From Heterotrichella gracilis (taxonomy: Eukaryota; Sar; Xanthophyceae; Tribonematales; Xanthonemataceae): DNA of 64,000 nt. The position numbers and the translations under genes are program-made. The notes under the pieces are model-generated. The model ran no database searches. It was not told where the DNA came from and saw only the letters and a program-made list of their open reading frames with translations. The stretch covers positions 1 to 64,000 of the forward strand of contig JAULBX010021631.1 in the NCBI GenBank assembly GCA_032358255.1, read 5' to 3'. Positions within the stretch are counted from its first letter, which is position 1. Every line of letters begins with the position of its first letter. Of the stretch, positions 1 through 64,000 are shown one piece after another.

Positions 1-80
1 GTGTGGGTGTGGGTGTGGGTGTGGGTGTGGGTGTGGGTGTGGGTGTGGGTGTGGGTGTGGGTGTGGGTGTGGGTGTGTGG
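1..80. repeat. GTGTGG hexamer satellite
   Basis: An almost perfect tandem array of the six-base unit GTGTGG, about 13 copies, cut by the window edge. It is not the TTTAGGG telomere unit seen elsewhere in the window. Its true length to the left is unknown. Confidence 0.95.
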
Positions 81-2735
81 GCCTAGCGTGCCACGTGGAG
101 CAGTACTGGCAGTGCACCTTAAACCCTAAGGCCCAAACCCTACAGGAGCAGCAGCCTGACGTGTCACGCTGCTCCATACTCGCCTACCCCTTCCCTCCTC
201 CCCTGCACATGGCACTGCTTGTTCCATACGCTCCACCTTCTTTCTCCATCCCTGCACGCAATGCTTGTATCAAACCACCTCTCATTCTCCAACCCCCACC
301 ACTCCTGCACTGTGCGCACTGTGTCGTTGCATTCCTGCATGGCTGGCTGTTTGGGGTTTAGGGTTTGCAGTTGCTACGCACGGCTGCAGCAGCAGCAGTG
401 GAGGTTGACCAGTGCAAAAATGTAGCGTTTTGGGTGCAGCTGCGGCAGCGCAGCAATGGCCGCTGCACCAGAGTAGGTGTTCATGGTGTAGGGTTTAGGG
501 TTTATGGAGCAGCTGCAGCAGGAGCGGAGGTTGGGCCAGTGTAGGAGACGCCACCAGGCAGCTGCCACCCTGCACATGCGTACACCTACCAGTGGGTTTC
601 CATAGGCCAGTTTAGGGTTTCGCTGCACCCGAAGAGAACCCTACTGGTGCATGGACACCCTGATCTGCATGGCGCAGCGGCAATGTTGCGGCAACAGCAG
701 GTAGGGTTTCAGTGCGCCGGTGGGGTTCATACGCATCGGGGGTTTCTGTGCACCGGCAGGGTTCACTGCATTAATAGGGCTTCAGTGCACTGGTAGGGTA
801 TCCATGGAGCACGTGGGGTGCACCGCAGCACTATCGCTGCACAGAGCCCTGTTTCCTGTGCAGCACAACCCTACCGTTCCAATGTCACAACCCTACCATG
901 CTGTCTGCCGTGCCACAGCCCTAAACCTTAAACCCGTGCGTGCGCAGTGGCTATAGACCCACGTGTTGCGCTGCTGGCCACGCCACTGGGGCACCCCCCA
1001 CCAGCTGCTGTTGTGAACCCTAACTCCTAAACCCTTGTCATTTGCACGCCGCACAGGGCTGCACACGTGCCCTCGCGCAATCACAGTATGCGCTGTGCAC
1101 CCAATACACCATACACACTGCACATGCCCACGTAGGGTCTTGGCCGTACAGGCACATAGGCTTGCAGGCTGGTGCGCACAACATACAACCATGCTCAATG
1201 GGCCATAGGCGCCTTAGTGGCATAGGCCACACAGACTGTACTTGCAGACCCACTTCACAGGCGCACGTTCACTTGGGGCTGGGCGCGCATCCACACTCCT
1301 GCTGCCCACATGTTGGGAGGCTGCACCTAGGGGTTGGGGCCTCTGGCTGTGGGGCCGCAGTGGTGGCTGCTTTATGTGCCCTGGTGTGAGCCTTTGGCTT
1401 GCACCTGAACCCTTCCATTCTTTCCTTTCCGGGCATGGGTAGACACTTGCACGCCCTCCCTCCACACCCGCGCACCTTGCCGGGGACCCTCACCCTTGAC
1501 ACACTCCAGCCAGCAGCGATGCCACTGCTCTGCACGGTGATGAGCGTTGTCACAAGGTGCCTCAGGTGCAGCATGGGCAGCAAGGGTGGCAGAAAACCAA
1601 CACTGTTGGCAACAGGTTGGTGGCCCCCACAGGCTGTTCAGCAACTGGGTGGCATGCTTGCAACTGTTTGCAAGGTGCGATGCAGCAAGTGGCAGCCACT
1701 GCAAAAGGGCACTGCAGCAGAAGCAGCTTTTCTGTGAAGTTCAATGGTGAAGTGAGCCCATAGGCTCCTAACTCCCCCTGTGTGCATTCCCTTTCGTTCC
1801 TCTGAACGGTAAGCCTTTTGCAAGTAGAGCTAGCCAACAACACAGGTGGCTTTCTGGTCACTAGTGAGTTTAGGCTAGGAACCAGCTGTTGGGCAGGTAG
1901 CAGCTGGTGCTGCAGGCCAGGTGGGTTGGACACCAGCGGAAGGACTTGGGAACGTCGCGCACCCACAGCCAGGTGGCATAGTTGTGCTCTGCCTGCAGGC
2001 GACTGGTGTAAAAGAGCCTGCTTTTGTCACAAAGTTGGGTGCTAGCCTGGCAAGTGAAGCACATGCAGAAGCTGGCAACGGTGTGTGGAGTGGGTAAGGA
2101 CCCTGGAGAGTGTTTCTTTTGCCAAACGTTTTGGCCTGTGTGCTTCCATGGGCTTGTTGCGGCAAGCTATCCCAGCTCTGGAGCCACCATGTGTTGCTGT
2201 TGAGGCACCTTGTAGACCATTGTTATCACTAGGAGTCACACAGTTGAGCACTTGAGAGCTTGCTATGCTGAGTGGGTTTGAACTTGGGTGAGCGTGAGTA
2301 CTGGCCACTGAGACTTTTAGCATTGTTACTGACCACCCGTGCTTGTGCACTAGTGTTTGTGGAGGCGCATGCACTGACAGCTTGGCCTCGGTGCAAGACT
2401 GCGCCTGGGCGGTGAAATAGTGACACAGGGGTTGTATTGACTCGAGTCATATTGTTACACAGCTGCGCTCATTTGGGTAAAGAGTACCACGGGCCCGTGG
2501 GTGAAATGTACTTGCTAAGAAATAAATCTCTTCTCTGGTGAAAATCAATAAGCCAAAACCAGCCTAACCTAACCTACAAGCATATCCCTTATCAGGCTTC
2601 ACGCTTCAAAACAATAGTTGCACGCCGGGGGCACAGACTGCATGATAAACCAGACAGGCTGCACAGCCAGGTGCCAACTGTATAGTGATACAACCAAGAC
2701 ACCATGGTGTCAGGCATGTACTACGGTGTAGCAAT
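81..2735. other. Gene-poor spacer with scattered telomere-like motifs
   Basis: No coding region could be supported. Short ORFs on both strands overlap each other and show no recognisable domain. Isolated TTTAGGG or CCCTAAA heptamers occur near 120, 355, 490, 615 and 920. Around 700-810 a degenerate unit of about 20 bases (like gtgcaccggtagggttca) recurs about four times. The part nearest 2736 is the likely 3' UTR of the LHCII gene. On the minus strand a TGTAA motif, the usual chlorophyte poly(A) signal, lies near 2453-2458, about 280 bases past the stop. Confidence 0.6.
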
Positions 2736-4318
2736 CTATGGGGTGAACTTGGTGGCGGATGCGAAGCCGTTGGCGACGAAGGGGTCGGCCAAGTGGTCGT
2801 TGAGGTTCTCCAGGGGGCCCTTGCCGGTGACGATAGCCTGGACGAAGAAGCCGAACATGGAGAACATGGCGAGGCGCCCGTTCTTGATCTCCTTCACCTT
2901 GAGCTCGGAGAAGGTGTCGGGGTCGTCAGCCAAGCCCAGGGGGTCGAAGGGGCCGCCGGGGTACAGGTTGTCCAGACCGGGCAGGAAGTCGGCACCGCCG
3001 GAGCGAAAGGCCTCAGCCTGTCCCATCAAGATCACCTGCGGAAGAGAACAGGAGAGGGTCAGGCATGGTTGAGCAACTTGAGAGTTGGGTGTGCTTTGCA
3101 ACAGAGGTGAAGCTCGCGACAAACAAGGAAAACGTATGAGAACCACGGCACTGGAATATCAGGCATAGTTCCCACGCACGACAGCAGGAAGCGAGGAGGT
3201 TGTACATAGGAAAGGGAAGTGGGTTTTACCTGGCAGGCGACGGTGGCCACGATGGACTGGGCGTGCACCAGGGAGGAGTTGCCCAGGTAGTCCAGACCGC
3301 CGTCGGCGAAGATCTGGGCGCCGGCCTTGAACCAGACGGCCTCACCGAACTCCACACCGTTGCTGGCCAGCAGCTCGGGGGTGATGCACCCCAGAGCGCC
3401 GAGCATGGCCCAGCGAGCGTGGATCACCTCGATCTCGCGGTACTTGGCGAAGGTCTCGGGGTCTGCGGACAGACCGGCGGTATCCCAGCCATAGTCTGCA
3501 AGGGAACAGAAGGTTGGTCAGGACTGCAGGTTGAGGTTGGTGAAGGGTTGGGTTGGGCTCGCATGGGGTGGCATGCATCTGATACGGATAAGATAAGGTT
3601 TGCAGGAAGAGAAACTGAATGGAGCACAAAGAAGGCAGCATGTTTGCCGTTTCGTGGTGGGTTGCAAGCAAGAAGATAAACCAGGCACTGGGTTACACGC
3701 GAGACTGGGTAAGGAGCATCAGCATATTCGGCAAGTGGATAAGATGGCGATACAATGATGCGGCAGGAAAAACTCACCACCGGGGTACTCTCCGTTGAGG
3801 TAGCTTGGTGGGTCAGTGAAGGGGCCCAGGTAGGTGGCCCTGTCAGGGCCGTAGAACTCCACAGCGGCGCGGGTCACCTGGCGGGTGCCCTGCAGAGGGA
3901 AAAGCAACGCGGGTTAGTAAGGCTGTTTCGGTGATGGCATGCCGTTGGGTCACTGGTCTGATGGACGGGCTAAGATAGGCAGCAACGACAGCGAGCGGGT
4001 GAAAGAACGGCACTTGACGGCGGGATCAGGAGGATAAGGTAACGATGCGCCAGCTGGGCTGCTGCGATACAAGGCCCTACTTGGCATCAAGCGTGACTAC
4101 ACACAGCTTTCGATACGAGACCACGGACAGATGCGCTCACACAGAACCCAACAAGGGCAAGGCTTGTGCAAGGGTCAAGCAAGAGCGACACTAGACACGC
4201 TATCGCGGGCAATGTGCGTGCACCCCCACTATCGTGACCAAGCAACAACGCTTACCTTGCCGGCGACAGAGACGGTGCTCTTCAGGCTGGTGCCCAGGAA
4301 GGCCTTGGTGGCAGCCAT
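2736..4318 (-). CDS. LHCBM: LHCII chlorophyll a/b-binding protein
   Basis: Light-harvesting antenna protein of photosystem II in the thylakoid membrane. Four exons on the minus strand: 4256-4318, 3778-3889, 3230-3495 and 2736-3035, giving 246 aa, normal for algal LHCII. The N-terminus ([14 protein letters not shown]) looks like a chloroplast transit peptide. The first helix carries the ExxxxHxR chlorophyll site (E79, H84, R86); the third carries ExxNxR (E196, N199, R201). The conserved loop [10 protein letters not shown] lies at 172-181. The trimerisation motif reads FYGPDR (33-38) where most LHCII have WYGPxR. Introns are 280-370 bases with ordinary donors (gtaagc, gtgagt, gtaaaa) and contain no exon copies or telomere motifs, unlike most neighbours. 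A weak TATA-like sequence (tacataaacg, minus strand) lies about 110 bases upstream of ATG. The family call is firm; the exact LHCBM paralogue is not resolved. Confidence 0.96.
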
Positions 4319-5940
4319 GGTGAATAGCTGACAGAGGAGGCGGTGGCAAAGACAGAAAGAGAGCAGCAACGTCTATTGAAGCTGGTTACTGGGAGTTCTG
4401 CCTCCTCTGGCTGGGGCACGGCGTTTATGTACGACTCGCGAGCTGCCTGTTTGCAACCAGGAGCGCGCGTTTGGGCGCGATCTGCTGTTCTGGGATTGGC
4501 GCACAGAGATTGCTGCAAAAAGTGACCCCCTCAGGGGATGCCACCTCAGCGGGCGCCCGTCCCGGATTCGATTTGGTCTGTTGCTGGAACCCGCACAGAG
4601 GGCGCCACCTGGCAGGCAGAATCAGGGCCTCAGCCTGGCCAGACCTCGCAGGCAGAATCTGCTTTGCTTTGCACTTTCCAGCTGGGTTCGGTCGTTACGT
4701 CACTCATTAGGGTTTTGAGGCAGGCAGGCAACCCTACTCCTGGCTGTGCCTGGCGTGCGCATGCTTGCAATCAAGCGTGATTCCACGCTTGTGAGACACA
4801 CTCTGGTATGCGAACACCAGAAGCGAGATAGTGCCGCTCGAGCGTTTTTTGTGAGCAAGACAGCACAGCTGTGTGCTTTGCACCCAACTGACAACGTGTT
4901 TCTTCAACGCATGCATTATACATAAGATGCATGCATGCATTTGCTCTTGTAAGCCTCCGCGGAGTGTTTAGGACAGCAAGGAATAGGTCTCACAAGTGAT
5001 TCCTGTATACTTACAAGTTACAACCTCTGGCTGTAGCCCGACAGTCGCCATCTTGCATGCCGCATATCTGAAGCTTTGGAAACCAGTTGCAGATTTCAAC
5101 GAACACCATCAGGGTACAATTCCAGCCTACAGCAGCTGAGTAGAGGAGGAGGGGGATCATCATAACGGCTGAGAGCGTCGTGCTGCTACGATGAACGGTG
5201 TGGTTCCTTGGTCCTTATTCTGTTAATGGGTAACCCTTGGTCCTTCTCACCACCCTTTTGCCACCAAGAGCCGGCAGATGAGAAACTATGTTTCGGTTGA
5301 GACTTTCCCTGTGCTCTAGTTGAGACTTGCCTTTTATTGTTGACACATCAGGAACACATTGGAGCACATATGCATGCATACTATGCACTGTGCTCGTTCA
5401 TGCTGCAATAAAGCACACAAGTGATGTGCGGTTGGTGTTTTGTGTGTAAACGGAGGCGGGAGGAGCGAGACTGTGGTTTAAGACCTGCACTGAGCGTCAG
5501 GGTGTCTATATTCTTGCAAGTATTTTTGCCAAACTCTCCCCCCATTCAGATCGCACTCCAGCACCTGTTTGAGTTTTTTACCAACGGCCCCACCCACACT
5601 TCTGTGGGGCCCAATACGTGCCTTATGCCGCCACCATCCCTGCAAGCCTAATCCCAACTCCTCCTCCCCTGCCCTGCTCCAACGTTTTCTGTTGCCAACA
5701 AGCCACCATTTCCTCTACCTGGTTTATTACCGCAAGTCACATGCATATGGAATTGGAGCAACTGCCATCCCACCACCCCCCACTTTACGTGGCACCAGCC
5801 CCAGCCGCACCCACGCCCCCCTCCTCCTCCCCACCCAAACACACCCATCCCCCACCACACCAAAGGCGGCGGCAGCCCCACCCCCCACCCCTACCGTATA
5901 TCCCACCCACACACCCACCCACCACCCTCCCCACCCGCAG
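4319..5940. other. Divergent intergenic region, LHCII promoter side
   Basis: This region lies between the LHCII start (minus) and the first detectable SWC6 exon (plus). It should hold the LHCII promoter and the SWC6 promoter with its undetected first exon. Features seen are TGCATGCA palindromes near 4910-4940 and a C-rich stretch at 5640-5940 that ends in the SWC6 acceptor. ORFs at 5569-6007 are by-products of CACC-rich sequence and look non-coding. Confidence 0.5.
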
Positions 5941-7396
5941 GCGGCGACAGCTCCCGCCGCACCACCCGCGTGCGCAAGGTGAGCCAGCGCATGGCGGTGG
6001 TGGATGACGCGGAGCGAGACGCTGCTGCTGCTGCGCGGCTGGATGCCTACGAGGACGACGCGGCGCAGGGGGATGTCTTTGGGGAGGACAGCGACGACGA
6101 GTTCCTGGCTGAGGAGGAGGAAGAAGGTGGGTGGGGGGAGGGTGCGGGGGGGAGGGGAGGAGGGGAGGGTGAGAAGTAGGGTAGCATGTGGGGGGCGCGG
6201 TGGTGGTGGTGTTACGGACAGGGTGATGCTGTGCTGCGGCGCTGCTGGATACCTATGAAGTATATGCGGCGCAGGGGGCCGCGTTTGGTAAGGACTGTGA
6301 AGGCGAGTTTCTGGCTGAGGATGGAGGAGGGATGGTGGGAGGGCGCGGCCTTGCAGCTTAAGAGTTGCATGGCCTGTCAAAGATTAAGATTAAGCAGATG
6401 TCCCGCCGTTTGTGGCATGGATGGCCACTTGTCACCTGATGCATCACCTGAACCTTGCCGCAGTCCCCCCTGCCCTGGCCTGTGCAACAGAGGGGTCGCA
6501 GGGTGTGGATGCAGTGGCGGGGGCCGCGGCTGTGAAGTTGCTGGAGGGCGGCAAGCGCCACCTGTCACATGGCGCCACCTGTCATTTAATTCCACCCCTT
6601 GGCCGCAGCTGTTGAGATGGTGAACATCGGCAAGCGCCAATGTCACATGATGCAACATTGAATACGACCCCACTTTTCTATATCGCCACCTGTCACCAAA
6701 TCAACCCCTTGGCCGCAGCTGTTGAGATGGTGAACAGCGGCAAGCGGCGCAAGGTGGCAAAGGCTGGGGCCAAGCGCAGGACGCGGGGCAGGGCGGAGCG
6801 CAGGGGCACCAAGAGCTTTGTGCAGCTGGTGGAGGAGGTAAGGGGGGGGGTGGGAGGACATAGGGTTTAGGGTTTAGGGTGCACAGACGCAGGGGGAGCA
6901 GGAGCTGTGTGCAGCTGATGGAGGAGGTAATGTGTGGGGGACTCCGGGGGGCACATAGGGCTTTGGGGGAGGGCACAGCGTTGACCTGGGCACTGGACTT
7001 TTGGGGGTGATGGGGTGGCAAGGTTTGAGGCTGTAGTGTGTTTTTGCAGCGGATGCCAAACATACACCCGCGTAGTCCCTGCTGTTAACCTGTGTTTCAA
7101 CCATGAACATGGATGCCTGTGCCCAGAATCGTTGTCACTCTGGCACCCTCCCCACAAACCCTCCCAACGCACTCCCTAACCCCTACCCGCAGAACGAGCT
7201 GGAGCGCCTCCCCCCCCACATACCCACCTACCTCACGGCGGCGGTGGGGCCCGCCAAGGTCAGCGCGCCACGCAAGTTCTGCTCTGTGTGCGGCAACGCA
7301 TCGGGCTACACCTGCGTGCGATGCGGGTCCCGGTACTGTGGACTGAGGTGCTACGGAGTGCACACGGATACGCGCTGCCTCAAGTTCATGGCGTGA
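5941..7396 (+). CDS. SWC6: SWR1-complex zinc-finger HIT protein (5' exon missing)
   Basis: Orthologue of plant SWC6/SEF and animal ZNHIT1, the HIT zinc-finger subunit of the SWR1/SRCAP remodeller that loads histone H2A.Z. Exons found: 5941-6126, 6719-6837 and 7193-7396, in phase and ending at TGA. The first part has the basic RRTTRVRKVSQRM stretch matching plant RRVSNRTRKVATKM, then an acidic DSDDEF segment. The middle exon is basic and ends SFVQLVEE. The last exon has NELERLPPHIPTYLTAAVGP followed by the HIT zinc finger, with CSVC, CVRC, YCGLRC and HTDTRC ligand groups, and ends KFMA as in plants. A short upstream exon with the start codon is needed (phase 1) but could not be identified between 5400 and 5940. 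Introns contain decayed copies of exons 2 and 3 (listed separately). Confidence 0.9.
6231..6336 (+). repeat. Decayed copy of SWC6 exon 2 in its own intron
   Basis: This intronic stretch aligns with the end of SWC6 exon 2 (about 6025-6126), including the Gly-Asp-rich acidic coding part and the donor, with many substitutions. It lies about 100 bases downstream of the real exon. Confidence 0.8.
6520..6639 (+). repeat. Two decayed copies of SWC6 exon 3 start
   Basis: Copies at about 6520-6562 and 6577-6639 match the acceptor and first 40 bases of exon 3 (6690-6757), including the ccgcagctgttgagatggtg core in the second. The second also copies the intron just before the acceptor (accccttggccgcag). 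A further partial copy of the exon 3 end with its donor lies at about 6885-6932. Confidence 0.85.
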
Positions 7397-8738
7397 GGGC
7401 GGGGGGTGGCTGTGGGCGTGGGGAGCATGCCGCTTGATTTTGGGTTTTGGGTTGCGGGGGTAGGGAGGGCGCCGCAGGGTTTTGGGTTGTGTGTTGTAGG
7501 GGTCGGGGAGGATATTGCAGGGGTTTTGATGAGCTGAGGTGCAAGACATGGGACGTGGTGGGGGTCAATTGAAGCCTAGGATTTTATGGAGGGCCCTCAA
7601 GCAGTGACCGAGTGGCTTGCCTTTTTCCCCGTTGCCTTTTGCCGATGTACTGGGGCGCCTTTTGCCTGCAGGTCTTAAGCCTGCTTTGATTTTCTGCATT
7701 TGCTTTTTGCTTGTGCCATATTGAGGTTTTTTCCAGTGCGCAGGAGGATATGTGCAGGGTCAGTTCAGTAGGGTTTAGAGTTTAGGATACTGGAATGTGC
7801 ATTGCAATGTTGCACTGCGCCCAGCAAGGTGCACCTGCATGGTGTGCAAGCTGTAGAAATGAAGTAATTGCTACGGTCGTTTCTACAGGTAGAAAGGAGC
7901 GCACAGTGCAATGCCATGCGGGGTGGAATATCGAGCTCGGAATTTTAGGCTGATGCTCTCACGGTGATGCAGGGGGGTCAGGTACCTGGCATACGCAGGT
8001 AAATGTCTGTTTAGGGTTTAGGGTTTGTTCACATTCCCCTCTCACAGGGCTGCAGTTGCTTTGCAGCCGCAAGCCAATGTCAGCATTGACATCAGGAAGC
8101 AATTTGCCGAGGTGTATCCTGCTGTCAGGGAGTTCAGGGCCGGTAACCAGGACAGGCTGTCATGGCATTGCACAGGGACCAGTGGCACTCGACCCAAACG
8201 TGGGCACCTGTGTACATGTGTGGCAACGTGTGTGGCAACCACTGCCAGCGCAGTGTCAGAGTCACACCAGAGTGCACTTGGCAAGTTTGCCTGCAGGAAA
8301 GCAGAAGTGCAACGCCATTGCATGGCGCCACGGCATTGGCCATGGCGAAAGGGCATCAGTAAAGTGCCACAAGAGTGACGTGCCACAAATGGGGTTGGCA
8401 AACCCATGCAATTTTGCCCTCCACTGTTGGTGCAGGCTCTCCATACAGACACACTAAAGATTGATCTTGATGGCACGGGGCCACGTGCACCGTCACAGCA
8501 CGTGGGTCCATCGGGGTGCACCTCAACAAGCGGCAAACAAAGAAAGCAGGCCACCTATCACCCAAAACGCACATAACACACGCTTTACAACCAAACGCAT
8601 TATTTAAAGGAGTAGCCTGTGCTTTCTTGTCTGTGGCGCGTACCCTGTAGCCCACCCTCGTGCGCTTTATGCATGCATGCATGCATATGACGCAGATGCA
8701 TACCCCCGGACCCAGCTGGGGCCTATAGGTAGCCCACC
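7397..8738 (+). other. Spacer between SWC6 and TPR gene
   Basis: Contains the SWC6 3' UTR and probably the TPR-gene promoter. Telomere-like heptamers occur near 7770 and 8010. A 110-base open stretch after a possible acceptor at 8047 is not convincing as an exon. A (TGCA)n run is at 8670-8687. No other gene is supported. Confidence 0.5.
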
Positions 8739-11700
8739 ATGTACCTCGTGTTGGCGGCGCTGGTGCTGGCGGCGGTCCCCGCCATAGTGAGCCTCACAGC
8801 CAGCCTGCTCCGCCAGCGCAGCCCCCCGCCCATAGGTCCCCAGGTACACATGTGACGTACCCTCACCACCCATACCCTACGCACCCATACCCTTTGCTGT
8901 GATATTTTAACTGCATGCATATCTCAGAGCCTAAAACCTAGAACCTAGAACCCCGGTGGTGTCAGGTGCCAGTTGCTGTTTCTGAAGCACTATGGGATCA
9001 CTCTGCGTGCGACTGGGGTATGGAAAGGCAGGAGGTAGGTTGTAGGGCGGGGAATTGGAGCTCCCTTGTGGTAGAGGGTGTCTCTATCCAAAGCGGACCC
9101 ACCATGCACCAGTGCTGCATATGCGGGGTTTGTCGCGCCGGGAATGGAGCCTCGCCCCGAGGATTGTTTGGCACAATGCCACAGCTCACTAACTCTTGTT
9201 CAAAACCGCTCTGCTGAGTTCACTTGTGCATGCGTTAACCACCTCCCCGACCCAAGCCTAACCCCCCAAAAACCCTAAACGCCCGCCACGTATACCCTAG
9301 GGCGTTTTGGTGCCAGAATCTTGGTCACACTTGCGGTCCAGCACTGTTCTAAAACCTAGACCCTAAACGTAAGCCCAAACGCTCGGCCACGTGCGTCAGT
9401 CCTGGGTTGACAATACGCATGCTGGACAAGGATGGCGGTGATGCCAAATTGACTCAGCAATTGCTAATATTAAAAGGTTTAGGGTATAGAGTTTCCTAGG
9501 GTACATCGGGGGCTCAAGGGGTTGACGATATGCATGCAGGACCAAGATGGCGCCAAGCTGACGTCGGTGATCAAGGTGAACATCAGGCGAGGGGCGGGGC
9601 CAAGGGCAAGGTGAGCTTAGGGTATAGGGTTTCCTTCATAGGGTTTAGGGTATAGGAATGTGACGTCCGTGATCAAAATGAACATCAGGCGATGGGCGGG
9701 GCCAAGGGCAAGGTGAGGATGAGGGTCAAGGTTGAGGGTTGAGGGTTGGAGTTTAGGGTGGTGGTTTCCATCCTGCTCATCCCATGCGATGGCGCAGCCC
9801 AATGGGTTGACCCCCAGCACACGCACTGCATGGCATGGGTCAGGGTTTCTGGTTGCAAGTGGCTTGCGCCAGGTCATTGTGGTGCAGTGCACCATAACCA
9901 TAGCTCTCAACAGCACACAACGCTACCACCAATGGATGCATGGATGCAAAGCAGCCCTTCCGTTTTCCAGCAAACTATGGCAAACCACTCCGTGGTGTTA
10001 GGGTTTCTGCATGGTTGGTCAATTACACCTGACCACGCGTTAATGGAAGATGTGCAGACACCACAGTGCGCAATGGCAATGCATCAATAGTACTACATCG
10101 AATCCACACCACCACGCCTTACCATAAACTCCCAACCCCTTTTTTTTACCCTCACACCCACCGCCACCGTCACCCCCACCCCTCTCCCCCCACAGGCTGC
10201 GCCCAGCGGTGGTGGGTGGGGCCATTGCCCTCGCAATCACCATCATTCTCCTGCTGGCTGTGGTGGTGCCACATGGCAGGCAGTCGAGCCTGCTGCGGCT
10301 CATGGGGGGGTCCAAGGCGTTCCATTTCAGTGATTGTCGCCCCCTGGGGGCGGCGGAGAGGTTGGGGTTTTATGATCTGGGGGGGTTCCACATGGCGGTG
10401 GTGACTTCGGTGCCTGAGGCGCAAAAGCTGTTTGACCAGGTGGGTATAATAACTTTTTTATAATTACATGTGTATAGAGGTTTGTAAAGCTGTGTGTGTG
10501 GTTAATTGCTGATTAGTGATTGTAGCTGGCAATTGTAACTGGTGATTGCGAGCTGGTGATGTACGGTAATGTGCGCATGCTCCATGCTCCAAGCCCTGTG
10601 CCCCAAAGCTGTTTGACCAGGTGGGGATGAGGAGGGTGATAGAGGGATTTGATGGGTTGTGAGGTTTCAGGCCATACCACGCCATGCCAGCCTGTCTGTT
10701 GCACAAACCCTAGGGTTTGATGGGCCCATGATGTCAAGCTTATGAAGCACCTACACAAATGCAAGGTGGTTTAACAGCTCATTGGCATATCCATCAACAC
10801 CAGCCACCCTAACCCCGCTGCAAGGTCCACCCCACCCCCTTCCTGCATGCCTGGCCACAGTTTACGATGAGGTAAATAATAAAATAATAATGAGGCATAA
10901 ACCTTTGAGAAAACCCCACACCTTACCTCCTCACTCCCCATCCCCCACCCATAACCCTCCACCCCACAGGGGCTCCTCCACGCGTACGACTTCAACCAAG
11001 TGGAGGCCCTCAACTCTTTCCAAGCAGCCCTGGATTACGACCCCTCCTGCGCAATGTGCCACTGGGGGGTGGCGTATGCGGTGGGGCCTTTTGTGAACAA
11101 AGTGGCCCAGGATGTGCCGGAGTGGTACCCGGTATTCAGCCCCGTGGATTTTGGGAGGGCGCATGAGGAGGCTGGGCTGGCTGCTGAGCTGGCGGCGGGT
11201 CAGGTGAAGGAGCACCCAAGCTCACAGGTAGGGTGTTGGGGTAGGTTGAAGGGTTTTCTGTAGGTTGAAGGGTTTTGGGGTAGGTTGCATGCCGAGAGTC
11301 CACAACACAAACTACCCATTGCTATGGTTGGTGATATTAAACGTACTCCATAGGAACTCGTGGTGGTGTGAGGGAGGCATCTAACAACCACGTAGATGCC
11401 GCCCTCACTTACCCCAAAGACCGCATTCGGACATCCTCAGCCACAAAGCTTCTGCCATAACCATACCCTACCTCAGATAGCTCCACACCCGTTGCATGAA
11501 AACTTTAATCTAGGGTTTCCCTTGACCCTACAGGTGGCAGCCAAGAACCTAGACTTTGCGCGGGCCATGGCCGCACGCTTTGCCAACGGGACGGAGGTGA
11601 AACCCGGTAGGGACGTTGCGGAGCATGCGTATGCTTCCACCATGGAGGCGCTGGGGAGCAAGTGGAAGGTAGGTGTGGGGTCGTGTTGTGTGCAAGGGTT

Positions 11701-14700
11701 TTGAGTGCAGTGTAGGTTTTATTTCCAATGGCACATCACAGGGTGTACAAGGGTCATTGTTAGTTTCAACTGAATTGCTGAAACCCATCTGGTTAAGGGT
11801 TTTGCAGACTGGCTGCTCCTGCTGTACCATCTCCCAATCCCACGGGGATGCACACACTGTCCACAAGCAAAAAACACAAACAATTGTTTTCCTGAATTTC
11901 TCAAATGGAAATAATTACCGGTATTTCCAATCCTGCAGGACGCGGACGCCTATGCGCTGGCCGCCGAATCCCACATGCTCTTCGTCGCCTGGGACTGCTA
12001 CAACGCCGACGGGTCCCAGAAACCCGGCGCCATCAAAGCAGAATCTCTAGCCCAAAAAGCCCTAGCCATCGCCCCCACCCACCCTCTGGCCCTCCACCTC
12101 ACTGTTCATGTGACCGAGGCAGCCGCCCCCGGGCGGTCCAAGGGGGGGAATGACAAGGTGCCGCGGGCGGGGAGGGGGGAGGGCGCTGCGGATGCGTTGA
12201 ATGCGCGCTTCGGCAGCTTTGGGCACCTGCTGCACATGCCGTCGCATTTGTTCATCAGGTGGGGGGTGGGGACATGGCATGGCGGGGATTTTGCCTGGAG
12301 GACTTAATAAATCACGATATATCATTGTCGTCTGATTTTGCAGGGACTGCAGTGAAATTACATTCCTGTGCTTCCATCTTTACACTTCAAGCTCGCTGTC
12401 TTAAGCATGTAGCGCGCCCTGCCCCCCCCCCCCTTCCCTCTCCACCAGACTCCCACCAACTGCCCACCCTCACCCCTCACTGCCCACCCCCCACCCACCC
12501 AGGTTTGGCTGGTGGGACCCCAAATCCTAAATCCTCATATCCTAATCCCTAATCCCTAATCCCTCAGGGTCGGCCGGTGGGACGACGCGGTCCAGACCAG
12601 CATCGCGTCCCACGCCTCCGACCTGCGCACCGCCCGCCGCTGCCTCATCTCCTATGATCCCGAGCACAACGTGAACATGCTGGTGTTTGCTGCTGCCATG
12701 GGGGGCCAGCGGGGCCTGGCGGAGCGCCACGCCAAGGAGATGCGCACATTTTTGGATGTGTTCACCCCCTCGGTGTTCCCCGGGAGGGAGTGGATCAACC
12801 TGCCCATGACATGGGTGGGGATGGGGGTGGGGGTGGGGTTTGGAAAAAGGGGGCCAGGGGAGGTTGTGGGCTTGGCTTGGGAAGTTTGGAGAGAGGGAGG
12901 GACGAGGTCCTTTGTAAAGTCACTGCATGCTGAACATGGGACAATGTACCTTGACAAGTGTATGTACACCTACAAAGCACGAGCTTTTGGGAGCTGTAAT
13001 TTCTAGCCTATAAAAACCCTTGCCAAAACCCTCATGTTGAGCCTGATCACCCATGCCAAAACCCTCGCCAATGAGCATGAAGATCGTTGTCAACTCTCTC
13101 AAATTTCGATGTAAATCCTTGCATCGCACCCTTACCGGCAGCATGGCGGGTTTCCTTATACTAGGGCTTCCCAGTAGTCTAGGTATCAGGTTTAGGAGTT
13201 CATGCAAGGGTTTCAGGGCCTTCCCTTGTGCGCAGGTGCGGTTTGCCGAGTGGGACAAGATCCTGACCTCCCTCAAGCCGCCCACCAATGAGTCCCGGGG
13301 ATACATCCCTGTAGGGGGGCCACAGTTTAGCCAGGTGGGGAGGGAAACCCTGCGCATGTGGGGGCGGTGCGGGGATATGATGAACGCATGCGCTTTGATT
13401 CTGTCTAGGCCCTGTGGGATGCTGGGGCAGTGAGCGCACACGTGAGCTTTGGTCCAGTCTTTGCTAAGCATGTTGCATACTTCCATGATGTTGACATATG
13501 CGGGGCCAGCCCCACTCAGTTCCGGCGCTGGTGTTCTACATTCCACATCTTACGTCCTCCACCCTCCCCACCTCCCAATCACCACCACCATAACCACCAC
13601 CACTACGCCCGTGCCCTGGCCTGAACCCTGAACCCTAAACCCTACACCCTCCTTCCCAGGTGCTGTACCACTATGCCCGCGCCCTGGCCTAAACCCTAGT
13701 CCCTAAACCCTCCTCCCTCAGGTGCTGTACCACACCACTCTCACCCTGGCCTAAACCCTACATCCTAAACCCTACATCCTAAACCCTACATTTTCTCTCC
13801 AGGTGCTGTACCACTATGCGCGAGCCCTGGCCTATGCCGCCAAGCGCGACGCGGCTGCTGGTCAGGGCCAGGCGAAACAGGCCCACCGGCTGCTTGACCA
13901 CATGCAGAAGGAGGTGGGGGCGCTCAAGGTGAGGGGAAGACCCTAAGGACCCTAACGTGGGGTTTTGGTGAACCAACAAACCCTAAATTTTAGATCATCA
14001 CATGCAGCAGGAGGTGGGGGGGCTCGATGTGAGGCCAAGACCCTAAAGACCCTCCAAAAAACCCTTAACCATTCCATCGTCACTCGTATTTGTTTTCTAG
14101 CGGTGGATGACCCTAGGTTGGGGTTTGGTGGGTTTGAGGCAAAACCCAGTTCACAGCCTTATGCAGATCTTTGCACAAACTCCAATGCATAACATTACGG
14201 ATATCCCTGCACAAGGCTTTGCAAATCCCTCTACAAAACCCTATTCCGCAGGCAGCGGAGGTGCATGTGCCAGAAGATGAGAAGACCTACCCTGGGGGGG
14301 GCATTGGGATATATTCAGGGGGGTACAAGGCCATGGCTGCAGTGCTCCAAGCAATAGCTGGCGCCAGGCTGAGGGTATCGCTGGGGAAGCTGCAGGTAGG
14401 GGTTAGGCTTTGGGATGCACTTTGGGGGTGTAGATTGTTGCAAGGTATGCACCAGTAGCGTTCGTTGCATGGGGTTGGGTTGAGGGTTTAGGGTCTCTAT
14501 CATGGGTTGCGTGACGTGTACACAGTCAGTGCCACGCATCACCACTCAGCCATCATCACTGCCACCTACCACCGCCCACCCATCAGCTGCACTACCATTG
14601 GCCACACACCACTGTCACTTACTATTAGCTCTGGGTGCATCCTCACCCATTGCACAACCCATTACAGGAGGCCGTTGCTTTGCTCAAGACAGCCTCAGAC

Positions 14701-15190
14701 ACCGAGGACCAGTTGCTGAAGTCCTACATCGAGCCGCCGCGCCTGTTCAATCCCAGCAAGCAGTGCCTGGGATGGGCGTATCACCAAGCTGGGATGCACA
14801 AGTGCGTGGCGGAAACCCTAAACCCTAGCCCTTGATTTTTTTTGCGGGAAAGGATCATCACGTGGGACGATTCCAACATATGTTGACCCTGTCACAACAT
14901 GCGTAATCGTCCCATATGCAGTATGCATGTATCTGCCGCATTACTTGATTTCCATGGAAAATTACTGAAATGGACATTTTGTCACTAATTCCAGGGAGGC
15001 AGAGGCGGCCTACCAAGAGGACCTGGCAGAGTACCCTGAAAACGGGTGGTCGCTGCTGGGGTTGTCCCAGTCCCTGGAGGCGCAAGGCAGGAACGAGGAG
15101 GCTGCGGGGATGCACCAGTGCTTCCTGTCCGCTTGGCAGCATGCAGATTTCCGGCTGGACTCGGCCTGCCCCGCCTTTTCTCAGTTGTGA
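8739..15190 (+). CDS. Membrane-anchored TPR protein with CxxCH motif
   Basis: Twelve exons in consistent phase give 692 aa: 8739-8843, 9540-9610, 10196-10439, 10970-11227, 11534-11668, 11939-12258, 12568-12814, 13236-13334, 13803-13928, 14252-14395, 14668-14801, 14995-15190. A hydrophobic N-terminus (1-22) is followed by a basic stretch and a transmembrane helix (about 62-85, VGGAIALAITIILLLAVVV). The rest is a helical TPR domain of a type common in bacteria, with landmarks AYDFNQVEALNSFQAAL, DPSCAMCHWGVAYAVGP (CxxCH at 167-171) and LLHMPSHLFIRVGRWDDA. Function is unknown. CxxCH is the haem-c attachment motif, but here it may be structural. The first two exons are the least certain; their phase and basic-then-TM order support them. 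Likely of bacterial origin in the distant past (inference). Introns are full of exon-edge copies. Confidence 0.85.
9405..9465 (+). repeat. Partial upstream copy of TPR exon 2
   Basis: Sequence around gacaaggatggcggtgatgc resembles the start of exon 2 (9530-9570), including the preceding gttgac...tacgcatgc. It is one of two flanking copies of that short exon. Confidence 0.6.
9655..9716 (+). repeat. Downstream copy of TPR exon 2 with donor
   Basis: About 55 bases match the exon 2 end (gtgacgtccgtgatcaa to ggccaagggcaag) plus its gtgag donor, with few changes. The two copies are separated by telomere-like agggtataggg motifs. Confidence 0.85.
10595..10633 (+). repeat. Copy of TPR exon 3 end and donor
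   Basis: The string aaagctgtttgaccaggtgg repeats the exon 3/intron junction at 10424-10443, with a little upstream similarity (ccctgtgcccc against gtgcctgaggc). Confidence 0.85.
13598..13757 (+). repeat. Three upstream copies of TPR exon 9 start
   Basis: Copies at about 13598-13625, 13659-13692 and 13720-13755 each match the exon 9 start (aggtgctgtaccactatgcg through cctggcc). Each is followed by CCCTAAA-type repeats (cctaaaccctacatccta). The real exon begins at 13803. The unit is therefore about 60 bases, exon edge plus telomere-like DNA, in four tandem copies. Confidence 0.9.
13990..14052 (+). repeat. Downstream copy of TPR exon 9 end
   Basis: Matches the exon 9 end and donor (accacatgcagaaggaggtg through gaccctaaggaccct at 13894-13950) with a handful of changes. 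With the upstream copies it means exon 9 is flanked on both sides by its own duplicated edges. Confidence 0.85.
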
Positions 15191-15234
15191 CGGGTGTGAT
15201 TGGATCATGGTTCCCAAGGGTGTGAGGACGGGCA

Positions 15235-15400
15235 TGTGCTGCTGGGATTGTTTGTCCCTGGAGGCCCACGGCAGAAAATAGGCTGGACGAACCCACCAGC
15301 GCTTCCTGCCTGCCTGGCAGCATGCATGCGGGTTCCTGGCTGGACTAACTGTGTCCCACTTTTTGTCAGCTGTCATAGCCCAATCGGAAGGGTGCTGGGT
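15235..15400 (+). repeat. Decayed copy of TPR terminal exon, past the stop
   Basis: Aligns to the last exon from about 15048 to beyond its stop codon: gctgctggg...ttgt, ccctggaggc, cagcgcttcctg, tggcagcatgca and ggctggact follow in the same order. It lies in the 3' UTR or spacer. Confidence 0.8.
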
Positions 15401-15462
15401 TGGCTGGAGGGTATTGGGTGATGTTGGGCAATGCAGTTCGCTCACGAGCGTTGCATCTTCAT

Positions 15463-17460
15463 TTATTTCTCGGAAGGGGCAGGTGCTGGTGGGGTTGGAG
15501 GCGTACTGAGTTGTGGTTGGGATTGGGTGAATTTGTCGATTGAATGGTTTTTTTGCTCATGAACAACTGTGGTTGAATCCATGCCATGGACGGTCCAGTT
15601 GGGAAGTACGAATGGAACTCTGAATTCAAATATTTTTGCCATATTCAAGCCGCAGCGCTGGGGGTGGTTTAACATTTGTGTCCCATTGAGGCAATTCAAT
15701 TGTTGATGCCATTGGATGTAATCGATGAATGTAGGAATATATTGGCAAACTACTAGGTTGTGGCGGTCTGGGGCCATGCCTGCCTTTGAAACTCACCAAA
15801 CTTTTTGAAGAGTGTGTTCCCATGGCATGGTGGTGCGCTAGGCCATTTCAAACCACCAGTAGCTTGACTGCCTGCACCATGCCCCAAGTCAATGCTGCCA
15901 GCGCTTCCACAGTTACTGTATATACTGGGTCACCGCACTGGCCCAGGGTCAAAAGTTCACTCCAGTTGGCAAAGCAATGCTGAGGTCTAATACCCTGACC
16001 ATTGTGAGCCATATGAGTGGCCCAGGGCATGCTGGTATCCGAATCCTGCAAAATGATGCAATCTCTAGGGTATGCAGTGGGGAACCAAATGATCATTTCA
16101 AAAGGCATTTCGAGCCAAATTCTTTCTAAGGGATATCCATTGCCTTACAATGCATTGCCCCACTAATATTCACAGCTGCCACGCACCTTCCTCCCGGGCA
16201 CCGAAGCTCCTGCGAGGTAGCCCGCACACCAACAATCTCACATCTTTACCCTCAATCCCCAGCACTAGCAGCAGAGATGCATGCAGCGGTAGTCAGCATG
16301 CGCTCCTACTACATTTATTCATCTGTCTCCAAGGATCATCAGCCTCAGCAGCTCCAGCAGCAGCTCCAACGGCTCTAACAGCTCCACAGCATGCATGTGG
16401 CAGACGATTACCATCCTGAAGGCGATGATGACAGGGGATCTCTCTTCACTGTAGCCATCTTCATTCTATCTCTCTCTCATTTGCGTCTCCCTCCTACCGG
16501 GGGGTGGGTAACCTTCCCCCAGATTCCTGGTTGGCTAGTGACCAAATCGGTGCTGGCGGAGGCCTGGCATTCACTCTGTCATATGGACGCAACCATTCTC
16601 CTGATGGCATAGTAATCAAGGGTGGAACCAAACAGAATGGATGGAATTCCTTGTCACACCCCATCATACAACAGCATAATCACATCTAATTTAGATGACT
16701 CATCAAATCCCATCACAGCAGCAGCATAGCAAACTGACAGCGCATTACCCTCATATCCCTCAGTTGGGTGCTGCGGGGTTGATGATGTCTTTGCAATGAA
16801 CACCAACTGCGGCACTGACTCAGAAATAACTTCATTTGTCAGCGGAAATGACAAATCATTCCCACCCTGAGGCAAAAATTCTTGTGGTGACATGACAGCC
16901 ACAGATATCTCACTCCCGAGCTTTTCCTCTGGCAGCATTTGGATAGCAGGATGGGTCTCAGGTACCTCAGCCAAAGGCTGTTCAGGTATGCTGTGATCTC
17001 CAGTTATCTGTCCATCCTCAAAATCAATACTGGCCAAGGGTTTAGCTGGTGGTGGGGGTTGCACATGCGCAAGAAATGTCATGACACTGTCATGCACGCA
17101 GTCAACCTCGGAGGAGTCCTGGAAATTCCAAGCGTCCCCATCATCTGATTCAGGGGTAACCTGGTGCTGCAGCGGGGCGTTCACACCAACTGGTTGCCGT
17201 TTCCACGTTGGTGTGACACCTAGGCATTAGCGGTTGCTCGGGAAGAGCATCAACCACTGGTAGAGGCGGCGGATGGTGTGAGCGGGGAGTAGCAGGGGGT
17301 ACCGACCTGGAATAATAACAATCCTGGCTGGTGGGAGATGGGCACCGTTGGGCAGGCGCACTGCGGTTGGCAACATGCTTGATAGCGGGCTTCTCCATTC
17401 CTGCCTGATCCCTACCACGCATCTCATAAGCATCCAGAATATAACCTATCTGGCACTTAT
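15463..17460 (-). mobile_element. Possible old broken retroelement-like remnant
   Basis: A relatively AT-rich segment with several minus-strand open stretches (15463-15777, 15848-16108, 16654-17184, 17150-17422) that do not join into one gene. The 176-aa stretch at 16654-17184 is acidic and proline-rich with no recognised domain. The stretch just upstream (IGYILDAYEMRGRDQAG) and the one at 15848-16108 faintly recall the linker and RNase H parts of Copia-type LTR elements, but this is impression only. No terminal repeats were found. If it is an element it is old and broken in several places. An unknown host gene is the alternative. Confidence 0.3.
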
Positions 17461-18512
17461 GATGGGATCAGAGCATGAATCACTGTAGTAGTTATCACAC
17501 CTCTGTCATTCACGAGGAACAATCCTCATCACCGGCAATCCGGTTGCTTGGATGGTTCCGGTGGGCCTGGTTGGCTTGCCTTGGAGGCCCTCCGGCTACA
17601 TAAGGGCGACAAATCCATATTACAGCAGGGCAGAAGGGCAAGTTAAAGTTGTCTTTCTGCAACGCCTATCAAGCATTGCAATAAATTGATTGCATTAGTT
17701 GCAATTGAATTTTAAGATATTTTTCCTAAACAATTGCAAAAGCGTCGCAATAAATTAATTGGTATCCATATTTGATAGATCCGACCTACAGAGCTGCAGA
17801 GGAAACAAACACTTACTGTCATTTGGCAAATTTGGGCGCAATGACGCAGCGGCTGCCTAAGGTGCTAAAATGAACACTGATGCACGCTAGATATATATAA
17901 TATCTGAACCAGCCATGACTGCTCTAGATCTAATAAGGGAGTATACTACTCAATACCAAGCTAGGAGTGTAGATATATCACGAGTACGTCATCAAGATAG
18001 CCAAGGGAAGACGTGGGGTTGACAGACAGTTCAAAAGTAAAGACTCTGAGTAAAGACTCTCTGACGCTCGGGAAAGCTGTGCTACAAAAGGGGGAACTGA
18101 GGCCATGGCAATCCGTGCTGTGCTATACGGGAGGTAGCATATTGATCTACCTATAGGGTAATACTATGTGCATGCACGCAATGCAAGGGGAGCCAAAGAA
18201 AAGCAGTGAAGCAGGTGCCCAGTAAGAGCGACTAGACACCGACAACTGAAATGTACCGTCCCCGGTAGGTGGGATACATTGTCATAATTTGGGGAAATTT
18301 AACGCACATCACGCGCTAGAAGTACTTGAGTGGTAAAAGATTATTGGTCAATATTAAGCAATATGAAAGGAGCAAAACCAGCATATTGGTAGGCACTTCG
18401 CCGTAAAAGAAGTTCAAAAATATCAGGGCACAGGCAAATTAGCCAGGCAGGCACTACACTGCTCAAATCACTTTCTTAACACTGTAAAAAAAAAAAACTT
18501 GGAAAATGAATT
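17461..18512. other. AT-rich non-coding block, ending in poly(A)
   Basis: No ORF of note. It is markedly less GC-rich than the rest of the window (taaattaattgg, atatatataatatc). Contains a direct repeat taaagactctgagtaaagactct near 18038-18060 and a 12-base A run at 18485-18497, just beyond the stop of the minus-strand root-cap gene. It may be part of the same insertion as the preceding segment. Confidence 0.5.
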
Positions 18513-21500
18513 CTACAGGCTCGCCATCACGCCACCCACTCCAATCGCTGCGACGTGCAGAGATGCGCTATCCGCAATGGGCTCCAGCACCTTGACCTCC
18601 CGCATGGACCTCCGGACCACGCCATGTGCCCTTGAAGCAGGCACGGGAGTGAACAGGATGAACTCGGACTGGGTGCCAAACAGCCCGTCCTTGACCAGGT
18701 AGTCAGCAGTGGAGCCCTCCCATGCAACCTCCCCGTTCACCATCTGCAAGGGGGAAAAGGGGGGTGAGCCATGCTGCACAAGCGCGCTCAGGGCTGGGGT
18801 CACAGTGCTGAACCCCAGCCTAGGGTAAGTTATGCAGGCCAGCTGTAGTCATGGCACACGCAGGTTGCACCACACACATGGGAGTTGTGGTGCGCCTCAT
18901 ATATACTGATTGCAGTGGGTGCAACAACGCCACTTCCAATTCGGTGCAATCTAGTGCAACCCCTGAACGTGCCAAGAGCCTCTCAACACGTACCGGCAGC
19001 GACACCGCCTTGCCGCCCCTCCACGTCTGGCCAAGCACGCCGTGCATGTCCACCACATCGGGCGTCAGCATATCCACAGTGAAGTCCAGCCACGCCTCCT
19101 GGGGCTGGCTGAGCACGTGAACCCTTAGGTGGGGTGTGGAGATGACCAGCTCCACCCCAGGGCCCTTGGCCTTGAGGCGCAGGGTCATGTCGGGTGTGCC
19201 GCGGATGCGGAACGGGGCGTTGAGTTGCAGCAGGGCGGTGGCGTCCACGTCAGCGATGTACACTGCATGCCAAGGGGAATGTACATAAATATAAATATAC
19301 AAGTACAGATTAACAGTACTGAAATAAAATTACTTATCAATTTAGGAGACAGTGGTAAATATAAATCCCGGCATTTGACAACGTCACCCAATGGCAATGA
19401 AAAGCAGGCCAGGCGTTCACCTCCCGGTTCGCCCCAAACCCTAAACCCTAACCTCTAAACCCTAAAATACACACCTCCCAGCTTGCCCTGGCCGCGCGCC
19501 TCCACCGCCAGCCGCGCCGCCCCGTAGCGCACCCCGATGAGCGTCATGTAGTTGCTCTCCGCCTGTGCATTGCCCAGGTTGGAGAACAGGGCATTGATCT
19601 GGTGGCGGGGCTCGCTGAGCATGTTGAACACCTGGTCCGACACCCCCGGGAAGTCAAAGTGCTTGCCGTCAAAGCCGTAGATGTGGGGGTCGCCCGCGGC
19701 ACCGCCGGAGGTCTGTGATCCTGAGTGTGCGTTGGCGGGTGGGGATGGTGGTGGCGGTGGTGGGGGTGGTGGGGAGGAGGATACCGCTGGCGGTGGTGGT
19801 GGCGACAATACTGGTGATGGCGGTGGTGACAGCTCCGGTGATGGTGGTGGTGAGGATATCACTGGTGATGGCGGTGGCGACAATACTGGTGATGGCGGTG
19901 GAGACAGCACCGGGGATGGCGGGGGGGACAGCACTGGCGAAGGGGGTGGGGACATCACCGGTGACGGTGGCGGTGAGAGCACAGGGGATGGCGGTGGGGA
20001 GAGCACTGGGGATGGCGGTGGAGAGAGCACTGGGGACGGTGGTGGGGACAGCACCATGGATGGTGGTGGGGACAGCACTGGGGACGGTGGTGGGGAGAGC
20101 ACTGGGGACCGCTGAGGTGAGAGCACTGGGGATGGTGGCGGTGAAAGCACCGGGGATGGTGGTGGGGACAGCACCGGGGACGGTGGTGGGGACAGCACTG
20201 GTGATGGTGGTGGTGATGTTGGCGATGGCGGTGGCGAGTAGTTTGTGGCGCAGTACTGGTTTGCTGCTGTAAGACAGGGAAAATAAATCTCAGTAACAAA
20301 TTTACATTGGCGCTTATAAAACACACCTTCAAGATGAGGGACACTCGCCCTAGAAGTCAAGGCGGTACACTAGTTCACCTTAAACCCTAAACAGTGCACC
20401 GGCTCATCCTAAACCTTAAGCAGCGCAACCTAAACCCTAAACCCTAAACATGCTCAACTGCCTTGGTGGTCAGCGCCATGCCCTCATAGGTCAGGCACAT
20501 GGCGCCACCAGCACACCCTGAGCCCTATAGGGTTTAGCCAAACCCTAAACCCCGCGCACCTGTCGTGGAGGTCAGCACCGTGCCCTCATAGGTCAGGTAC
20601 ATGGTGGCGGCATCCGAGGTCCCCCACTTGGGGTCAATCGCCGCGGCGGTTGGCGTCTGGGTGGCAAAAGTCAGCGCCATGACCGAGCCGGGGGTCATGC
20701 ATGCCCCCAGGCCGTACGCCGCGCCGGGATTCCCGGTGAAAGTTCCGCCCGCCGAGCATGCCGCGCTGGTCCCCAGACCCTTTTGGCAGTACCTCTTGGC
20801 CTGGCCCGTGTACCCTGAAATGGTATACCCATTGGAGACCGCTGGCGGGGACCATGTGATGAGCGCCGCTGAGGTATCGGCGCCAGCGTAGCCCAGGAAC
20901 TGGAACCCCGTGGGGGGGTTGGGCTTGGTGTAGAAGATCAGCCCGTCAAGGGGGTCGCTCAGGGGGCTGGTGAGGCCCGCGATGTTGGTCAGGCTCATGG
21001 TGAGGCGGTAGGTGGCGCCGGGGAGGGCGTTGTAGTACTGGCGGTACATGCTGAAGTCGAGGTTTAAGCTGGGGCCTGGGCCATACTGCAGTGTTTGCGT
21101 TTCCTTGGCTGCTGCGCACTCGGCGTCTGTGCCAGCTTCAGATTTCTGCGCGGCAACAGACACAGGAGGTGGGTTTTAACAAGAAAATTGAATGATAAGT
21201 CAATAATTTATTCACATATAAATACAGGAATGAAAAGTAAGTACGAGGGCACGCCTGCCTTTGAGATGGAAAGCGTTTTTTTCTCGTTTTGTAATTGGCA
21301 GGATTCATGAAGTTGATGGTGTCGAGTCGGACATTGCCCGTGTCCACGCCCTTCCACAGAAAGCTGGTGAGGATGTAGGAGAATCCAACCAGGGTCCCTT
21401 GGTTGGTGGGCTGGGTGGGGGCAGTCCCCAGGGTGGGCGCTCTGGGAGGAAGGGGAAGTGGATGAGAAAGTGTTGAATGGGAAATAATGAATAAATACGC

Positions 21501-24500
21501 CATGCGGCTCAAGGTTACGGTGGCCCGGGAGTCTAAGAAGCAAAAAAGAACCAGACGGGAAATTTGATAATGCATAAACACGGTATGCTGCTCGCCTCAC
21601 GTATGAGGGCGTTGGTTCAGGGAAGGCACAGGAACCCTAAACCCTGTCCCTAAACCCTAAACCCTACCTGGTAGGTGCCACCATAGGCACTGCTGCCAAC
21701 CTTGTCCCTCCTCTAAACCCTGAACCCCTATCCCTAAACCCTACCTGGCAGATGCCACCACCGCCGTCATGGGCACTGCTGCGGACTTGGGCCCCTCACC
21801 AATGCCCCCAGCACCACACGTGGTTGCGTAGCCTGACAGTGAGGTGATGATGGAGATCTGGAAGGAGTACAGCCTGGGTGGCACAAAATGGGGATAAGAA
21901 AAGAAAAAGAATAACCGGCATCTGAAAGGAGTATACGGTGGCCTGGGTGGCTGGCAAAAGGGGGATAAGAATAAGAACAAGGCTATGAATAAGGGGCATC
22001 TGGAAGGAGTGCAGCCTGGGTGGCAGGCCCAGGGGGGATACTTTGGGCCGGGGGCGCCAGGGGCTGGGCATCCAGAATGGAGACAAACAATGAAGAAGAC
22101 AGGTTCCCATAAGGATTAGAAGCCTTTTGAACAGCTCGGGACATCACAGGAACGCGGCCGGAGACTGGCAGGTTCTCGACCGCTTCCCACATGACGTTGT
22201 ATCTGCGGATCAACAACCAATTCACAAAGCATTGCGCTGTCAACTTTTGACAACAAACGCGGTGGTTGTCAATCAATAAATATTATAAATACTTGGGTGA
22301 CCCTACCGGGCGGGACTATTATACCCCACGATTATCTTGAGACCACCCACTTTTCACTTCTTCCATAACGTATTCTTACCACGTCAGCATACAGCCATCA
22401 TGTGGTTGGCATGGCATGTGAGGTGGCATATGCATCATGAGAGGTGGTGCCCCTGCAAGTTGCGAGGGGCACAGTGTGCAAGCAGGCCTAGGGTTTAGGT
22501 TTAGGGTTTAAAGAAAAGGGTTTAGGCAGCGTACCCTCCGAAGGACAGCTTTGGAACTCCGATGCGGGTTGCTGAGGCTGGTGCGGTGACTTGCGTGACC
22601 CCGCCAGAGATCTGATTATAGCTGGTGCACATTCCAGCAATCCCGTTAATGCTGAGGCAGCTGTAGTACAGGCAGTAGGAAGCGGTGGGCTCCGTCGCCA
22701 CTGCAGGCGGGGAGTCACAAAAATTGAACAAAAAAGATAGTATAAAATGAACAGCTGCAGGTGGGAAAACAATTAAAGTGAATGAATTGAGGCAAGTGTA
22801 GGCAGGTAGTAGGTGGCGATCTGCACTGTCACTGCAGGTGGCACAAGGTGCGCCGTCGCTTGTTGCTTACTTTTGGCACAGGATGTGTTGGTGCAGGTAG
22901 GCAAATGCAGTTGTGTAATATGCAGCCTGCCTGGTTTAAGTTAGTTGATTCATTAAAAGGAGTTTAGGGTTTAGGGTTAAGGGGAGTTGGCCACGGGAAG
23001 GCTACTGCCCTCCTGTTTAGGATATAGGAATTATTGCTGCAGAGGGGCACCTATCCAAGCTCATTTGATTGCAGCGCAGGAATCCTCTGGTCAAGACACA
23101 TGCAAAACCTAAACCCTACACCCTACCCTCTGCCCAATGGTCAAGCCACATGCACAATCTAACCCCCAAACCCTAAGCAAGGGTGCAGGGCGCACCTGGG
23201 GTCCATGTGACGGCGACAAATGGTCAAGTCGCATGCAAACCCTACCCTAGACCCTAAGCAAGGGTACAGGGCGCACCTGGGTTCCATGTGACGGCGACAA
23301 AGTCGTCGTCATCGGCTGCGGGCGCCGCGCTGGTGATGGTGGGGGCCTGGTGGGGGGTGGGGCCGAAGCGGTCGGGGGCGGCCACGGCAGCAGAGGCAGG
23401 GCTTGTGAAGGCGAGGCTGCCAATCGTTACTGTGGCCTGCACGCTGAATGAGTACACCCTGCAGGGGCGCAACCAGGGTGAGAAATGAGTCAGCATGAAA
23501 CATTATAGTCACTATTTAGCTAAGCACTATTTAGCTCAACAGGTGTTCCATGGGCGAGTGAGTGGTGGATGCGTTTTGACTCTTCCGGCAGGCACTGGCG
23601 TGCGGGCATGGTTGGGCAGGGTTGGAAGACATACTCACGCCAGCTATCATGTAGTCAGAACTTATTCATGAGGCCAGAACCTGTTTGTGATGGGCAGGCA
23701 GGGAGCACTTACGCGTTTTTGCGTGTGTAGAAGTCGGTCAGGAACAGGCTCTGGGTGGTGGCGCTTGTTTGGCCTGCCACGTTGTTGTTGGCTAGGCAGG
23801 TGCTTCCCAGCACGCTCACACATGTCCAGGTGTATATGTAGCTGGCGGCGCTGGCCACTGCAGGCAACGACAAATAAGGGTTTATGGTTAGGGTTTAGGG
23901 TGTGTCCGCTGGCGTCCATGTGTACTTGCAGCTACTCAAGGCAAGTGCCCTGCCCATGCTGCACCTAGTTGACATCTGTAGCTCACACTGTGACCACCTG
24001 ATGCATTCTTTTGCACCTAAACCTTAAACCCTAGGCACCCACTTTGCACACAGGCACCTCATACGAGCACTCGCACCCAGACCCTAAACCCTAGGGACTT
24101 GATGTCCCAACACATGCAGGCACTTGCACCCCACACCAGCCGCACCCACCTGGGGTCCACACAGCAGTCGCGGTGTCAAACGCTGCATTCATGGTCACTG
24201 ATGTCACCGTGGGGGCTGCCAGTTCAGACCCCGTGGTCAGGCGGGTGAGTTGTAGTGCACTGCTCAGGGGGCTCTCAAAGGTCGAGGCCACATTGTTGGT
24301 GGGCAGGTTGACGCCACTATAGGTGTACACGTCGGACACTTGCACGCTGTACAGCCTGCGCAGGAGACAAACAACTGTTTTAGGGTTTAGGGTACCCGGG
24401 TTTTGGAGGTGGTTTGTCTCCTGCTGAGAAAACTGATGTGGAATTAGATAACAAAACAAATGAACAGATGGCAGCACAGTGCACGGAAGGAGAGTAATGG

Positions 24501-26400
24501 TGGTCAAGGTGGTAGAGTGGGTAAGGCCTTTGTTGCATTAACGTTTCCGCACATCAGGGGTTGAGCCACAGGACTAGGAACCGCTGCCACGGAGATTAGT
24601 GCAACAGCCATGTGGGGACTGCCTGGGGACTGCAGCGTATGCAACTGCAGCACTGAACTGCACCACTTCCAAGAGTGCAACCCATGTACAACACCACTTG
24701 GAAGGCCTCCAACCACATCCAATCACATCCAGCCACAAGGCAGCGCTGCCCGGGCAAAGTGAAACATCACTACCATTATGGCTTTTAGGGCTGCGGGAAA
24801 TGCTTACCCGCCAGCCGCCAGTCCACTGGTGGTCCCCAGGTCAAAGCTCACAGGGCCTGAGGAAGCGGTGGTCTGCATGTCAGGCGACTCGCTGGCGGTG
24901 CATGCGCGCGTGGCCCCGTTCTCCATCACGTTGACGCAGGTCACGTAGACGTTCATGCTGGTGGTGGGGCCGGCGCCGTTGGCGGTGGACCCTGCAGAGG
25001 GGGGCAAGCACGTCATGTCGCAAACCCTAAACCCTAAATCACTTGCCGATGAGGGTTGCCGTTGGCAGTGGACCGTGCAGAGGGGGGCAAGCACGTCATG
25101 TCCCAAACCCTAAACCCTCCATGCTGAACCCTACACCCCTACACCCTAAACCCTCAATGCTGAAGCCTAAATCCCTTGCACCTAAAGGTGGAACCGCAGA
25201 GAGGGCAAAGCACGTCGCAAACCCTATACCCTAAACCAGTTGCAGTTTGAGGGGTGTAAGAGGTGGAGGTACCTGCAGTGGGGCAATGGTACCACTCTAA
25301 AAGAGGCAGCCAGGGAGGGTATACCGACCCATGCAAGTGTCAAAACGAGCTGCATGCATATATGTATATACTAGTAGCAAGCAGGCATAGATGGCGGTGG
25401 AGGTGCAGCTGCGTACATGCTGGCGTGACTTTGTAGCCGGCCACCATCCCGGCGACCAGCGTGTTGTCCACGGTTGGCGCTGCTGCTTTGGTGGTCAGTG
25501 CCTGCACTGTCACTGACGAGGTGGCGGTGCTCTTGGCGCCCTCGGTGCCATCCTTTCTCACAGTGGAGACCTGGAGGTTGTAGGACCTGGGCACCAGAGG
25601 AACTATGTTGGGCTGGCAGGTTACAGGGAGGTAAGTGGAGTTGTTGCAAGAGGTCGCCACCGGGTGGGGTTTGAGGCAATTGCACTACTTGCAAGTAGTG
25701 CAAGGGACACTGCTCAGGTTGCGCCCTGTGCTCAGAGCAGAGTGCTCAGACGCGCAACACTCTTTGAGCGCTTGAGTCAAGAAGCAAAGTTGCGGTCTGG
25801 TCCCACTGGCACCCATGCATGTGAATAGCAGGGTATACGTAGCGCGCTTCAAGGCCACTAGTGCACGCACTCACCCTCCCGCGGTCAAGGTAGGCAGCTT
25901 GACGGTGTACGGAGTTGGGCTGACAGAGGTACCGGAGGACTGTGGCACCTGGACGGATATCAGCTGGGTGCCGCATATGGCCGAGTTGGCGCACTTGAAG
26001 AAGACGTTGTAGTGGTCGACGGTGAAGCCGATGGCCAGGTTGACTGCAAGGGGCGCGGCAAGCAGCTCAAGAAACGGAAACCCAAAAAATGGTACAAGGT
26101 TACAAACGGGTGCAACTAGTTGATAGTCAGAAAGAAAGGATGTACCTATCGCAGCTGTGCAGAGTGGCGCCGTACGTGTACATGCATGTACATGCATGAC
26201 GCAGCTGCATGCAACAGCTCACCTCGGTCGAAAGACGCAGTCAGCCCATACGTGTCGCTTGTCAGGGCCAGCTTGACGTTACTGGGCGCCGGGGGTTGCG
26301 CGCTGCACAAGGTGGCAAGCAGCAAGGGCACAAGCGCTAGCCAGGCGAAGCTGGCGAGCTCGAGGCCAGGCCGATGCCCGGGGTGGTGTCGCGTCAACAT
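18513..26400 (-). CDS. Secreted FN3/proline-rich/root-cap (VWD-like) protein
   Basis: Probable extracellular matrix or cell-wall protein of about 1197 aa. Exons (minus): 26223-26400, 25875-26043, 25417-25586, 24808-24991, 24150-24355, 23713-23857, 23277-23458, 22535-22700, 21745-21873, about 21255-21441, 20560-21145, 19475-20266, 18994-19262, 18513-18743. Begins with a signal peptide (LALVPLLLATLCSAQ). Repeated FN3-like units follow, each split over two exons with the same phase (LYSVQVS-, VYSFSVQ-, LYSFQIS- starts; VWTPG and VTWNPG ends). Then comes a pherophorin-like block of about 17 SPPPSPVL units, then GDPHIYGFDGKHFDFPG, the VWD/root-cap signature, and VDMHGVLGQTWR, typical of plant root-cap/LEA-related proteins. 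The exon ending near 21255 seems to use a GC donor and is the weakest junction. An extra possible exon lies at 22050-22203 (YNVMWEAVENLPVSG). Introns hold many exon-edge copies. Confidence 0.85.
19780..20240 (-). repeat. 24-base coding minisatellite (SPPPSPVL)
   Basis: In-frame tandem repeat of a 24-base unit inside the root-cap gene, about 17 copies with scattered substitutions (PQRSP, PSMVL, PSPEL). It encodes a hydroxyproline-rich spacer like those of volvocine pherophorins. Copy number is likely to vary between strains. Confidence 0.9.
20463..20512 (-). repeat. Copy of root-cap gene exon 11 end
   Basis: Matches the 3' edge of the exon ending at 20560 (gtcagcaccgtgccctcata, aggtacatgg), lying in the following intron among CCCTAAA motifs. 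Confidence 0.85.
21660..22035 (-). repeat. Copies of both edges of root-cap exon 9
   Basis: The exon at 21745-21873 is flanked by copies of its own edges. At about 21662-21705 lies a copy of its 3' end (aaccctacctgg.aggtgcca). At about 21920-21955 and 21998-22025 lie copies of its 5' end (ggaaggagt.ca..cctgggtggc). Confidence 0.85.
23180..23226 (-). repeat. Copy of root-cap exon 7 end
   Basis: The string gcgcacctgg.gtccatgtgacggcgacaaa repeats the exon 7 end and donor at 23270-23300, again next to ccctaagcaagggt. Confidence 0.9.
24500..24590 (+). other. tRNA-like segment in an intron
   Basis: Contains an A-box-like tggtagagtgggtaaggc and, about 45 bases on, a B-box-like ggggttgagcc. It lies antisense in an intron of the root-cap gene. 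A clean cloverleaf cannot be drawn by eye. It could be a decayed tRNA gene or tRNA-derived SINE. Confidence 0.25.
25015..25290 (-). repeat. Copies of root-cap exon 4 start
   Basis: Three copies (about 24990-25040, 25060-25115, 25185-25235) of the acceptor region of the exon starting at 24991 share ggcaagcacgtcatgtc followed by caaaccctaaaccct. The telomere-like part is itself inside the repeated unit. Confidence 0.85.
25680..25703. repeat. Perfect 24-base palindrome
   Basis: Each half reads ttgcactacttg, so the 24 bases equal their own reverse complement. It lies in the root-cap gene intron between 25587 and 25874. Confidence 0.9.
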
Positions 26401-29400
26401 GGGACCAGGTAAACTTGCGGGTGTTGAGAGAAGTGCTGCGGGGGCCGGAATCACAGGCGGGAACAGAACCTGCAGCGTACAGAGCACCTTGAGGCGTTGA
26501 TTGGAGGAATTGGGTAGTGTGGAGCAGCGCGCCAACGAGTGCATGCATGTGCAAGTACTGTACTTTAGTGCATGCATGCGCCGCGTGGGTCATAGGTGCG
26601 CTACAGACATACACTCGAGAGAGGTTGAAAATTGGGCAGGTTCACGTCCTATTCAGAAAGGGTGGACGCCCTTACCGTGTGTTACAGGCCGATTATCCTG
26701 GACACTTGGTTCCTTCGACAATGCCACTGGGTACCCGGTGTTTGCTGCTTCGTCTTTGCAAAGTTCAGTTGACTAGTTTGTTTGCAACTGCGAACCACCT
26801 AAAGTGGACAACGTCAACAAACACAGACCCGTGAGGAGTCTGATGTCTACGCTATGCTCACTGATGGCAAACCGCGCAGTTCCAAACTGCCCTATTGTGC
26901 GTTTGCGCGAGCATATATGGTGCCTCCTGTGCGGCAAAGAGGGCGGCCAGGCGGGAACAGTGTGTGAGGGCAGTACACAAAACAGCACGACGTCGTACAT
27001 GCTGACGAGCGCAACGCCGTCATGTGACTAACTTTCGACCCCATCACGTGGTCACATGCAGCCCATATCTTGATCACATGCAGCCCACATGACGTACCAT
27101 GATGTTATTCATGGCGTACCATGCCGCCTGCGGCGCCCGCAGTACAACTTTTCAGTCCCAATTCTACCTTCGTAGGTCATTTTCCCTCCTGGGTGGGCGC
27201 TCCCTCGCCTGGGCACTGGGCGCTAGAGGAGGTTTGTTGGCGGCTCACTGCTTCACGCTATGCCAATCGTAAGCTTTGGTCCTTGCCTTAGCTCAGCTGG
27301 TTGAACCTACTGATATCTGGAGAAGTGATTGTATGGGGTTGATGGGTTATCTTGCCTGTATAGGGTTAACTTTTATGTGGCGCTTGCGCTTTGTACTGGC
27401 CCAGGTTTGCCAGTAAGTGCAACTTGTTCGCGCACACCTGGAGGCATGCAAAACCACTTCCAGTGATCTCAGCTCCGCTGTACAGTGCAAGTGCCCCCAC
27501 CAAAGAACAGGGAAGTTTGCAACCTAGGCCTGCACTAGCGCTTCCATGCAGTCCTGACCAGACCCCACTCAGGGCTGGGTTGGACTTGCAGTTGCTTGCA
27601 CCAACTGCAAGACTCCTAGTCGGCCATGCCAACAGTGCTCGTCAGGGGCACCAGTGGTAACCCATTCATGGAATATTCCCTGAAACCTGGGCGCGCTTCT
27701 GGCCTGGGCGAAGCGGCCACATATGTGCACACTAGGAGCTTTGCAAGCAAGCCATGCTGACTTTGGTGGCACAGGGTAGTGCAAGTAAAGCAGGTGTGAA
27801 GTCCCCCAAAAATAAAAATACATCAATGTGGTAACACAGCACTGACCACTTGGAACTCCAGCACCCACAACTGCTGAGACCTATTATTGTGGTGTTATGT
27901 GTGATTGAGCCGGTGCAGAGGGTGGGGCCTAGTGCAGCTGTGCTTGACCATGCCCACCATGTTGTGGCGCTGCGGGAGCTTGTTCATACCCTAAACCCTA
28001 AACCCTAATGCGTGAGGCATGTATCATGCGGCATAACGTGTGCGTGCGTATGGCCGGCTAAAGGTTTGGCCAACAGAGACCTCACAGTGGTTAGTGTGTG
28101 CATGGCATGGCGAGGGACCCGTCGGCGGGGAGGTCGGGGCATTTGAGGGGTGCCACGCTTTGTTATGCGGAACTAGTGGCTTGTGTGTGGGAGGTGGCAG
28201 GGAGCGGGCTGGAGCGGGGATTGCAATTGGTGTGTGGGTGTCAACGGTCTGTAGTGTGACATGCTTCTTTGATACGAGAAATGCTGCAGGCTGAATACCT
28301 ACCAGGGCTTAGGGATTGGGGGTCGTGCCTCCTGATTCTGTTAGGGACATAGCCCTGGCGGGAAAGGCAGGAATGCCATGCCATGGGAGGTTCGAGCTCC
28401 ATATGCATGGATTGGGTTGGGCAAAAATCTCACCATACCCCCAAACGGCGTTAACCAGCGTTAACGAGGGTTAAGCAAGAGGAAGCGCAGCGAGGCTGCA
28501 GCGATCAGCCTGAGGAGAGCATTGGTGGAGAATGAACAGCAAATACATAGTGTAACCAGATGCACCTAGAAGAATGCAGCAACGTCCTCATGGTGTTCAG
28601 TCAGATTATGCAGCAGTGTGTTGTTTACATGGAAAAAAGGTATCAATTTTGGCGTACTGGTTTTTGGGCTGGCAAAATACTCATTCATGAACTAAATCAA
28701 GTCATTTTTATAATATGCAAAAACATTTTCCTTTAGCAAGGGAAAGCCCATGCATGCATAAAGAAAAGTGTCACTGTTTCCTCTCACTAAGCCAGGGTTA
28801 CCTTACCCAACTCGCGCAGAACGAGTCCTTCAAGGCATCTTCTGCAAAATAGACCTCCGGATATTGCTCCACCTGCTTTTCCAGAGCATGCTTAGGTGGT
28901 GCAATCGGCACCCGCCACCACCTCCTGTAGCCTGGAATGCGCTAGAAGTCCTTCAAGGTAACCTTGGTAAGTACCATCCGACAAGTATTTCCATCTACTC
29001 GCAGTACATGGGTGAAAGCCTTAGATCGGAGGTATTTTGTGCTTGAAAACCGCAGCTTGAGCTGGCGAAGGGTGGGGGTGTTTGGCCATGGAAGCTCGCC
29101 TGAGCGGGTTTGAAAGACCTCAAGAGCCGTACGGCAAGTTGCAGTTGGCCCTGAATCGCACTAAAGTAACGTCTTTCACCCATGAGGATAGTGGCCCCAA
29201 GCTCCCTGGCCATTGCGCTTGTCATGCGCTGGTCGAAGCGTTTCGACACCGAATTGGACACCCAGTTGCATGTCACGTGCGGCGCAGTCCGGTATCCGAG
29301 GTGCGTACCCAACGCGTGCTTTGACGACCGAACGAAGTGGGTTTTACTGCGTTGCAGGGTTGCCCGCTTTGGGCAACACATTCCCGCCACTGGGAAGGGA

Positions 29401-29867
29401 TTATGTTATCACGTACACCAGTGACCATACGCCCTTCCAGCCGCCCAACAGCCTAGCTACAGACCCCGCTGTTGCAAACACGCGTCACAGACTGGGTGCT
29501 TACCCCCAGGCTCACCTCGTCAACCTTGACAGCAGCAGCACCACGATTGAGCAGCAGCAGCAGCAGCAGCAGCAGCTGGGAAAGTATACTTTGATTTCAC
29601 TATTTTTACCCTACAGAGTCTGGAAGGTGAGAAGGGGGTGCAATTCAGCGGCCTTCAACACACCACACCCACAGCCTCAACCACAGGCACAGCAACCACC
29701 CAGCAAACCCAACCCCGACAACATCAACCAACCCCAGCCAGCAGCAAAGACAGCGAAGCCTGCTCAACCTCCTAATCACACCACCCACCCACACTACCCC
29801 TAGCGCTACCATGCTCAGCAGACCCCATCCCTCCCCCTCTTAGCAACACCCCCTGGATTACACACCA
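26401..29867. other. Long spacer between divergent genes
   Basis: Separates the root-cap gene (minus) from the receptor-like kinase gene (plus) and should hold both promoters. No gene is convincingly supported. Direct repeats tcacatgcagccca and cgtaccatg occur near 27050-27115, a GGTTCGAGCTCC B-box-like string near 28391, and single CCCTAAA arrays near 27988-28005. A plus-strand ORF at 29213-29803 (196 aa) with a glutamine tract has no recognisable domain, and its reading frame differs from the kinase gene. Confidence 0.5.
29549..29575 (+). repeat. CAG trinucleotide repeat
   Basis: Nine consecutive CAG units, preceded by a short interrupted one near 29530. In the overlapping ORF they encode glutamine, but coding status is unproven. 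Confidence 0.9.
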
Positions 29868-32800
29868 ATGCAGCCCCCACCAGCGCCCCCCGCCGGAGCA
29901 CTACCACACACCACCTGGACCCATCCCACCCCCCACCCCCACCCCCGCCACCACCTCACATGGGGCCGACTAGCCGCCGCCCTCGCACCCCGCCTACTGT
30001 TGCTGGTGGCGTGTCTGGTCACCACACGCGCCCTGCACACCGAGTCACCCCCCAGCGACCACCTCCCAGGGGGGGTGTTTCACCCTAACGAGGGAGGGGT
30101 GGCGCCCGGCTGCGGCGCTGCGGGCTGCGACCAAGAGGTGGGGGGAGATGGTGGGGGGTGGGGTGGACCGGTGGTGCCAGACCAACCCCCACACCCCACA
30201 CCAGCCAGCGCAACGGCGGCGCTGACAGGGGTGGTGGCCCACCACCCCCAGCCGCCCACCAACGCCCAGCAATCCGCACCCCCCTCCTGGCTGCAATCCC
30301 TGTTTGCCCCACTCGCCTGGCCTAGTGGCGGGCGCGATGGTGACAGGTGGCGGGGCGAGCGGCGGGGGCGGTGGGTGCGCCATGCTGACGTGGCGCCGCG
30401 GGGCCCAGCCAGGTGGCGCTCATCCAGGGTTCTGGTGGAGCAGGCCCCCCCCCATATGGAGGTGCTGTCCGGGGTGGTGGAGCTGCACATACAGGTGCGT
30501 GGGGAAAATTCTAGTAGGGTTTTTGGGCGTGCCGCAAGGGACTGGTTTGAGACTTAGTGACATCTGTGCATGTGTGGCCCTGCACGGCTCAGTAATACAG
30601 AGCTGCGGACTGCGGGCAGCACGCCACCCCACCCCAGGTGCTTCGCACCAATTCCACCCCCTCCTTCCCCTTTGCTTTAGGTCCAGGCCCTGAACGGCTC
30701 CTCCCTTGACCTGTGCATCCAGCGCTGCGCCCACGGCTATGTGTGCGGGTGGCAGAACGTGTGGGCGGTGCCCTGCCAGCTGGCGCCAAGCAGGCTGTGG
30801 TACTGGGAGCAGGCAACAGGTACCACTTTAATGGTATTAGATCACTGCTTTTTCTAATTGTTAATGTTGTCATTGATGTTTGGGCGGTGCCCTGCCAGCT
30901 GGCGCCAAGCAGGCTGTGGTACTGGGAGCAGGCAACAGGTACTAACATTGCTATTGAACACTCAAAATACAAATTGTGTTGTTCATTGCTGTGTGTCGTA
31001 TTGGGAGCAGGCAACAGGTACCCGTTTGACGGTATCAGACCATCGTCATTTCTTATCTTGATGTTGTTGTTATTATTCTGTGTGTGCCAACTGACACCGA
31101 CCAGGCTGGGTGCTGGTTCCTGATCAGGCTTTGCAACCAGTTGGGGTGTGATCGGCACTAACGCCTCGATCTAAACAATGAACCCCCCTCTGCACATCCC
31201 AGGGCTCATCATGTACATCGGCGACCCCCCTGCGCGCGAGCCCACATGCCTCACCGGCTGCACCAGCCACGCAATAGGCGAATCAGCCTGCGCCATGTCA
31301 GCACCGCCAAATTTCAATGTGGTGTGGGGGGCGTGCCTGGGATCCCGGGCGCAGCAGTGGGAGCTGACCAGCGATGGGCTGATTCAGAACAGGCACAGCG
31401 GGCTGTGTGCCACGCTGGCATACAGGGACTGCGGCATGTTCAGCAGCTGCCAGGTATGTGGGGTTTAGGATTTAGGGTTTAGTGTCGATTCCGTACTGGA
31501 ACTGTGGGAGGTTCAGCAGTTGCTAGGTGGGTGTGGGGGTTGGGGTGGTGGTGGAAATTAGGACTCCACCGTCCACACCACAATCATCTAGAAGCCCTCC
31601 TTTTTTCCTTCCTCGCCCTCTTCAAACCTCCACTTTCAGCCTTCCCAGCAGGAGGATGTGTACTTCATGCGCCTGCAGATGACAACATGGGAGTGCTTAG
31701 GGTGTATGATTTAGGGTTTCCGGGTGCCTTGTTAATCCTCACCCTTCCCCACCCCTTCAGGAGGAGGACGCCTGGTTCATGGGCCAGCAGATGTACAACA
31801 TTGAGGTGGCAAACTGCACCGGGGGTCAGCTGCAGCACTTCACTGCGGTGGGAGTGCAGCACAGGAAGCCACCAAAGGCGGTCCCGCTGCAGGTAGGGCT
31901 ATTACCTTGTAAAAATATATGCCCGAAACCCCACTCGCATCCCGAGGTGTGGGGTTTGATGTCATGGGAAGCCACTGCAGGTGGGATCAGGAACCCTGAG
32001 GGTTGGTTGCTACGGTTTGGGGCAGGCGGTGCAGCGGGAAGCTCCAAGCCTACATCACTCTGCAACATTAGTACGATTAGGAATATCTGTATAGCTACCA
32101 AATACCCGCTGCGCCCTGTGCCCAAGTGGCTGCGCCCACTCTAAACCCTAAACCCTCACCCTCTCTCACCCTCCCCTTCCCCACATCCCCCTCGCAGCTC
32201 CCCCCCTCCGTCCCCTCCTCCCTCCCCTCGGAGCTGCCCGACTGGCGCGCCAAGCTTGCCAACGCCACCACCTCGCCACTCTTCAAGGTCATGGCCAAGG
32301 GGGGCGTGGGCAAGGGGATGTGCATAGCGGCGCAGATGGGGAGCGGGTGCGGGGGCGGGCCCTCGGACAAGGTGCGGGGAAGGGTTTTGGTAGGGTTTTG
32401 GGTAGGGTTTTGGGCGGGCTCTTGGACAAGGGTTTTGGGGAGGGTTTCATGATTGTGTGCTTGATGAGTTTTGGGCACGGCTGGGTAGGGCTCTGTGAAG
32501 GGTGCTGCGGGCTGGCCTTTGTCCAAGGTGTGCGCGACAGTGGTTTTGGGGAGGTCGATAACTTTAAGAGATGAACCTTGACACGACATACCAAAGTCAA
32601 GGTCCTGGCGTATGCGTATCCTCGGAATATAATGCGCCCTTATAATAATGTCACATTATTAATCTTCCTTAAATTTGTGGATTGATGATGCACCCCTTTC
32701 CCCCCCCAGGTTGTGTGCGCCTGGCAGAACGCCCTGCTCCTCCCCTGCACCTCCTCCTTCTCTCCCCTGGACCCCCCTACCGCCGACCAGCTGTGGGTGT

Positions 32801-35800
32801 ATGACCCAGACACAGAGGCGGTGGTGTGGGGGGGCGACCTAGGGGCGCTGGTGTGCTTGGAGATGTGCACCACAAGCAACGCCACGCAGGGGGGGTGCGC
32901 GCTGCTGCCGAACCAGCAGAACGTCGGTGCGTGGTGGGGTTGCTCAGTTGGTGGTGTGTGGTGCAGATGTGCGCCACTGGCAATGCCATGCAGGGATATC
33001 CACGCTGCTGTTGGACCAGTATGAGATTGTCACAGTATTTCTACTGCAACCGTAGTACGTAAGTGGATTGCAGGTTGCAGGTTACCGTGTTCATCAAAAC
33101 ACTGTAATTTTAAACTGTAAGCGGGCTCCGCAGGGTGGCGCACCTGCACGGTAAACTGGGGCAATGTCTTTGAACCCAGTGGGTAAATCACTACCGTGCT
33201 TGTAGCTTATCATGTGGTGCCGCAGGGTGGCGCACATGCACCGGCGAGCTGCCGCAGCAGTGGCATGCAGACGGGGACATGGTGCGCAACCGCGCATCCC
33301 GATCTATGTGCCTGGGGGCCAGACCCCTGTGCTATGCGCGGCCAGGGGTCGAGGCCCTGGGGAGCCTGAGAGGGGAGGTCAATGGGGTGGCTGTGGAGGG
33401 ATGCCTGGATGCGGTGGGGTTGGAGACGCCGTGGGCCTACGCTCCCTACCGGGGGACCGATGGGGACGGATGGGTGCTGAATGTGCAGGTGGGTGGGGGT
33501 CATCAGTCCTTGGCACATTTGGTCCATGCATGTATCTCAGCAGAATCTTAGGGGGATTGGTCTGTGATCAAATGCGTACCCATACCTTCTGACAGCACCC
33601 ACTTGCCACATGTCATTCCATTCCACCCCATCCCTATTGGGCACCTACACTCGCTCATATGCCCCCGCCTTACTGAAATGCTGCCATGTGACTGATATGC
33701 AACCAACGGCAGTATAGTAACGGTTCTAAGCGACTGACCAACTGACTCACGTGCCCGCCTCCCCCAGATGGTGCCATGTGGCAACGATGGCGAGAACAGC
33801 ACGGTGCACTGGTACCCATATGACGGGGCGGGGTCTGCGGATCTGACGCCGAATAACAGGGGGCCTAAAGACGAGGGGCCATTCCGGCCCCCCACCCACG
33901 ACGAAATGACGCTCATCTACGGTGCGCGCCTGCAGGGGTGCTGCGTACACCCTCCTGTAGGGTTTGCACATGTGTCGATGCCGGGGATTGGGCTGCTTTG
34001 CGCGGGACTGCGATTTAAGTTAGATGCAAACAATTAATTGCATTGCCCCCTGTGCTTGCTCTGATCCACCTACTCTTCTCTGATTGCCGTGTAAACCCCC
34101 AATGTCTCGCAGCCCCGACTCCTAACCCTCATTTCCGTAGCCACACCTGTCCTGCTTCGTCCACCCAGTCCCCCTTGTTGGCCCCTTTAAGGCTCCACTT
34201 TAACCCTCAATTCCAACACACACACGCCACCTGGCTCTTGGGGTGCCAACACGCTCATCCCTGTGTGTTATCATCCCTGTGTGCTTGTCCCAGGGATGTC
34301 CATTGGCATCGCGGCGGGGATTGGGCTGTGCCTGTTGGTGTTCTCTCTGCACCAGCGCCAGCTGAGGCAGCAAGGGGGGCGCAGGGGGGTTGAGGAGGGG
34401 AGCGAGGTGCGGGGCCTGGATGTAGGTGGGGATGGGGTGCATGCCTGTGGGTGGGGACGTGCAGCAGGATCAGGCAATATACGCCCCAAATGCCTTTGGC
34501 GCCGAACCCTACATCCAGGGGGAAAAGGTGGAGAAGAAGGTTCAACTGGACTGTTCAGGGTGTTGCGGCCACGCATATATACCTGTTTACAGATCGTTGC
34601 TCTACCCTGTTGTAGGGGTGAGACTTTCCTGCGCCATGTGGCAATGAAACAGCCATGCTTGCAGTGCCCCACTGGCGGCACCTACTGTAGCATGAAGCAT
34701 CTAACCCCACCTTACAGTTTCCCACACCTTCCACCAACTCCCCAACCACCCACTCCTCCGCAGGTGGTTTCCCTCCTCTCCTCCACCGCCCCCCGCGCCC
34801 CCCTTGTGGACATGGACTCTGCTGAGATCCTCGGGAACCCTACCCTAGGGACCGTGCACTCGGTCTCCTCGGCTCAGCTCTCCAAGGCGATCAGCATTGA
34901 GCTGAGCGCGGCCAGCAGCGACTGGGAGATCAGCCCCGACGAGATTGAGCTGTGTAAGAACCCTGATGGCACGCCCTGCCTGCTGGGGTCGGGCTACTTT
35001 GGATCGGTGCGTGTGAGGGATAGGGGAGTGGGGGCGGGAAGGTGGGGTGGCGGTTTGAAAATCGGGGTGGGTATGGAGGGAGGTGCTGTGGATCAGTGCC
35101 TGTATTGCGGGGTGCACCACAGGGTTACCCCCGCCGCCAACTGGTACTACCTTGTGGCACTGATAATTCTCAAAGTACTTTCTACACCGAACTATAACCC
35201 TTGCCCTCAACCCTGAACCCTCACCCGGCAGGTGTACTGCGGCATGCGCACGGCATTGCCCCCCACGGCACCAAAAGGTTATTCCTAAATGCCAAACCCT
35301 GAACCCTAACCCCGCAGGTGTACCGCGGCGTGCGCCACGGCGTTGCCCCCGTGGCTGTCAAGGTGCTGCGCAACAGCGAGGTGCACCAGATGGAGGAGCT
35401 GAAGGCGGAGGTGGCCATACTGCGGTCATGCAGGGACACAAACATAGTGCTCTTCCTGGGGGCGTGCTTCCAGGTCGGTTAGCAGTGAAGTGATTGTGAG
35501 AATTATGGAACCCAGGGGAAACCATGTTGAATGCAGTTATGGTGCCAGCTGATCTCTGTTTTGCGAGGTAGACTTGAGTAAGCTTGGCTTCATCGGCCCC
35601 CCAATTCCAGCCCTTGCCCCTTCCTTTTGTGGGTGGATCTTCATCCGCCTCCATTCATCTCCTCGCCTGTACTTGGCCCCGTCCTCTCCTCCTCCCTCCC
35701 CTCCCTACCTGTTCTTATACCTCACCCCCCACCCCCTACCCCTCTCCCTGCAGTCTGAGCAGGTTATGATGGTGACCGAGCTGCTGCACGCCGACCTGTA

Positions 35801-37404
35801 CAAAACCCTACAAGGGGACCTAAGGGGGGCGTTTGAGTGGAGCAAACGGTGGGGAGGGAATGCCCACACACTCCATACACACACACATTCCGTAATCAAT
35901 GATTGCACCTGCCACACTGCCTGTGTTGAACGCATGCATTAATGTTTTGGCACCAGTACAAAGTGCATCATGTATGCTACACCCCCCATGACACCATATT
36001 GCGTGACAATCATGCCATTATCCCAGCCAATGACATCCTCTGCACCCACTCGCCCACGTACGTAGTTAGGTATCTACCTGCACCCCGCCCACATGCACCA
36101 TGCCAACTCCCTCACCACCCACCCCCCGCCCCCGCAGCGGCCGAGTGGTGGCCCTGGACATCACCCGGGGCCTGGTCTACCTGCACTCGCGCAGGCCCCC
36201 CATCCTGCACCTGGACCTCAAGTCATCAAACATACTGCTCACGCGCGATGGCAGGGCCAAGATAGGGGACGTGGGACTGTCGAGGCTGCTCTACTCCCCC
36301 ATGTCGCGCCCCCCTGGCCAGGTGGGTGGCAGGAAAAACCCTAAAACCATTCAAAACCCTAAACCCGGCAGGAACCAGTTTGCGCCACGAACGGAATGTT
36401 GCTGGATGCATGTAATTGGCCAATCAACCCATTCCCTCCCCTTTCTCCCGCATGCAGTAGGCACCTTTGACTGGGCCACCCCCAACGGCCTGAGGGGGGG
36501 GATTACACCCTTGGCTAGCACCTGTGCACGTCACCCCTCTCCTCCAAATGTTGCTAGCACAGAAGCGCGTGGGATAGCAGGCACATGACTGACTGTATGG
36601 CTGCAATGCATGTACCTAACCAACTCACAAACCCATATTCCCTCCCCATTTCTCCCGCAGGCGGTGGGCACCTTTGACTGGGCTGCCCCCGAGTGCCTCA
36701 CTGGGGACTACAAAATAACGGAAAAAGCAGACATTTACAGCCTGGGGGTGGTCCTGTGGGAGATTGTGACGCACGAGGTGCCGCGCAGGAGATACCTGCG
36801 GGACATACGGTGAGTGGGGGAACCCTAAACGCTGGATGGAGACCCTCACCGGAACCCCAAAACCCTATTGTAAGATTTGTGGCGCATGAGGTGCCGTGCA
36901 GGAGGTACCTGCGGACATAAGGTGGCAGTGAGAAGATTCCCAAGCAAAGCCCAGGCAAAAGCCTGCCAACATATGCACCATCCTGACGGATCCCTACCCC
37001 GGATTCCAATACCTACCCCTGCCCTCCGACTCCACCTGTCACTCGCTGCCTCCCTCCCTCTTCCCCTTACCCTAGCGGTGACCTGTGTCTGGCCAATCCC
37101 CTCGCAAAGTATTCCTAGGGTCCGCGAGGAGTGCCCCCTGGCTGTGTTTTAATATCCCTCCAAACCACCCCCTCGTGTTGCTCTGTGTCTAAGTATCCCC
37201 TTCACTTCCCATTACCCCAGGGTCCCCGAGGAGTGCCCCCAGGTTGTGTCAGACCTCATCTCGCGCTGCAAGGCCATGGATCCAGAGGAGAGGCCCACAG
37301 CCAGGGAGCTATATGTAATTCTCAGGCAGGCGGCGGCGCCGGCGCAAGGCAAGCCGCCACTCAACAGCACGCCTGGGCCACCGGGGGTGGAGGGGAAACC
37401 CTAG
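29868..37404 (+). CDS. Receptor-like kinase with ricin-B-like ectodomain
   Basis: Fifteen in-phase exons give 1031 aa: 29868-30494, 30681-30819, 31203-31453, 31761-31892, 32198-32371, 32710-32926, 33226-33488, 33768-33921, 34294-34421, 34764-35006, 35318-35473, 35754-35848, 36138-36321, 36661-36809, 37221-37404. A signal anchor ([11 protein letters not shown]) opens the protein. The Cys-rich ectodomain has ricin-B-like QxW units, for example [20 protein letters not shown] and [14 protein letters not shown], suggesting sugar binding. A TM helix lies at about 653-672. The kinase has GSGYFGSV (770-777), K791, HLDLKSSN (D886, N891), DVG in place of DFG (D904 kept) and WAAPE (928-932), so it should be active. 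It resembles plant TKL/RLK kinases. The stop codon lies in an AAACCCTAG telomere-like motif. The start is the first ATG of an open exon; an upstream exon is possible. Confidence 0.9.
30878..31022 (+). repeat. Copies of RLK exon 2 end with donor
   Basis: The first copy (30878-30941) repeats about 62 bases of exon 2 (30757-30821) almost without change, including tgggcggtgccctgccagct and the donor. A second (about 30994-31022) keeps ttgggagcaggcaacaggta. A very worn third lies near 31083-31115. Confidence 0.95.
31485..31692 (+). repeat. Copies of RLK exon 3 end and exon 4 start
   Basis: About 31490-31535 resembles the exon 3 end (gaactgtgggaggttcagca against gactgcggcatgttcagca, then the donor). 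About 31640-31690 resembles the exon 4 start (cagcaggaggatgtgtactt). Both lie in the intron between these exons. Confidence 0.8.
32942..33165 (+). repeat. Copies of RLK exon 6 end and exon 7 start
   Basis: About 32945-33012 aligns with the exon 6 end (agatgtgc, caatgccatgcaggg, cgctgctg). About 33128-33165 repeats the exon 7 acceptor and start (ccgcagggtggcgcacctgc). Confidence 0.85.
35085..35280 (+). repeat. Two decayed copies of RLK exon 11 start
   Basis: About 35088-35140 (gtattgcggggtgcacc) and 35226-35275 (ggcaggtgtactgcggcatg) both resemble the acceptor and start of exon 11 at 35312. The second is preceded by ccctgaaccctcacc, the same motif as at the real acceptor. Confidence 0.85.
36440..36925 (+). 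repeat. Copies flanking RLK exon 14
   Basis: About 36432-36500 repeats the acceptor region and start of exon 14 (ggcacctttgactgggccac). About 36872-36925 repeats its end (gcatgaggtgccgtgcagga, acctgcggacata). A copy of the exon 15 start lies at about 37112-37150 (tccgcgaggagtgccccctg). Confidence 0.9.
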
Positions 37405-39045
37405 AGAAAACCCTGGAGCAGGCCGCTGGGGGAAACCCTAGGGAAGGGTGTCTGGGCGGTGCAGGGCAAGCAGCCACTCAACAGCGCGGCAAAGGTGGTG
37501 GGGGTGGAGGGGAAACCCTACGGCAGACCCTAGGGCAAACTCTTGGCAAGGCCTTCTGGATGATGGATGGAATGCCATCGGGATGGGCAAAACCCTAGCA
37601 AAGGTTGTCAGTGTGGTGGGACCGGTGGTGGGGCTGGGGGCACCCTAGGGGAAACCCTCGAGTTAGCGAATGTTGGGGTCTTGGGAGGGCAAAACCCAAG
37701 GCAAGCGCTGGCCCTAGGAGGGAGGCGTTTTTGCTGTATCGAGATGTTTCGGGGGCAACGCGGATATGTATTATTATGTAGCCTATTATGACGGCATGCT
37801 GGGTTTGCGCAATGCTGCTCAGCTGGGCCTGAGGTGGTGTGTAATGGTGGCGGCGTGGCGTTGTCGGGCCAAAGGATTGGGTGCACACCTCCAGAGGTGA
37901 GCATTTCATGGTGTGATCATCATCGCATGTAGCCTTGTATGGCTTGCAAGCACATGTTGCGGGCGCACCTTGCAGAGCTGGTTTTGCTTTTAGTTTTTTA
38001 CTTTTATGTAGGGCCTGAGCATCTTTGCGTGCCTCTCAGGGACTTTGGACTGCTCCGCCCACGGGAGTTGCCTATGGTTTGTCAGGTGTCTTATTGGTAG
38101 TCATGGTATTAAAATTATTGACGTACCTTGCAGAATGTTGCAGTGTATAGCCACCAGGAAATTTCATGAAGTGCTTTTGTAAATATACTAGCCTTTACTG
38201 TACCTCTGTATGAACATGGACCTCGGGTGGCAGTGGTCCCCAGTGGCTGTATTCGATTGGCTAGCCCGGTCAGGTCATTGACAAACAACTGCTTGCCTCA
38301 AGGCCCTAATTGATAACAGTGAATTAGTGCTGGCGCAATGCCCATGCATGCAGCGCGCTGTATGTTTGTGGGCCGTCTTGCAATCTTGTTGCACAACGAT
38401 GCAGCCATGCTTGGCACCAGTCCATGCACCCCAGGGTCATGTTTCCAAGCTGGCGATGGGCGCACTGGTCTACCCAAGAGCCTTAAATAAGACTGCAAGA
38501 CAGTGCCTTGGAAGCTGCTTTTTCTTTTCCTGCTCAATTACGTAGCAGGGTACCTTGCTGTGCAAGCCCACTAGGGTTAAACCAAAACCCTAAAACCCTG
38601 CTCCCTCCTGGCCAGTCAGCAGCTGCCACGCTTTCCGTGATACACAAGCGGGCCGCAATTGCTATTAATTGCAACGCACAGTTCACAACCTGCCCACTAG
38701 CCACACCCACCAGCCCTGCACCTGTCGCATCGAACCGGCGCGCCTATTGATCTCTGTGGTTGTGGTGTGTGTCTGGGACAGCAGCAGCAGCCGGAAAAAC
38801 CTACCCCAGCCAGTGCACAAAACGCATGCATATAGCGACTCACACCGTGATCGTCTGCTAACCACAGCCGTTTCACACCAACCTCGGTTAAGTTCTTTTT
38901 TTACTTCTTTCCTGCAAGGAACTAGTCAGCGTGTGGAGGGACTGCATTTTGTACCTGGGACACTGGCATTCTATATACACGCTGTTTGTATAGGTGACAC
39001 ATAGCCGCGATGGCTCTTGTGCACCAATAGCAGCACAGAAACGCC
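37405..39045 (+). other. Spacer after RLK with terminal-exon copies
   Basis: About 37462-37520 repeats the last coding bases of the kinase (gcaagcagccactcaacagc and gtggaggggaaaccct). More AAACCCTA-type units follow to about 37700, so the tail of the gene dissolves into a telomere-like tandem array. Beyond that no gene is seen. A TGTAA motif near 38176 may be a distant poly(A) signal. The stretch from about 38550 to 39045 is the likely prenyl-synthase promoter. Confidence 0.6.
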
Positions 39046-42000
39046 ATGCTGCGGCGGTGTAGAGGGCTCCCCGCGCTGTTGAGAGGGCTTCAGCAGTCGG
39101 GCAATGGGCGATTGACAGGTACTGATCACTGTCATCAGCATGGTGGTACACCTGCACCCTGTGCTTACAAGCTGGGATAGTTTGGACCCACTAGTGCTTC
39201 ACAGTGGATGTGCAGCTGCATGGCACAGTGTTTAAGATATGATGTTTTGTGTGTGTGGACCGTGCAGGCGCTGGGGCGTTGCTGGAGGCCAGGGGCGTGG
39301 TGGGGTCTGGGGCGGAGGTGAGGAAACTGCTTGAGGTTTAAGATGCTGCCGCACACCACCCACCCAAAATGTTACCCACCACCTGCGCTGCTGGCTAAAC
39401 TCCCACATGTTTGCACACCTGATTGCATGCACGACGGCATGCAATGCTTTTTTGTAATCCCCACCCACACCTAACCCCCGCGCCATCACCCCGCCCCACA
39501 GGCCGCCGCATGGCTGTGCCCCACCCCCCCTTCCAGCCATGCCCGCTACGCAATCAGCTCGTGGTTCCTGGGGAAGCAGCCCCTGGGATATGTGCAGGTA
39601 AGGGCAGGGGATGGCGTGAAACCCTCCCCTAGGGGCTCTGTGGCAGGCCCGGGGATGAGTGTTGCTCTGGACACTCTGAAACCCTAGGGAACCCTAAATC
39701 ATAACCCTAGGGAACGGCGCAGATCTGCAAAACCCTAAAGTCTCAGGATCAGCCTTGCCCAGCAAAACCATACCATACCCTTGGAGGGGCCCGCGCCTGT
39801 AAATTTCAGGGTTTTCTGCATTGCCATAGTCAGTATCAGCATCGCTTTAGGCTTTGACTGAGAGCGCTGCCACACAGCACAACACCCATCACCTGACACC
39901 AACCCCCTTTTTTGCCACCCACACCCACCCCCTTTTTGCCACCGACGGAAAAAATCCTTTTCATCTCACAAAATGTTCAATTGACACCAACCCACCCCCC
40001 ACCTTCAGAGCTGGGAAGAGGTTGACGACCACCCCGACCCTTTTACCCTAGTGGCTGCTGAGATGGAGTCGGTATCAGAGCGCCTGCGCCGCAGCCTACT
40101 CACATCCATACCCGCGCTGGAGCGGGCAGCGGAGTACTTCTTCCGGCCAGGTATGACGACGAACTGGATCTGACCCAGAAATTTGGAAAGATTGTTCCTC
40201 AGTCTGTGGAACAATGCGCTTCGCATTACTGTATTATTTTGTATCTGTTGTTTCTTGGTTTCATCGTCCTGTTTGCTTCCGCCCAGGCGCGGAGGGCAAG
40301 CGGCTGCGCCCCACCATGCTGCTCCTCATGGCCTCCAGCCTATCGGCAGTGGTGCCCAACGCACAGTACCTGACGGTGGACGACCGGCCCCCCAACGTGC
40401 ATCCCGAGGAGCAGCGGCGGAGGCAGCAGCGCATTGCCGAAATCACGGAGATGATCCATGTGGCCAGCTTGTTGCATGACGATGTGATCGATGGGGCGGA
40501 CACGCGGCGGGGCCTGCAGGTGGGTTGGTTGTGGTGTGGGCGGTGGTGGCAGGCGTGTGGTGGGTGGTGGTGGGTGGTGGTGGTGGGGAGGAGCAGCGGC
40601 GGAGACAGCAGCGCATTGCCGGGATCATTGAAATGGATCATGAGTGGGGAATTTGCTGCATGAGGATGTGATTGAGGCGGACAACCGGGCGGGGCTGCGG
40701 GTATGGATGTGCGGGTGCTGTGGAGTGGGGGATGCATGTGCTCATGACCCCCTGACATGTACCCATGCGCCCCACCCGCAGGCCCTGAACGCCGTGTTTG
40801 GCAACAAGATCGCCATCCTGGCTGGTGACTACCTGCTTGCGCGCGCATCGGTCACCCTGGCCGCGCTGCGCAACACGGAGGTGATCGAGCTGCTGTCGCA
40901 GGTCATTGAGCACCTGGTGTCGGGGGAAATTCTGCAGGTGGGTGGGGGTGGAAACCCTTAGGGGTCTGGTGGAAACCCTAGTGGTAGGGCTGCTGTCGCA
41001 GGTCATTGAGCACCTGGTGTCGGGGGAGATACTGCAGGTGGGGTGGATTATAAGAGTGAACGTGCGTATGATTATGGGAGTGGGGTGCACTGCATAAATG
41101 TATATGCAGCTTCCCAGCAGTTGAATTAATTCCTTCACTAGCATCGGCCACCAGGCCGCTGTGGGCACCCGCCCCCTTTTCCTCCACACTCCCTACCCTC
41201 CCAAGCACCTCTATGTGAATCACATCAGGTGTTGCAACAGACGGCACACCGCCCCCACATGCACCCCCCACCGCTCACCACCCATCGGTCCCCTCCCCCG
41301 CAGATGACCTCCACTCCCCAGGAGCTGGTCTCCCTGGACCACTACGTGCAGAAATCCTTCTTCAAAACTGCCTCGCTCATGGCCAATAGCTGCCGGGCGG
41401 TGGCTGTGCTGAGTGGGAACAGCCCCGAGGTGTGCAGGGCAGCATGGGAGTACGGCAGGCACCTGGGGCTGGCGTTCCAGGTGGGTGGTGGGGTGGGTGT
41501 GTGTGAGAGGGGTGGAGGGTCTGTAGAATGTGAGTTGTGGATGGGATAGGAGTAGGGCAGTGGGAGCGGGCCAGGGGTGTGCAGAGCCGCCCGGGAGTAT
41601 AACTTGCACCTGAAGTTGCCTGCTAGTGTGGAGGATGACAGGGTGAATGGTGTGAGTGGTGTCGGCAGGGGAGTCGGAACCACATTTGGGGTGGGGCATG
41701 AGGGCGTGGGGATGGTATTGCGTGGGGATATGGGGCAAAGTGCAGTGCGTGTGATGGGCCAGATCAGCATCTGGACCTGCGTACAAGGAGAGCATTGAAA
41801 CCCCAGACTTTGTACCAGCCAAACCCCAAACCCTAAGCAGCTCCTTCCCTCCCTCCCCCTAGTTCATTGACGATGTGCTCGACTTCACCGCCACCTCGTC
41901 CCATTTGGGCAAGCCCACCCTGAACGACCTGTCATCGGGCATTGCCACCGCACCAGTGCTGTTTGCATCGGAGGAGTTCCCCGAGCTGGTCCCGCTCATC

Positions 42001-42529
42001 CACCGAAAGTTCAAGGATGCGGGCGATGTGGCGGCGGCGCAGGCGCTGGTGGGGCGCAGCAGGGGGGTGGCGCGCACGGTGGCCATGGCGGAGCACCACG
42101 CGGCGCTGGCGGTGGAAGCGGTGCGTGCGGGTTGGGGTTGTGGTCATCGGAGCGTGCATGCATTTGCGCACAAGTGTTTGGTTGCTTGTCTAGGGTTTTT
42201 TCTAGGGTTTCTTAGGTGGTTTACAGTTGAGGTGGCGGGCACTGTGGCATTGCACCGTGCGGCGCTGGCGGCAAGGCGGGTTTGTTGGGTGGGGATTTGC
42301 TTTTAAGTTTTAGCATTCTTTACGGCTAAACTAGGTTTGGTCTTCCTCTGCTACCCTGAACCTGGATCCCAAACCCCAAACCTGGAACCCTTCACTTGTG
42401 CCTCACGCCCTCCCCCTCTCCTTGCCCCCCCAGCTGGACCTCTTCCCCCCCGCCACCTCCACCCACGCCCAGATCTGCCGCCAGGCGCTGGTCCAAATCA
42501 CGGAGCGCGTCATCAAGCGCACAAAGTGA
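39046..42529 (+). CDS. COQ1: Long-chain polyprenyl (solanesyl-type) diphosphate synthase
   Basis: Builds the long isoprenoid tail of ubiquinone or plastoquinone by adding IPP to an allylic primer. Nine in-phase exons give 426 aa: 39046-39118, 39268-39317, 39502-39597, 40009-40150, 40287-40519, 40782-40937, 41304-41480, 41863-42120, 42434-42529. The N-terminus ([16 protein letters not shown]) is basic, like a mitochondrial presequence, which favours the ubiquinone role. The family signature [14 protein letters not shown] is followed by the first aspartate-rich motif ([15 protein letters not shown]) and the second (FIDDVLDFT). [16 protein letters not shown] is also conserved. Residues for catalysis are all present. 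Introns hold exon copies. Product chain length cannot be judged by eye. Confidence 0.95.
40588..40705 (+). repeat. Decayed copy of prenyl-synthase exon 5 end
   Basis: Starts gaggagcagcggcggaga and follows exon 5 (40408-40515) to ggcggggctgcgggt, keeping the order of the DDVID-encoding part but with many changes. Confidence 0.9.
40982..41046 (+). repeat. Near-identical copy of prenyl-synthase exon 6 end
   Basis: About 50 bases ending at a working-looking donor differ from 40887-40942 at only about three positions. It is the youngest-looking exon-edge copy in the window and could serve as an alternative splice site. Confidence 0.95.
41562..41615 (+). repeat. Copy of prenyl-synthase exon 7 end
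   Basis: Resembles 41425-41478 (gtgtgcagagccgcccggga against gtgtgcagggcagcatggga, then a cacctg...ttgcc end). A similar worn copy of the exon 8 end is near 42238-42275. Confidence 0.75.
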
Positions 42530-43853
42530 CACCCTGGCGGCGGCACCCTGGGGCGAAGGGGGTCTCGACATCACCCCAATGCTGCTTGGGGCCTTTACTG
42601 GGTCCACTCTGGCACGACCCCAATGCGGCGGATGTAAGCGGCAGGGGGGAAGTCAGACGTGCGCCACCAACGCTCTGGTGCCAGCCCAAGGGGGGTGATG
42701 GTGTGTGCCCCTGTGAGGGGAATATGAGGCCCCACAGGTGGGGGGTGTTTGGCTGGGGGCCGGGCTGTGCCACCCCCAGCCGCTGAGTGAAGGGTGCATG
42801 GGCGGAGGCGCATGTGGGGTGTGGGGGAAGCGCGTGTCAGAAGGGGAGGGATGTGCAGTTTGGCTGGGTGAAAAGCTTCAATTTTCCGGGACTGCAGCTG
42901 CCGTCACTGTGCAACAGGGGGGTGAACCTCGTGCTGCAGCGAGTAGGGGTGGGGGCCCAGTGGGGCTGCGACTACGGAGCTTTGCCGTGCACTCAGTTTT
43001 GACAGCCTGCATTTTTTATGTGACACAGTGACCCGTGTGAGGTATTTGGATGGGGCGAGGGGGTGGGGCGAGTGTGGGCTACCTAGCAGCCTGGTTGCAA
43101 TGACAGGTGCGGTGGGGTTCCTGGGTAGAGTGGGGCATGGTACCTGGCAGTATCTGCCAGCGAGGAAGGAACCATGAACGCATGCAGAGGGTTTATTCTT
43201 TTAATTGCTCCGGCATATCTAGCAGTTAGAAGCGTGCCTTTCATGCCCACCCAGCAGCGTTTGCAATGTCCCAGCGTGTAGTCTATGGCTTTCTGAGCCG
43301 CGACGGGTACAGTATTATTCTAATTCTAATTCTAACGTTTGCAATCACGGCTTGCAACCGCTGTCAAGGGTCTGCTCATCTGCAATCAACCTCTGGGGCC
43401 TGCGCTTCATCTGCAACCACTGCTCAAAGCCCTACCCACGTGCAAGTGGTTTGTGGAAAAGGCACCATGCTTCATGGCAGTGGATCCCCGGGATGGTGTG
43501 TCAGGCTTTGGCGACGCACTTGTCAAATCAGGGATTTGAAGGGGGACGAAAAATTAAACAGGGTCCTTCCGAAGGAGAAAGCTTGGTCAGACGAACACAA
43601 AAGCTGTCTTTTCAAGCCGTTTACCGCATTCCTGCAGTCTGGCCCACACATACACCGAGCCCGTTCTCCGCAGCACAGGCTACCGTGTTCCCGTCGCCCG
43701 CAATCGCTGTGACAGCATCTCTGGCCACGCGTTGTCTGCATCAAGCACGGTCCACGTTCCAACTGGGGCGCAGCCTGAACCGCTGTGATCCTAACACCAC
43801 GCACCCTTCTCGTTGCCCGCCGGGGCCTTAACACAATTGACAACACGGCGTCA
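42530..43853. other. Spacer between prenyl synthase and Alfin-like gene
   Basis: Holds the prenyl-synthase 3' UTR and the Alfin-like promoter. Overlapping ORFs around 43266-43846 on both strands share no recognisable domain and look like chance. From about 43100 the sequence loses telomere-like motifs, in keeping with the clean structure of the next gene. Confidence 0.5.
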
Positions 43854-45275
43854 ATGAGAACCCCCGAAGAGGTGTTCCAAGATTATTGCGGGCGCCGGAG
43901 GGGGGTCTTGCGTGCCCTCACGAACGAGTAAGCGTGCTGCACATCCGTGTTTTCCCTTTCGAAGTGCTCAACTCTCGGCTGCTCATCATCCTGCTGGCAT
44001 CCTTGTGCTCGTTGTTTTTCGGTTGGAGGGTTGTGTTGAACCGGGTCGCTGTGCCTTGTGTGCAGTGTTGACAAATTCTACAGCGAGTGTGACCCTGAAC
44101 GGGAGAACCTGTGCTTGTACGGCCATCCTGATGGCTCGTGGGAGGTCGATCTTCCCGCTGAGGAGGTGCCGCCAGGTAGGTTGACTTCTGGGTGTGTTTT
44201 GAGCCCAGTAATCCAGGACAGTTTCTGAGTGCTGCTTGCCCATCGCAGAAATGCCCGAGCCGGCACTCGGCATAAACTTCGCGAGGGACGGGATGCAGGT
44301 AAGATTTGGGGTTCAGAAAGCCGTGCATGCCCCTCGTGCGTCCACACAACCCCCGATTTACTCCTCCTGGTGCAGAGAAAGGACTGGTTGGCGCTTGTGG
44401 CGGTGCACTCTGATACCTGGCTCATATCTGTTGCCTTCTACAACGGCGTGCGTTTGAACAAGGATGGCCGGTACGTGGCTCGTGAACGCGCTGGTCGTAC
44501 GTTTTGCAGCTTGCCTTCCACTTGCGACAGTGTTTATCAAACGCTGCCGTGCGATCACTTGCAGGGAGCGGCTGTTTGAGCTCATCAATGCTCTCCCAAC
44601 ATGCTACGAGCATGTGTCTGGCAAGGCAGGGGCCACCAAGCCCAAGAAGCGGACCGGCCCAGTGGCGCCCTCCAAGCCCGGCGGTGCCAAGTCCAGGGTG
44701 AGTTACCTGTCACCCAGCTGCGAGTGTGTTGGTCAAGGCCTTTTGCATTTTCCCGGGTTCCCACTACTGATGTCGGTGTGTGTGCTCTTGTACAGAGGGC
44801 AGGCAGGAAAACTGATGACGACAGTGACGAGGACGAGGATGAGGACGAGGAGCCCGAGGAGGATGAGGAAGATTACGAGGACGAAGACGAGGTCCCAGCT
44901 GAGGAGGAGGGGGCTGAGGGAGGGTTCCAGGAGGAGGAGGGAGACCCGTGTCCAAACTGTGGCCGGCAGTACAGGTGGGATGTTGTTACACTTGAAAAAA
45001 CCCTTTATGCGGTGTTCCGTGGCGTGGTGCTCACCCACTATCCTCGTGGTCTGCAGGAAGGGCGAGTTCTGGATTGCCTGCGACTACTGCGACCTGTGGT
45101 ACGACGGCAAGTGTGTCCAGGTACGGGTACAACGCTTTCCTTTATGCAGCAACACACCGGCTTCCCTGTTGTTTGGCTGCTGACCTGGCCGCTCTGCCTG
45201 CAGATGACGCCTCAGAAGTCTCAGAAGATCTCAAGGTGGAAGTGCCCACAGTGCATCAAGGCAGGAGTGGAGTGA
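43854..45275 (+). CDS. AL: Alfin-like PHD-finger protein
   Basis: Plant-type nuclear histone reader; the family binds H3K4me3 through its PHD finger. Eight in-phase exons give 258 aa: 43854-43927, 44066-44175, 44249-44298, 44376-44470, 44565-44697, 44796-44974, 45057-45120, 45204-45275. The N-terminal Alfin domain is very well kept ([60 protein letters not shown]). A basic then strongly acidic linker follows. The C-terminal PHD has C206, C209, C222, C225, C233, C249 and C252. The expected zinc-binding His in WFHGKC is Asp230 (WYDGKC), unusual for the family. Introns are 70-140 bases, lack exon copies and telomere motifs and use ordinary donors. No other identity is plausible. Confidence 0.97.
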
Positions 45276-46676
45276 GGCCGTTGCTGGTACTACCAAGTTG
45301 GTATCATTGCAGTTTCAGTGCTGCTGGGTTGTGGAACGTTGGTGCACATGGCCAGCCTTGACCAGCAGGCATGGGCGTCCATTTTTAGGAGTTGGGCACT
45401 GGTGTTCACCGTTGTATGGTTAACACTAGACAGCAAGGAGCGTTGACACTCTTTATGTGGGCTCCTTTTTGCAGTATCACGCTGTTTACTGGTCGTTGGG
45501 CATGGACACTTGTGGGCTTGAACAGGGCAAGTACCTCAAGCAGAGAAGTTTGCAAGCAAACTCCTCAGATAATAGTCCTTACAGGCACAATGCTCTTCCT
45601 CATCACTTTGACGCTCCACCCGTGTCGAGCATGCTGGTGGTTGCACCTCCTATATGTGTTTTAGATACTCTGCTGCGCAATTTTTGGAGCCTGTTTGTGC
45701 TCCCCTCCACCATGGGCAAATTCGGGATTTCAATCATGCCCACTTCTCCAGTTGGTATGGGTTGGGTGAGGCTTGCACCCCGTGTGGCACTGGTTGGCCT
45801 GTGCACAACTCGTTGGTTACGGTTTGTCTGATTTTGATGCAGATGGTGTATCCCCTGGCATCAAGTTGTTGACATAAGAACAGGATTTTTCAGTGAGTTT
45901 TTCTTGTATGCCTGGCATGCTGTTTGAGCGTTTTGTCAGACTACATGAGGCGCCCAATGTGTTTCATGGTTGTGCGCATATGGCATGGACAGTCTGCATG
46001 TGTTGATGACACTGCTTGCTATTGGTGCACATGCGCGTGTGTGAGGAGTTAGCCCGTATCTCCTTTGTAGGCTCAATTAAACCAGACCCGTGCCGTCTAC
46101 CTGTATTGTTTCGTCGTTGAGCAACCAAGGTAGTAGATTAAACTCCCACAGGCCAGCCATGCAAACGGGGACATCTGTCAACACGGCCGACAAGCCACCA
46201 CCCAGATGAATTGGTACCTGTACAGGAACGTTCTGCTATGTAATTTGTGTTCTGCTTCTCTGCCCACACTCGGTGATGGTTGTGCCGCTGAGCAGCGCAA
46301 CTGCACGGTGTGAGCCTCACGGTGCCATACCCTAAACCCTAAACGCCAGCTATCTCGCGAGACTATTGGACAAGCCTACAAGCAGATGGCGATGGCCACA
46401 ACAGCGTGTCTAGTTGTGTCGACTGCAGCACGAGGAACACATCGTGCGGCTGTTTGCCAGTCAATACGGTGTTGTCAGTTAGAAGTTTAAACCCGTCCTG
46501 TGAACCAACGCAGTCTGGTCCTCTGTCAATGAGCCGTGAACAACCCTGTCACCTTTACCAGCTTCCAATACCACCTTTTGAAACTAGCTTGAGCAGCCTG
46601 GAGACAGTGGATAACCAGTCTAGACTTGGCTGTCGTGGCATGACGATCTCACGGAGCAAGCGTTGAATAGCGCAAG
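45276..46676. other. Spacer between Alfin-like gene and TFIIIC gene
   Basis: Contains the Alfin-like 3' UTR and TFIIIC promoter. Overlapping ORFs of 60-124 aa at 45392-45872 have no domain. One CCCTAAACCCTAAA pair lies at 46330. Nothing else is seen. Confidence 0.55.
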
Positions 46677-49600
46677 ATGGAGCAGCTGCTGCTGGATGCG
46701 CTGGGGCAGATAGCTTTGGAGGGATACGAAGGCACGTACCTAGCTGTTTCACCGGTCAACAGGTTGTGCGTTACGTTGCCATTAACGCATTCCTTGGGCC
46801 TGCCAGGCTGCCCCGTGAGCAACCTGTGGCAAGTGCTGAGTGAGCATAGCGAGCACGCCCCGCAGCGGTGGACCAAGCTGGTGAAGCAAGCCGTGTATTC
46901 CGCGCTGCTCGGCAGGACGGACGACCTACAGCTGGTCAAACCCCTATCACCTGACAGGTACTAGGTTCCGCCGATATGCATGCATATGTATGCAGGGCCA
47001 AACCAATTGTCGGAACGGTCCGACAGTGGCTGTAGATAGGTGGCCTGGTTTGGAACCCGGCTCGGTGTGTGTGTAACCTCAGCTAACGGGTCACGGTGCC
47101 TGCGCTCTGTTTCACCGTTTACCAGTGCAAGGTGTGCAGACTGCTCACCTGTTCCTTTGCTCGCCTAGGGAACGCGAGGATGAAGCCAGCTGGGAGAAGG
47201 TAAGGGAAACTGCTATACCTGACGCTTACGTATAAGTATATGACACAGATTTTACCTTCTCTCTGCAACTTATATGGGTTTGCTCACCATACCCACAGTA
47301 GTGGACTTGCCTAGTGTTGCCTGTAACAACCTGCCAGGTGTTCTATATTCCCCCCTCATAACCTCCTCACAGCCTTGCCATTCTATGCGGGCAGGTGGAC
47401 CACACAGACCCACACGTTGCTGATGTCCAAGCCGCGGAAGGCCAGGGCCTGGTACTGGTGGTAAGCTCCCCAAAACCCTAGCCCTACACCACCGGCGGTT
47501 CCCCGCAACGTCCATGGCCCACGCCTAACAACCCTTGTCCTTGCGTGTACCGTAACTGGCACAGGCATGCACATGGGGTTAGGCCAGTCGGGGTGAGAAC
47601 CCTAACCGGTGGTTTTGCATGTGGCGCCCCTGCAGGCTTCGGAGGGGTTGCGAGACAGCGCACTGGGGACGTATGAGGAGCAATCTGGGGAAAAGGCGGA
47701 GCTGCCAGCCATACAGGTGGGAATGCAGTCACGGCCGGGGTACCTATAGGTTTATAAACCCTAAACCCTAAGCCGTGCACACCTAAACCCTATACACCTA
47801 CTCAAATGGGTTTAGGGTGTGTTGGGCCATAGTTGTGAGTGCTTTTTGCATGAGCACGAGCTGCGCTACAACCCGGGGATGTTCGCATTACCTTTCGCCG
47901 CCACATTATCTGCCGCCGCCATGGCACAGCTCCATAACCACCATGCCATATTCATGCATCATTCCACGAATGCCGCCCACCATCGGCCACCAACCCTCAC
48001 CACCCACCCCCCAAAGTCCATCTGGCCCCTGCACACGCCCCGCCCTGCCCCGCCCTGACCCCTCTGCCTTGTGTGCAGCGCCGCGTGCTCGAGCTGATTG
48101 GGCGCGCACGTGCCAAGGGCGCGCTCCAGTCCGACCTGGCCAATTTGGTGCAGGTGGAGCACAGGAACTTCTTCTACGTGGTCAAGGTGAGGCCGGTAGC
48201 AATGTAGAAAAGCATATCTTAAAAAATAATAAAATTGTATTTCACTTATCCAAATAAGAGAGATGTAGTTGAGTATTTGAAGAATATTTAAGAATATTTT
48301 ATCTGTCTCTATGTTGTATCTTAAATAAACGGAGAGGGATGCAACCAGGGGCATTGTACGTGCCCCCTCTTAAGGTTGTGGCAACCCCCATCCCGCCACC
48401 ATCTACCCAAAGCCCTTCCCACATATTACCCCCCCCCCATCCCCGCCCGCAGCACCTTCAGGAGCGGGGCCTGGTGGTGCGCAACCACATCCTGGTGCGG
48501 GACGTGGCCATGCAGTCCCACCACATCAACACAAACATTGTGCACCTGGCGCGCTTTGCACCGGCGACGGCGCTGCAGGCGGGGCAGCGGTTTGCGGTAA
48601 GTGACAAAACCCTGGAAGTCCCTGTGTATAGTACGCCTGCTGCTGCGGCATGTCGCTCGCAAACCACAACATTGCAATGGCCGCAACCTTGTCCTGCAAG
48701 CCGTGTAAAGTGAAGCTGTGTAAACTGCGCTTTGGATCGGCGTCCGACAGGCGGACCCACATACTGCATTTACAACCTGCATGGTCGCGCCGCATCAAGA
48801 ATTTGCTGACCGCACTTCCCCCATGCCTGCCCCTGACTCTGCCATCGCGCACATCTGCCCTGCAGGTTGTTGACAGGGGGGGTGATGACGGTGGCGATGA
48901 GGGTGGGGGTGAGGAGGGCACCTCCACCTACGCCATCAACGATGACTTTGCGCTCATGCAGCAGATACTGGACAAGCTGGCAGGTGGGTGGCAAATGAAT
49001 GACAAATGTGGGGTAGAGGGGTGTGTGGGCGTGTAACGATTCTGCCTTCATGCAGCAGGTTCTGGACAAGCTGGCAGGTGGGTGGCAAATGTGGAATAAA
49101 TAGGGGTATAATGGTATTGCCCTCATGCAGCAGAACACTCGACTTATCCCTTATACTTCAACCCTAAACCCTAACCCCAAAATCCTTGCGCATGCCTACC
49201 CGACCACTCCTGGCTGGACATATGCGCCACCTCTTGCCTGCAAGGCAACCCTTGAACTAAACCCTACACCCTGCGCAGGCCTGCCCGACCACTCCTGCCT
49301 GGAGTCGGACATACGCAACGCATTCGGCCTGCAAGGCAAGCCCGGGCTGCGCCTGTGGCGGCGCATCACCAAACGCATGCTGACCAGCGGCTGCCTGGAG
49401 CATTATTTGGGCCAGATCGGGGGCAAGGCGGTCAAGTGCGTGCGGGCGCTGCGGCTGGAGGTGGAGGAGGAGGGAGGGGAGGAGGGGGGGGTGGAGGGGC
49501 CCAGGGAGGCGCGGCTGTGGGCCGAGAAGACGCAGGCACGCCAGATCTACGATGGGGTGGTGGCGGCAGGTGGGTGGCGGGCGCCTAAGTGGCTGGGGCA

Positions 49601-52600
49601 TCCAATTGCATGCTGTGCCTTGCCATTGTTGAGTGGCACATGCACGCCAGTGCATGGCATGCTGGGTTGCCACGCATGCCAACATATGCCTTCTTGGGCT
49701 ATGCGCGTGCGTGCCTGGCCAAACCTTGCCATGTGCTGCGTTTGCATTATATGCTGCATTTACTGTCTGTGACTAGCCAATCCCAAACCAAATCCTCCTT
49801 GCCGCCCTGAGCAAGCAGGGCATGCAGTGGCTTGGGCTTGTCCTCTCCGGTACCTCTAATGCCACCCGTAGAAACACCCGGACAGAAGCCAAATTCAATC
49901 TAAGCAACTGGTCATGGAGGGGATGTAAGTGGGTTGCCCGCTTCCCACAACTCTGACTGAACCCTAACAAGACCCTGACCAAAGCCCTGATCAAATCCGT
50001 CACCAAACCCTACACCCGCCCTACCTTCCCTCTCCCAGGGGAAGAAGGCATCCAGTGGGTGGCCCTGGCCCGCTCCCTCAACCTGTCTGGCAAGCGCTCC
50101 CTCAAGCCCCTGCGCGAGCTCATGAAGGCATTCGACATCAGCGAGGCCAAGGAGGTGGTGGGCAAGTCGGTGGCCAAGAGGCTCAAGGCGGGGGAGGGGC
50201 TGCGGGTGGGGAGGGGGCTGGCGCCGGAGTACGACGGGCCGGCGGGGGCGGCGGTGGTGGTCGGGGAGGGAGGTGAGGATTCGGTGGGGATTTGGAAAGG
50301 GTATGCGCGTGCGTGATTGGCATGCCATGGGCGTGATAGGGGACAGGTTCGTACCAACATTATTTTTGAATCTGTGAATAAATGTAGGCACAGAGGGGTG
50401 CCATTCAGTGGTGTGGTGATCATTGTTATTGGCCATTATGGCCCTACCATCGTACATGATCACTGGTGCCTACCACACACCAACATGCGTATTTCTTACC
50501 ATATTTTCCACACGCAGGCACGCTCGCCCTCCCCGCCCCCGCCGCCCCCCTGGCCCTGCCCGCGCCCCCCGTCCCCCCACCCCCCACCGGCGCCCTGGTC
50601 CCCTTCCAGCCCCCCGACGCGCTCCAAGCCAAGCTTCAGAACTTCCCCACCCGCTCCCAGCGCAGGCTGCGTGCACTGGTGGGGGAGCTGGAGCGCAGGG
50701 GATACGTGCTGTGGAGGGAGTGCCCCGCGGTGTTCATGGTGAGGGTGGGGGGTGAGGAGGGGGTAGGTGCTGTGGAGGGAATGCCCCGCGGTGTTCATGG
50801 GGAGGGTAGGGGGTTTAGGGTTTAGGGTTTAGGGGGGCTGGACAGGCGGGGCTACATGCTGTAGAGGGAGTTCTTCGCGGTGTTCATGGTGAGGGGTGCG
50901 TGGCTGAGGGTACCAAGTACTCGAGTGCAAGAAAGAAACGTCTGCCATATCACTTGGAGTCCAGCCAAGAAGAGAGTTAGCAACGAGAATACACGCACAC
51001 ACACCACTTGTGAGGACGCCGATGCTCACACACAACAGTACACCACCACCACCATTTACATCCCCCACCATCCCCCACCCGCAGGAGGCCGACGCGCACG
51101 AGTTTGCCGGCATCGCCCCTGACAACAAGGTGGTGCAGCGCCTGCTTGAGATAGGCGAGGAGCTGCAGCTGCTGGCCAGGCACACCATCGCCCTACCTGC
51201 CAAGAGCAACTGCAGCGACATGCGCTCGGTGGTGGTGCTGCTGCCGCACGGGGGGGTGCTCACGGACGAGATGGTGGTGGAGGTGGGTGGGCGGGGGGGT
51301 GGGTGAGGTGGGGGTGGGGTGCTCAGTGTTCAATGGATCGACAAGACAGCCATTTCATCTAGGCATTGTTTTGTTGAAAAGATCACACATGCCAACTGCG
51401 CTGCATGACGGACGGGCAAAATTTGGTCACTAAGGGCGAGAGCTATGCCTCCCCTCACCATCCACCTCTCCCCCACCCACGCAGGTCACCGCCCACATCC
51501 TCACCACCAGCCGCAACAGGATAGTCTCAGGCATGCACGCGGCGCGCTCCGCCCTTCCCCTACAGCCCCACCTGCGGGTGCCGCGTCTCCCCCCATCAGG
51601 CCCCCCACCGCCGGCGCCGGATGGGGGCGGGGGTGGGGGGCGCGTGCGGTCGCAGGCCACCCGGCCCCGTGGCAAGAGCCTGAGTGCTGCCACTGCTGAG
51701 AATGGGTTTGTGGGCGCTAGGATGATCCGTGCCAGGCTCATGCACACGCTGGTGTGCAGGCTTGTGGGTGCGTGCGGGTGGTGGTGGTGATGGTGTGTGT
51801 GGGATGTGGGGCTGTTCCTTGAGCGCCAGGACCCCTGCATGTGGTTGTTAGCTGCCAGAATGATTTATGCATGGCCTGCACCCATGTATTATGGTACTTA
51901 AGATGCAATGCGATGACTGCCACCTAATGCACCTTTGTAATCAAACACTCCCACGATGAATTGTTTTAAGTTGTAGTTTTCTCAATTGTTTGTTATTTTC
52001 ATGTTGATTTTATTATCATTCCTAATATTATTCCTATGCTTGGCTACTACTATCCCCACCCCACCCCTCACCCTCCAGGCCTTGCCGGCTTTTCCCCCAT
52101 CCAACCCGAGACCACCACCGCTGGCTTCCTGCCGGTGTTCCCATCAGCACCCACACCCTCAGCCGCGCGGCCAATGGCCACAGCCACAGGCCAAACCTTC
52201 AGCCTGGCCGTGCGCGCAACCAGGCAGAAGCACGCGGTGAGGCACAGGGATCGATCGCATGCCTCGATCACATGGTTGATGTCTTGTCTGATGCCGAGTG
52301 CACCCTCTAATGGAAGCCTTGGCAACAGCACAGCAATTTTAGGTTGTTCCACCCTAAACCCTGACTGCACAAGCGCACAACACAATAACCACACCCACAC
52401 ACCTGATCACACGGCCAGACAAACCGCCACAACCGGTGCATGAACCAACCCTTGCACCCACCATCCACCCATCACCACCCCTCCCCCTCCCCCCGCAGGC
52501 GCCCACCGCCCCTGCTCCCGCCCCCGACTCCCCCAGCGCCCCCCCCACCTACCTGTTCAACCCACGCATGCTGTGGGACTGCATGCCGGTTGACCTGTAC

Positions 52601-55600
52601 CTGCAAGCCATAGGCGCATCCATGCACTACGAGGGGCTCAAGGAGCTGTGCGCGCAGGGGAAATCCCTAGGTGAGGGTTTTGGGGTTAAGGGTACGCCAA
52701 TGGGCCTGTTGTAGGGGCTTGATGAGCTGTGCACACGGGAGAACCCTAGGCGAGGTCCCGGTATCAAGTGTAGGGTTTTGGGCTGACCTGTACCTGCAGG
52801 CCATATAGATGCGGCCATGCCATGTAGGGGCTTTGTTTGCTCCATTGGGGAAACCCTAGGTATGGGTTTCGGAGTAGGGTATGCTGGAGGAGGGTATAAT
52901 CAGGAGCTTTTCTGACATGATCTCCCCTTTCTGCAGGCGAGGTCTCACCTGACGAGCAGTCCATGTTTGTTGATGGCCTTGCCAAGCAGCGCCTGTCCAC
53001 GCTCCTTGACCTGCTGAGGAGGATGGGGCTGCTGGACGCAATTGTGTCAGTGGCACAGGGTATGGAGAAACCCTAACATATACCCTAGTGGCCTGGAAAC
53101 ATCCTGTTTAGCGGCACCTTGAAGCTTAAGCGCCATGTTCCTCCAGCCATATGCTGCCTGCTGACGTGGCAAACTCTGCGCACCCTAACCCAGGGTTTCA
53201 TCCTGTCACTGATTTTCCAACCTGTCTGATTTGGCGCCCGTCCCAAGCCCTAAACCAGGAGCTCAGACAACCTTAAACCCTGTCCAAGGTTTTTCAACCC
53301 CCAAACCCTAACCCAGGGTTTTCTACCCCAGGCACCCTATCCCTCTCCTCCTCGGAGCTGGCCTGGTTCGCAGCGCGCCCCCAGGCGGTGGTTGAGGAGC
53401 CGACACCTGGCGCCAAGGCGGGCAGCGGAGCACCCCCCCCACCCCCCACTGTGTCCCTGTTTGATCTGCGCCAGGAGGAAGGGCTGGATGACTACTGGGC
53501 CAAGGTGGAGTGGGTGGCCAACAAGCAGAGGGAGGAGGCCGCGGGGGGGACAGCGGCTGGTGGGTTGTGCTTCCCAACCAACGTGGCGCCAGAGGTGGGT
53601 GGGTGGGGGGTGGTTTTCTTTAGGGTTGTTTCACTGCAAGCGTGCACTGTCATGTCCTCCTGACCTGCCGCAGAGCCCTAATCCATACCCTAAACTTTGC
53701 CCCAGATGCCGCCAGCCGCATGCTGCCCCACAATTTGAACAAAAAAACCAACACAAAAGGTGTGCAACCCCGCTCGCATCCCTGGTAAACAAAACCGCCG
53801 CCGCCACCACCACCACAACCGCATCAGGCCCGTGTCCCAGCTCCCCTCAAACCCTTTAATTCAAACCCTAACCGCACTCCAAACCCTAACCATTTCTATT
53901 TCCATTCCTCCCCAGATCCTTGTGCGCGGCGCGTGGACCGCCAGTCGCATGATGCCCGTGGCTCAGCTGTTGTCCCTGCAGGAGCGGCTGCATGAGGCGG
54001 GGCCCGATTTGTCGTTCGACGTGTGCAAGCAGGTGGCCAAGGAGATGGGCATACCGCACAACCAGGTGGGTGGGTGGAGCGGTGGGGTGGGTGGGTGGAG
54101 AGGGGTGGGGGAGGGCCAGTCCCGGGGGTGGACACCCCTGCATAAAACCATCCACATGCAGAATAGGGAAAACTCGCTGCAGAGCCCCAACCCCCGCAAT
54201 TGCTCCCGTAAAGCATGCGCAAACCACCTGCCTTATCATACTGCAAACTTGGAGGAATTGCCCATATTTTGGTCTGTTTGCCCCCCAGGTGCTGAAGCTG
54301 TCGCATGAGATGAACCGCAAGACGCGACTGGGGCGGCTGGCGCCCCGCCGCACACCCGCCGCACCTGCGCCCCCGCCTGCCAGGCGAGCGGGGGGGCGGG
54401 AGGGGAAGGAGCGCCCCCAGACCAGGGAGCAGAAGGCAGGGAGGAAGCAGGTGGAGCTGAGGAGGGGAAGGGGTGGGGGGTTGTGGATCTGGTGTATGGT
54501 GGAAGGGGCGTGTGTGGTATTGAGGGACGTGTGTGGTGGTGATACGATTAACCACGCCAATCTACATCCAAGGGCATGGCTTGCGCTATGAACACCACAG
54601 CATGCGCAAATGGCAAACCCCTGCACGTAATACCGCCTCCCCTCCCCACAGCCCGCCACGCGCCCTACTGCCCCAGTCGCATCCACCCCCACCCCCGCCG
54701 CCGCCACTGCCGACGCCGCGCCCCCTTCGTCCCCCGCCGTACACCACACAAATGCTGTTGAGGAGCACAAGCGCGTGATTGCTGCAGCGGTTGAGGCCAG
54801 GGCTGCGGCTGTGGCCCGTAGGAGGGACACCCACCGCGCACTCATTGAGCAGCAGCAGCGCATCAGGTGGGGTGCTGGGTGGCTGGATAGGAATGCGGGG
54901 TTTGAGTCAGCATAAGGTGTGAGTGTGACCTCATGCCACCCACCGCATGATGGTAGAACAGGAGCGGTGCAGGAGGTGGAAGGGCGCGCGGAGCGGGCCA
55001 TGTCAACAATTTAACCCACACCTCAAATTAAGCGGATTGGACAAAGGCTTTAGTTCATTTGCGTACGTTTCCAACCCTAAACCCTCTCCACTGCTTTCCC
55101 CAAACCCCATCTCCCTCTCCCATGCCTCCAGGTTTGAGGCTAAGCGGCGCAAGCTTGAGGCAGACCAAGCCGCACAGCTGGAGAAGGAGGCGGCCAAGTC
55201 TAGCAAGAGGGTCAACAAGGTGGGTGGGGGTGGTGGGTTTGGTGGCGGCGGTGGTGGTGGTGACATGTGGCATGCAAGCTTATGTGATATGGTGGTGCTG
55301 GGTGGGTGGGTGGGTGTGTGAGGAGGCAGCATGTGCAGCCATTATAAAACTTGCGACCACCATACCTACACATCACACGTGACCCTGCGCCGGGTATCCA
55401 ATCCCCACACCCACACCCCACCTCACCCCCACAGTCTCTCCCCCTCCAGAATAGCCGCACCGCCTCCCGCGCCGCAGCTGCCGCCGCCACCCGAGCCAGC
55501 CACGAGGCTGCTGTGCGTGAGAGGATGGTTGAGCTGGACATACAGCCAGCCACACACAGGCCAGACTTCAGGTGGGGGGTGGGGGGTGGGGTGGGTGGGG

Positions 55601-58600
55601 CACGGGTGATGAGATGAAATATTGGGTGGAATACATTGTATCGGTGGAGTGATGTGCGGAATTGTACGACAGTGGTGTAGGGTGTAGGGTTTGGTAGCTG
55701 AGAGTAATCTAGCAGCGAGTGGTGTAGGGTTTAGGGCTCGTGGTTTGGGGTTTGAGCTGCAAGTCGCTAGCCTAGGTGCATTGCTGGGATGCAACCCATG
55801 TACTTAACCCTTCACTCAGTGCTCAATCACTGGAATCTATATAGCAACCCCGTCCCATGCCCCTGCAGTGACTCTGATGGCGACAGCGAGGGCGATGACC
55901 ACGAGGGCTTTGTGAGCGACGGGGATGGTCCCGCTCCGCAGCCCGCGCGCCGCCCCCCCTTCTCCTACTCCAAGATGATGGGCTGGACCCTGGGCGAGGA
56001 CAGGCTGCTCATGGAGAGCTACTTCAGGTGGGGTGGTGGTGGTGGTGGTGGTGGTGGTGGCGGTGGTGGTGGTGGTGGTGGTGGTGGTGGTGGTGGTCGC
56101 GTGTCATGTCTTTCTACGGTCTCCGAAATGACTGTGGTGTAGAAACTGACTGAACAGGATCGACGGACTGGCTGACGATCAGCCAGTCAAGCATGTTCTT
56201 TTGCCACCACGGTAGGGTTCCACCTCAGGGTTCCACCCCTGGTGGCCCATCGCGCACACCATCCAGGCACCCTTTATGCACCTCTGGTCATGACTGCAAT
56301 CGGCATACAGAGTGACCTCTTCTCACTCTGGTCATATCCATGAACCTACACACACACGCACACACACACACACACCACCACCTCCCACAAGTCCCCATTT
56401 CTACAGGTGGCGCAGCACCCACGGCCCCAAGGCAGCGCTCCCCTGGGACCTGCTACGCATGGCGCACATTCGCAGCAGGCAGGCCAAGCGCAGGGTGGTC
56501 AACCTGAGGGGCAATGTCAGGACGGGGCCGGGGCTCAGGTACGAGAGAGGGGATGGATTCAAGGTGTATGGGGGAGAGGGAGTGTGCAGGGGGGCGGTTG
56601 CTGGGGGCTGACTGGTGTGTTGCGTTGGGTTTAGGGTTTAGGGTTTAGGGTTTAGGGTTTAGGGTACCATGGCCATGGGGTTGCTGGGGGCTGACTGATG
56701 TGTTGCGTTGGTACAGCCATGGGGTTGAACAACTGGAGCTGTACCTGTTTCAAATACAAATGGAATCCCCCGATACATGTCGCTGGCCAGTGAGCAGTGA
56801 GGTGTCTGTGTGCACACGCCTTCTGTGGCGCTGACACCTGGCAGTGCACTGGCCACACACACATTTGGCCTCTGTGTGGCTGCCTGACCCTAAACCCTAA
56901 AAACCCTAAACCCTAAACCCATGCGTGCGCAGGGCCCTGGAGGACATTGCCGACGCAATCTTCCAGCTGAGGAGGGAACAGGAGAAGGCAAACGGTGCGC
57001 AAAACCCTGGCCAAAACCCTAGCAAAGCCTCAGGCAAAACCCTAAGAAGTTCCTGGCCAGCACTGTGCTGAACAGGGTGGTGGGGTGTTCCTGGTTCCAT
57101 GCAGGGTTTGTGGTGCGTCATCCTAAGGTCATGGCCATCTGGCTGTGCTTGCTGGAATGTAACTGCCATGTATCAACCTAACTACCCTAGAGTAACCACG
57201 GTCATCGCCACCTTGACCACCTTGCGTAGCAGTAGGGTTTGCCTAGAGTTTTGTCTGGTTTGGCTGGTGGGACGCATATAGCTGACTGAGTCTGCGTTGC
57301 ACCACTACCTCGTGAGTCCCGGTGAGGTTGTGCTTAGGGTTTGTGTGGTGCGCCCGCAGCCAAGCCGCGCAAGCGCCGCAGGGCGGCGCCACCTAGCGAG
57401 GGGGAGCAGCAGGCAGCGGAGGAGCAGGGTCAGGCACAGGCACAGGGGGGGGACGACGCAGCAGGTGCGTACGTAGGAGGGGGGACAACAGGGGGAGTCC
57501 CTTGCTGTGGTTGTCTTTATAACATTGTATCAATGCTACCGGGTAAATTGCCCATCCCGCTCTTTGCGATGATGCACTCCCAACCCCCTGAATTCTCCCC
57601 TTGGAAACGCTCCCCGTCCCCAACCCCACACTACATTCCTCCCCTTGTGACATAAACCATAATAACTATGAATGATGGTGATCTCCCCATGTGTTCCACC
57701 ACCACCACCCACCTCTCCTCGTCAGACCCCATCCCTCACCCTGCAGGCCCCCAGGCACTGACAGCTGGCGAAGTTGAGCAGCGAGTGCATGAGCTAATGG
57801 GGGGGGTGGAGGGGCTGCTGGAGGGGATACTGGCGGCTGCACCCCGGCGTGTGGCGCAGCACAAGCCGCTGCGTGTTGGCAAGGGGGGCAAGGCAGGGGA
57901 GGCAATGCCCATCGTGCTGGTGGGGGATCAGGTGGGTGTGGTGAGGTCGGGTGAAGGGTGGGAAGGCTAAATTTGCCAGTGCGTTGTTTCGGGGGTGCGG
58001 GGGTCATGTGCTGCGCTGGCCACCATGCATCACATCCATGCCAGCTCTTGAAGCCTTAAATTTGGAAGTGGGGTCAGCCTGGTCCAGCAGCATTTATGCA
58101 ACCTTGTTTTTTTTATGTTTTTTCATAAATTTTTTGTGAGCTATGGGCAACAGAGCTGAGAAAACGCAGCACGTACTCATGCACTCTTTGCCCATATGCC
58201 CCCTTTCTCACATATACCCCTTCTCCCCTGCTGCGCCCACTTTCACCTGGCTCTGTTTCGGGTTCTCACGCCATTTCATCCCCTTCTCACACCCACGCAC
58301 ACTCTCCCCCTGTAGGCATTGGAGCCCCTCCTGAGCCAGCGCGAGGTTGCCGCCGCCCGCATGCAGCGCCGCCCCCTGCTGGACCAGCTGCGCAGGCTGG
58401 CGGGGGTAAGGCGGGGAAGGGGGGAGCTGCCGGAGGGGGAGGGGGTCAAGGTGGGTGCATCCCTCTGGGGGAACGTGTGCAGTTGTAATTGTTAATATTA
58501 AGGAATTAAACATTTAAGCGTTTAAACCGTTGAGGATTCAAGGTGGATGGCACCCATGTGCTGATTGCCCACCCCCACATCCCGCCTGCCTGGCCATGGT

Positions 58601-61600
58601 GTGCTGTGTCGCTGACGTACACACAAGTCCCTGCTGCTGCTATCAGATGCCCTGGGGCCCTAAGTACAAGAGGCACCGCCAGGCGCTGGTGGATCTCTTC
58701 ACACCCAACGAAAGCCTTGTCAAACCCTACTAAACCTATTCAGAGTCCCTCCCCATTCCCCCCCAGGTCCCCGTTGCCCTGGCCATGGAGCTGCTCAAGT
58801 CCCTGCTGCTGCTGTCAGACACCATAGGGGAGGCTCCTCCAGGCGCGGCAGCGGCCCTGGTTGCGCGCTTCCCCCCCGCCACCATACAGGCTGCGTTCGC
58901 AACCCTGCGGCGCATGGGGGCGGTGTGCGCGGCCAACTCGCGCAGGCCCTTCCACCTGTCGGATGCTTTCAGGGCGGGGCTGGTGAGTGGGCGTTGTGTT
59001 GGGGGGGAATATGGGGTTGAGGGGGAGGGAGGGGGGCGGAATGGCCTGGAATGGTTGCATGCTAGCTTGGATATAGCTTTTATAGCTCGCAGAGTGAAAG
59101 ACATCTGATGTATTTCATATCATACGTAGTATGGATGTATCTTGGTCTGTGAAAATATCCTTGTACGAGGCTGGGCATTCACGATGGTGGAGGAGGGCAG
59201 TGGAGTTCTTAGTTGTTGCCACAGATATGATCCGACTCTTCCCGCTTGTTTCGTGCACAGGTGTTCACCGCTGACCCACCACACTGTTTACTGCAGCGAT
59301 GATCCACCCCTTTACACACTCCCTTGCTGATGCAGAGTGTGAACCCCTGGCCAAGCACGCTGTTTTCAGAAGCAGCCTCCACGCGCCGCCACCTGGCACA
59401 CCTGCTGGACTTGAAAGGGGGGGAGCCAATGGAGGTGGAGGGGGGGGAGGAGGCACCCATTCGGCTGACCACTGTACCGGGTGAGTGTTAGGGTCTAGGG
59501 TTTGTGTGGATGTTGGGGAGGGGGGAGGGGATTTGCTGGGCGGTGACCTGCCACTGTGGTCGGAATTGGTACCTGCTATACAGATACTATGGCGCAAATC
59601 TGGGCCCACATGAGCAGCCAAATTCAGTGTCACAACCTGCATAGGTACGAAATCCATACAGATTTCACAGCAGTGTCATTACCTGCATAGTTACATTATG
59701 CGTAAAACCTCGTTGCAATCCACTGTGCATTGTCATGCCACCAAAGCCATCCCTCACCACCAATATTGCCTCCCCGTTCCAGGCCCCGATGGCGATCCCC
59801 TCCCCTGCGCCCTCATCTCCCCCCCTGACCCCCTGCCAGCTGGCGCCCTGGCACAGCTGCTGACCCTGGTGGGTGTGGGGGGGGTGCGCCTGGCTGTGCA
59901 CGACCTCAAGGTGGAGGAGGTGGGGGGAAGGGGGGGTGCGGAGGGGGCTGAGGACATCCGCCAGCTGGCAAAGCTGACGTGGCAGGTAGGGGGTTGGTGG
60001 TGGGAAGAAGGAAACCCTATAGGGTTGGGGCATGGTTTGAGGGTGGTGATGCAGTCCAGCAGTGTGCAGCTGCATGGTGAATTGCAATATATGCAAGGGT
60101 TTTGAGGTGATACAAGCCGGGCAGCGCGGTGTCGGTGTGTGCGAAGTGTGTTGGCGGGAAAGCAGCTCTTTGGAGGTCAGGCCTCTGCCTTGAATCCCTT
60201 CAGAATCGTTGCATACGCCTTCGGTGCGGTTGCTGAAAATCCCTTCACTCGTATGACGCCTTTCTCTGGTGGACAGAACACCTTTATGCCTTGAAGGCCG
60301 CCCTGTGGGCACAGCTGGCCACAGCTGGCACATCCCTATGCTCAACATCCCTCCCCTCCCATTTTTTCAACACACACCACTTGCTTACCCTCTCCTGTGC
60401 CCTCCCAGGCGTCTGTGGTGGTAACACCTGCCACGCCGCCACCTGGCGCACTGACTGAGGCCAACGATCACATGGCTACTGATCATGATCACATGGCAAC
60501 TAATCGCATGGCCACCGATCACATGGCCACGGATCACGTGGCTCAGCCGACGACACCTGGCGGCCCGCTGGCCTACCACACAGCGGAGGTGCTGCGGGAG
60601 GTGGAGGGGGCTGAGGGAGGGGGGGTCGAGGGGGTGACACGTGGCGCGCCACCGGCGGAGGTGGCGGGGGTGCTGGCGAGGGGCATTGCGGCGCACACCC
60701 TAGGGTTGACAGCACAGCAGGTGGAGGGAGCGGTGCAGCAGGCGCTCAGGTGCGCAGCGCAACCCTTACAAAAACCCTGGCGCAAAGGTTGGGAATACCT
60801 TCTGCTGTATCCAAGCCCATCTGTGACAGCCCTTTGCTGCACCATCCCAACCCATGCCCCGCTGTCTGCCTAATGGCGGGGCCAGCCACCTTTTCCGAGT
60901 GGTGGTGGTCTCCCAAATTGTGCAGTACAAACCCCTTTGCTGATGTGGCACAGGATGGCATCGGAGGCAGGGGAGGAGGGGATCACACCCGCCCAGCTGG
61001 CACTGGCGCTGGCGCCAACGCTGCAACCAAGCAGAGCGCCGGACAACCCCCCGCCCACCCCCGAAATGCACGCATTTTCCACCTCCCTGCTGGCGCATTT
61101 GGCCACCTCGGGGCTCCTGGTGCGGGTGTGCGGGTTCGACGCCGCCGCCTATTTCACCCCCCCGCATTGCGCGAAATGGATGGCGGGCTATGGCACCCTC
61201 GATGCAGGGCCAGGGGGCGAGGATGAGGTGGTTCGCCCCTGGCTGGACCACAAGGGGGGGCTGAATACCCCCATGTGGGGAGGGCTGGTGGGCAAAGTGG
61301 TGGCACTGGTGGCGCGCAGCCCAGGTGCGGTGGGTGGGGTTTGGGATCACATTGGTGGGAAACCCTGCACTTACAAACCCTGTAAGCAATGTCAGGGTGT
61401 GGGGTTTCAATATACTTTCCATGCCGTATCCTGCACCCTCTACAATCAAGTGGTGACTGCCAACCTTGCTTAGGGCTGTTTCCCAAGTCTCAGGTGGCCT
61501 TTTGCCACGTGGCCCCTCTGCCCACATGCATATCTCCGGCACTGCCCGCGTTCCTTGGTCTTGTTCGTGTGGTGTCTGGTGTGAAGGTTTCCTCCTCATT

Positions 61601-62399
61601 GCCTGTCACTTGCCGGACCGGCTGGCGCCCCTAGGGCCTGCGCCGCTGGGACCTGCGGCTGAAAGGCAATGACAAGGGAACATTCGCTCCAGACACCACC
61701 AGAAACGAGATGAAAGACCGTGGGTAGTGGGTGGTGGAGATGGGGATGTGGGCAGAGGGGCCACATGGCAAAGACCCATGAACCAAAGTAGTTACAAATT
61801 TGGCGTACTCCAACCAAGTGCATCCTTGGTTCCGTACAAACAAACAAACAAACAAACAAAAGGCTTGGTTCCGTACTGCGCGTTTATGAGCAAACTTACA
61901 AGCAAACTGCCCACAAGCGCAAGCGAACCATCATGCATGACACACCCCCTGCTCCCATCCCTTATTCCACCACCATGAGAATCACCCCTGGTCTGCCGCT
62001 GCACCCACCACCACCACCACTTGTCTCCCCCTGCACCCACCATCCATGCCACTTCAAATATAACTTTAGAATTTGTTTCAATCTCGATTTCGATTTTCTA
62101 ATCCTGAATCGAGCGTTTACTTTACTTATGTATCCCACCTTCCCACCCCGCTTGCAGGCATCCCCGAGCCCTCCCTGGTTGACCAGCTGGGTGTGATTAA
62201 CCCATGCAGCGCAAGGGAGCTGCTGAGGAGGATGGTGGCGGGGGGCAGGCTGAGGGTCAAGAGGGTGGGGAGCGGGGCAGGGGTGGGGTCGCGGCCGCCG
62301 GCGCTGTTTGGGCGTGGTGGTGGCAGCGGCGGTGGTGGTGGTGTGGTGCGGGCCTACTTTGTGGATGTGGAGCAGTGTTTTGCTGGGCCGGCGGTGTGA
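46677..62399 (+). CDS. GTF3C1: TFIIIC B-block-binding large subunit
   Basis: Orthologue of human GTF3C1 and yeast TFC3 (tau138), which binds the B box of tRNA genes to recruit RNA polymerase III. Thirty-four in-phase exons give 1958 aa, near the plant length. Starts: 46677, 47169, 47395, 47636, 48079, 48453, 48866, 49279, 50039, 50518, 51085, 51485, 52079, 52499, 52937, 53332, 53916, 54289, 54652, 55132, 55450, 55869, 56407, 56933, 57360, 57747, 58316, 58647, 58767, 59336, 59783, 60409, 60954, 62158. The B-block winged helix is RRVLELIGRARAKGALQSDL to NHILVRD (about 154-215). Further plant-like landmarks are KMVRAKL-type GARMIRARLMHTLV, MPVDLYLQAIG, DDYWAKVEW, the SANT-like WTLGEDRLLMESYFRWRS, and KYKRHRQALVDLF followed by MELLKSLLLLSDT. 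The acidic, Gly- and Ala-rich linkers are variable. The exon at 58647-58718 has a weak donor (gtcaaa) but matches the plant protein. Many introns carry exon-edge copies. Confidence 0.93.
49040..49250 (+). repeat. Copies of TFIIIC exon 7 end and exon 8 start
   Basis: About 49048-49090 repeats the exon 7 end and intron start (tctggacaagctggcaggtg, gtggcaaatg). A shorter one is at 49117-49132 (gccctcatgcagcag). About 49193-49245 repeats the exon 8 start (cctacccgaccactcctggc). Confidence 0.9.
50763..50897 (+). repeat. Two copies of TFIIIC exon 10 end
   Basis: About 50763-50806 (gtgctgtggagggaatgccc) and 50832-50895 (ggcggggctacatgctgtag, gcggtgttcatggtgaggg) repeat the exon 10 end at 50680-50745. 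They are separated by TTTAGGG repeats at 50811-50833. Confidence 0.95.
52698..52868 (+). repeat. Copies of TFIIIC exon 14 parts
   Basis: About 52718-52765 repeats the exon 14 end (cttgatgagctgtgcacacg, then aaccctaggcgagg). About 52783-52866 is a worn copy of a longer part (gacctgtacctgcaggccat through gggaaaccctaggta). Confidence 0.85.
56029..56097 (+). repeat. GGT trinucleotide repeat in TFIIIC intron
   Basis: About 22 GGT units, broken once by GGC, begin directly after the donor of the exon ending at 56027. Confidence 0.95.
56629..56665 (+). repeat. Interstitial telomere array (TTTAGGG)5
   Basis: Five perfect TTTAGGG units inside a TFIIIC intron. The flanking unit gttgctgggggctgactg.tgtgttgcgttgg occurs on both sides (56597-56627 and 56681-56713), so the array sits between two copies of a direct repeat. 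Confidence 0.95.
58596..58650 (+). repeat. Copy of TFIIIC exon 29 interior forming an acceptor
   Basis: The string ctggccatgg... then aagtccctgctgctgctatcag resembles exon 29 (58779-58820, aagtccctgctgctgctgtcag). Its end is the acceptor of the small exon at 58647, so that splice site may derive from duplicated coding DNA. Confidence 0.7.
60460..60545 (+). repeat. Coding DHMAT pentapeptide repeat in TFIIIC
   Basis: A 15-base unit (gatcacatggccact) repeated about five times with changes inside the exon at 60409-60749. It encodes DHMAT-type units in a linker that is absent from the family in general. Confidence 0.85.
61490..61790. repeat. Long imperfect palindrome in last TFIIIC intron
   Basis: Two arms of about 145 bases, centred near 61640, are imperfect reverse complements. 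The outer arms share gtggcccctctgcccacat exactly (left 61518-61536; right on the minus strand near 61752-61772). The inner arms share cattgcct and other blocks. It could be a foldback MITE or a long-hairpin small-RNA precursor. No target-site duplication was identified. Confidence 0.8.
61836..61860 (+). repeat. CAAA tetranucleotide repeat
   Basis: About six CAAA units. A related string, cttggttccgtac, lies on both sides of it (61823 and 61863). Confidence 0.9.
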
Positions 62400-63151
62400 T
62401 GCACACTGCTGGGCAAGGGGGACGGCGGGGGGGACACAACGACTCATGTACCAATAGATTAATGAACATCGTTTACATGTACCAATTTTGAAATGGAATG
62501 CTGCACCAAAGCTCATGCACATCCGAGAGGCGGTACAGGCCCGTGGATTTGTAACTTCATTTAAATGTGGCGCCGCCAATCATCAATGGATTGATAATCC
62601 TGTGTGTTTTTCACTGCATTGTACGATTGCTGATGATGGCAACGGATTGTAACTTGAAAGCGCAAGCTGCTTGACTGCGTCTAGATGTAACAGTACTGTG
62701 ATGGGTCTGCCACAAAATGACATTGTATGCAAATGTTCACAAGGGAATACAATAGGAGTGCAGTCTAAACAACTGCATCTAAGCCTTCTTGGGTGCTCAT
62801 CAGGTTGGCCAGATGGCAATGCCGGTCACAAACAAACAAACTATTCTTGTCTTGTTTGAAAACACCCAGAGCCGCAAAAAAGGCGGGCATACACGAGCAC
62901 AGATATTTAAACAACACAGACAGGTAGCAATAAATAGCATATTGAAGTCGTGCGAGGTCTTGGCCCACTGCAAAAGCAGCGTTTGGGGCGCCCAAACATG
63001 GCAAACAAACAGGCTTGATAAATTAATAATACATAAGTGTTACACAAGTGGCTTTGTCACAGTGGTGGGTTTTCAAGCTGTTTCCTCTGGCAGGAGCAGC
63101 CTTTTTCCGCCCATTTTGCACACATTTTCCACCTGCTCTCCCACACTGATT
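62400..63151. other. Convergent 3' spacer
   Basis: Holds 3' UTRs of TFIIIC (plus) and the membrane-protein gene (minus). TGTAA, the usual chlorophyte poly(A) motif, occurs on the plus strand near 62550 and 62648. ORFs here have no recognisable content. Confidence 0.55.
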
Positions 63152-63925
63152 TCACCCCGTTTTCGCAATCTTCTTCACGGGAGTCCCCTTGAGCGCGTTG
63201 AGTGCGTATGCCCCCGATATGCCTGTGCACAGCAGCGCTGCGATGACTGTGGAGGTGGCAACAGCCCCGTCGCGGTACATGGGCCAGGAGGTGTAGGGGC
63301 CCTGCGAGCGGTGGAGGCTGTTGTAACAGTATGCTGTTGCTGTTGTTGATGGTGTTGTGAGAAGGTGGGGTGCCACAGGGTTGGGCGGCGCGGGGGGTGC
63401 TGCGGTTGGCGCTGAGGCAGATGCACATGCCAACGTTACATATCATTGTTGTACCGGCTTTGCTACCATTATGACCATTTTTTTAAATTTGCCAAAATGT
63501 GATGTAGGGAGATGGCAATTGCAATTGTGACAGTGGCTGTGATCCTAATCGGGCGTAAGATCAATATGCTTTTGCCCCAGCAAACGCTTGCCACTTACAT
63601 ATGTCATTGCACCGTGCCAGCATCCTCCTTCCTTCTGGTGCTGCCCACCCCCCACCCTATCCACCCACCCGCATCCATCCAATTGCAACCCCTCGCCCCT
63701 CGCCCCCCCACACCCACCTGCACGTTCGCCTTGCCTAGCACCGACCAGAGGAATCGCTGTGTGGCGTTCTGCCACAGCGCCCCCGCACACAGGTACATGC
63801 ACGCCTTGTGCCGGGCAAACTGCCTGGCCCGCACAAAGTAGAGGCCCAGGGGGGCGGTGATAGCGATGATGACCAGGGAGAGGAAATCGGTGGCCCAGAT
63901 GGCGGGGCCCATGTCCACCATGCCC
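63152..63925 (-). CDS. Small multi-pass membrane protein, 3' part only
   Basis: Two exons on the minus strand (63718-63925 and 63152-63301) join in phase and end at TGA. The 5' part lies beyond the window. The visible 119 residues have one hydrophobic helix (LSLVIIAITAPLGLYFV), a polar RQFARHKACMYLCAG stretch, a QNATQRFLW segment and a second helix (STVIAALLCTGISGAYAL), ending VKKIAKTG. The HxxxM pattern recalls DUF2306/DUF420-type membrane proteins, but this is only a resemblance. Function unknown. Confidence 0.5.
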
Positions 63926-64000
63926 CTGGGGAAAAAGCGAATTGGAATTGTATGCACAAATGGGTCCATGGGGCATTACCCCTTGTGGATGGAAACCCGA

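Follow-up and report, generated by a model that had tools for sequence, protein, structure and literature searches.

Exon-edge copies in introns of a 64 kb window

The material analysed is a single 64 kb stretch of DNA from one species, referred to as the window. It carries eight genes with 99 exons and 91 introns, modelled with our own ab initio HMM and then edited by hand, which removed pieces that the HMM had called exons. The modelled introns have a median length of 297 nt and a summed length of 28.4 kb. Pfam backs six of the gene models (LHC, zf-HIT, TPR, kinase, Alfin/PHD and TFIIIC B-block), and the alignment of SPS to PDB 3apz a seventh.

Introns of six of the eight genes (HIT, TPR, FN3, KIN, SPS and TF3C) contain copies of the adjoining exon edges (Table 1). 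This confirms the initial annotation, which had reported six such genes, more than 30 copies and a uniform orientation relative to the parent exon. When each 80 nt exon edge was compared with its own intron, the next intron, the previous intron and the reverse complement, 32 of 182 edges matched their own intron at p<=0.01, as against two of 182 on the reverse strand. Donor edges accounted for 18/91 matches (22 at p<=0.05) and acceptor edges for 14/91 (20 at p<=0.05), the reverse-complement control at p<=0.01 giving 0/91 and 2/91, respectively. Altogether, 25 of the 91 introns, about a quarter, were matched at p<=0.01, and in this edge test LHC (0/3 introns) and PHD (0/7 introns) yielded no copy at that threshold. 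An iterative count arrived at 38 copies at 31 of the 182 edges, each scoring above all 300 null draws. Most of these 31 edges have one copy and none has more than three; the six edges with two or three copies and the six introns with copies of both edges bear out the repeated duplication that had been proposed.

Table 1. Exon-edge copies and related duplications in the window
Gene	Feature	Position	Strand	Parent exon	Remarks
HIT	donor-edge copy	6225..6339	+	ends 6126	period about 208
HIT	acceptor-edge copy	6591..6643	+	starts 6719	period about 110; intron part duplicated too, p 0.003
HIT	donor-edge copy	6888..6930	+	ends 6837	
TPR	donor-edge copy	9661..9717	+	9540-9610	period 102; TRF array 9559-9747
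TPR	donor-edge copy, weaker	10595..10625	+	ends 10439	p 0.02
TPR	TRF array with acceptor-edge copies	13599..13776	+	starts 13803	
TPR	donor-edge copy	13999..14034	+	ends 13928	
TPR	last exon edge copied across stop codon	15223..15373	+	15037-15188	in 3' flank
FN3	donor-edge copy	20452..20502	-	20560-21145	
FN3	donor-edge copy	21662..21713	-	21745-21873	edge p 0.035, intron part p 0.003
FN3	acceptor-edge copy	21989..22025	-	21745-21873	p 0.02
FN3	acceptor-edge copy	22778..22841	-	22535-22700	
FN3	donor-edge copy	23190..23234	-	23277-23458	period 81
FN3	acceptor-edge copy	25058..25094	-	24808-24991	
KIN	donor-edge copy (KIN3)	30878..30942	+	30681-30819	1 mismatch/61 exon bases
KIN	donor-edge copy 2	30994..31017	+	30681-30819	iterative count
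KIN	donor-edge copy 3, decayed	31085..31116	+	30681-30819	iterative count
KIN	donor-edge copy	31494..31528	+	ends 31453	
KIN	acceptor-edge copy	31640..31695	+	starts 31761	
KIN	donor-side copy	32952..33019	+	ends 32926	similarity ends before junction
KIN	acceptor-edge copy	33128..33163	+	starts 33226	
KIN	acceptor-edge copy	35212..35263	+	starts 35318	period 86
KIN	acceptor-edge copy	36435..36507	+	starts 36661	period about 207
KIN	donor-edge copy	36873..36924	+	ends 36809	
KIN	acceptor-edge copy	37114..37147	+	starts 37221	
KIN	last exon edge copied across stop codon	37457..37537	+	37340-37420	3' flank
SPS	donor-edge copy	40592..40702	+	ends 40519	period about 181
SPS	donor-edge copy	40981..41042	+	ends 40937	seam telomere-like
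SPS	donor-edge copy	41559..41631	+	ends 41480	
SPS	donor-side copy	42231..42271	+	ends 42120	similarity ends before junction
TFIIIC	donor-edge copy	49035..49083	+	ends 48983	
TFIIIC	acceptor-edge copy	49173..49251	+	starts 49279	
TFIIIC	donor-edge copy	50745..50805	+	ends 50738	period 61
TFIIIC	donor-edge copy 2	50832..50888	+	ends 50738	BLAST and iterative count
TFIIIC	donor-edge copy	52781..52861	+	ends 52670	
	intron-only 33-nt duplication	56596..56711	+		56596-56628 and 56679-56711, 32/33 identical; seam is a TTTAGGG array
TFIIIC	acceptor-edge copy, heavily decayed	58572..58705	+	starts 58767	
TFIIIC	acceptor-edge copy, heavily decayed	59254..59307	+	starts 59336	p 0.015

The claimed closeness of copy and parent and the suggested control by shuffling also held. 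In a BLAST self-comparison, 25 of 33 direct HSPs lay <=500 bp apart compared with one of 17 inverted ones, and three dinucleotide shuffles gave 0 HSPs; the eight direct HSPs more than 500 bp apart are unclassified as to type. Neighbouring introns matched in 5/83 (next) and 2/83 (previous) cases at p<=0.05 and in none at p<=0.005 (0/83 each, 0/166 in total), and introners or transposons were rejected, within the window, on the latter count. With probes shifted along the 66 introns of at least 250 nt, donor probes at -100, -60, -30, 0, +30, +60, +100 and +140 nt gave 1, 5, 8, 18, 17, 6, 6 and 6 matches, and acceptor probes at -140, -100, -60, -30, 0, +30, +60 and +100 nt gave 10, 7, 9, 15, 13, 2, 0 and 3. 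The signal maximum thus lies at the splice site, which is crossed by 30 of 32 copies (donor 17/19, acceptor 13/13). Retention of GT or AG at the junction was seen in many copies, uncounted. The description as an intron feature applies to most copies; two, at the 3' ends of two of the eight genes, span the stop codon into the 3' flank (15037-15373 and 37340-37537).

Structure and decay of the duplicated units

Unit periods span 61-208 nt, with a median of about 102. Duplication of the adjoining intron stretch in register could be assessed in 31 units and reached p<=0.05 in 20 of them; as the test anchors both stretches at the splice site, shared splice signals add slight similarity. Judged from these alignments, most units have the appearance of head-to-tail tandem duplications, as had been suggested for the junctions. 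The other 11 of 31 units, among them SPS6 and the KIN15 donor, whose exon parts are fairly alike, show no detectable duplication of the intron part, and a tandem model must therefore invoke filler or loss for them.

If only the exon parent is conserved, a divergence of d is expected for the exon parts and of 2d for the intron parts. This ratio is seen in the units with an intron part at p<=0.01, 14 in all: exon parts differ at 76 of 591 positions (12.9%) and intron parts at about 209 of 842 (25%; hand sums). The KIN3 unit, with 1/61 differences in its exon part and 73% identity in its intron part, is too uneven for simple decay. Across copies, exon-part divergence ranges from 2 to 29%, with indels, in a graded age spectrum unlike that of false duplication; although local direct repeats trouble assemblies, an assembly or sequencing artefact is therefore extremely improbable.

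Differences amount to 13.9, 12.9 and 21.0% at codon positions 1, 2 and 3, and 14 of 32 copies carry a net frameshift. The copies thus decay as neutral noncoding DNA, whereas the parent is under selection with some third-position drift. Selection on the copies as functional alternative (mutually exclusive) exons might be read from the GT/AG kept at many junctions and from the nearly intact KIN3 copy, but the 13-14% difference at positions 1 and 2 against 21% at the third, the frameshifts, the one-sided nature of the copied edges and the lack of a counterpart in the SPS homologue 3apz make this very unlikely. Mutually exclusive exons were rejected as a candidate, the copies having net frameshifts and a moderate excess at position 3 in place of an open selected frame.

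Introns with copies are longer than those without (median 350 versus 272 nt, p=5e-5), long introns offering more room for detection. The proposed intron expansion agrees with this difference in length, but the recognised events account for only about 3.8 of the 28.4 kb of intron sequence (hand sum of 32 periods). Thus, that introns are built from such copies is shown in part only.

Preference for coding edges

Overlaid on the gene models, all 21 of 21 local BLAST duplications contain a CDS edge. Uniform duplication under the same BLAST settings would give an edge fraction of 0.44-0.55 and 21.9 noncoding-only matches, of which 0 were observed, an estimate that treats events as independent and models mutation simply. 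A tile test counted only matches that exceeded every one of 200 null scores by 3 or more. Matches were obtained for 30/184 exon-edge probes, for 16/311 intron tiles, 14 of these 16 being assigned, by reading, to edge-spanning units, and for 2/193 intergenic tiles; without the margin of 3, the counts were 36, 23 and 8. Probes from intron interiors gave 39 matches, ten of them in introns without an accepted unit and mostly marginal. The one clear intron-only duplication was missed by BLAST at E 0.01 and found by a more sensitive probe. Intron-only events are hence real but rare, and the edge preference shown in this window is not absolute. GC content alone does not explain it, since the units (median 0.58, 20 units) are not richer in GC than edge windows (0.60-0.61).

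Because duplications over an edge keep the mRNA unchanged, the bias stems partly from selective survival. If survivorship were everything, duplications would be uniform, those within CDS being purged and those at edges more easily recognised through their conserved exon parent. The d:2d decay ratio and the neutral copies are predicted by such a process, and the duplicated 3' ends of two of the eight genes as well as the intron-only event fit it. The simulated 44-55% of edge events and about 22 noncoding-only matches, and likewise the tile test, speak against it. We consider pure survivorship improbable; selective survival is part, not the whole, of the edge bias.

The signal maximum at the splice site would suit a hot spot at the splice junction itself, with transcription- or splicing-linked breaks and end joining by means of telomerase-added or captured telomere-like filler. 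Telomere-like repeats are denser in introns near exons (0.076-0.093 within 50 nt versus 0.033-0.046 deeper). Seam segments are enriched in them as well, at 0.161 against 0.061 in distance-matched controls (13 seams, P=0.006), a sign that may point to break repair, and the intron-only duplication joined by a TTTAGGG array is nearly fresh. However, six of 14 seams have no telomere-like motif. Moreover, GGG runs near donors may act as splicing enhancers and CTAAA near acceptors may represent branch points, and such roles would likewise place motifs near edges. Neither the stop-codon cases nor the intron-only case involves a splice site; the two former show that a coding-sequence edge is enough. 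Such a hot spot seems unlikely.

Probable mode of intron lengthening and its relation to known systems

Tandem duplication across exon/intron junctions, which lengthens introns, is very probably the overall explanation, and the mechanism behind the intron copies is largely clear. A small tandem duplication of about 60-210 bp would arise over the junction; the units are of this size, head-to-tail in most testable cases, local, on the same strand and junction-crossing. The splice site would afterwards be present in both copies, and the spliceosome would keep the one adjoining the coding exon, leaving the mature mRNA the same. For SPS, the only gene covered by homologue comparison at a duplicated site, the coding join is unchanged: its exon chain aligns to PDB 3apz with no extra segment there. 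The splice sites in use are presumably those of the coding exons. The spare exon edge would be trapped in an intron longer by one period and decay neutrally, as the copies do.

The initial annotation had presented the mode as one not known to be described on this scale. The nearest published match found is the exon stuttering reported in 2026 by Hron et al. for chicken dot chromosomes (PMC12954441). In that report, lateral exon parts (20-187 bp, median 36) are copied locally with their splice donor or acceptor into the adjacent intron as imperfect tandems, in 1-44 copies per expansion (median 4), with coding exons intact and intron lengths polymorphic. Exon copies occur in 3.4% of dot-chromosome introns, intron-only repeats also occur, the authors expecting far greater numbers of them, and a link to GC-rich genes is drawn. 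Likewise, the copies described here bring exon edge and splice site into the adjacent intron (30/32 across the junction) in an imperfect tandem structure, 20 of 31 units being in register and 11 not. In contrast to chicken, we find, in a genome that resembles that of a green alga, 38 old copies at 31 edges with at most three per edge, 25 of 91 introns affected, telomere-like seams, and rare intron-only repeats (0/21 local BLAST HSPs, one clear case and a few marginal ones). Our literature search found no algal report of exon-edge copying.

In the Rogers model of intron gain, for which a potato RdRp case is described in PMC4974935, a duplication over an intron-exon boundary creates a new intron with inherited splice signals. 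Here, existing introns are lengthened and the coding join is the same where examined (SPS). Rogers-type gain, which would place an exon copy at either end of the new intron, was rejected: the copies are internal to the intron, at a distance of 25-155 nt from the junction (one at 5 nt), and in 20/31 units they are followed downstream by an intron part of their own. Similarly short head-to-tail duplications arise when staggered breaks with 3' overhangs are filled in by CST-Pol alpha, as the accessible text of PMC8355091 describes for experimental breaks in mammalian cells, with no exon-edge link found in that text. Telomeric repeats inserted at break repair likewise mark seams, and duplication accompanies them at 4.6% of rodent loci and 16% of primate loci (PMC2246262); the portion of that report at hand shows no exon-edge association, and the repeats seen here are short and mostly degenerate.

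By inference, each event is the scar of a repaired staggered break, such breaks falling preferentially at coding edges. Tentatively, and with more doubt than conviction, coding-exon edges may themselves be break-prone in this lineage; fill-in and sealing of the breaks there, often with telomere-like filler, would each time leave a tandem duplication over the junction and make repair at splice junctions a main directional and transposon-independent engine of intron growth, evolved separately from exon stuttering in birds.

The finding bears on the question of how introns lengthen without transposons. Individual events reveal their size and relative age here, since a conserved parent exon next to its decaying copy acts as a built-in clock. 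The excess at coding edges amounts to a specific, testable claim on the sites of breaks or duplications. Finally, exon-edge copying in a second, distant lineage would make the chicken case an instance of a general mode rather than an oddity of dot chromosomes.

Gene models and local copies of exon edges

Going by its sequence, the window is eukaryotic nuclear DNA of green-alga-like character. Pointers are its GC content of ~57% and a light-harvesting chlorophyll a/b protein (LHC, assigned by Pfam) that matches chlorophyll a-b binding proteins in the PDB, some of them presumably algal. Eight genes were predicted with a small HMM-based gene finder whose training set consisted of open stretches. 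The models were edited by hand: five pieces resembling exon copies or fragments and a 7-nt first exon were removed and two exon ends were set, giving 99 exons and 91 introns with a median intron length of 297 nt. The SPS protein aligned along PDB entry 3apz and had no extra segment where the intron holds a copy.

Self-BLAST of the window revealed 33 direct and 17 inverted matches (HSPs). Spacing was within 500 bp for 25 of the direct but only one of the inverted HSPs, and three shuffles of the window gave none. Four local direct HSPs lie within a coding repeat (19740-20238) and were excluded, leaving 21. The acceptor of HIT intron 1 and the donor of HIT intron 2 share one HSP, and intron 3 of the kinase gene (KIN3) accounts for two.

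Each exon edge was then scored against its own intron, with random intron stretches of other genes as the null. At p≤0.01, 18/91 donor and 14/91 acceptor edges were significant, compared with 0/91 and 2/91 for reverse-complement probes. In the next and the previous intron, exon-edge probes gave no match at p≤0.005 (0/83 each). When the probe was shifted along the gene, the match rate was maximal at the splice site. An iterative count assigned 38 copies to 31 of the 182 edges. The edge test confirmed copies in six genes, as initially proposed; none at p≤0.01 were found in the LHC gene (3 introns) or the Alfin/PHD gene (7 introns). Separately, six of the Alfin/PHD introns measure only 73-98 nt (the first is uncertain) and the genes around have introns of ~300 nt; two intron classes lie side by side in the window.

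At p≤0.05, 42 edges were found, 39 of which were aligned. The three others (TFIIIC gene intron 12 donor, TF3C12; LHC1 acceptor; KIN1 acceptor) were weak, with scores of 14, 14 and 9. Seven of the 39 were discarded by eye as weak or explained by the other edge (FN32 and TF3C6 donors; TPR9, TF3C8, TF3C14, TF3C16 and TF3C30 acceptors). The 32 kept copies are not identical with the 32 edges at p≤0.01, the overlap being 28: the TPR3 and FN39 donors and the FN38 and TF3C28 acceptors were kept despite p values of 0.015-0.035, and the FN32 donor and the TF3C14, TF3C16 and TF3C30 acceptors were discarded despite p≤0.01. Analyses of register, decay and motif-to-junction distance are based on the kept 32.

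Coordinates of repeats and duplications in the window
Feature	Position	Remarks
Perfect (GTGTGG)12.8 array	1-77	Window start
Tandem Repeats Finder arrays, period >40 nt	9559; 13599; 23136; 50697	Modelled exon edges
Telomere-like repeats (examples)	13599-13800; 56627-56665	Introns
Stop-codon-spanning duplication	15037-15373	TPR gene, into 3' flank
24-nt coding repeat array, PPPSPVLS-type	19787-20213	In a gene we take to be FN3-like/pherophorin-like; left out of counts
KIN3 array	30757-31116	Kinase gene, intron 3
Stop-codon-spanning duplication	37340-37537	Kinase gene, into 3' flank
Alfin/PHD gene	43900-45275	Copy-free
(GGT)24 microsatellite	56027-56097	Immediately 3' of a donor site
Intron-only duplication	56596-56711	TTTAGGG array in the seam

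Structure and decay of the units

The splice site is crossed by 30 of the 32 kept copies. In 20 of 31 testable units the stretch from the real junction to the copy resembled the stretch past the junction of the copy (p≤0.05), and in 11 it did not. Such in-register likeness is produced when an exon edge and its intron are duplicated head-to-tail. The unit period ranges from 61 to 208 nt with a median of ~102. Tandem Repeats Finder, which is blind to exons, reported four arrays with a period above 40 nt, all at modelled exon edges. Two further duplications span stop codons, so duplication is not confined to splice sites. Among 17 BLAST units checked for microhomology (the HSPs at 6558, 13620, 30796 and 50682 lay outside this check), overlaps occurred in KIN3 and KIN7 alone (5 and 7 nt); the kinase-gene unit KIN15A has a 7-nt gap, and the remaining 14 have gaps of at least 28 nt, too wide for scoring.

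In the 14 units whose intron part was significant at p≤0.01, divergence summed by hand was 12.9% in exon parts and ~25% in intron parts. Differences fell on codon positions 1, 2 and 3 at 13.9, 12.9 and 21.0%, and 14/32 copies carry a net frameshift. Taken together, these patterns indicate noncoding-type decay of the copy, with its parent exon drifting mainly at third positions. Divergences of the exon parts are graded, ranging between 1/61 and 20/68. With exon and intron parts diverging at a ratio of ~1:2, there is no need to invoke wholesale gene conversion between an exon and its copy. KIN3 is an outlier from this ratio: its first copy differs from the exon at 1/61 positions, and its intron part is 73% identical. 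The exon part of KIN3 may have been refreshed later by conversion or re-duplication. Alternative exons, introners, intron gain and artefact were each tested or weighed and rejected.

Preference for coding edges

A junction-spanning duplication would leave the mRNA intact if the splice sites adjoining the coding exon were used. An intact mRNA would explain both why duplications are tolerated and why the copy lies on the noncoding side. This tolerance does not fully account for the abundance of edge duplications. Under a model of uniform duplication searched in the same way, noncoding-only events make up about half of those detected; once its events are matched in age and size to the 21 found at edges, the model predicts ~22 noncoding-only matches, whereas none was observed and all 21 local HSPs contain a CDS edge of the models. 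Tiling pointed the same way, with matches for 30/184 exon-edge probes, 16/311 intron tiles and 2/193 intergenic tiles, and 14 of the 16 intron tiles were assigned by reading to edge-spanning units. Of 39 matches from intron-interior probes, 29 fell in introns with an accepted unit and 10, mostly marginal, elsewhere.

GC content as the sole driver is unsupported, as the units are no richer in GC than the edge windows and the ratio of noncoding to edge opportunity is 1.47 when weighted by GC and 1.27 unweighted, although noncoding windows with a GC of at least 0.60 are scarce. We take the edge preference as real within the window. It holds but is not absolute; the one clear intron-only duplication comprises 33 nt and is nearly fresh (32/33 identical).

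Telomere-like repeats and relation to exon stuttering

TTTAGGG/CCCTAAA heptamers occupy 5.3% of intron bases compared with a Markov expectation of 0.6%, i.e. they are about nine times denser. They occur in 21/26 copy-bearing and 32/65 copy-free introns (p=0.009) and are densest in the 50 nt nearest to exons. This placement might reflect a role as splicing signals, such as branch points and G runs, rather than break scars. Segments between copies were richer in telomere-like repeats than distance-matched sequence (0.161 vs 0.061, P=0.006, 13 seams), and 6/14 seams are devoid of the motif. The nearest motif lay within 20 nt of the unit junction in 14/32 copies (24% expected, p=0.02) and within 10 nt in 10/32 (17% expected, p=0.05), both weak effects. 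No other single case hints as clearly at a telomere-sealed duplication as the intron-only one, with its TTTAGGG array in the seam. According to the accessible text of two reports, break repair is known to leave telomeric repeats as scars (PMC2246262) and small tandem duplications arise by fill-in of staggered breaks (PMC8355091). Given the competing splicing-signal reading, telomere-like repeats as break scars are a lead.

Our literature search found no algal account of exon-edge copying, and the accessible part of the Haematococcus genome paper (PMC7617258) contained nothing similar. In chicken, exon stuttering was described, in the text available to us, as imperfect tandems of lateral exon parts with splice sites in the adjacent intron, which those authors did not detect in other vertebrate genomes except gerbils (data not shown by them; Hron et al. 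2026, PMC12954441). The geometry is common to both systems, whereas copy number, host and intron-only repeats, which are rare in the window, differ. Within these limits, the proposal that introns grow by tandem duplication across exon/intron junctions is upheld. With its shared geometry and these differences, the mode is a variant of the exon stuttering already published for chicken.
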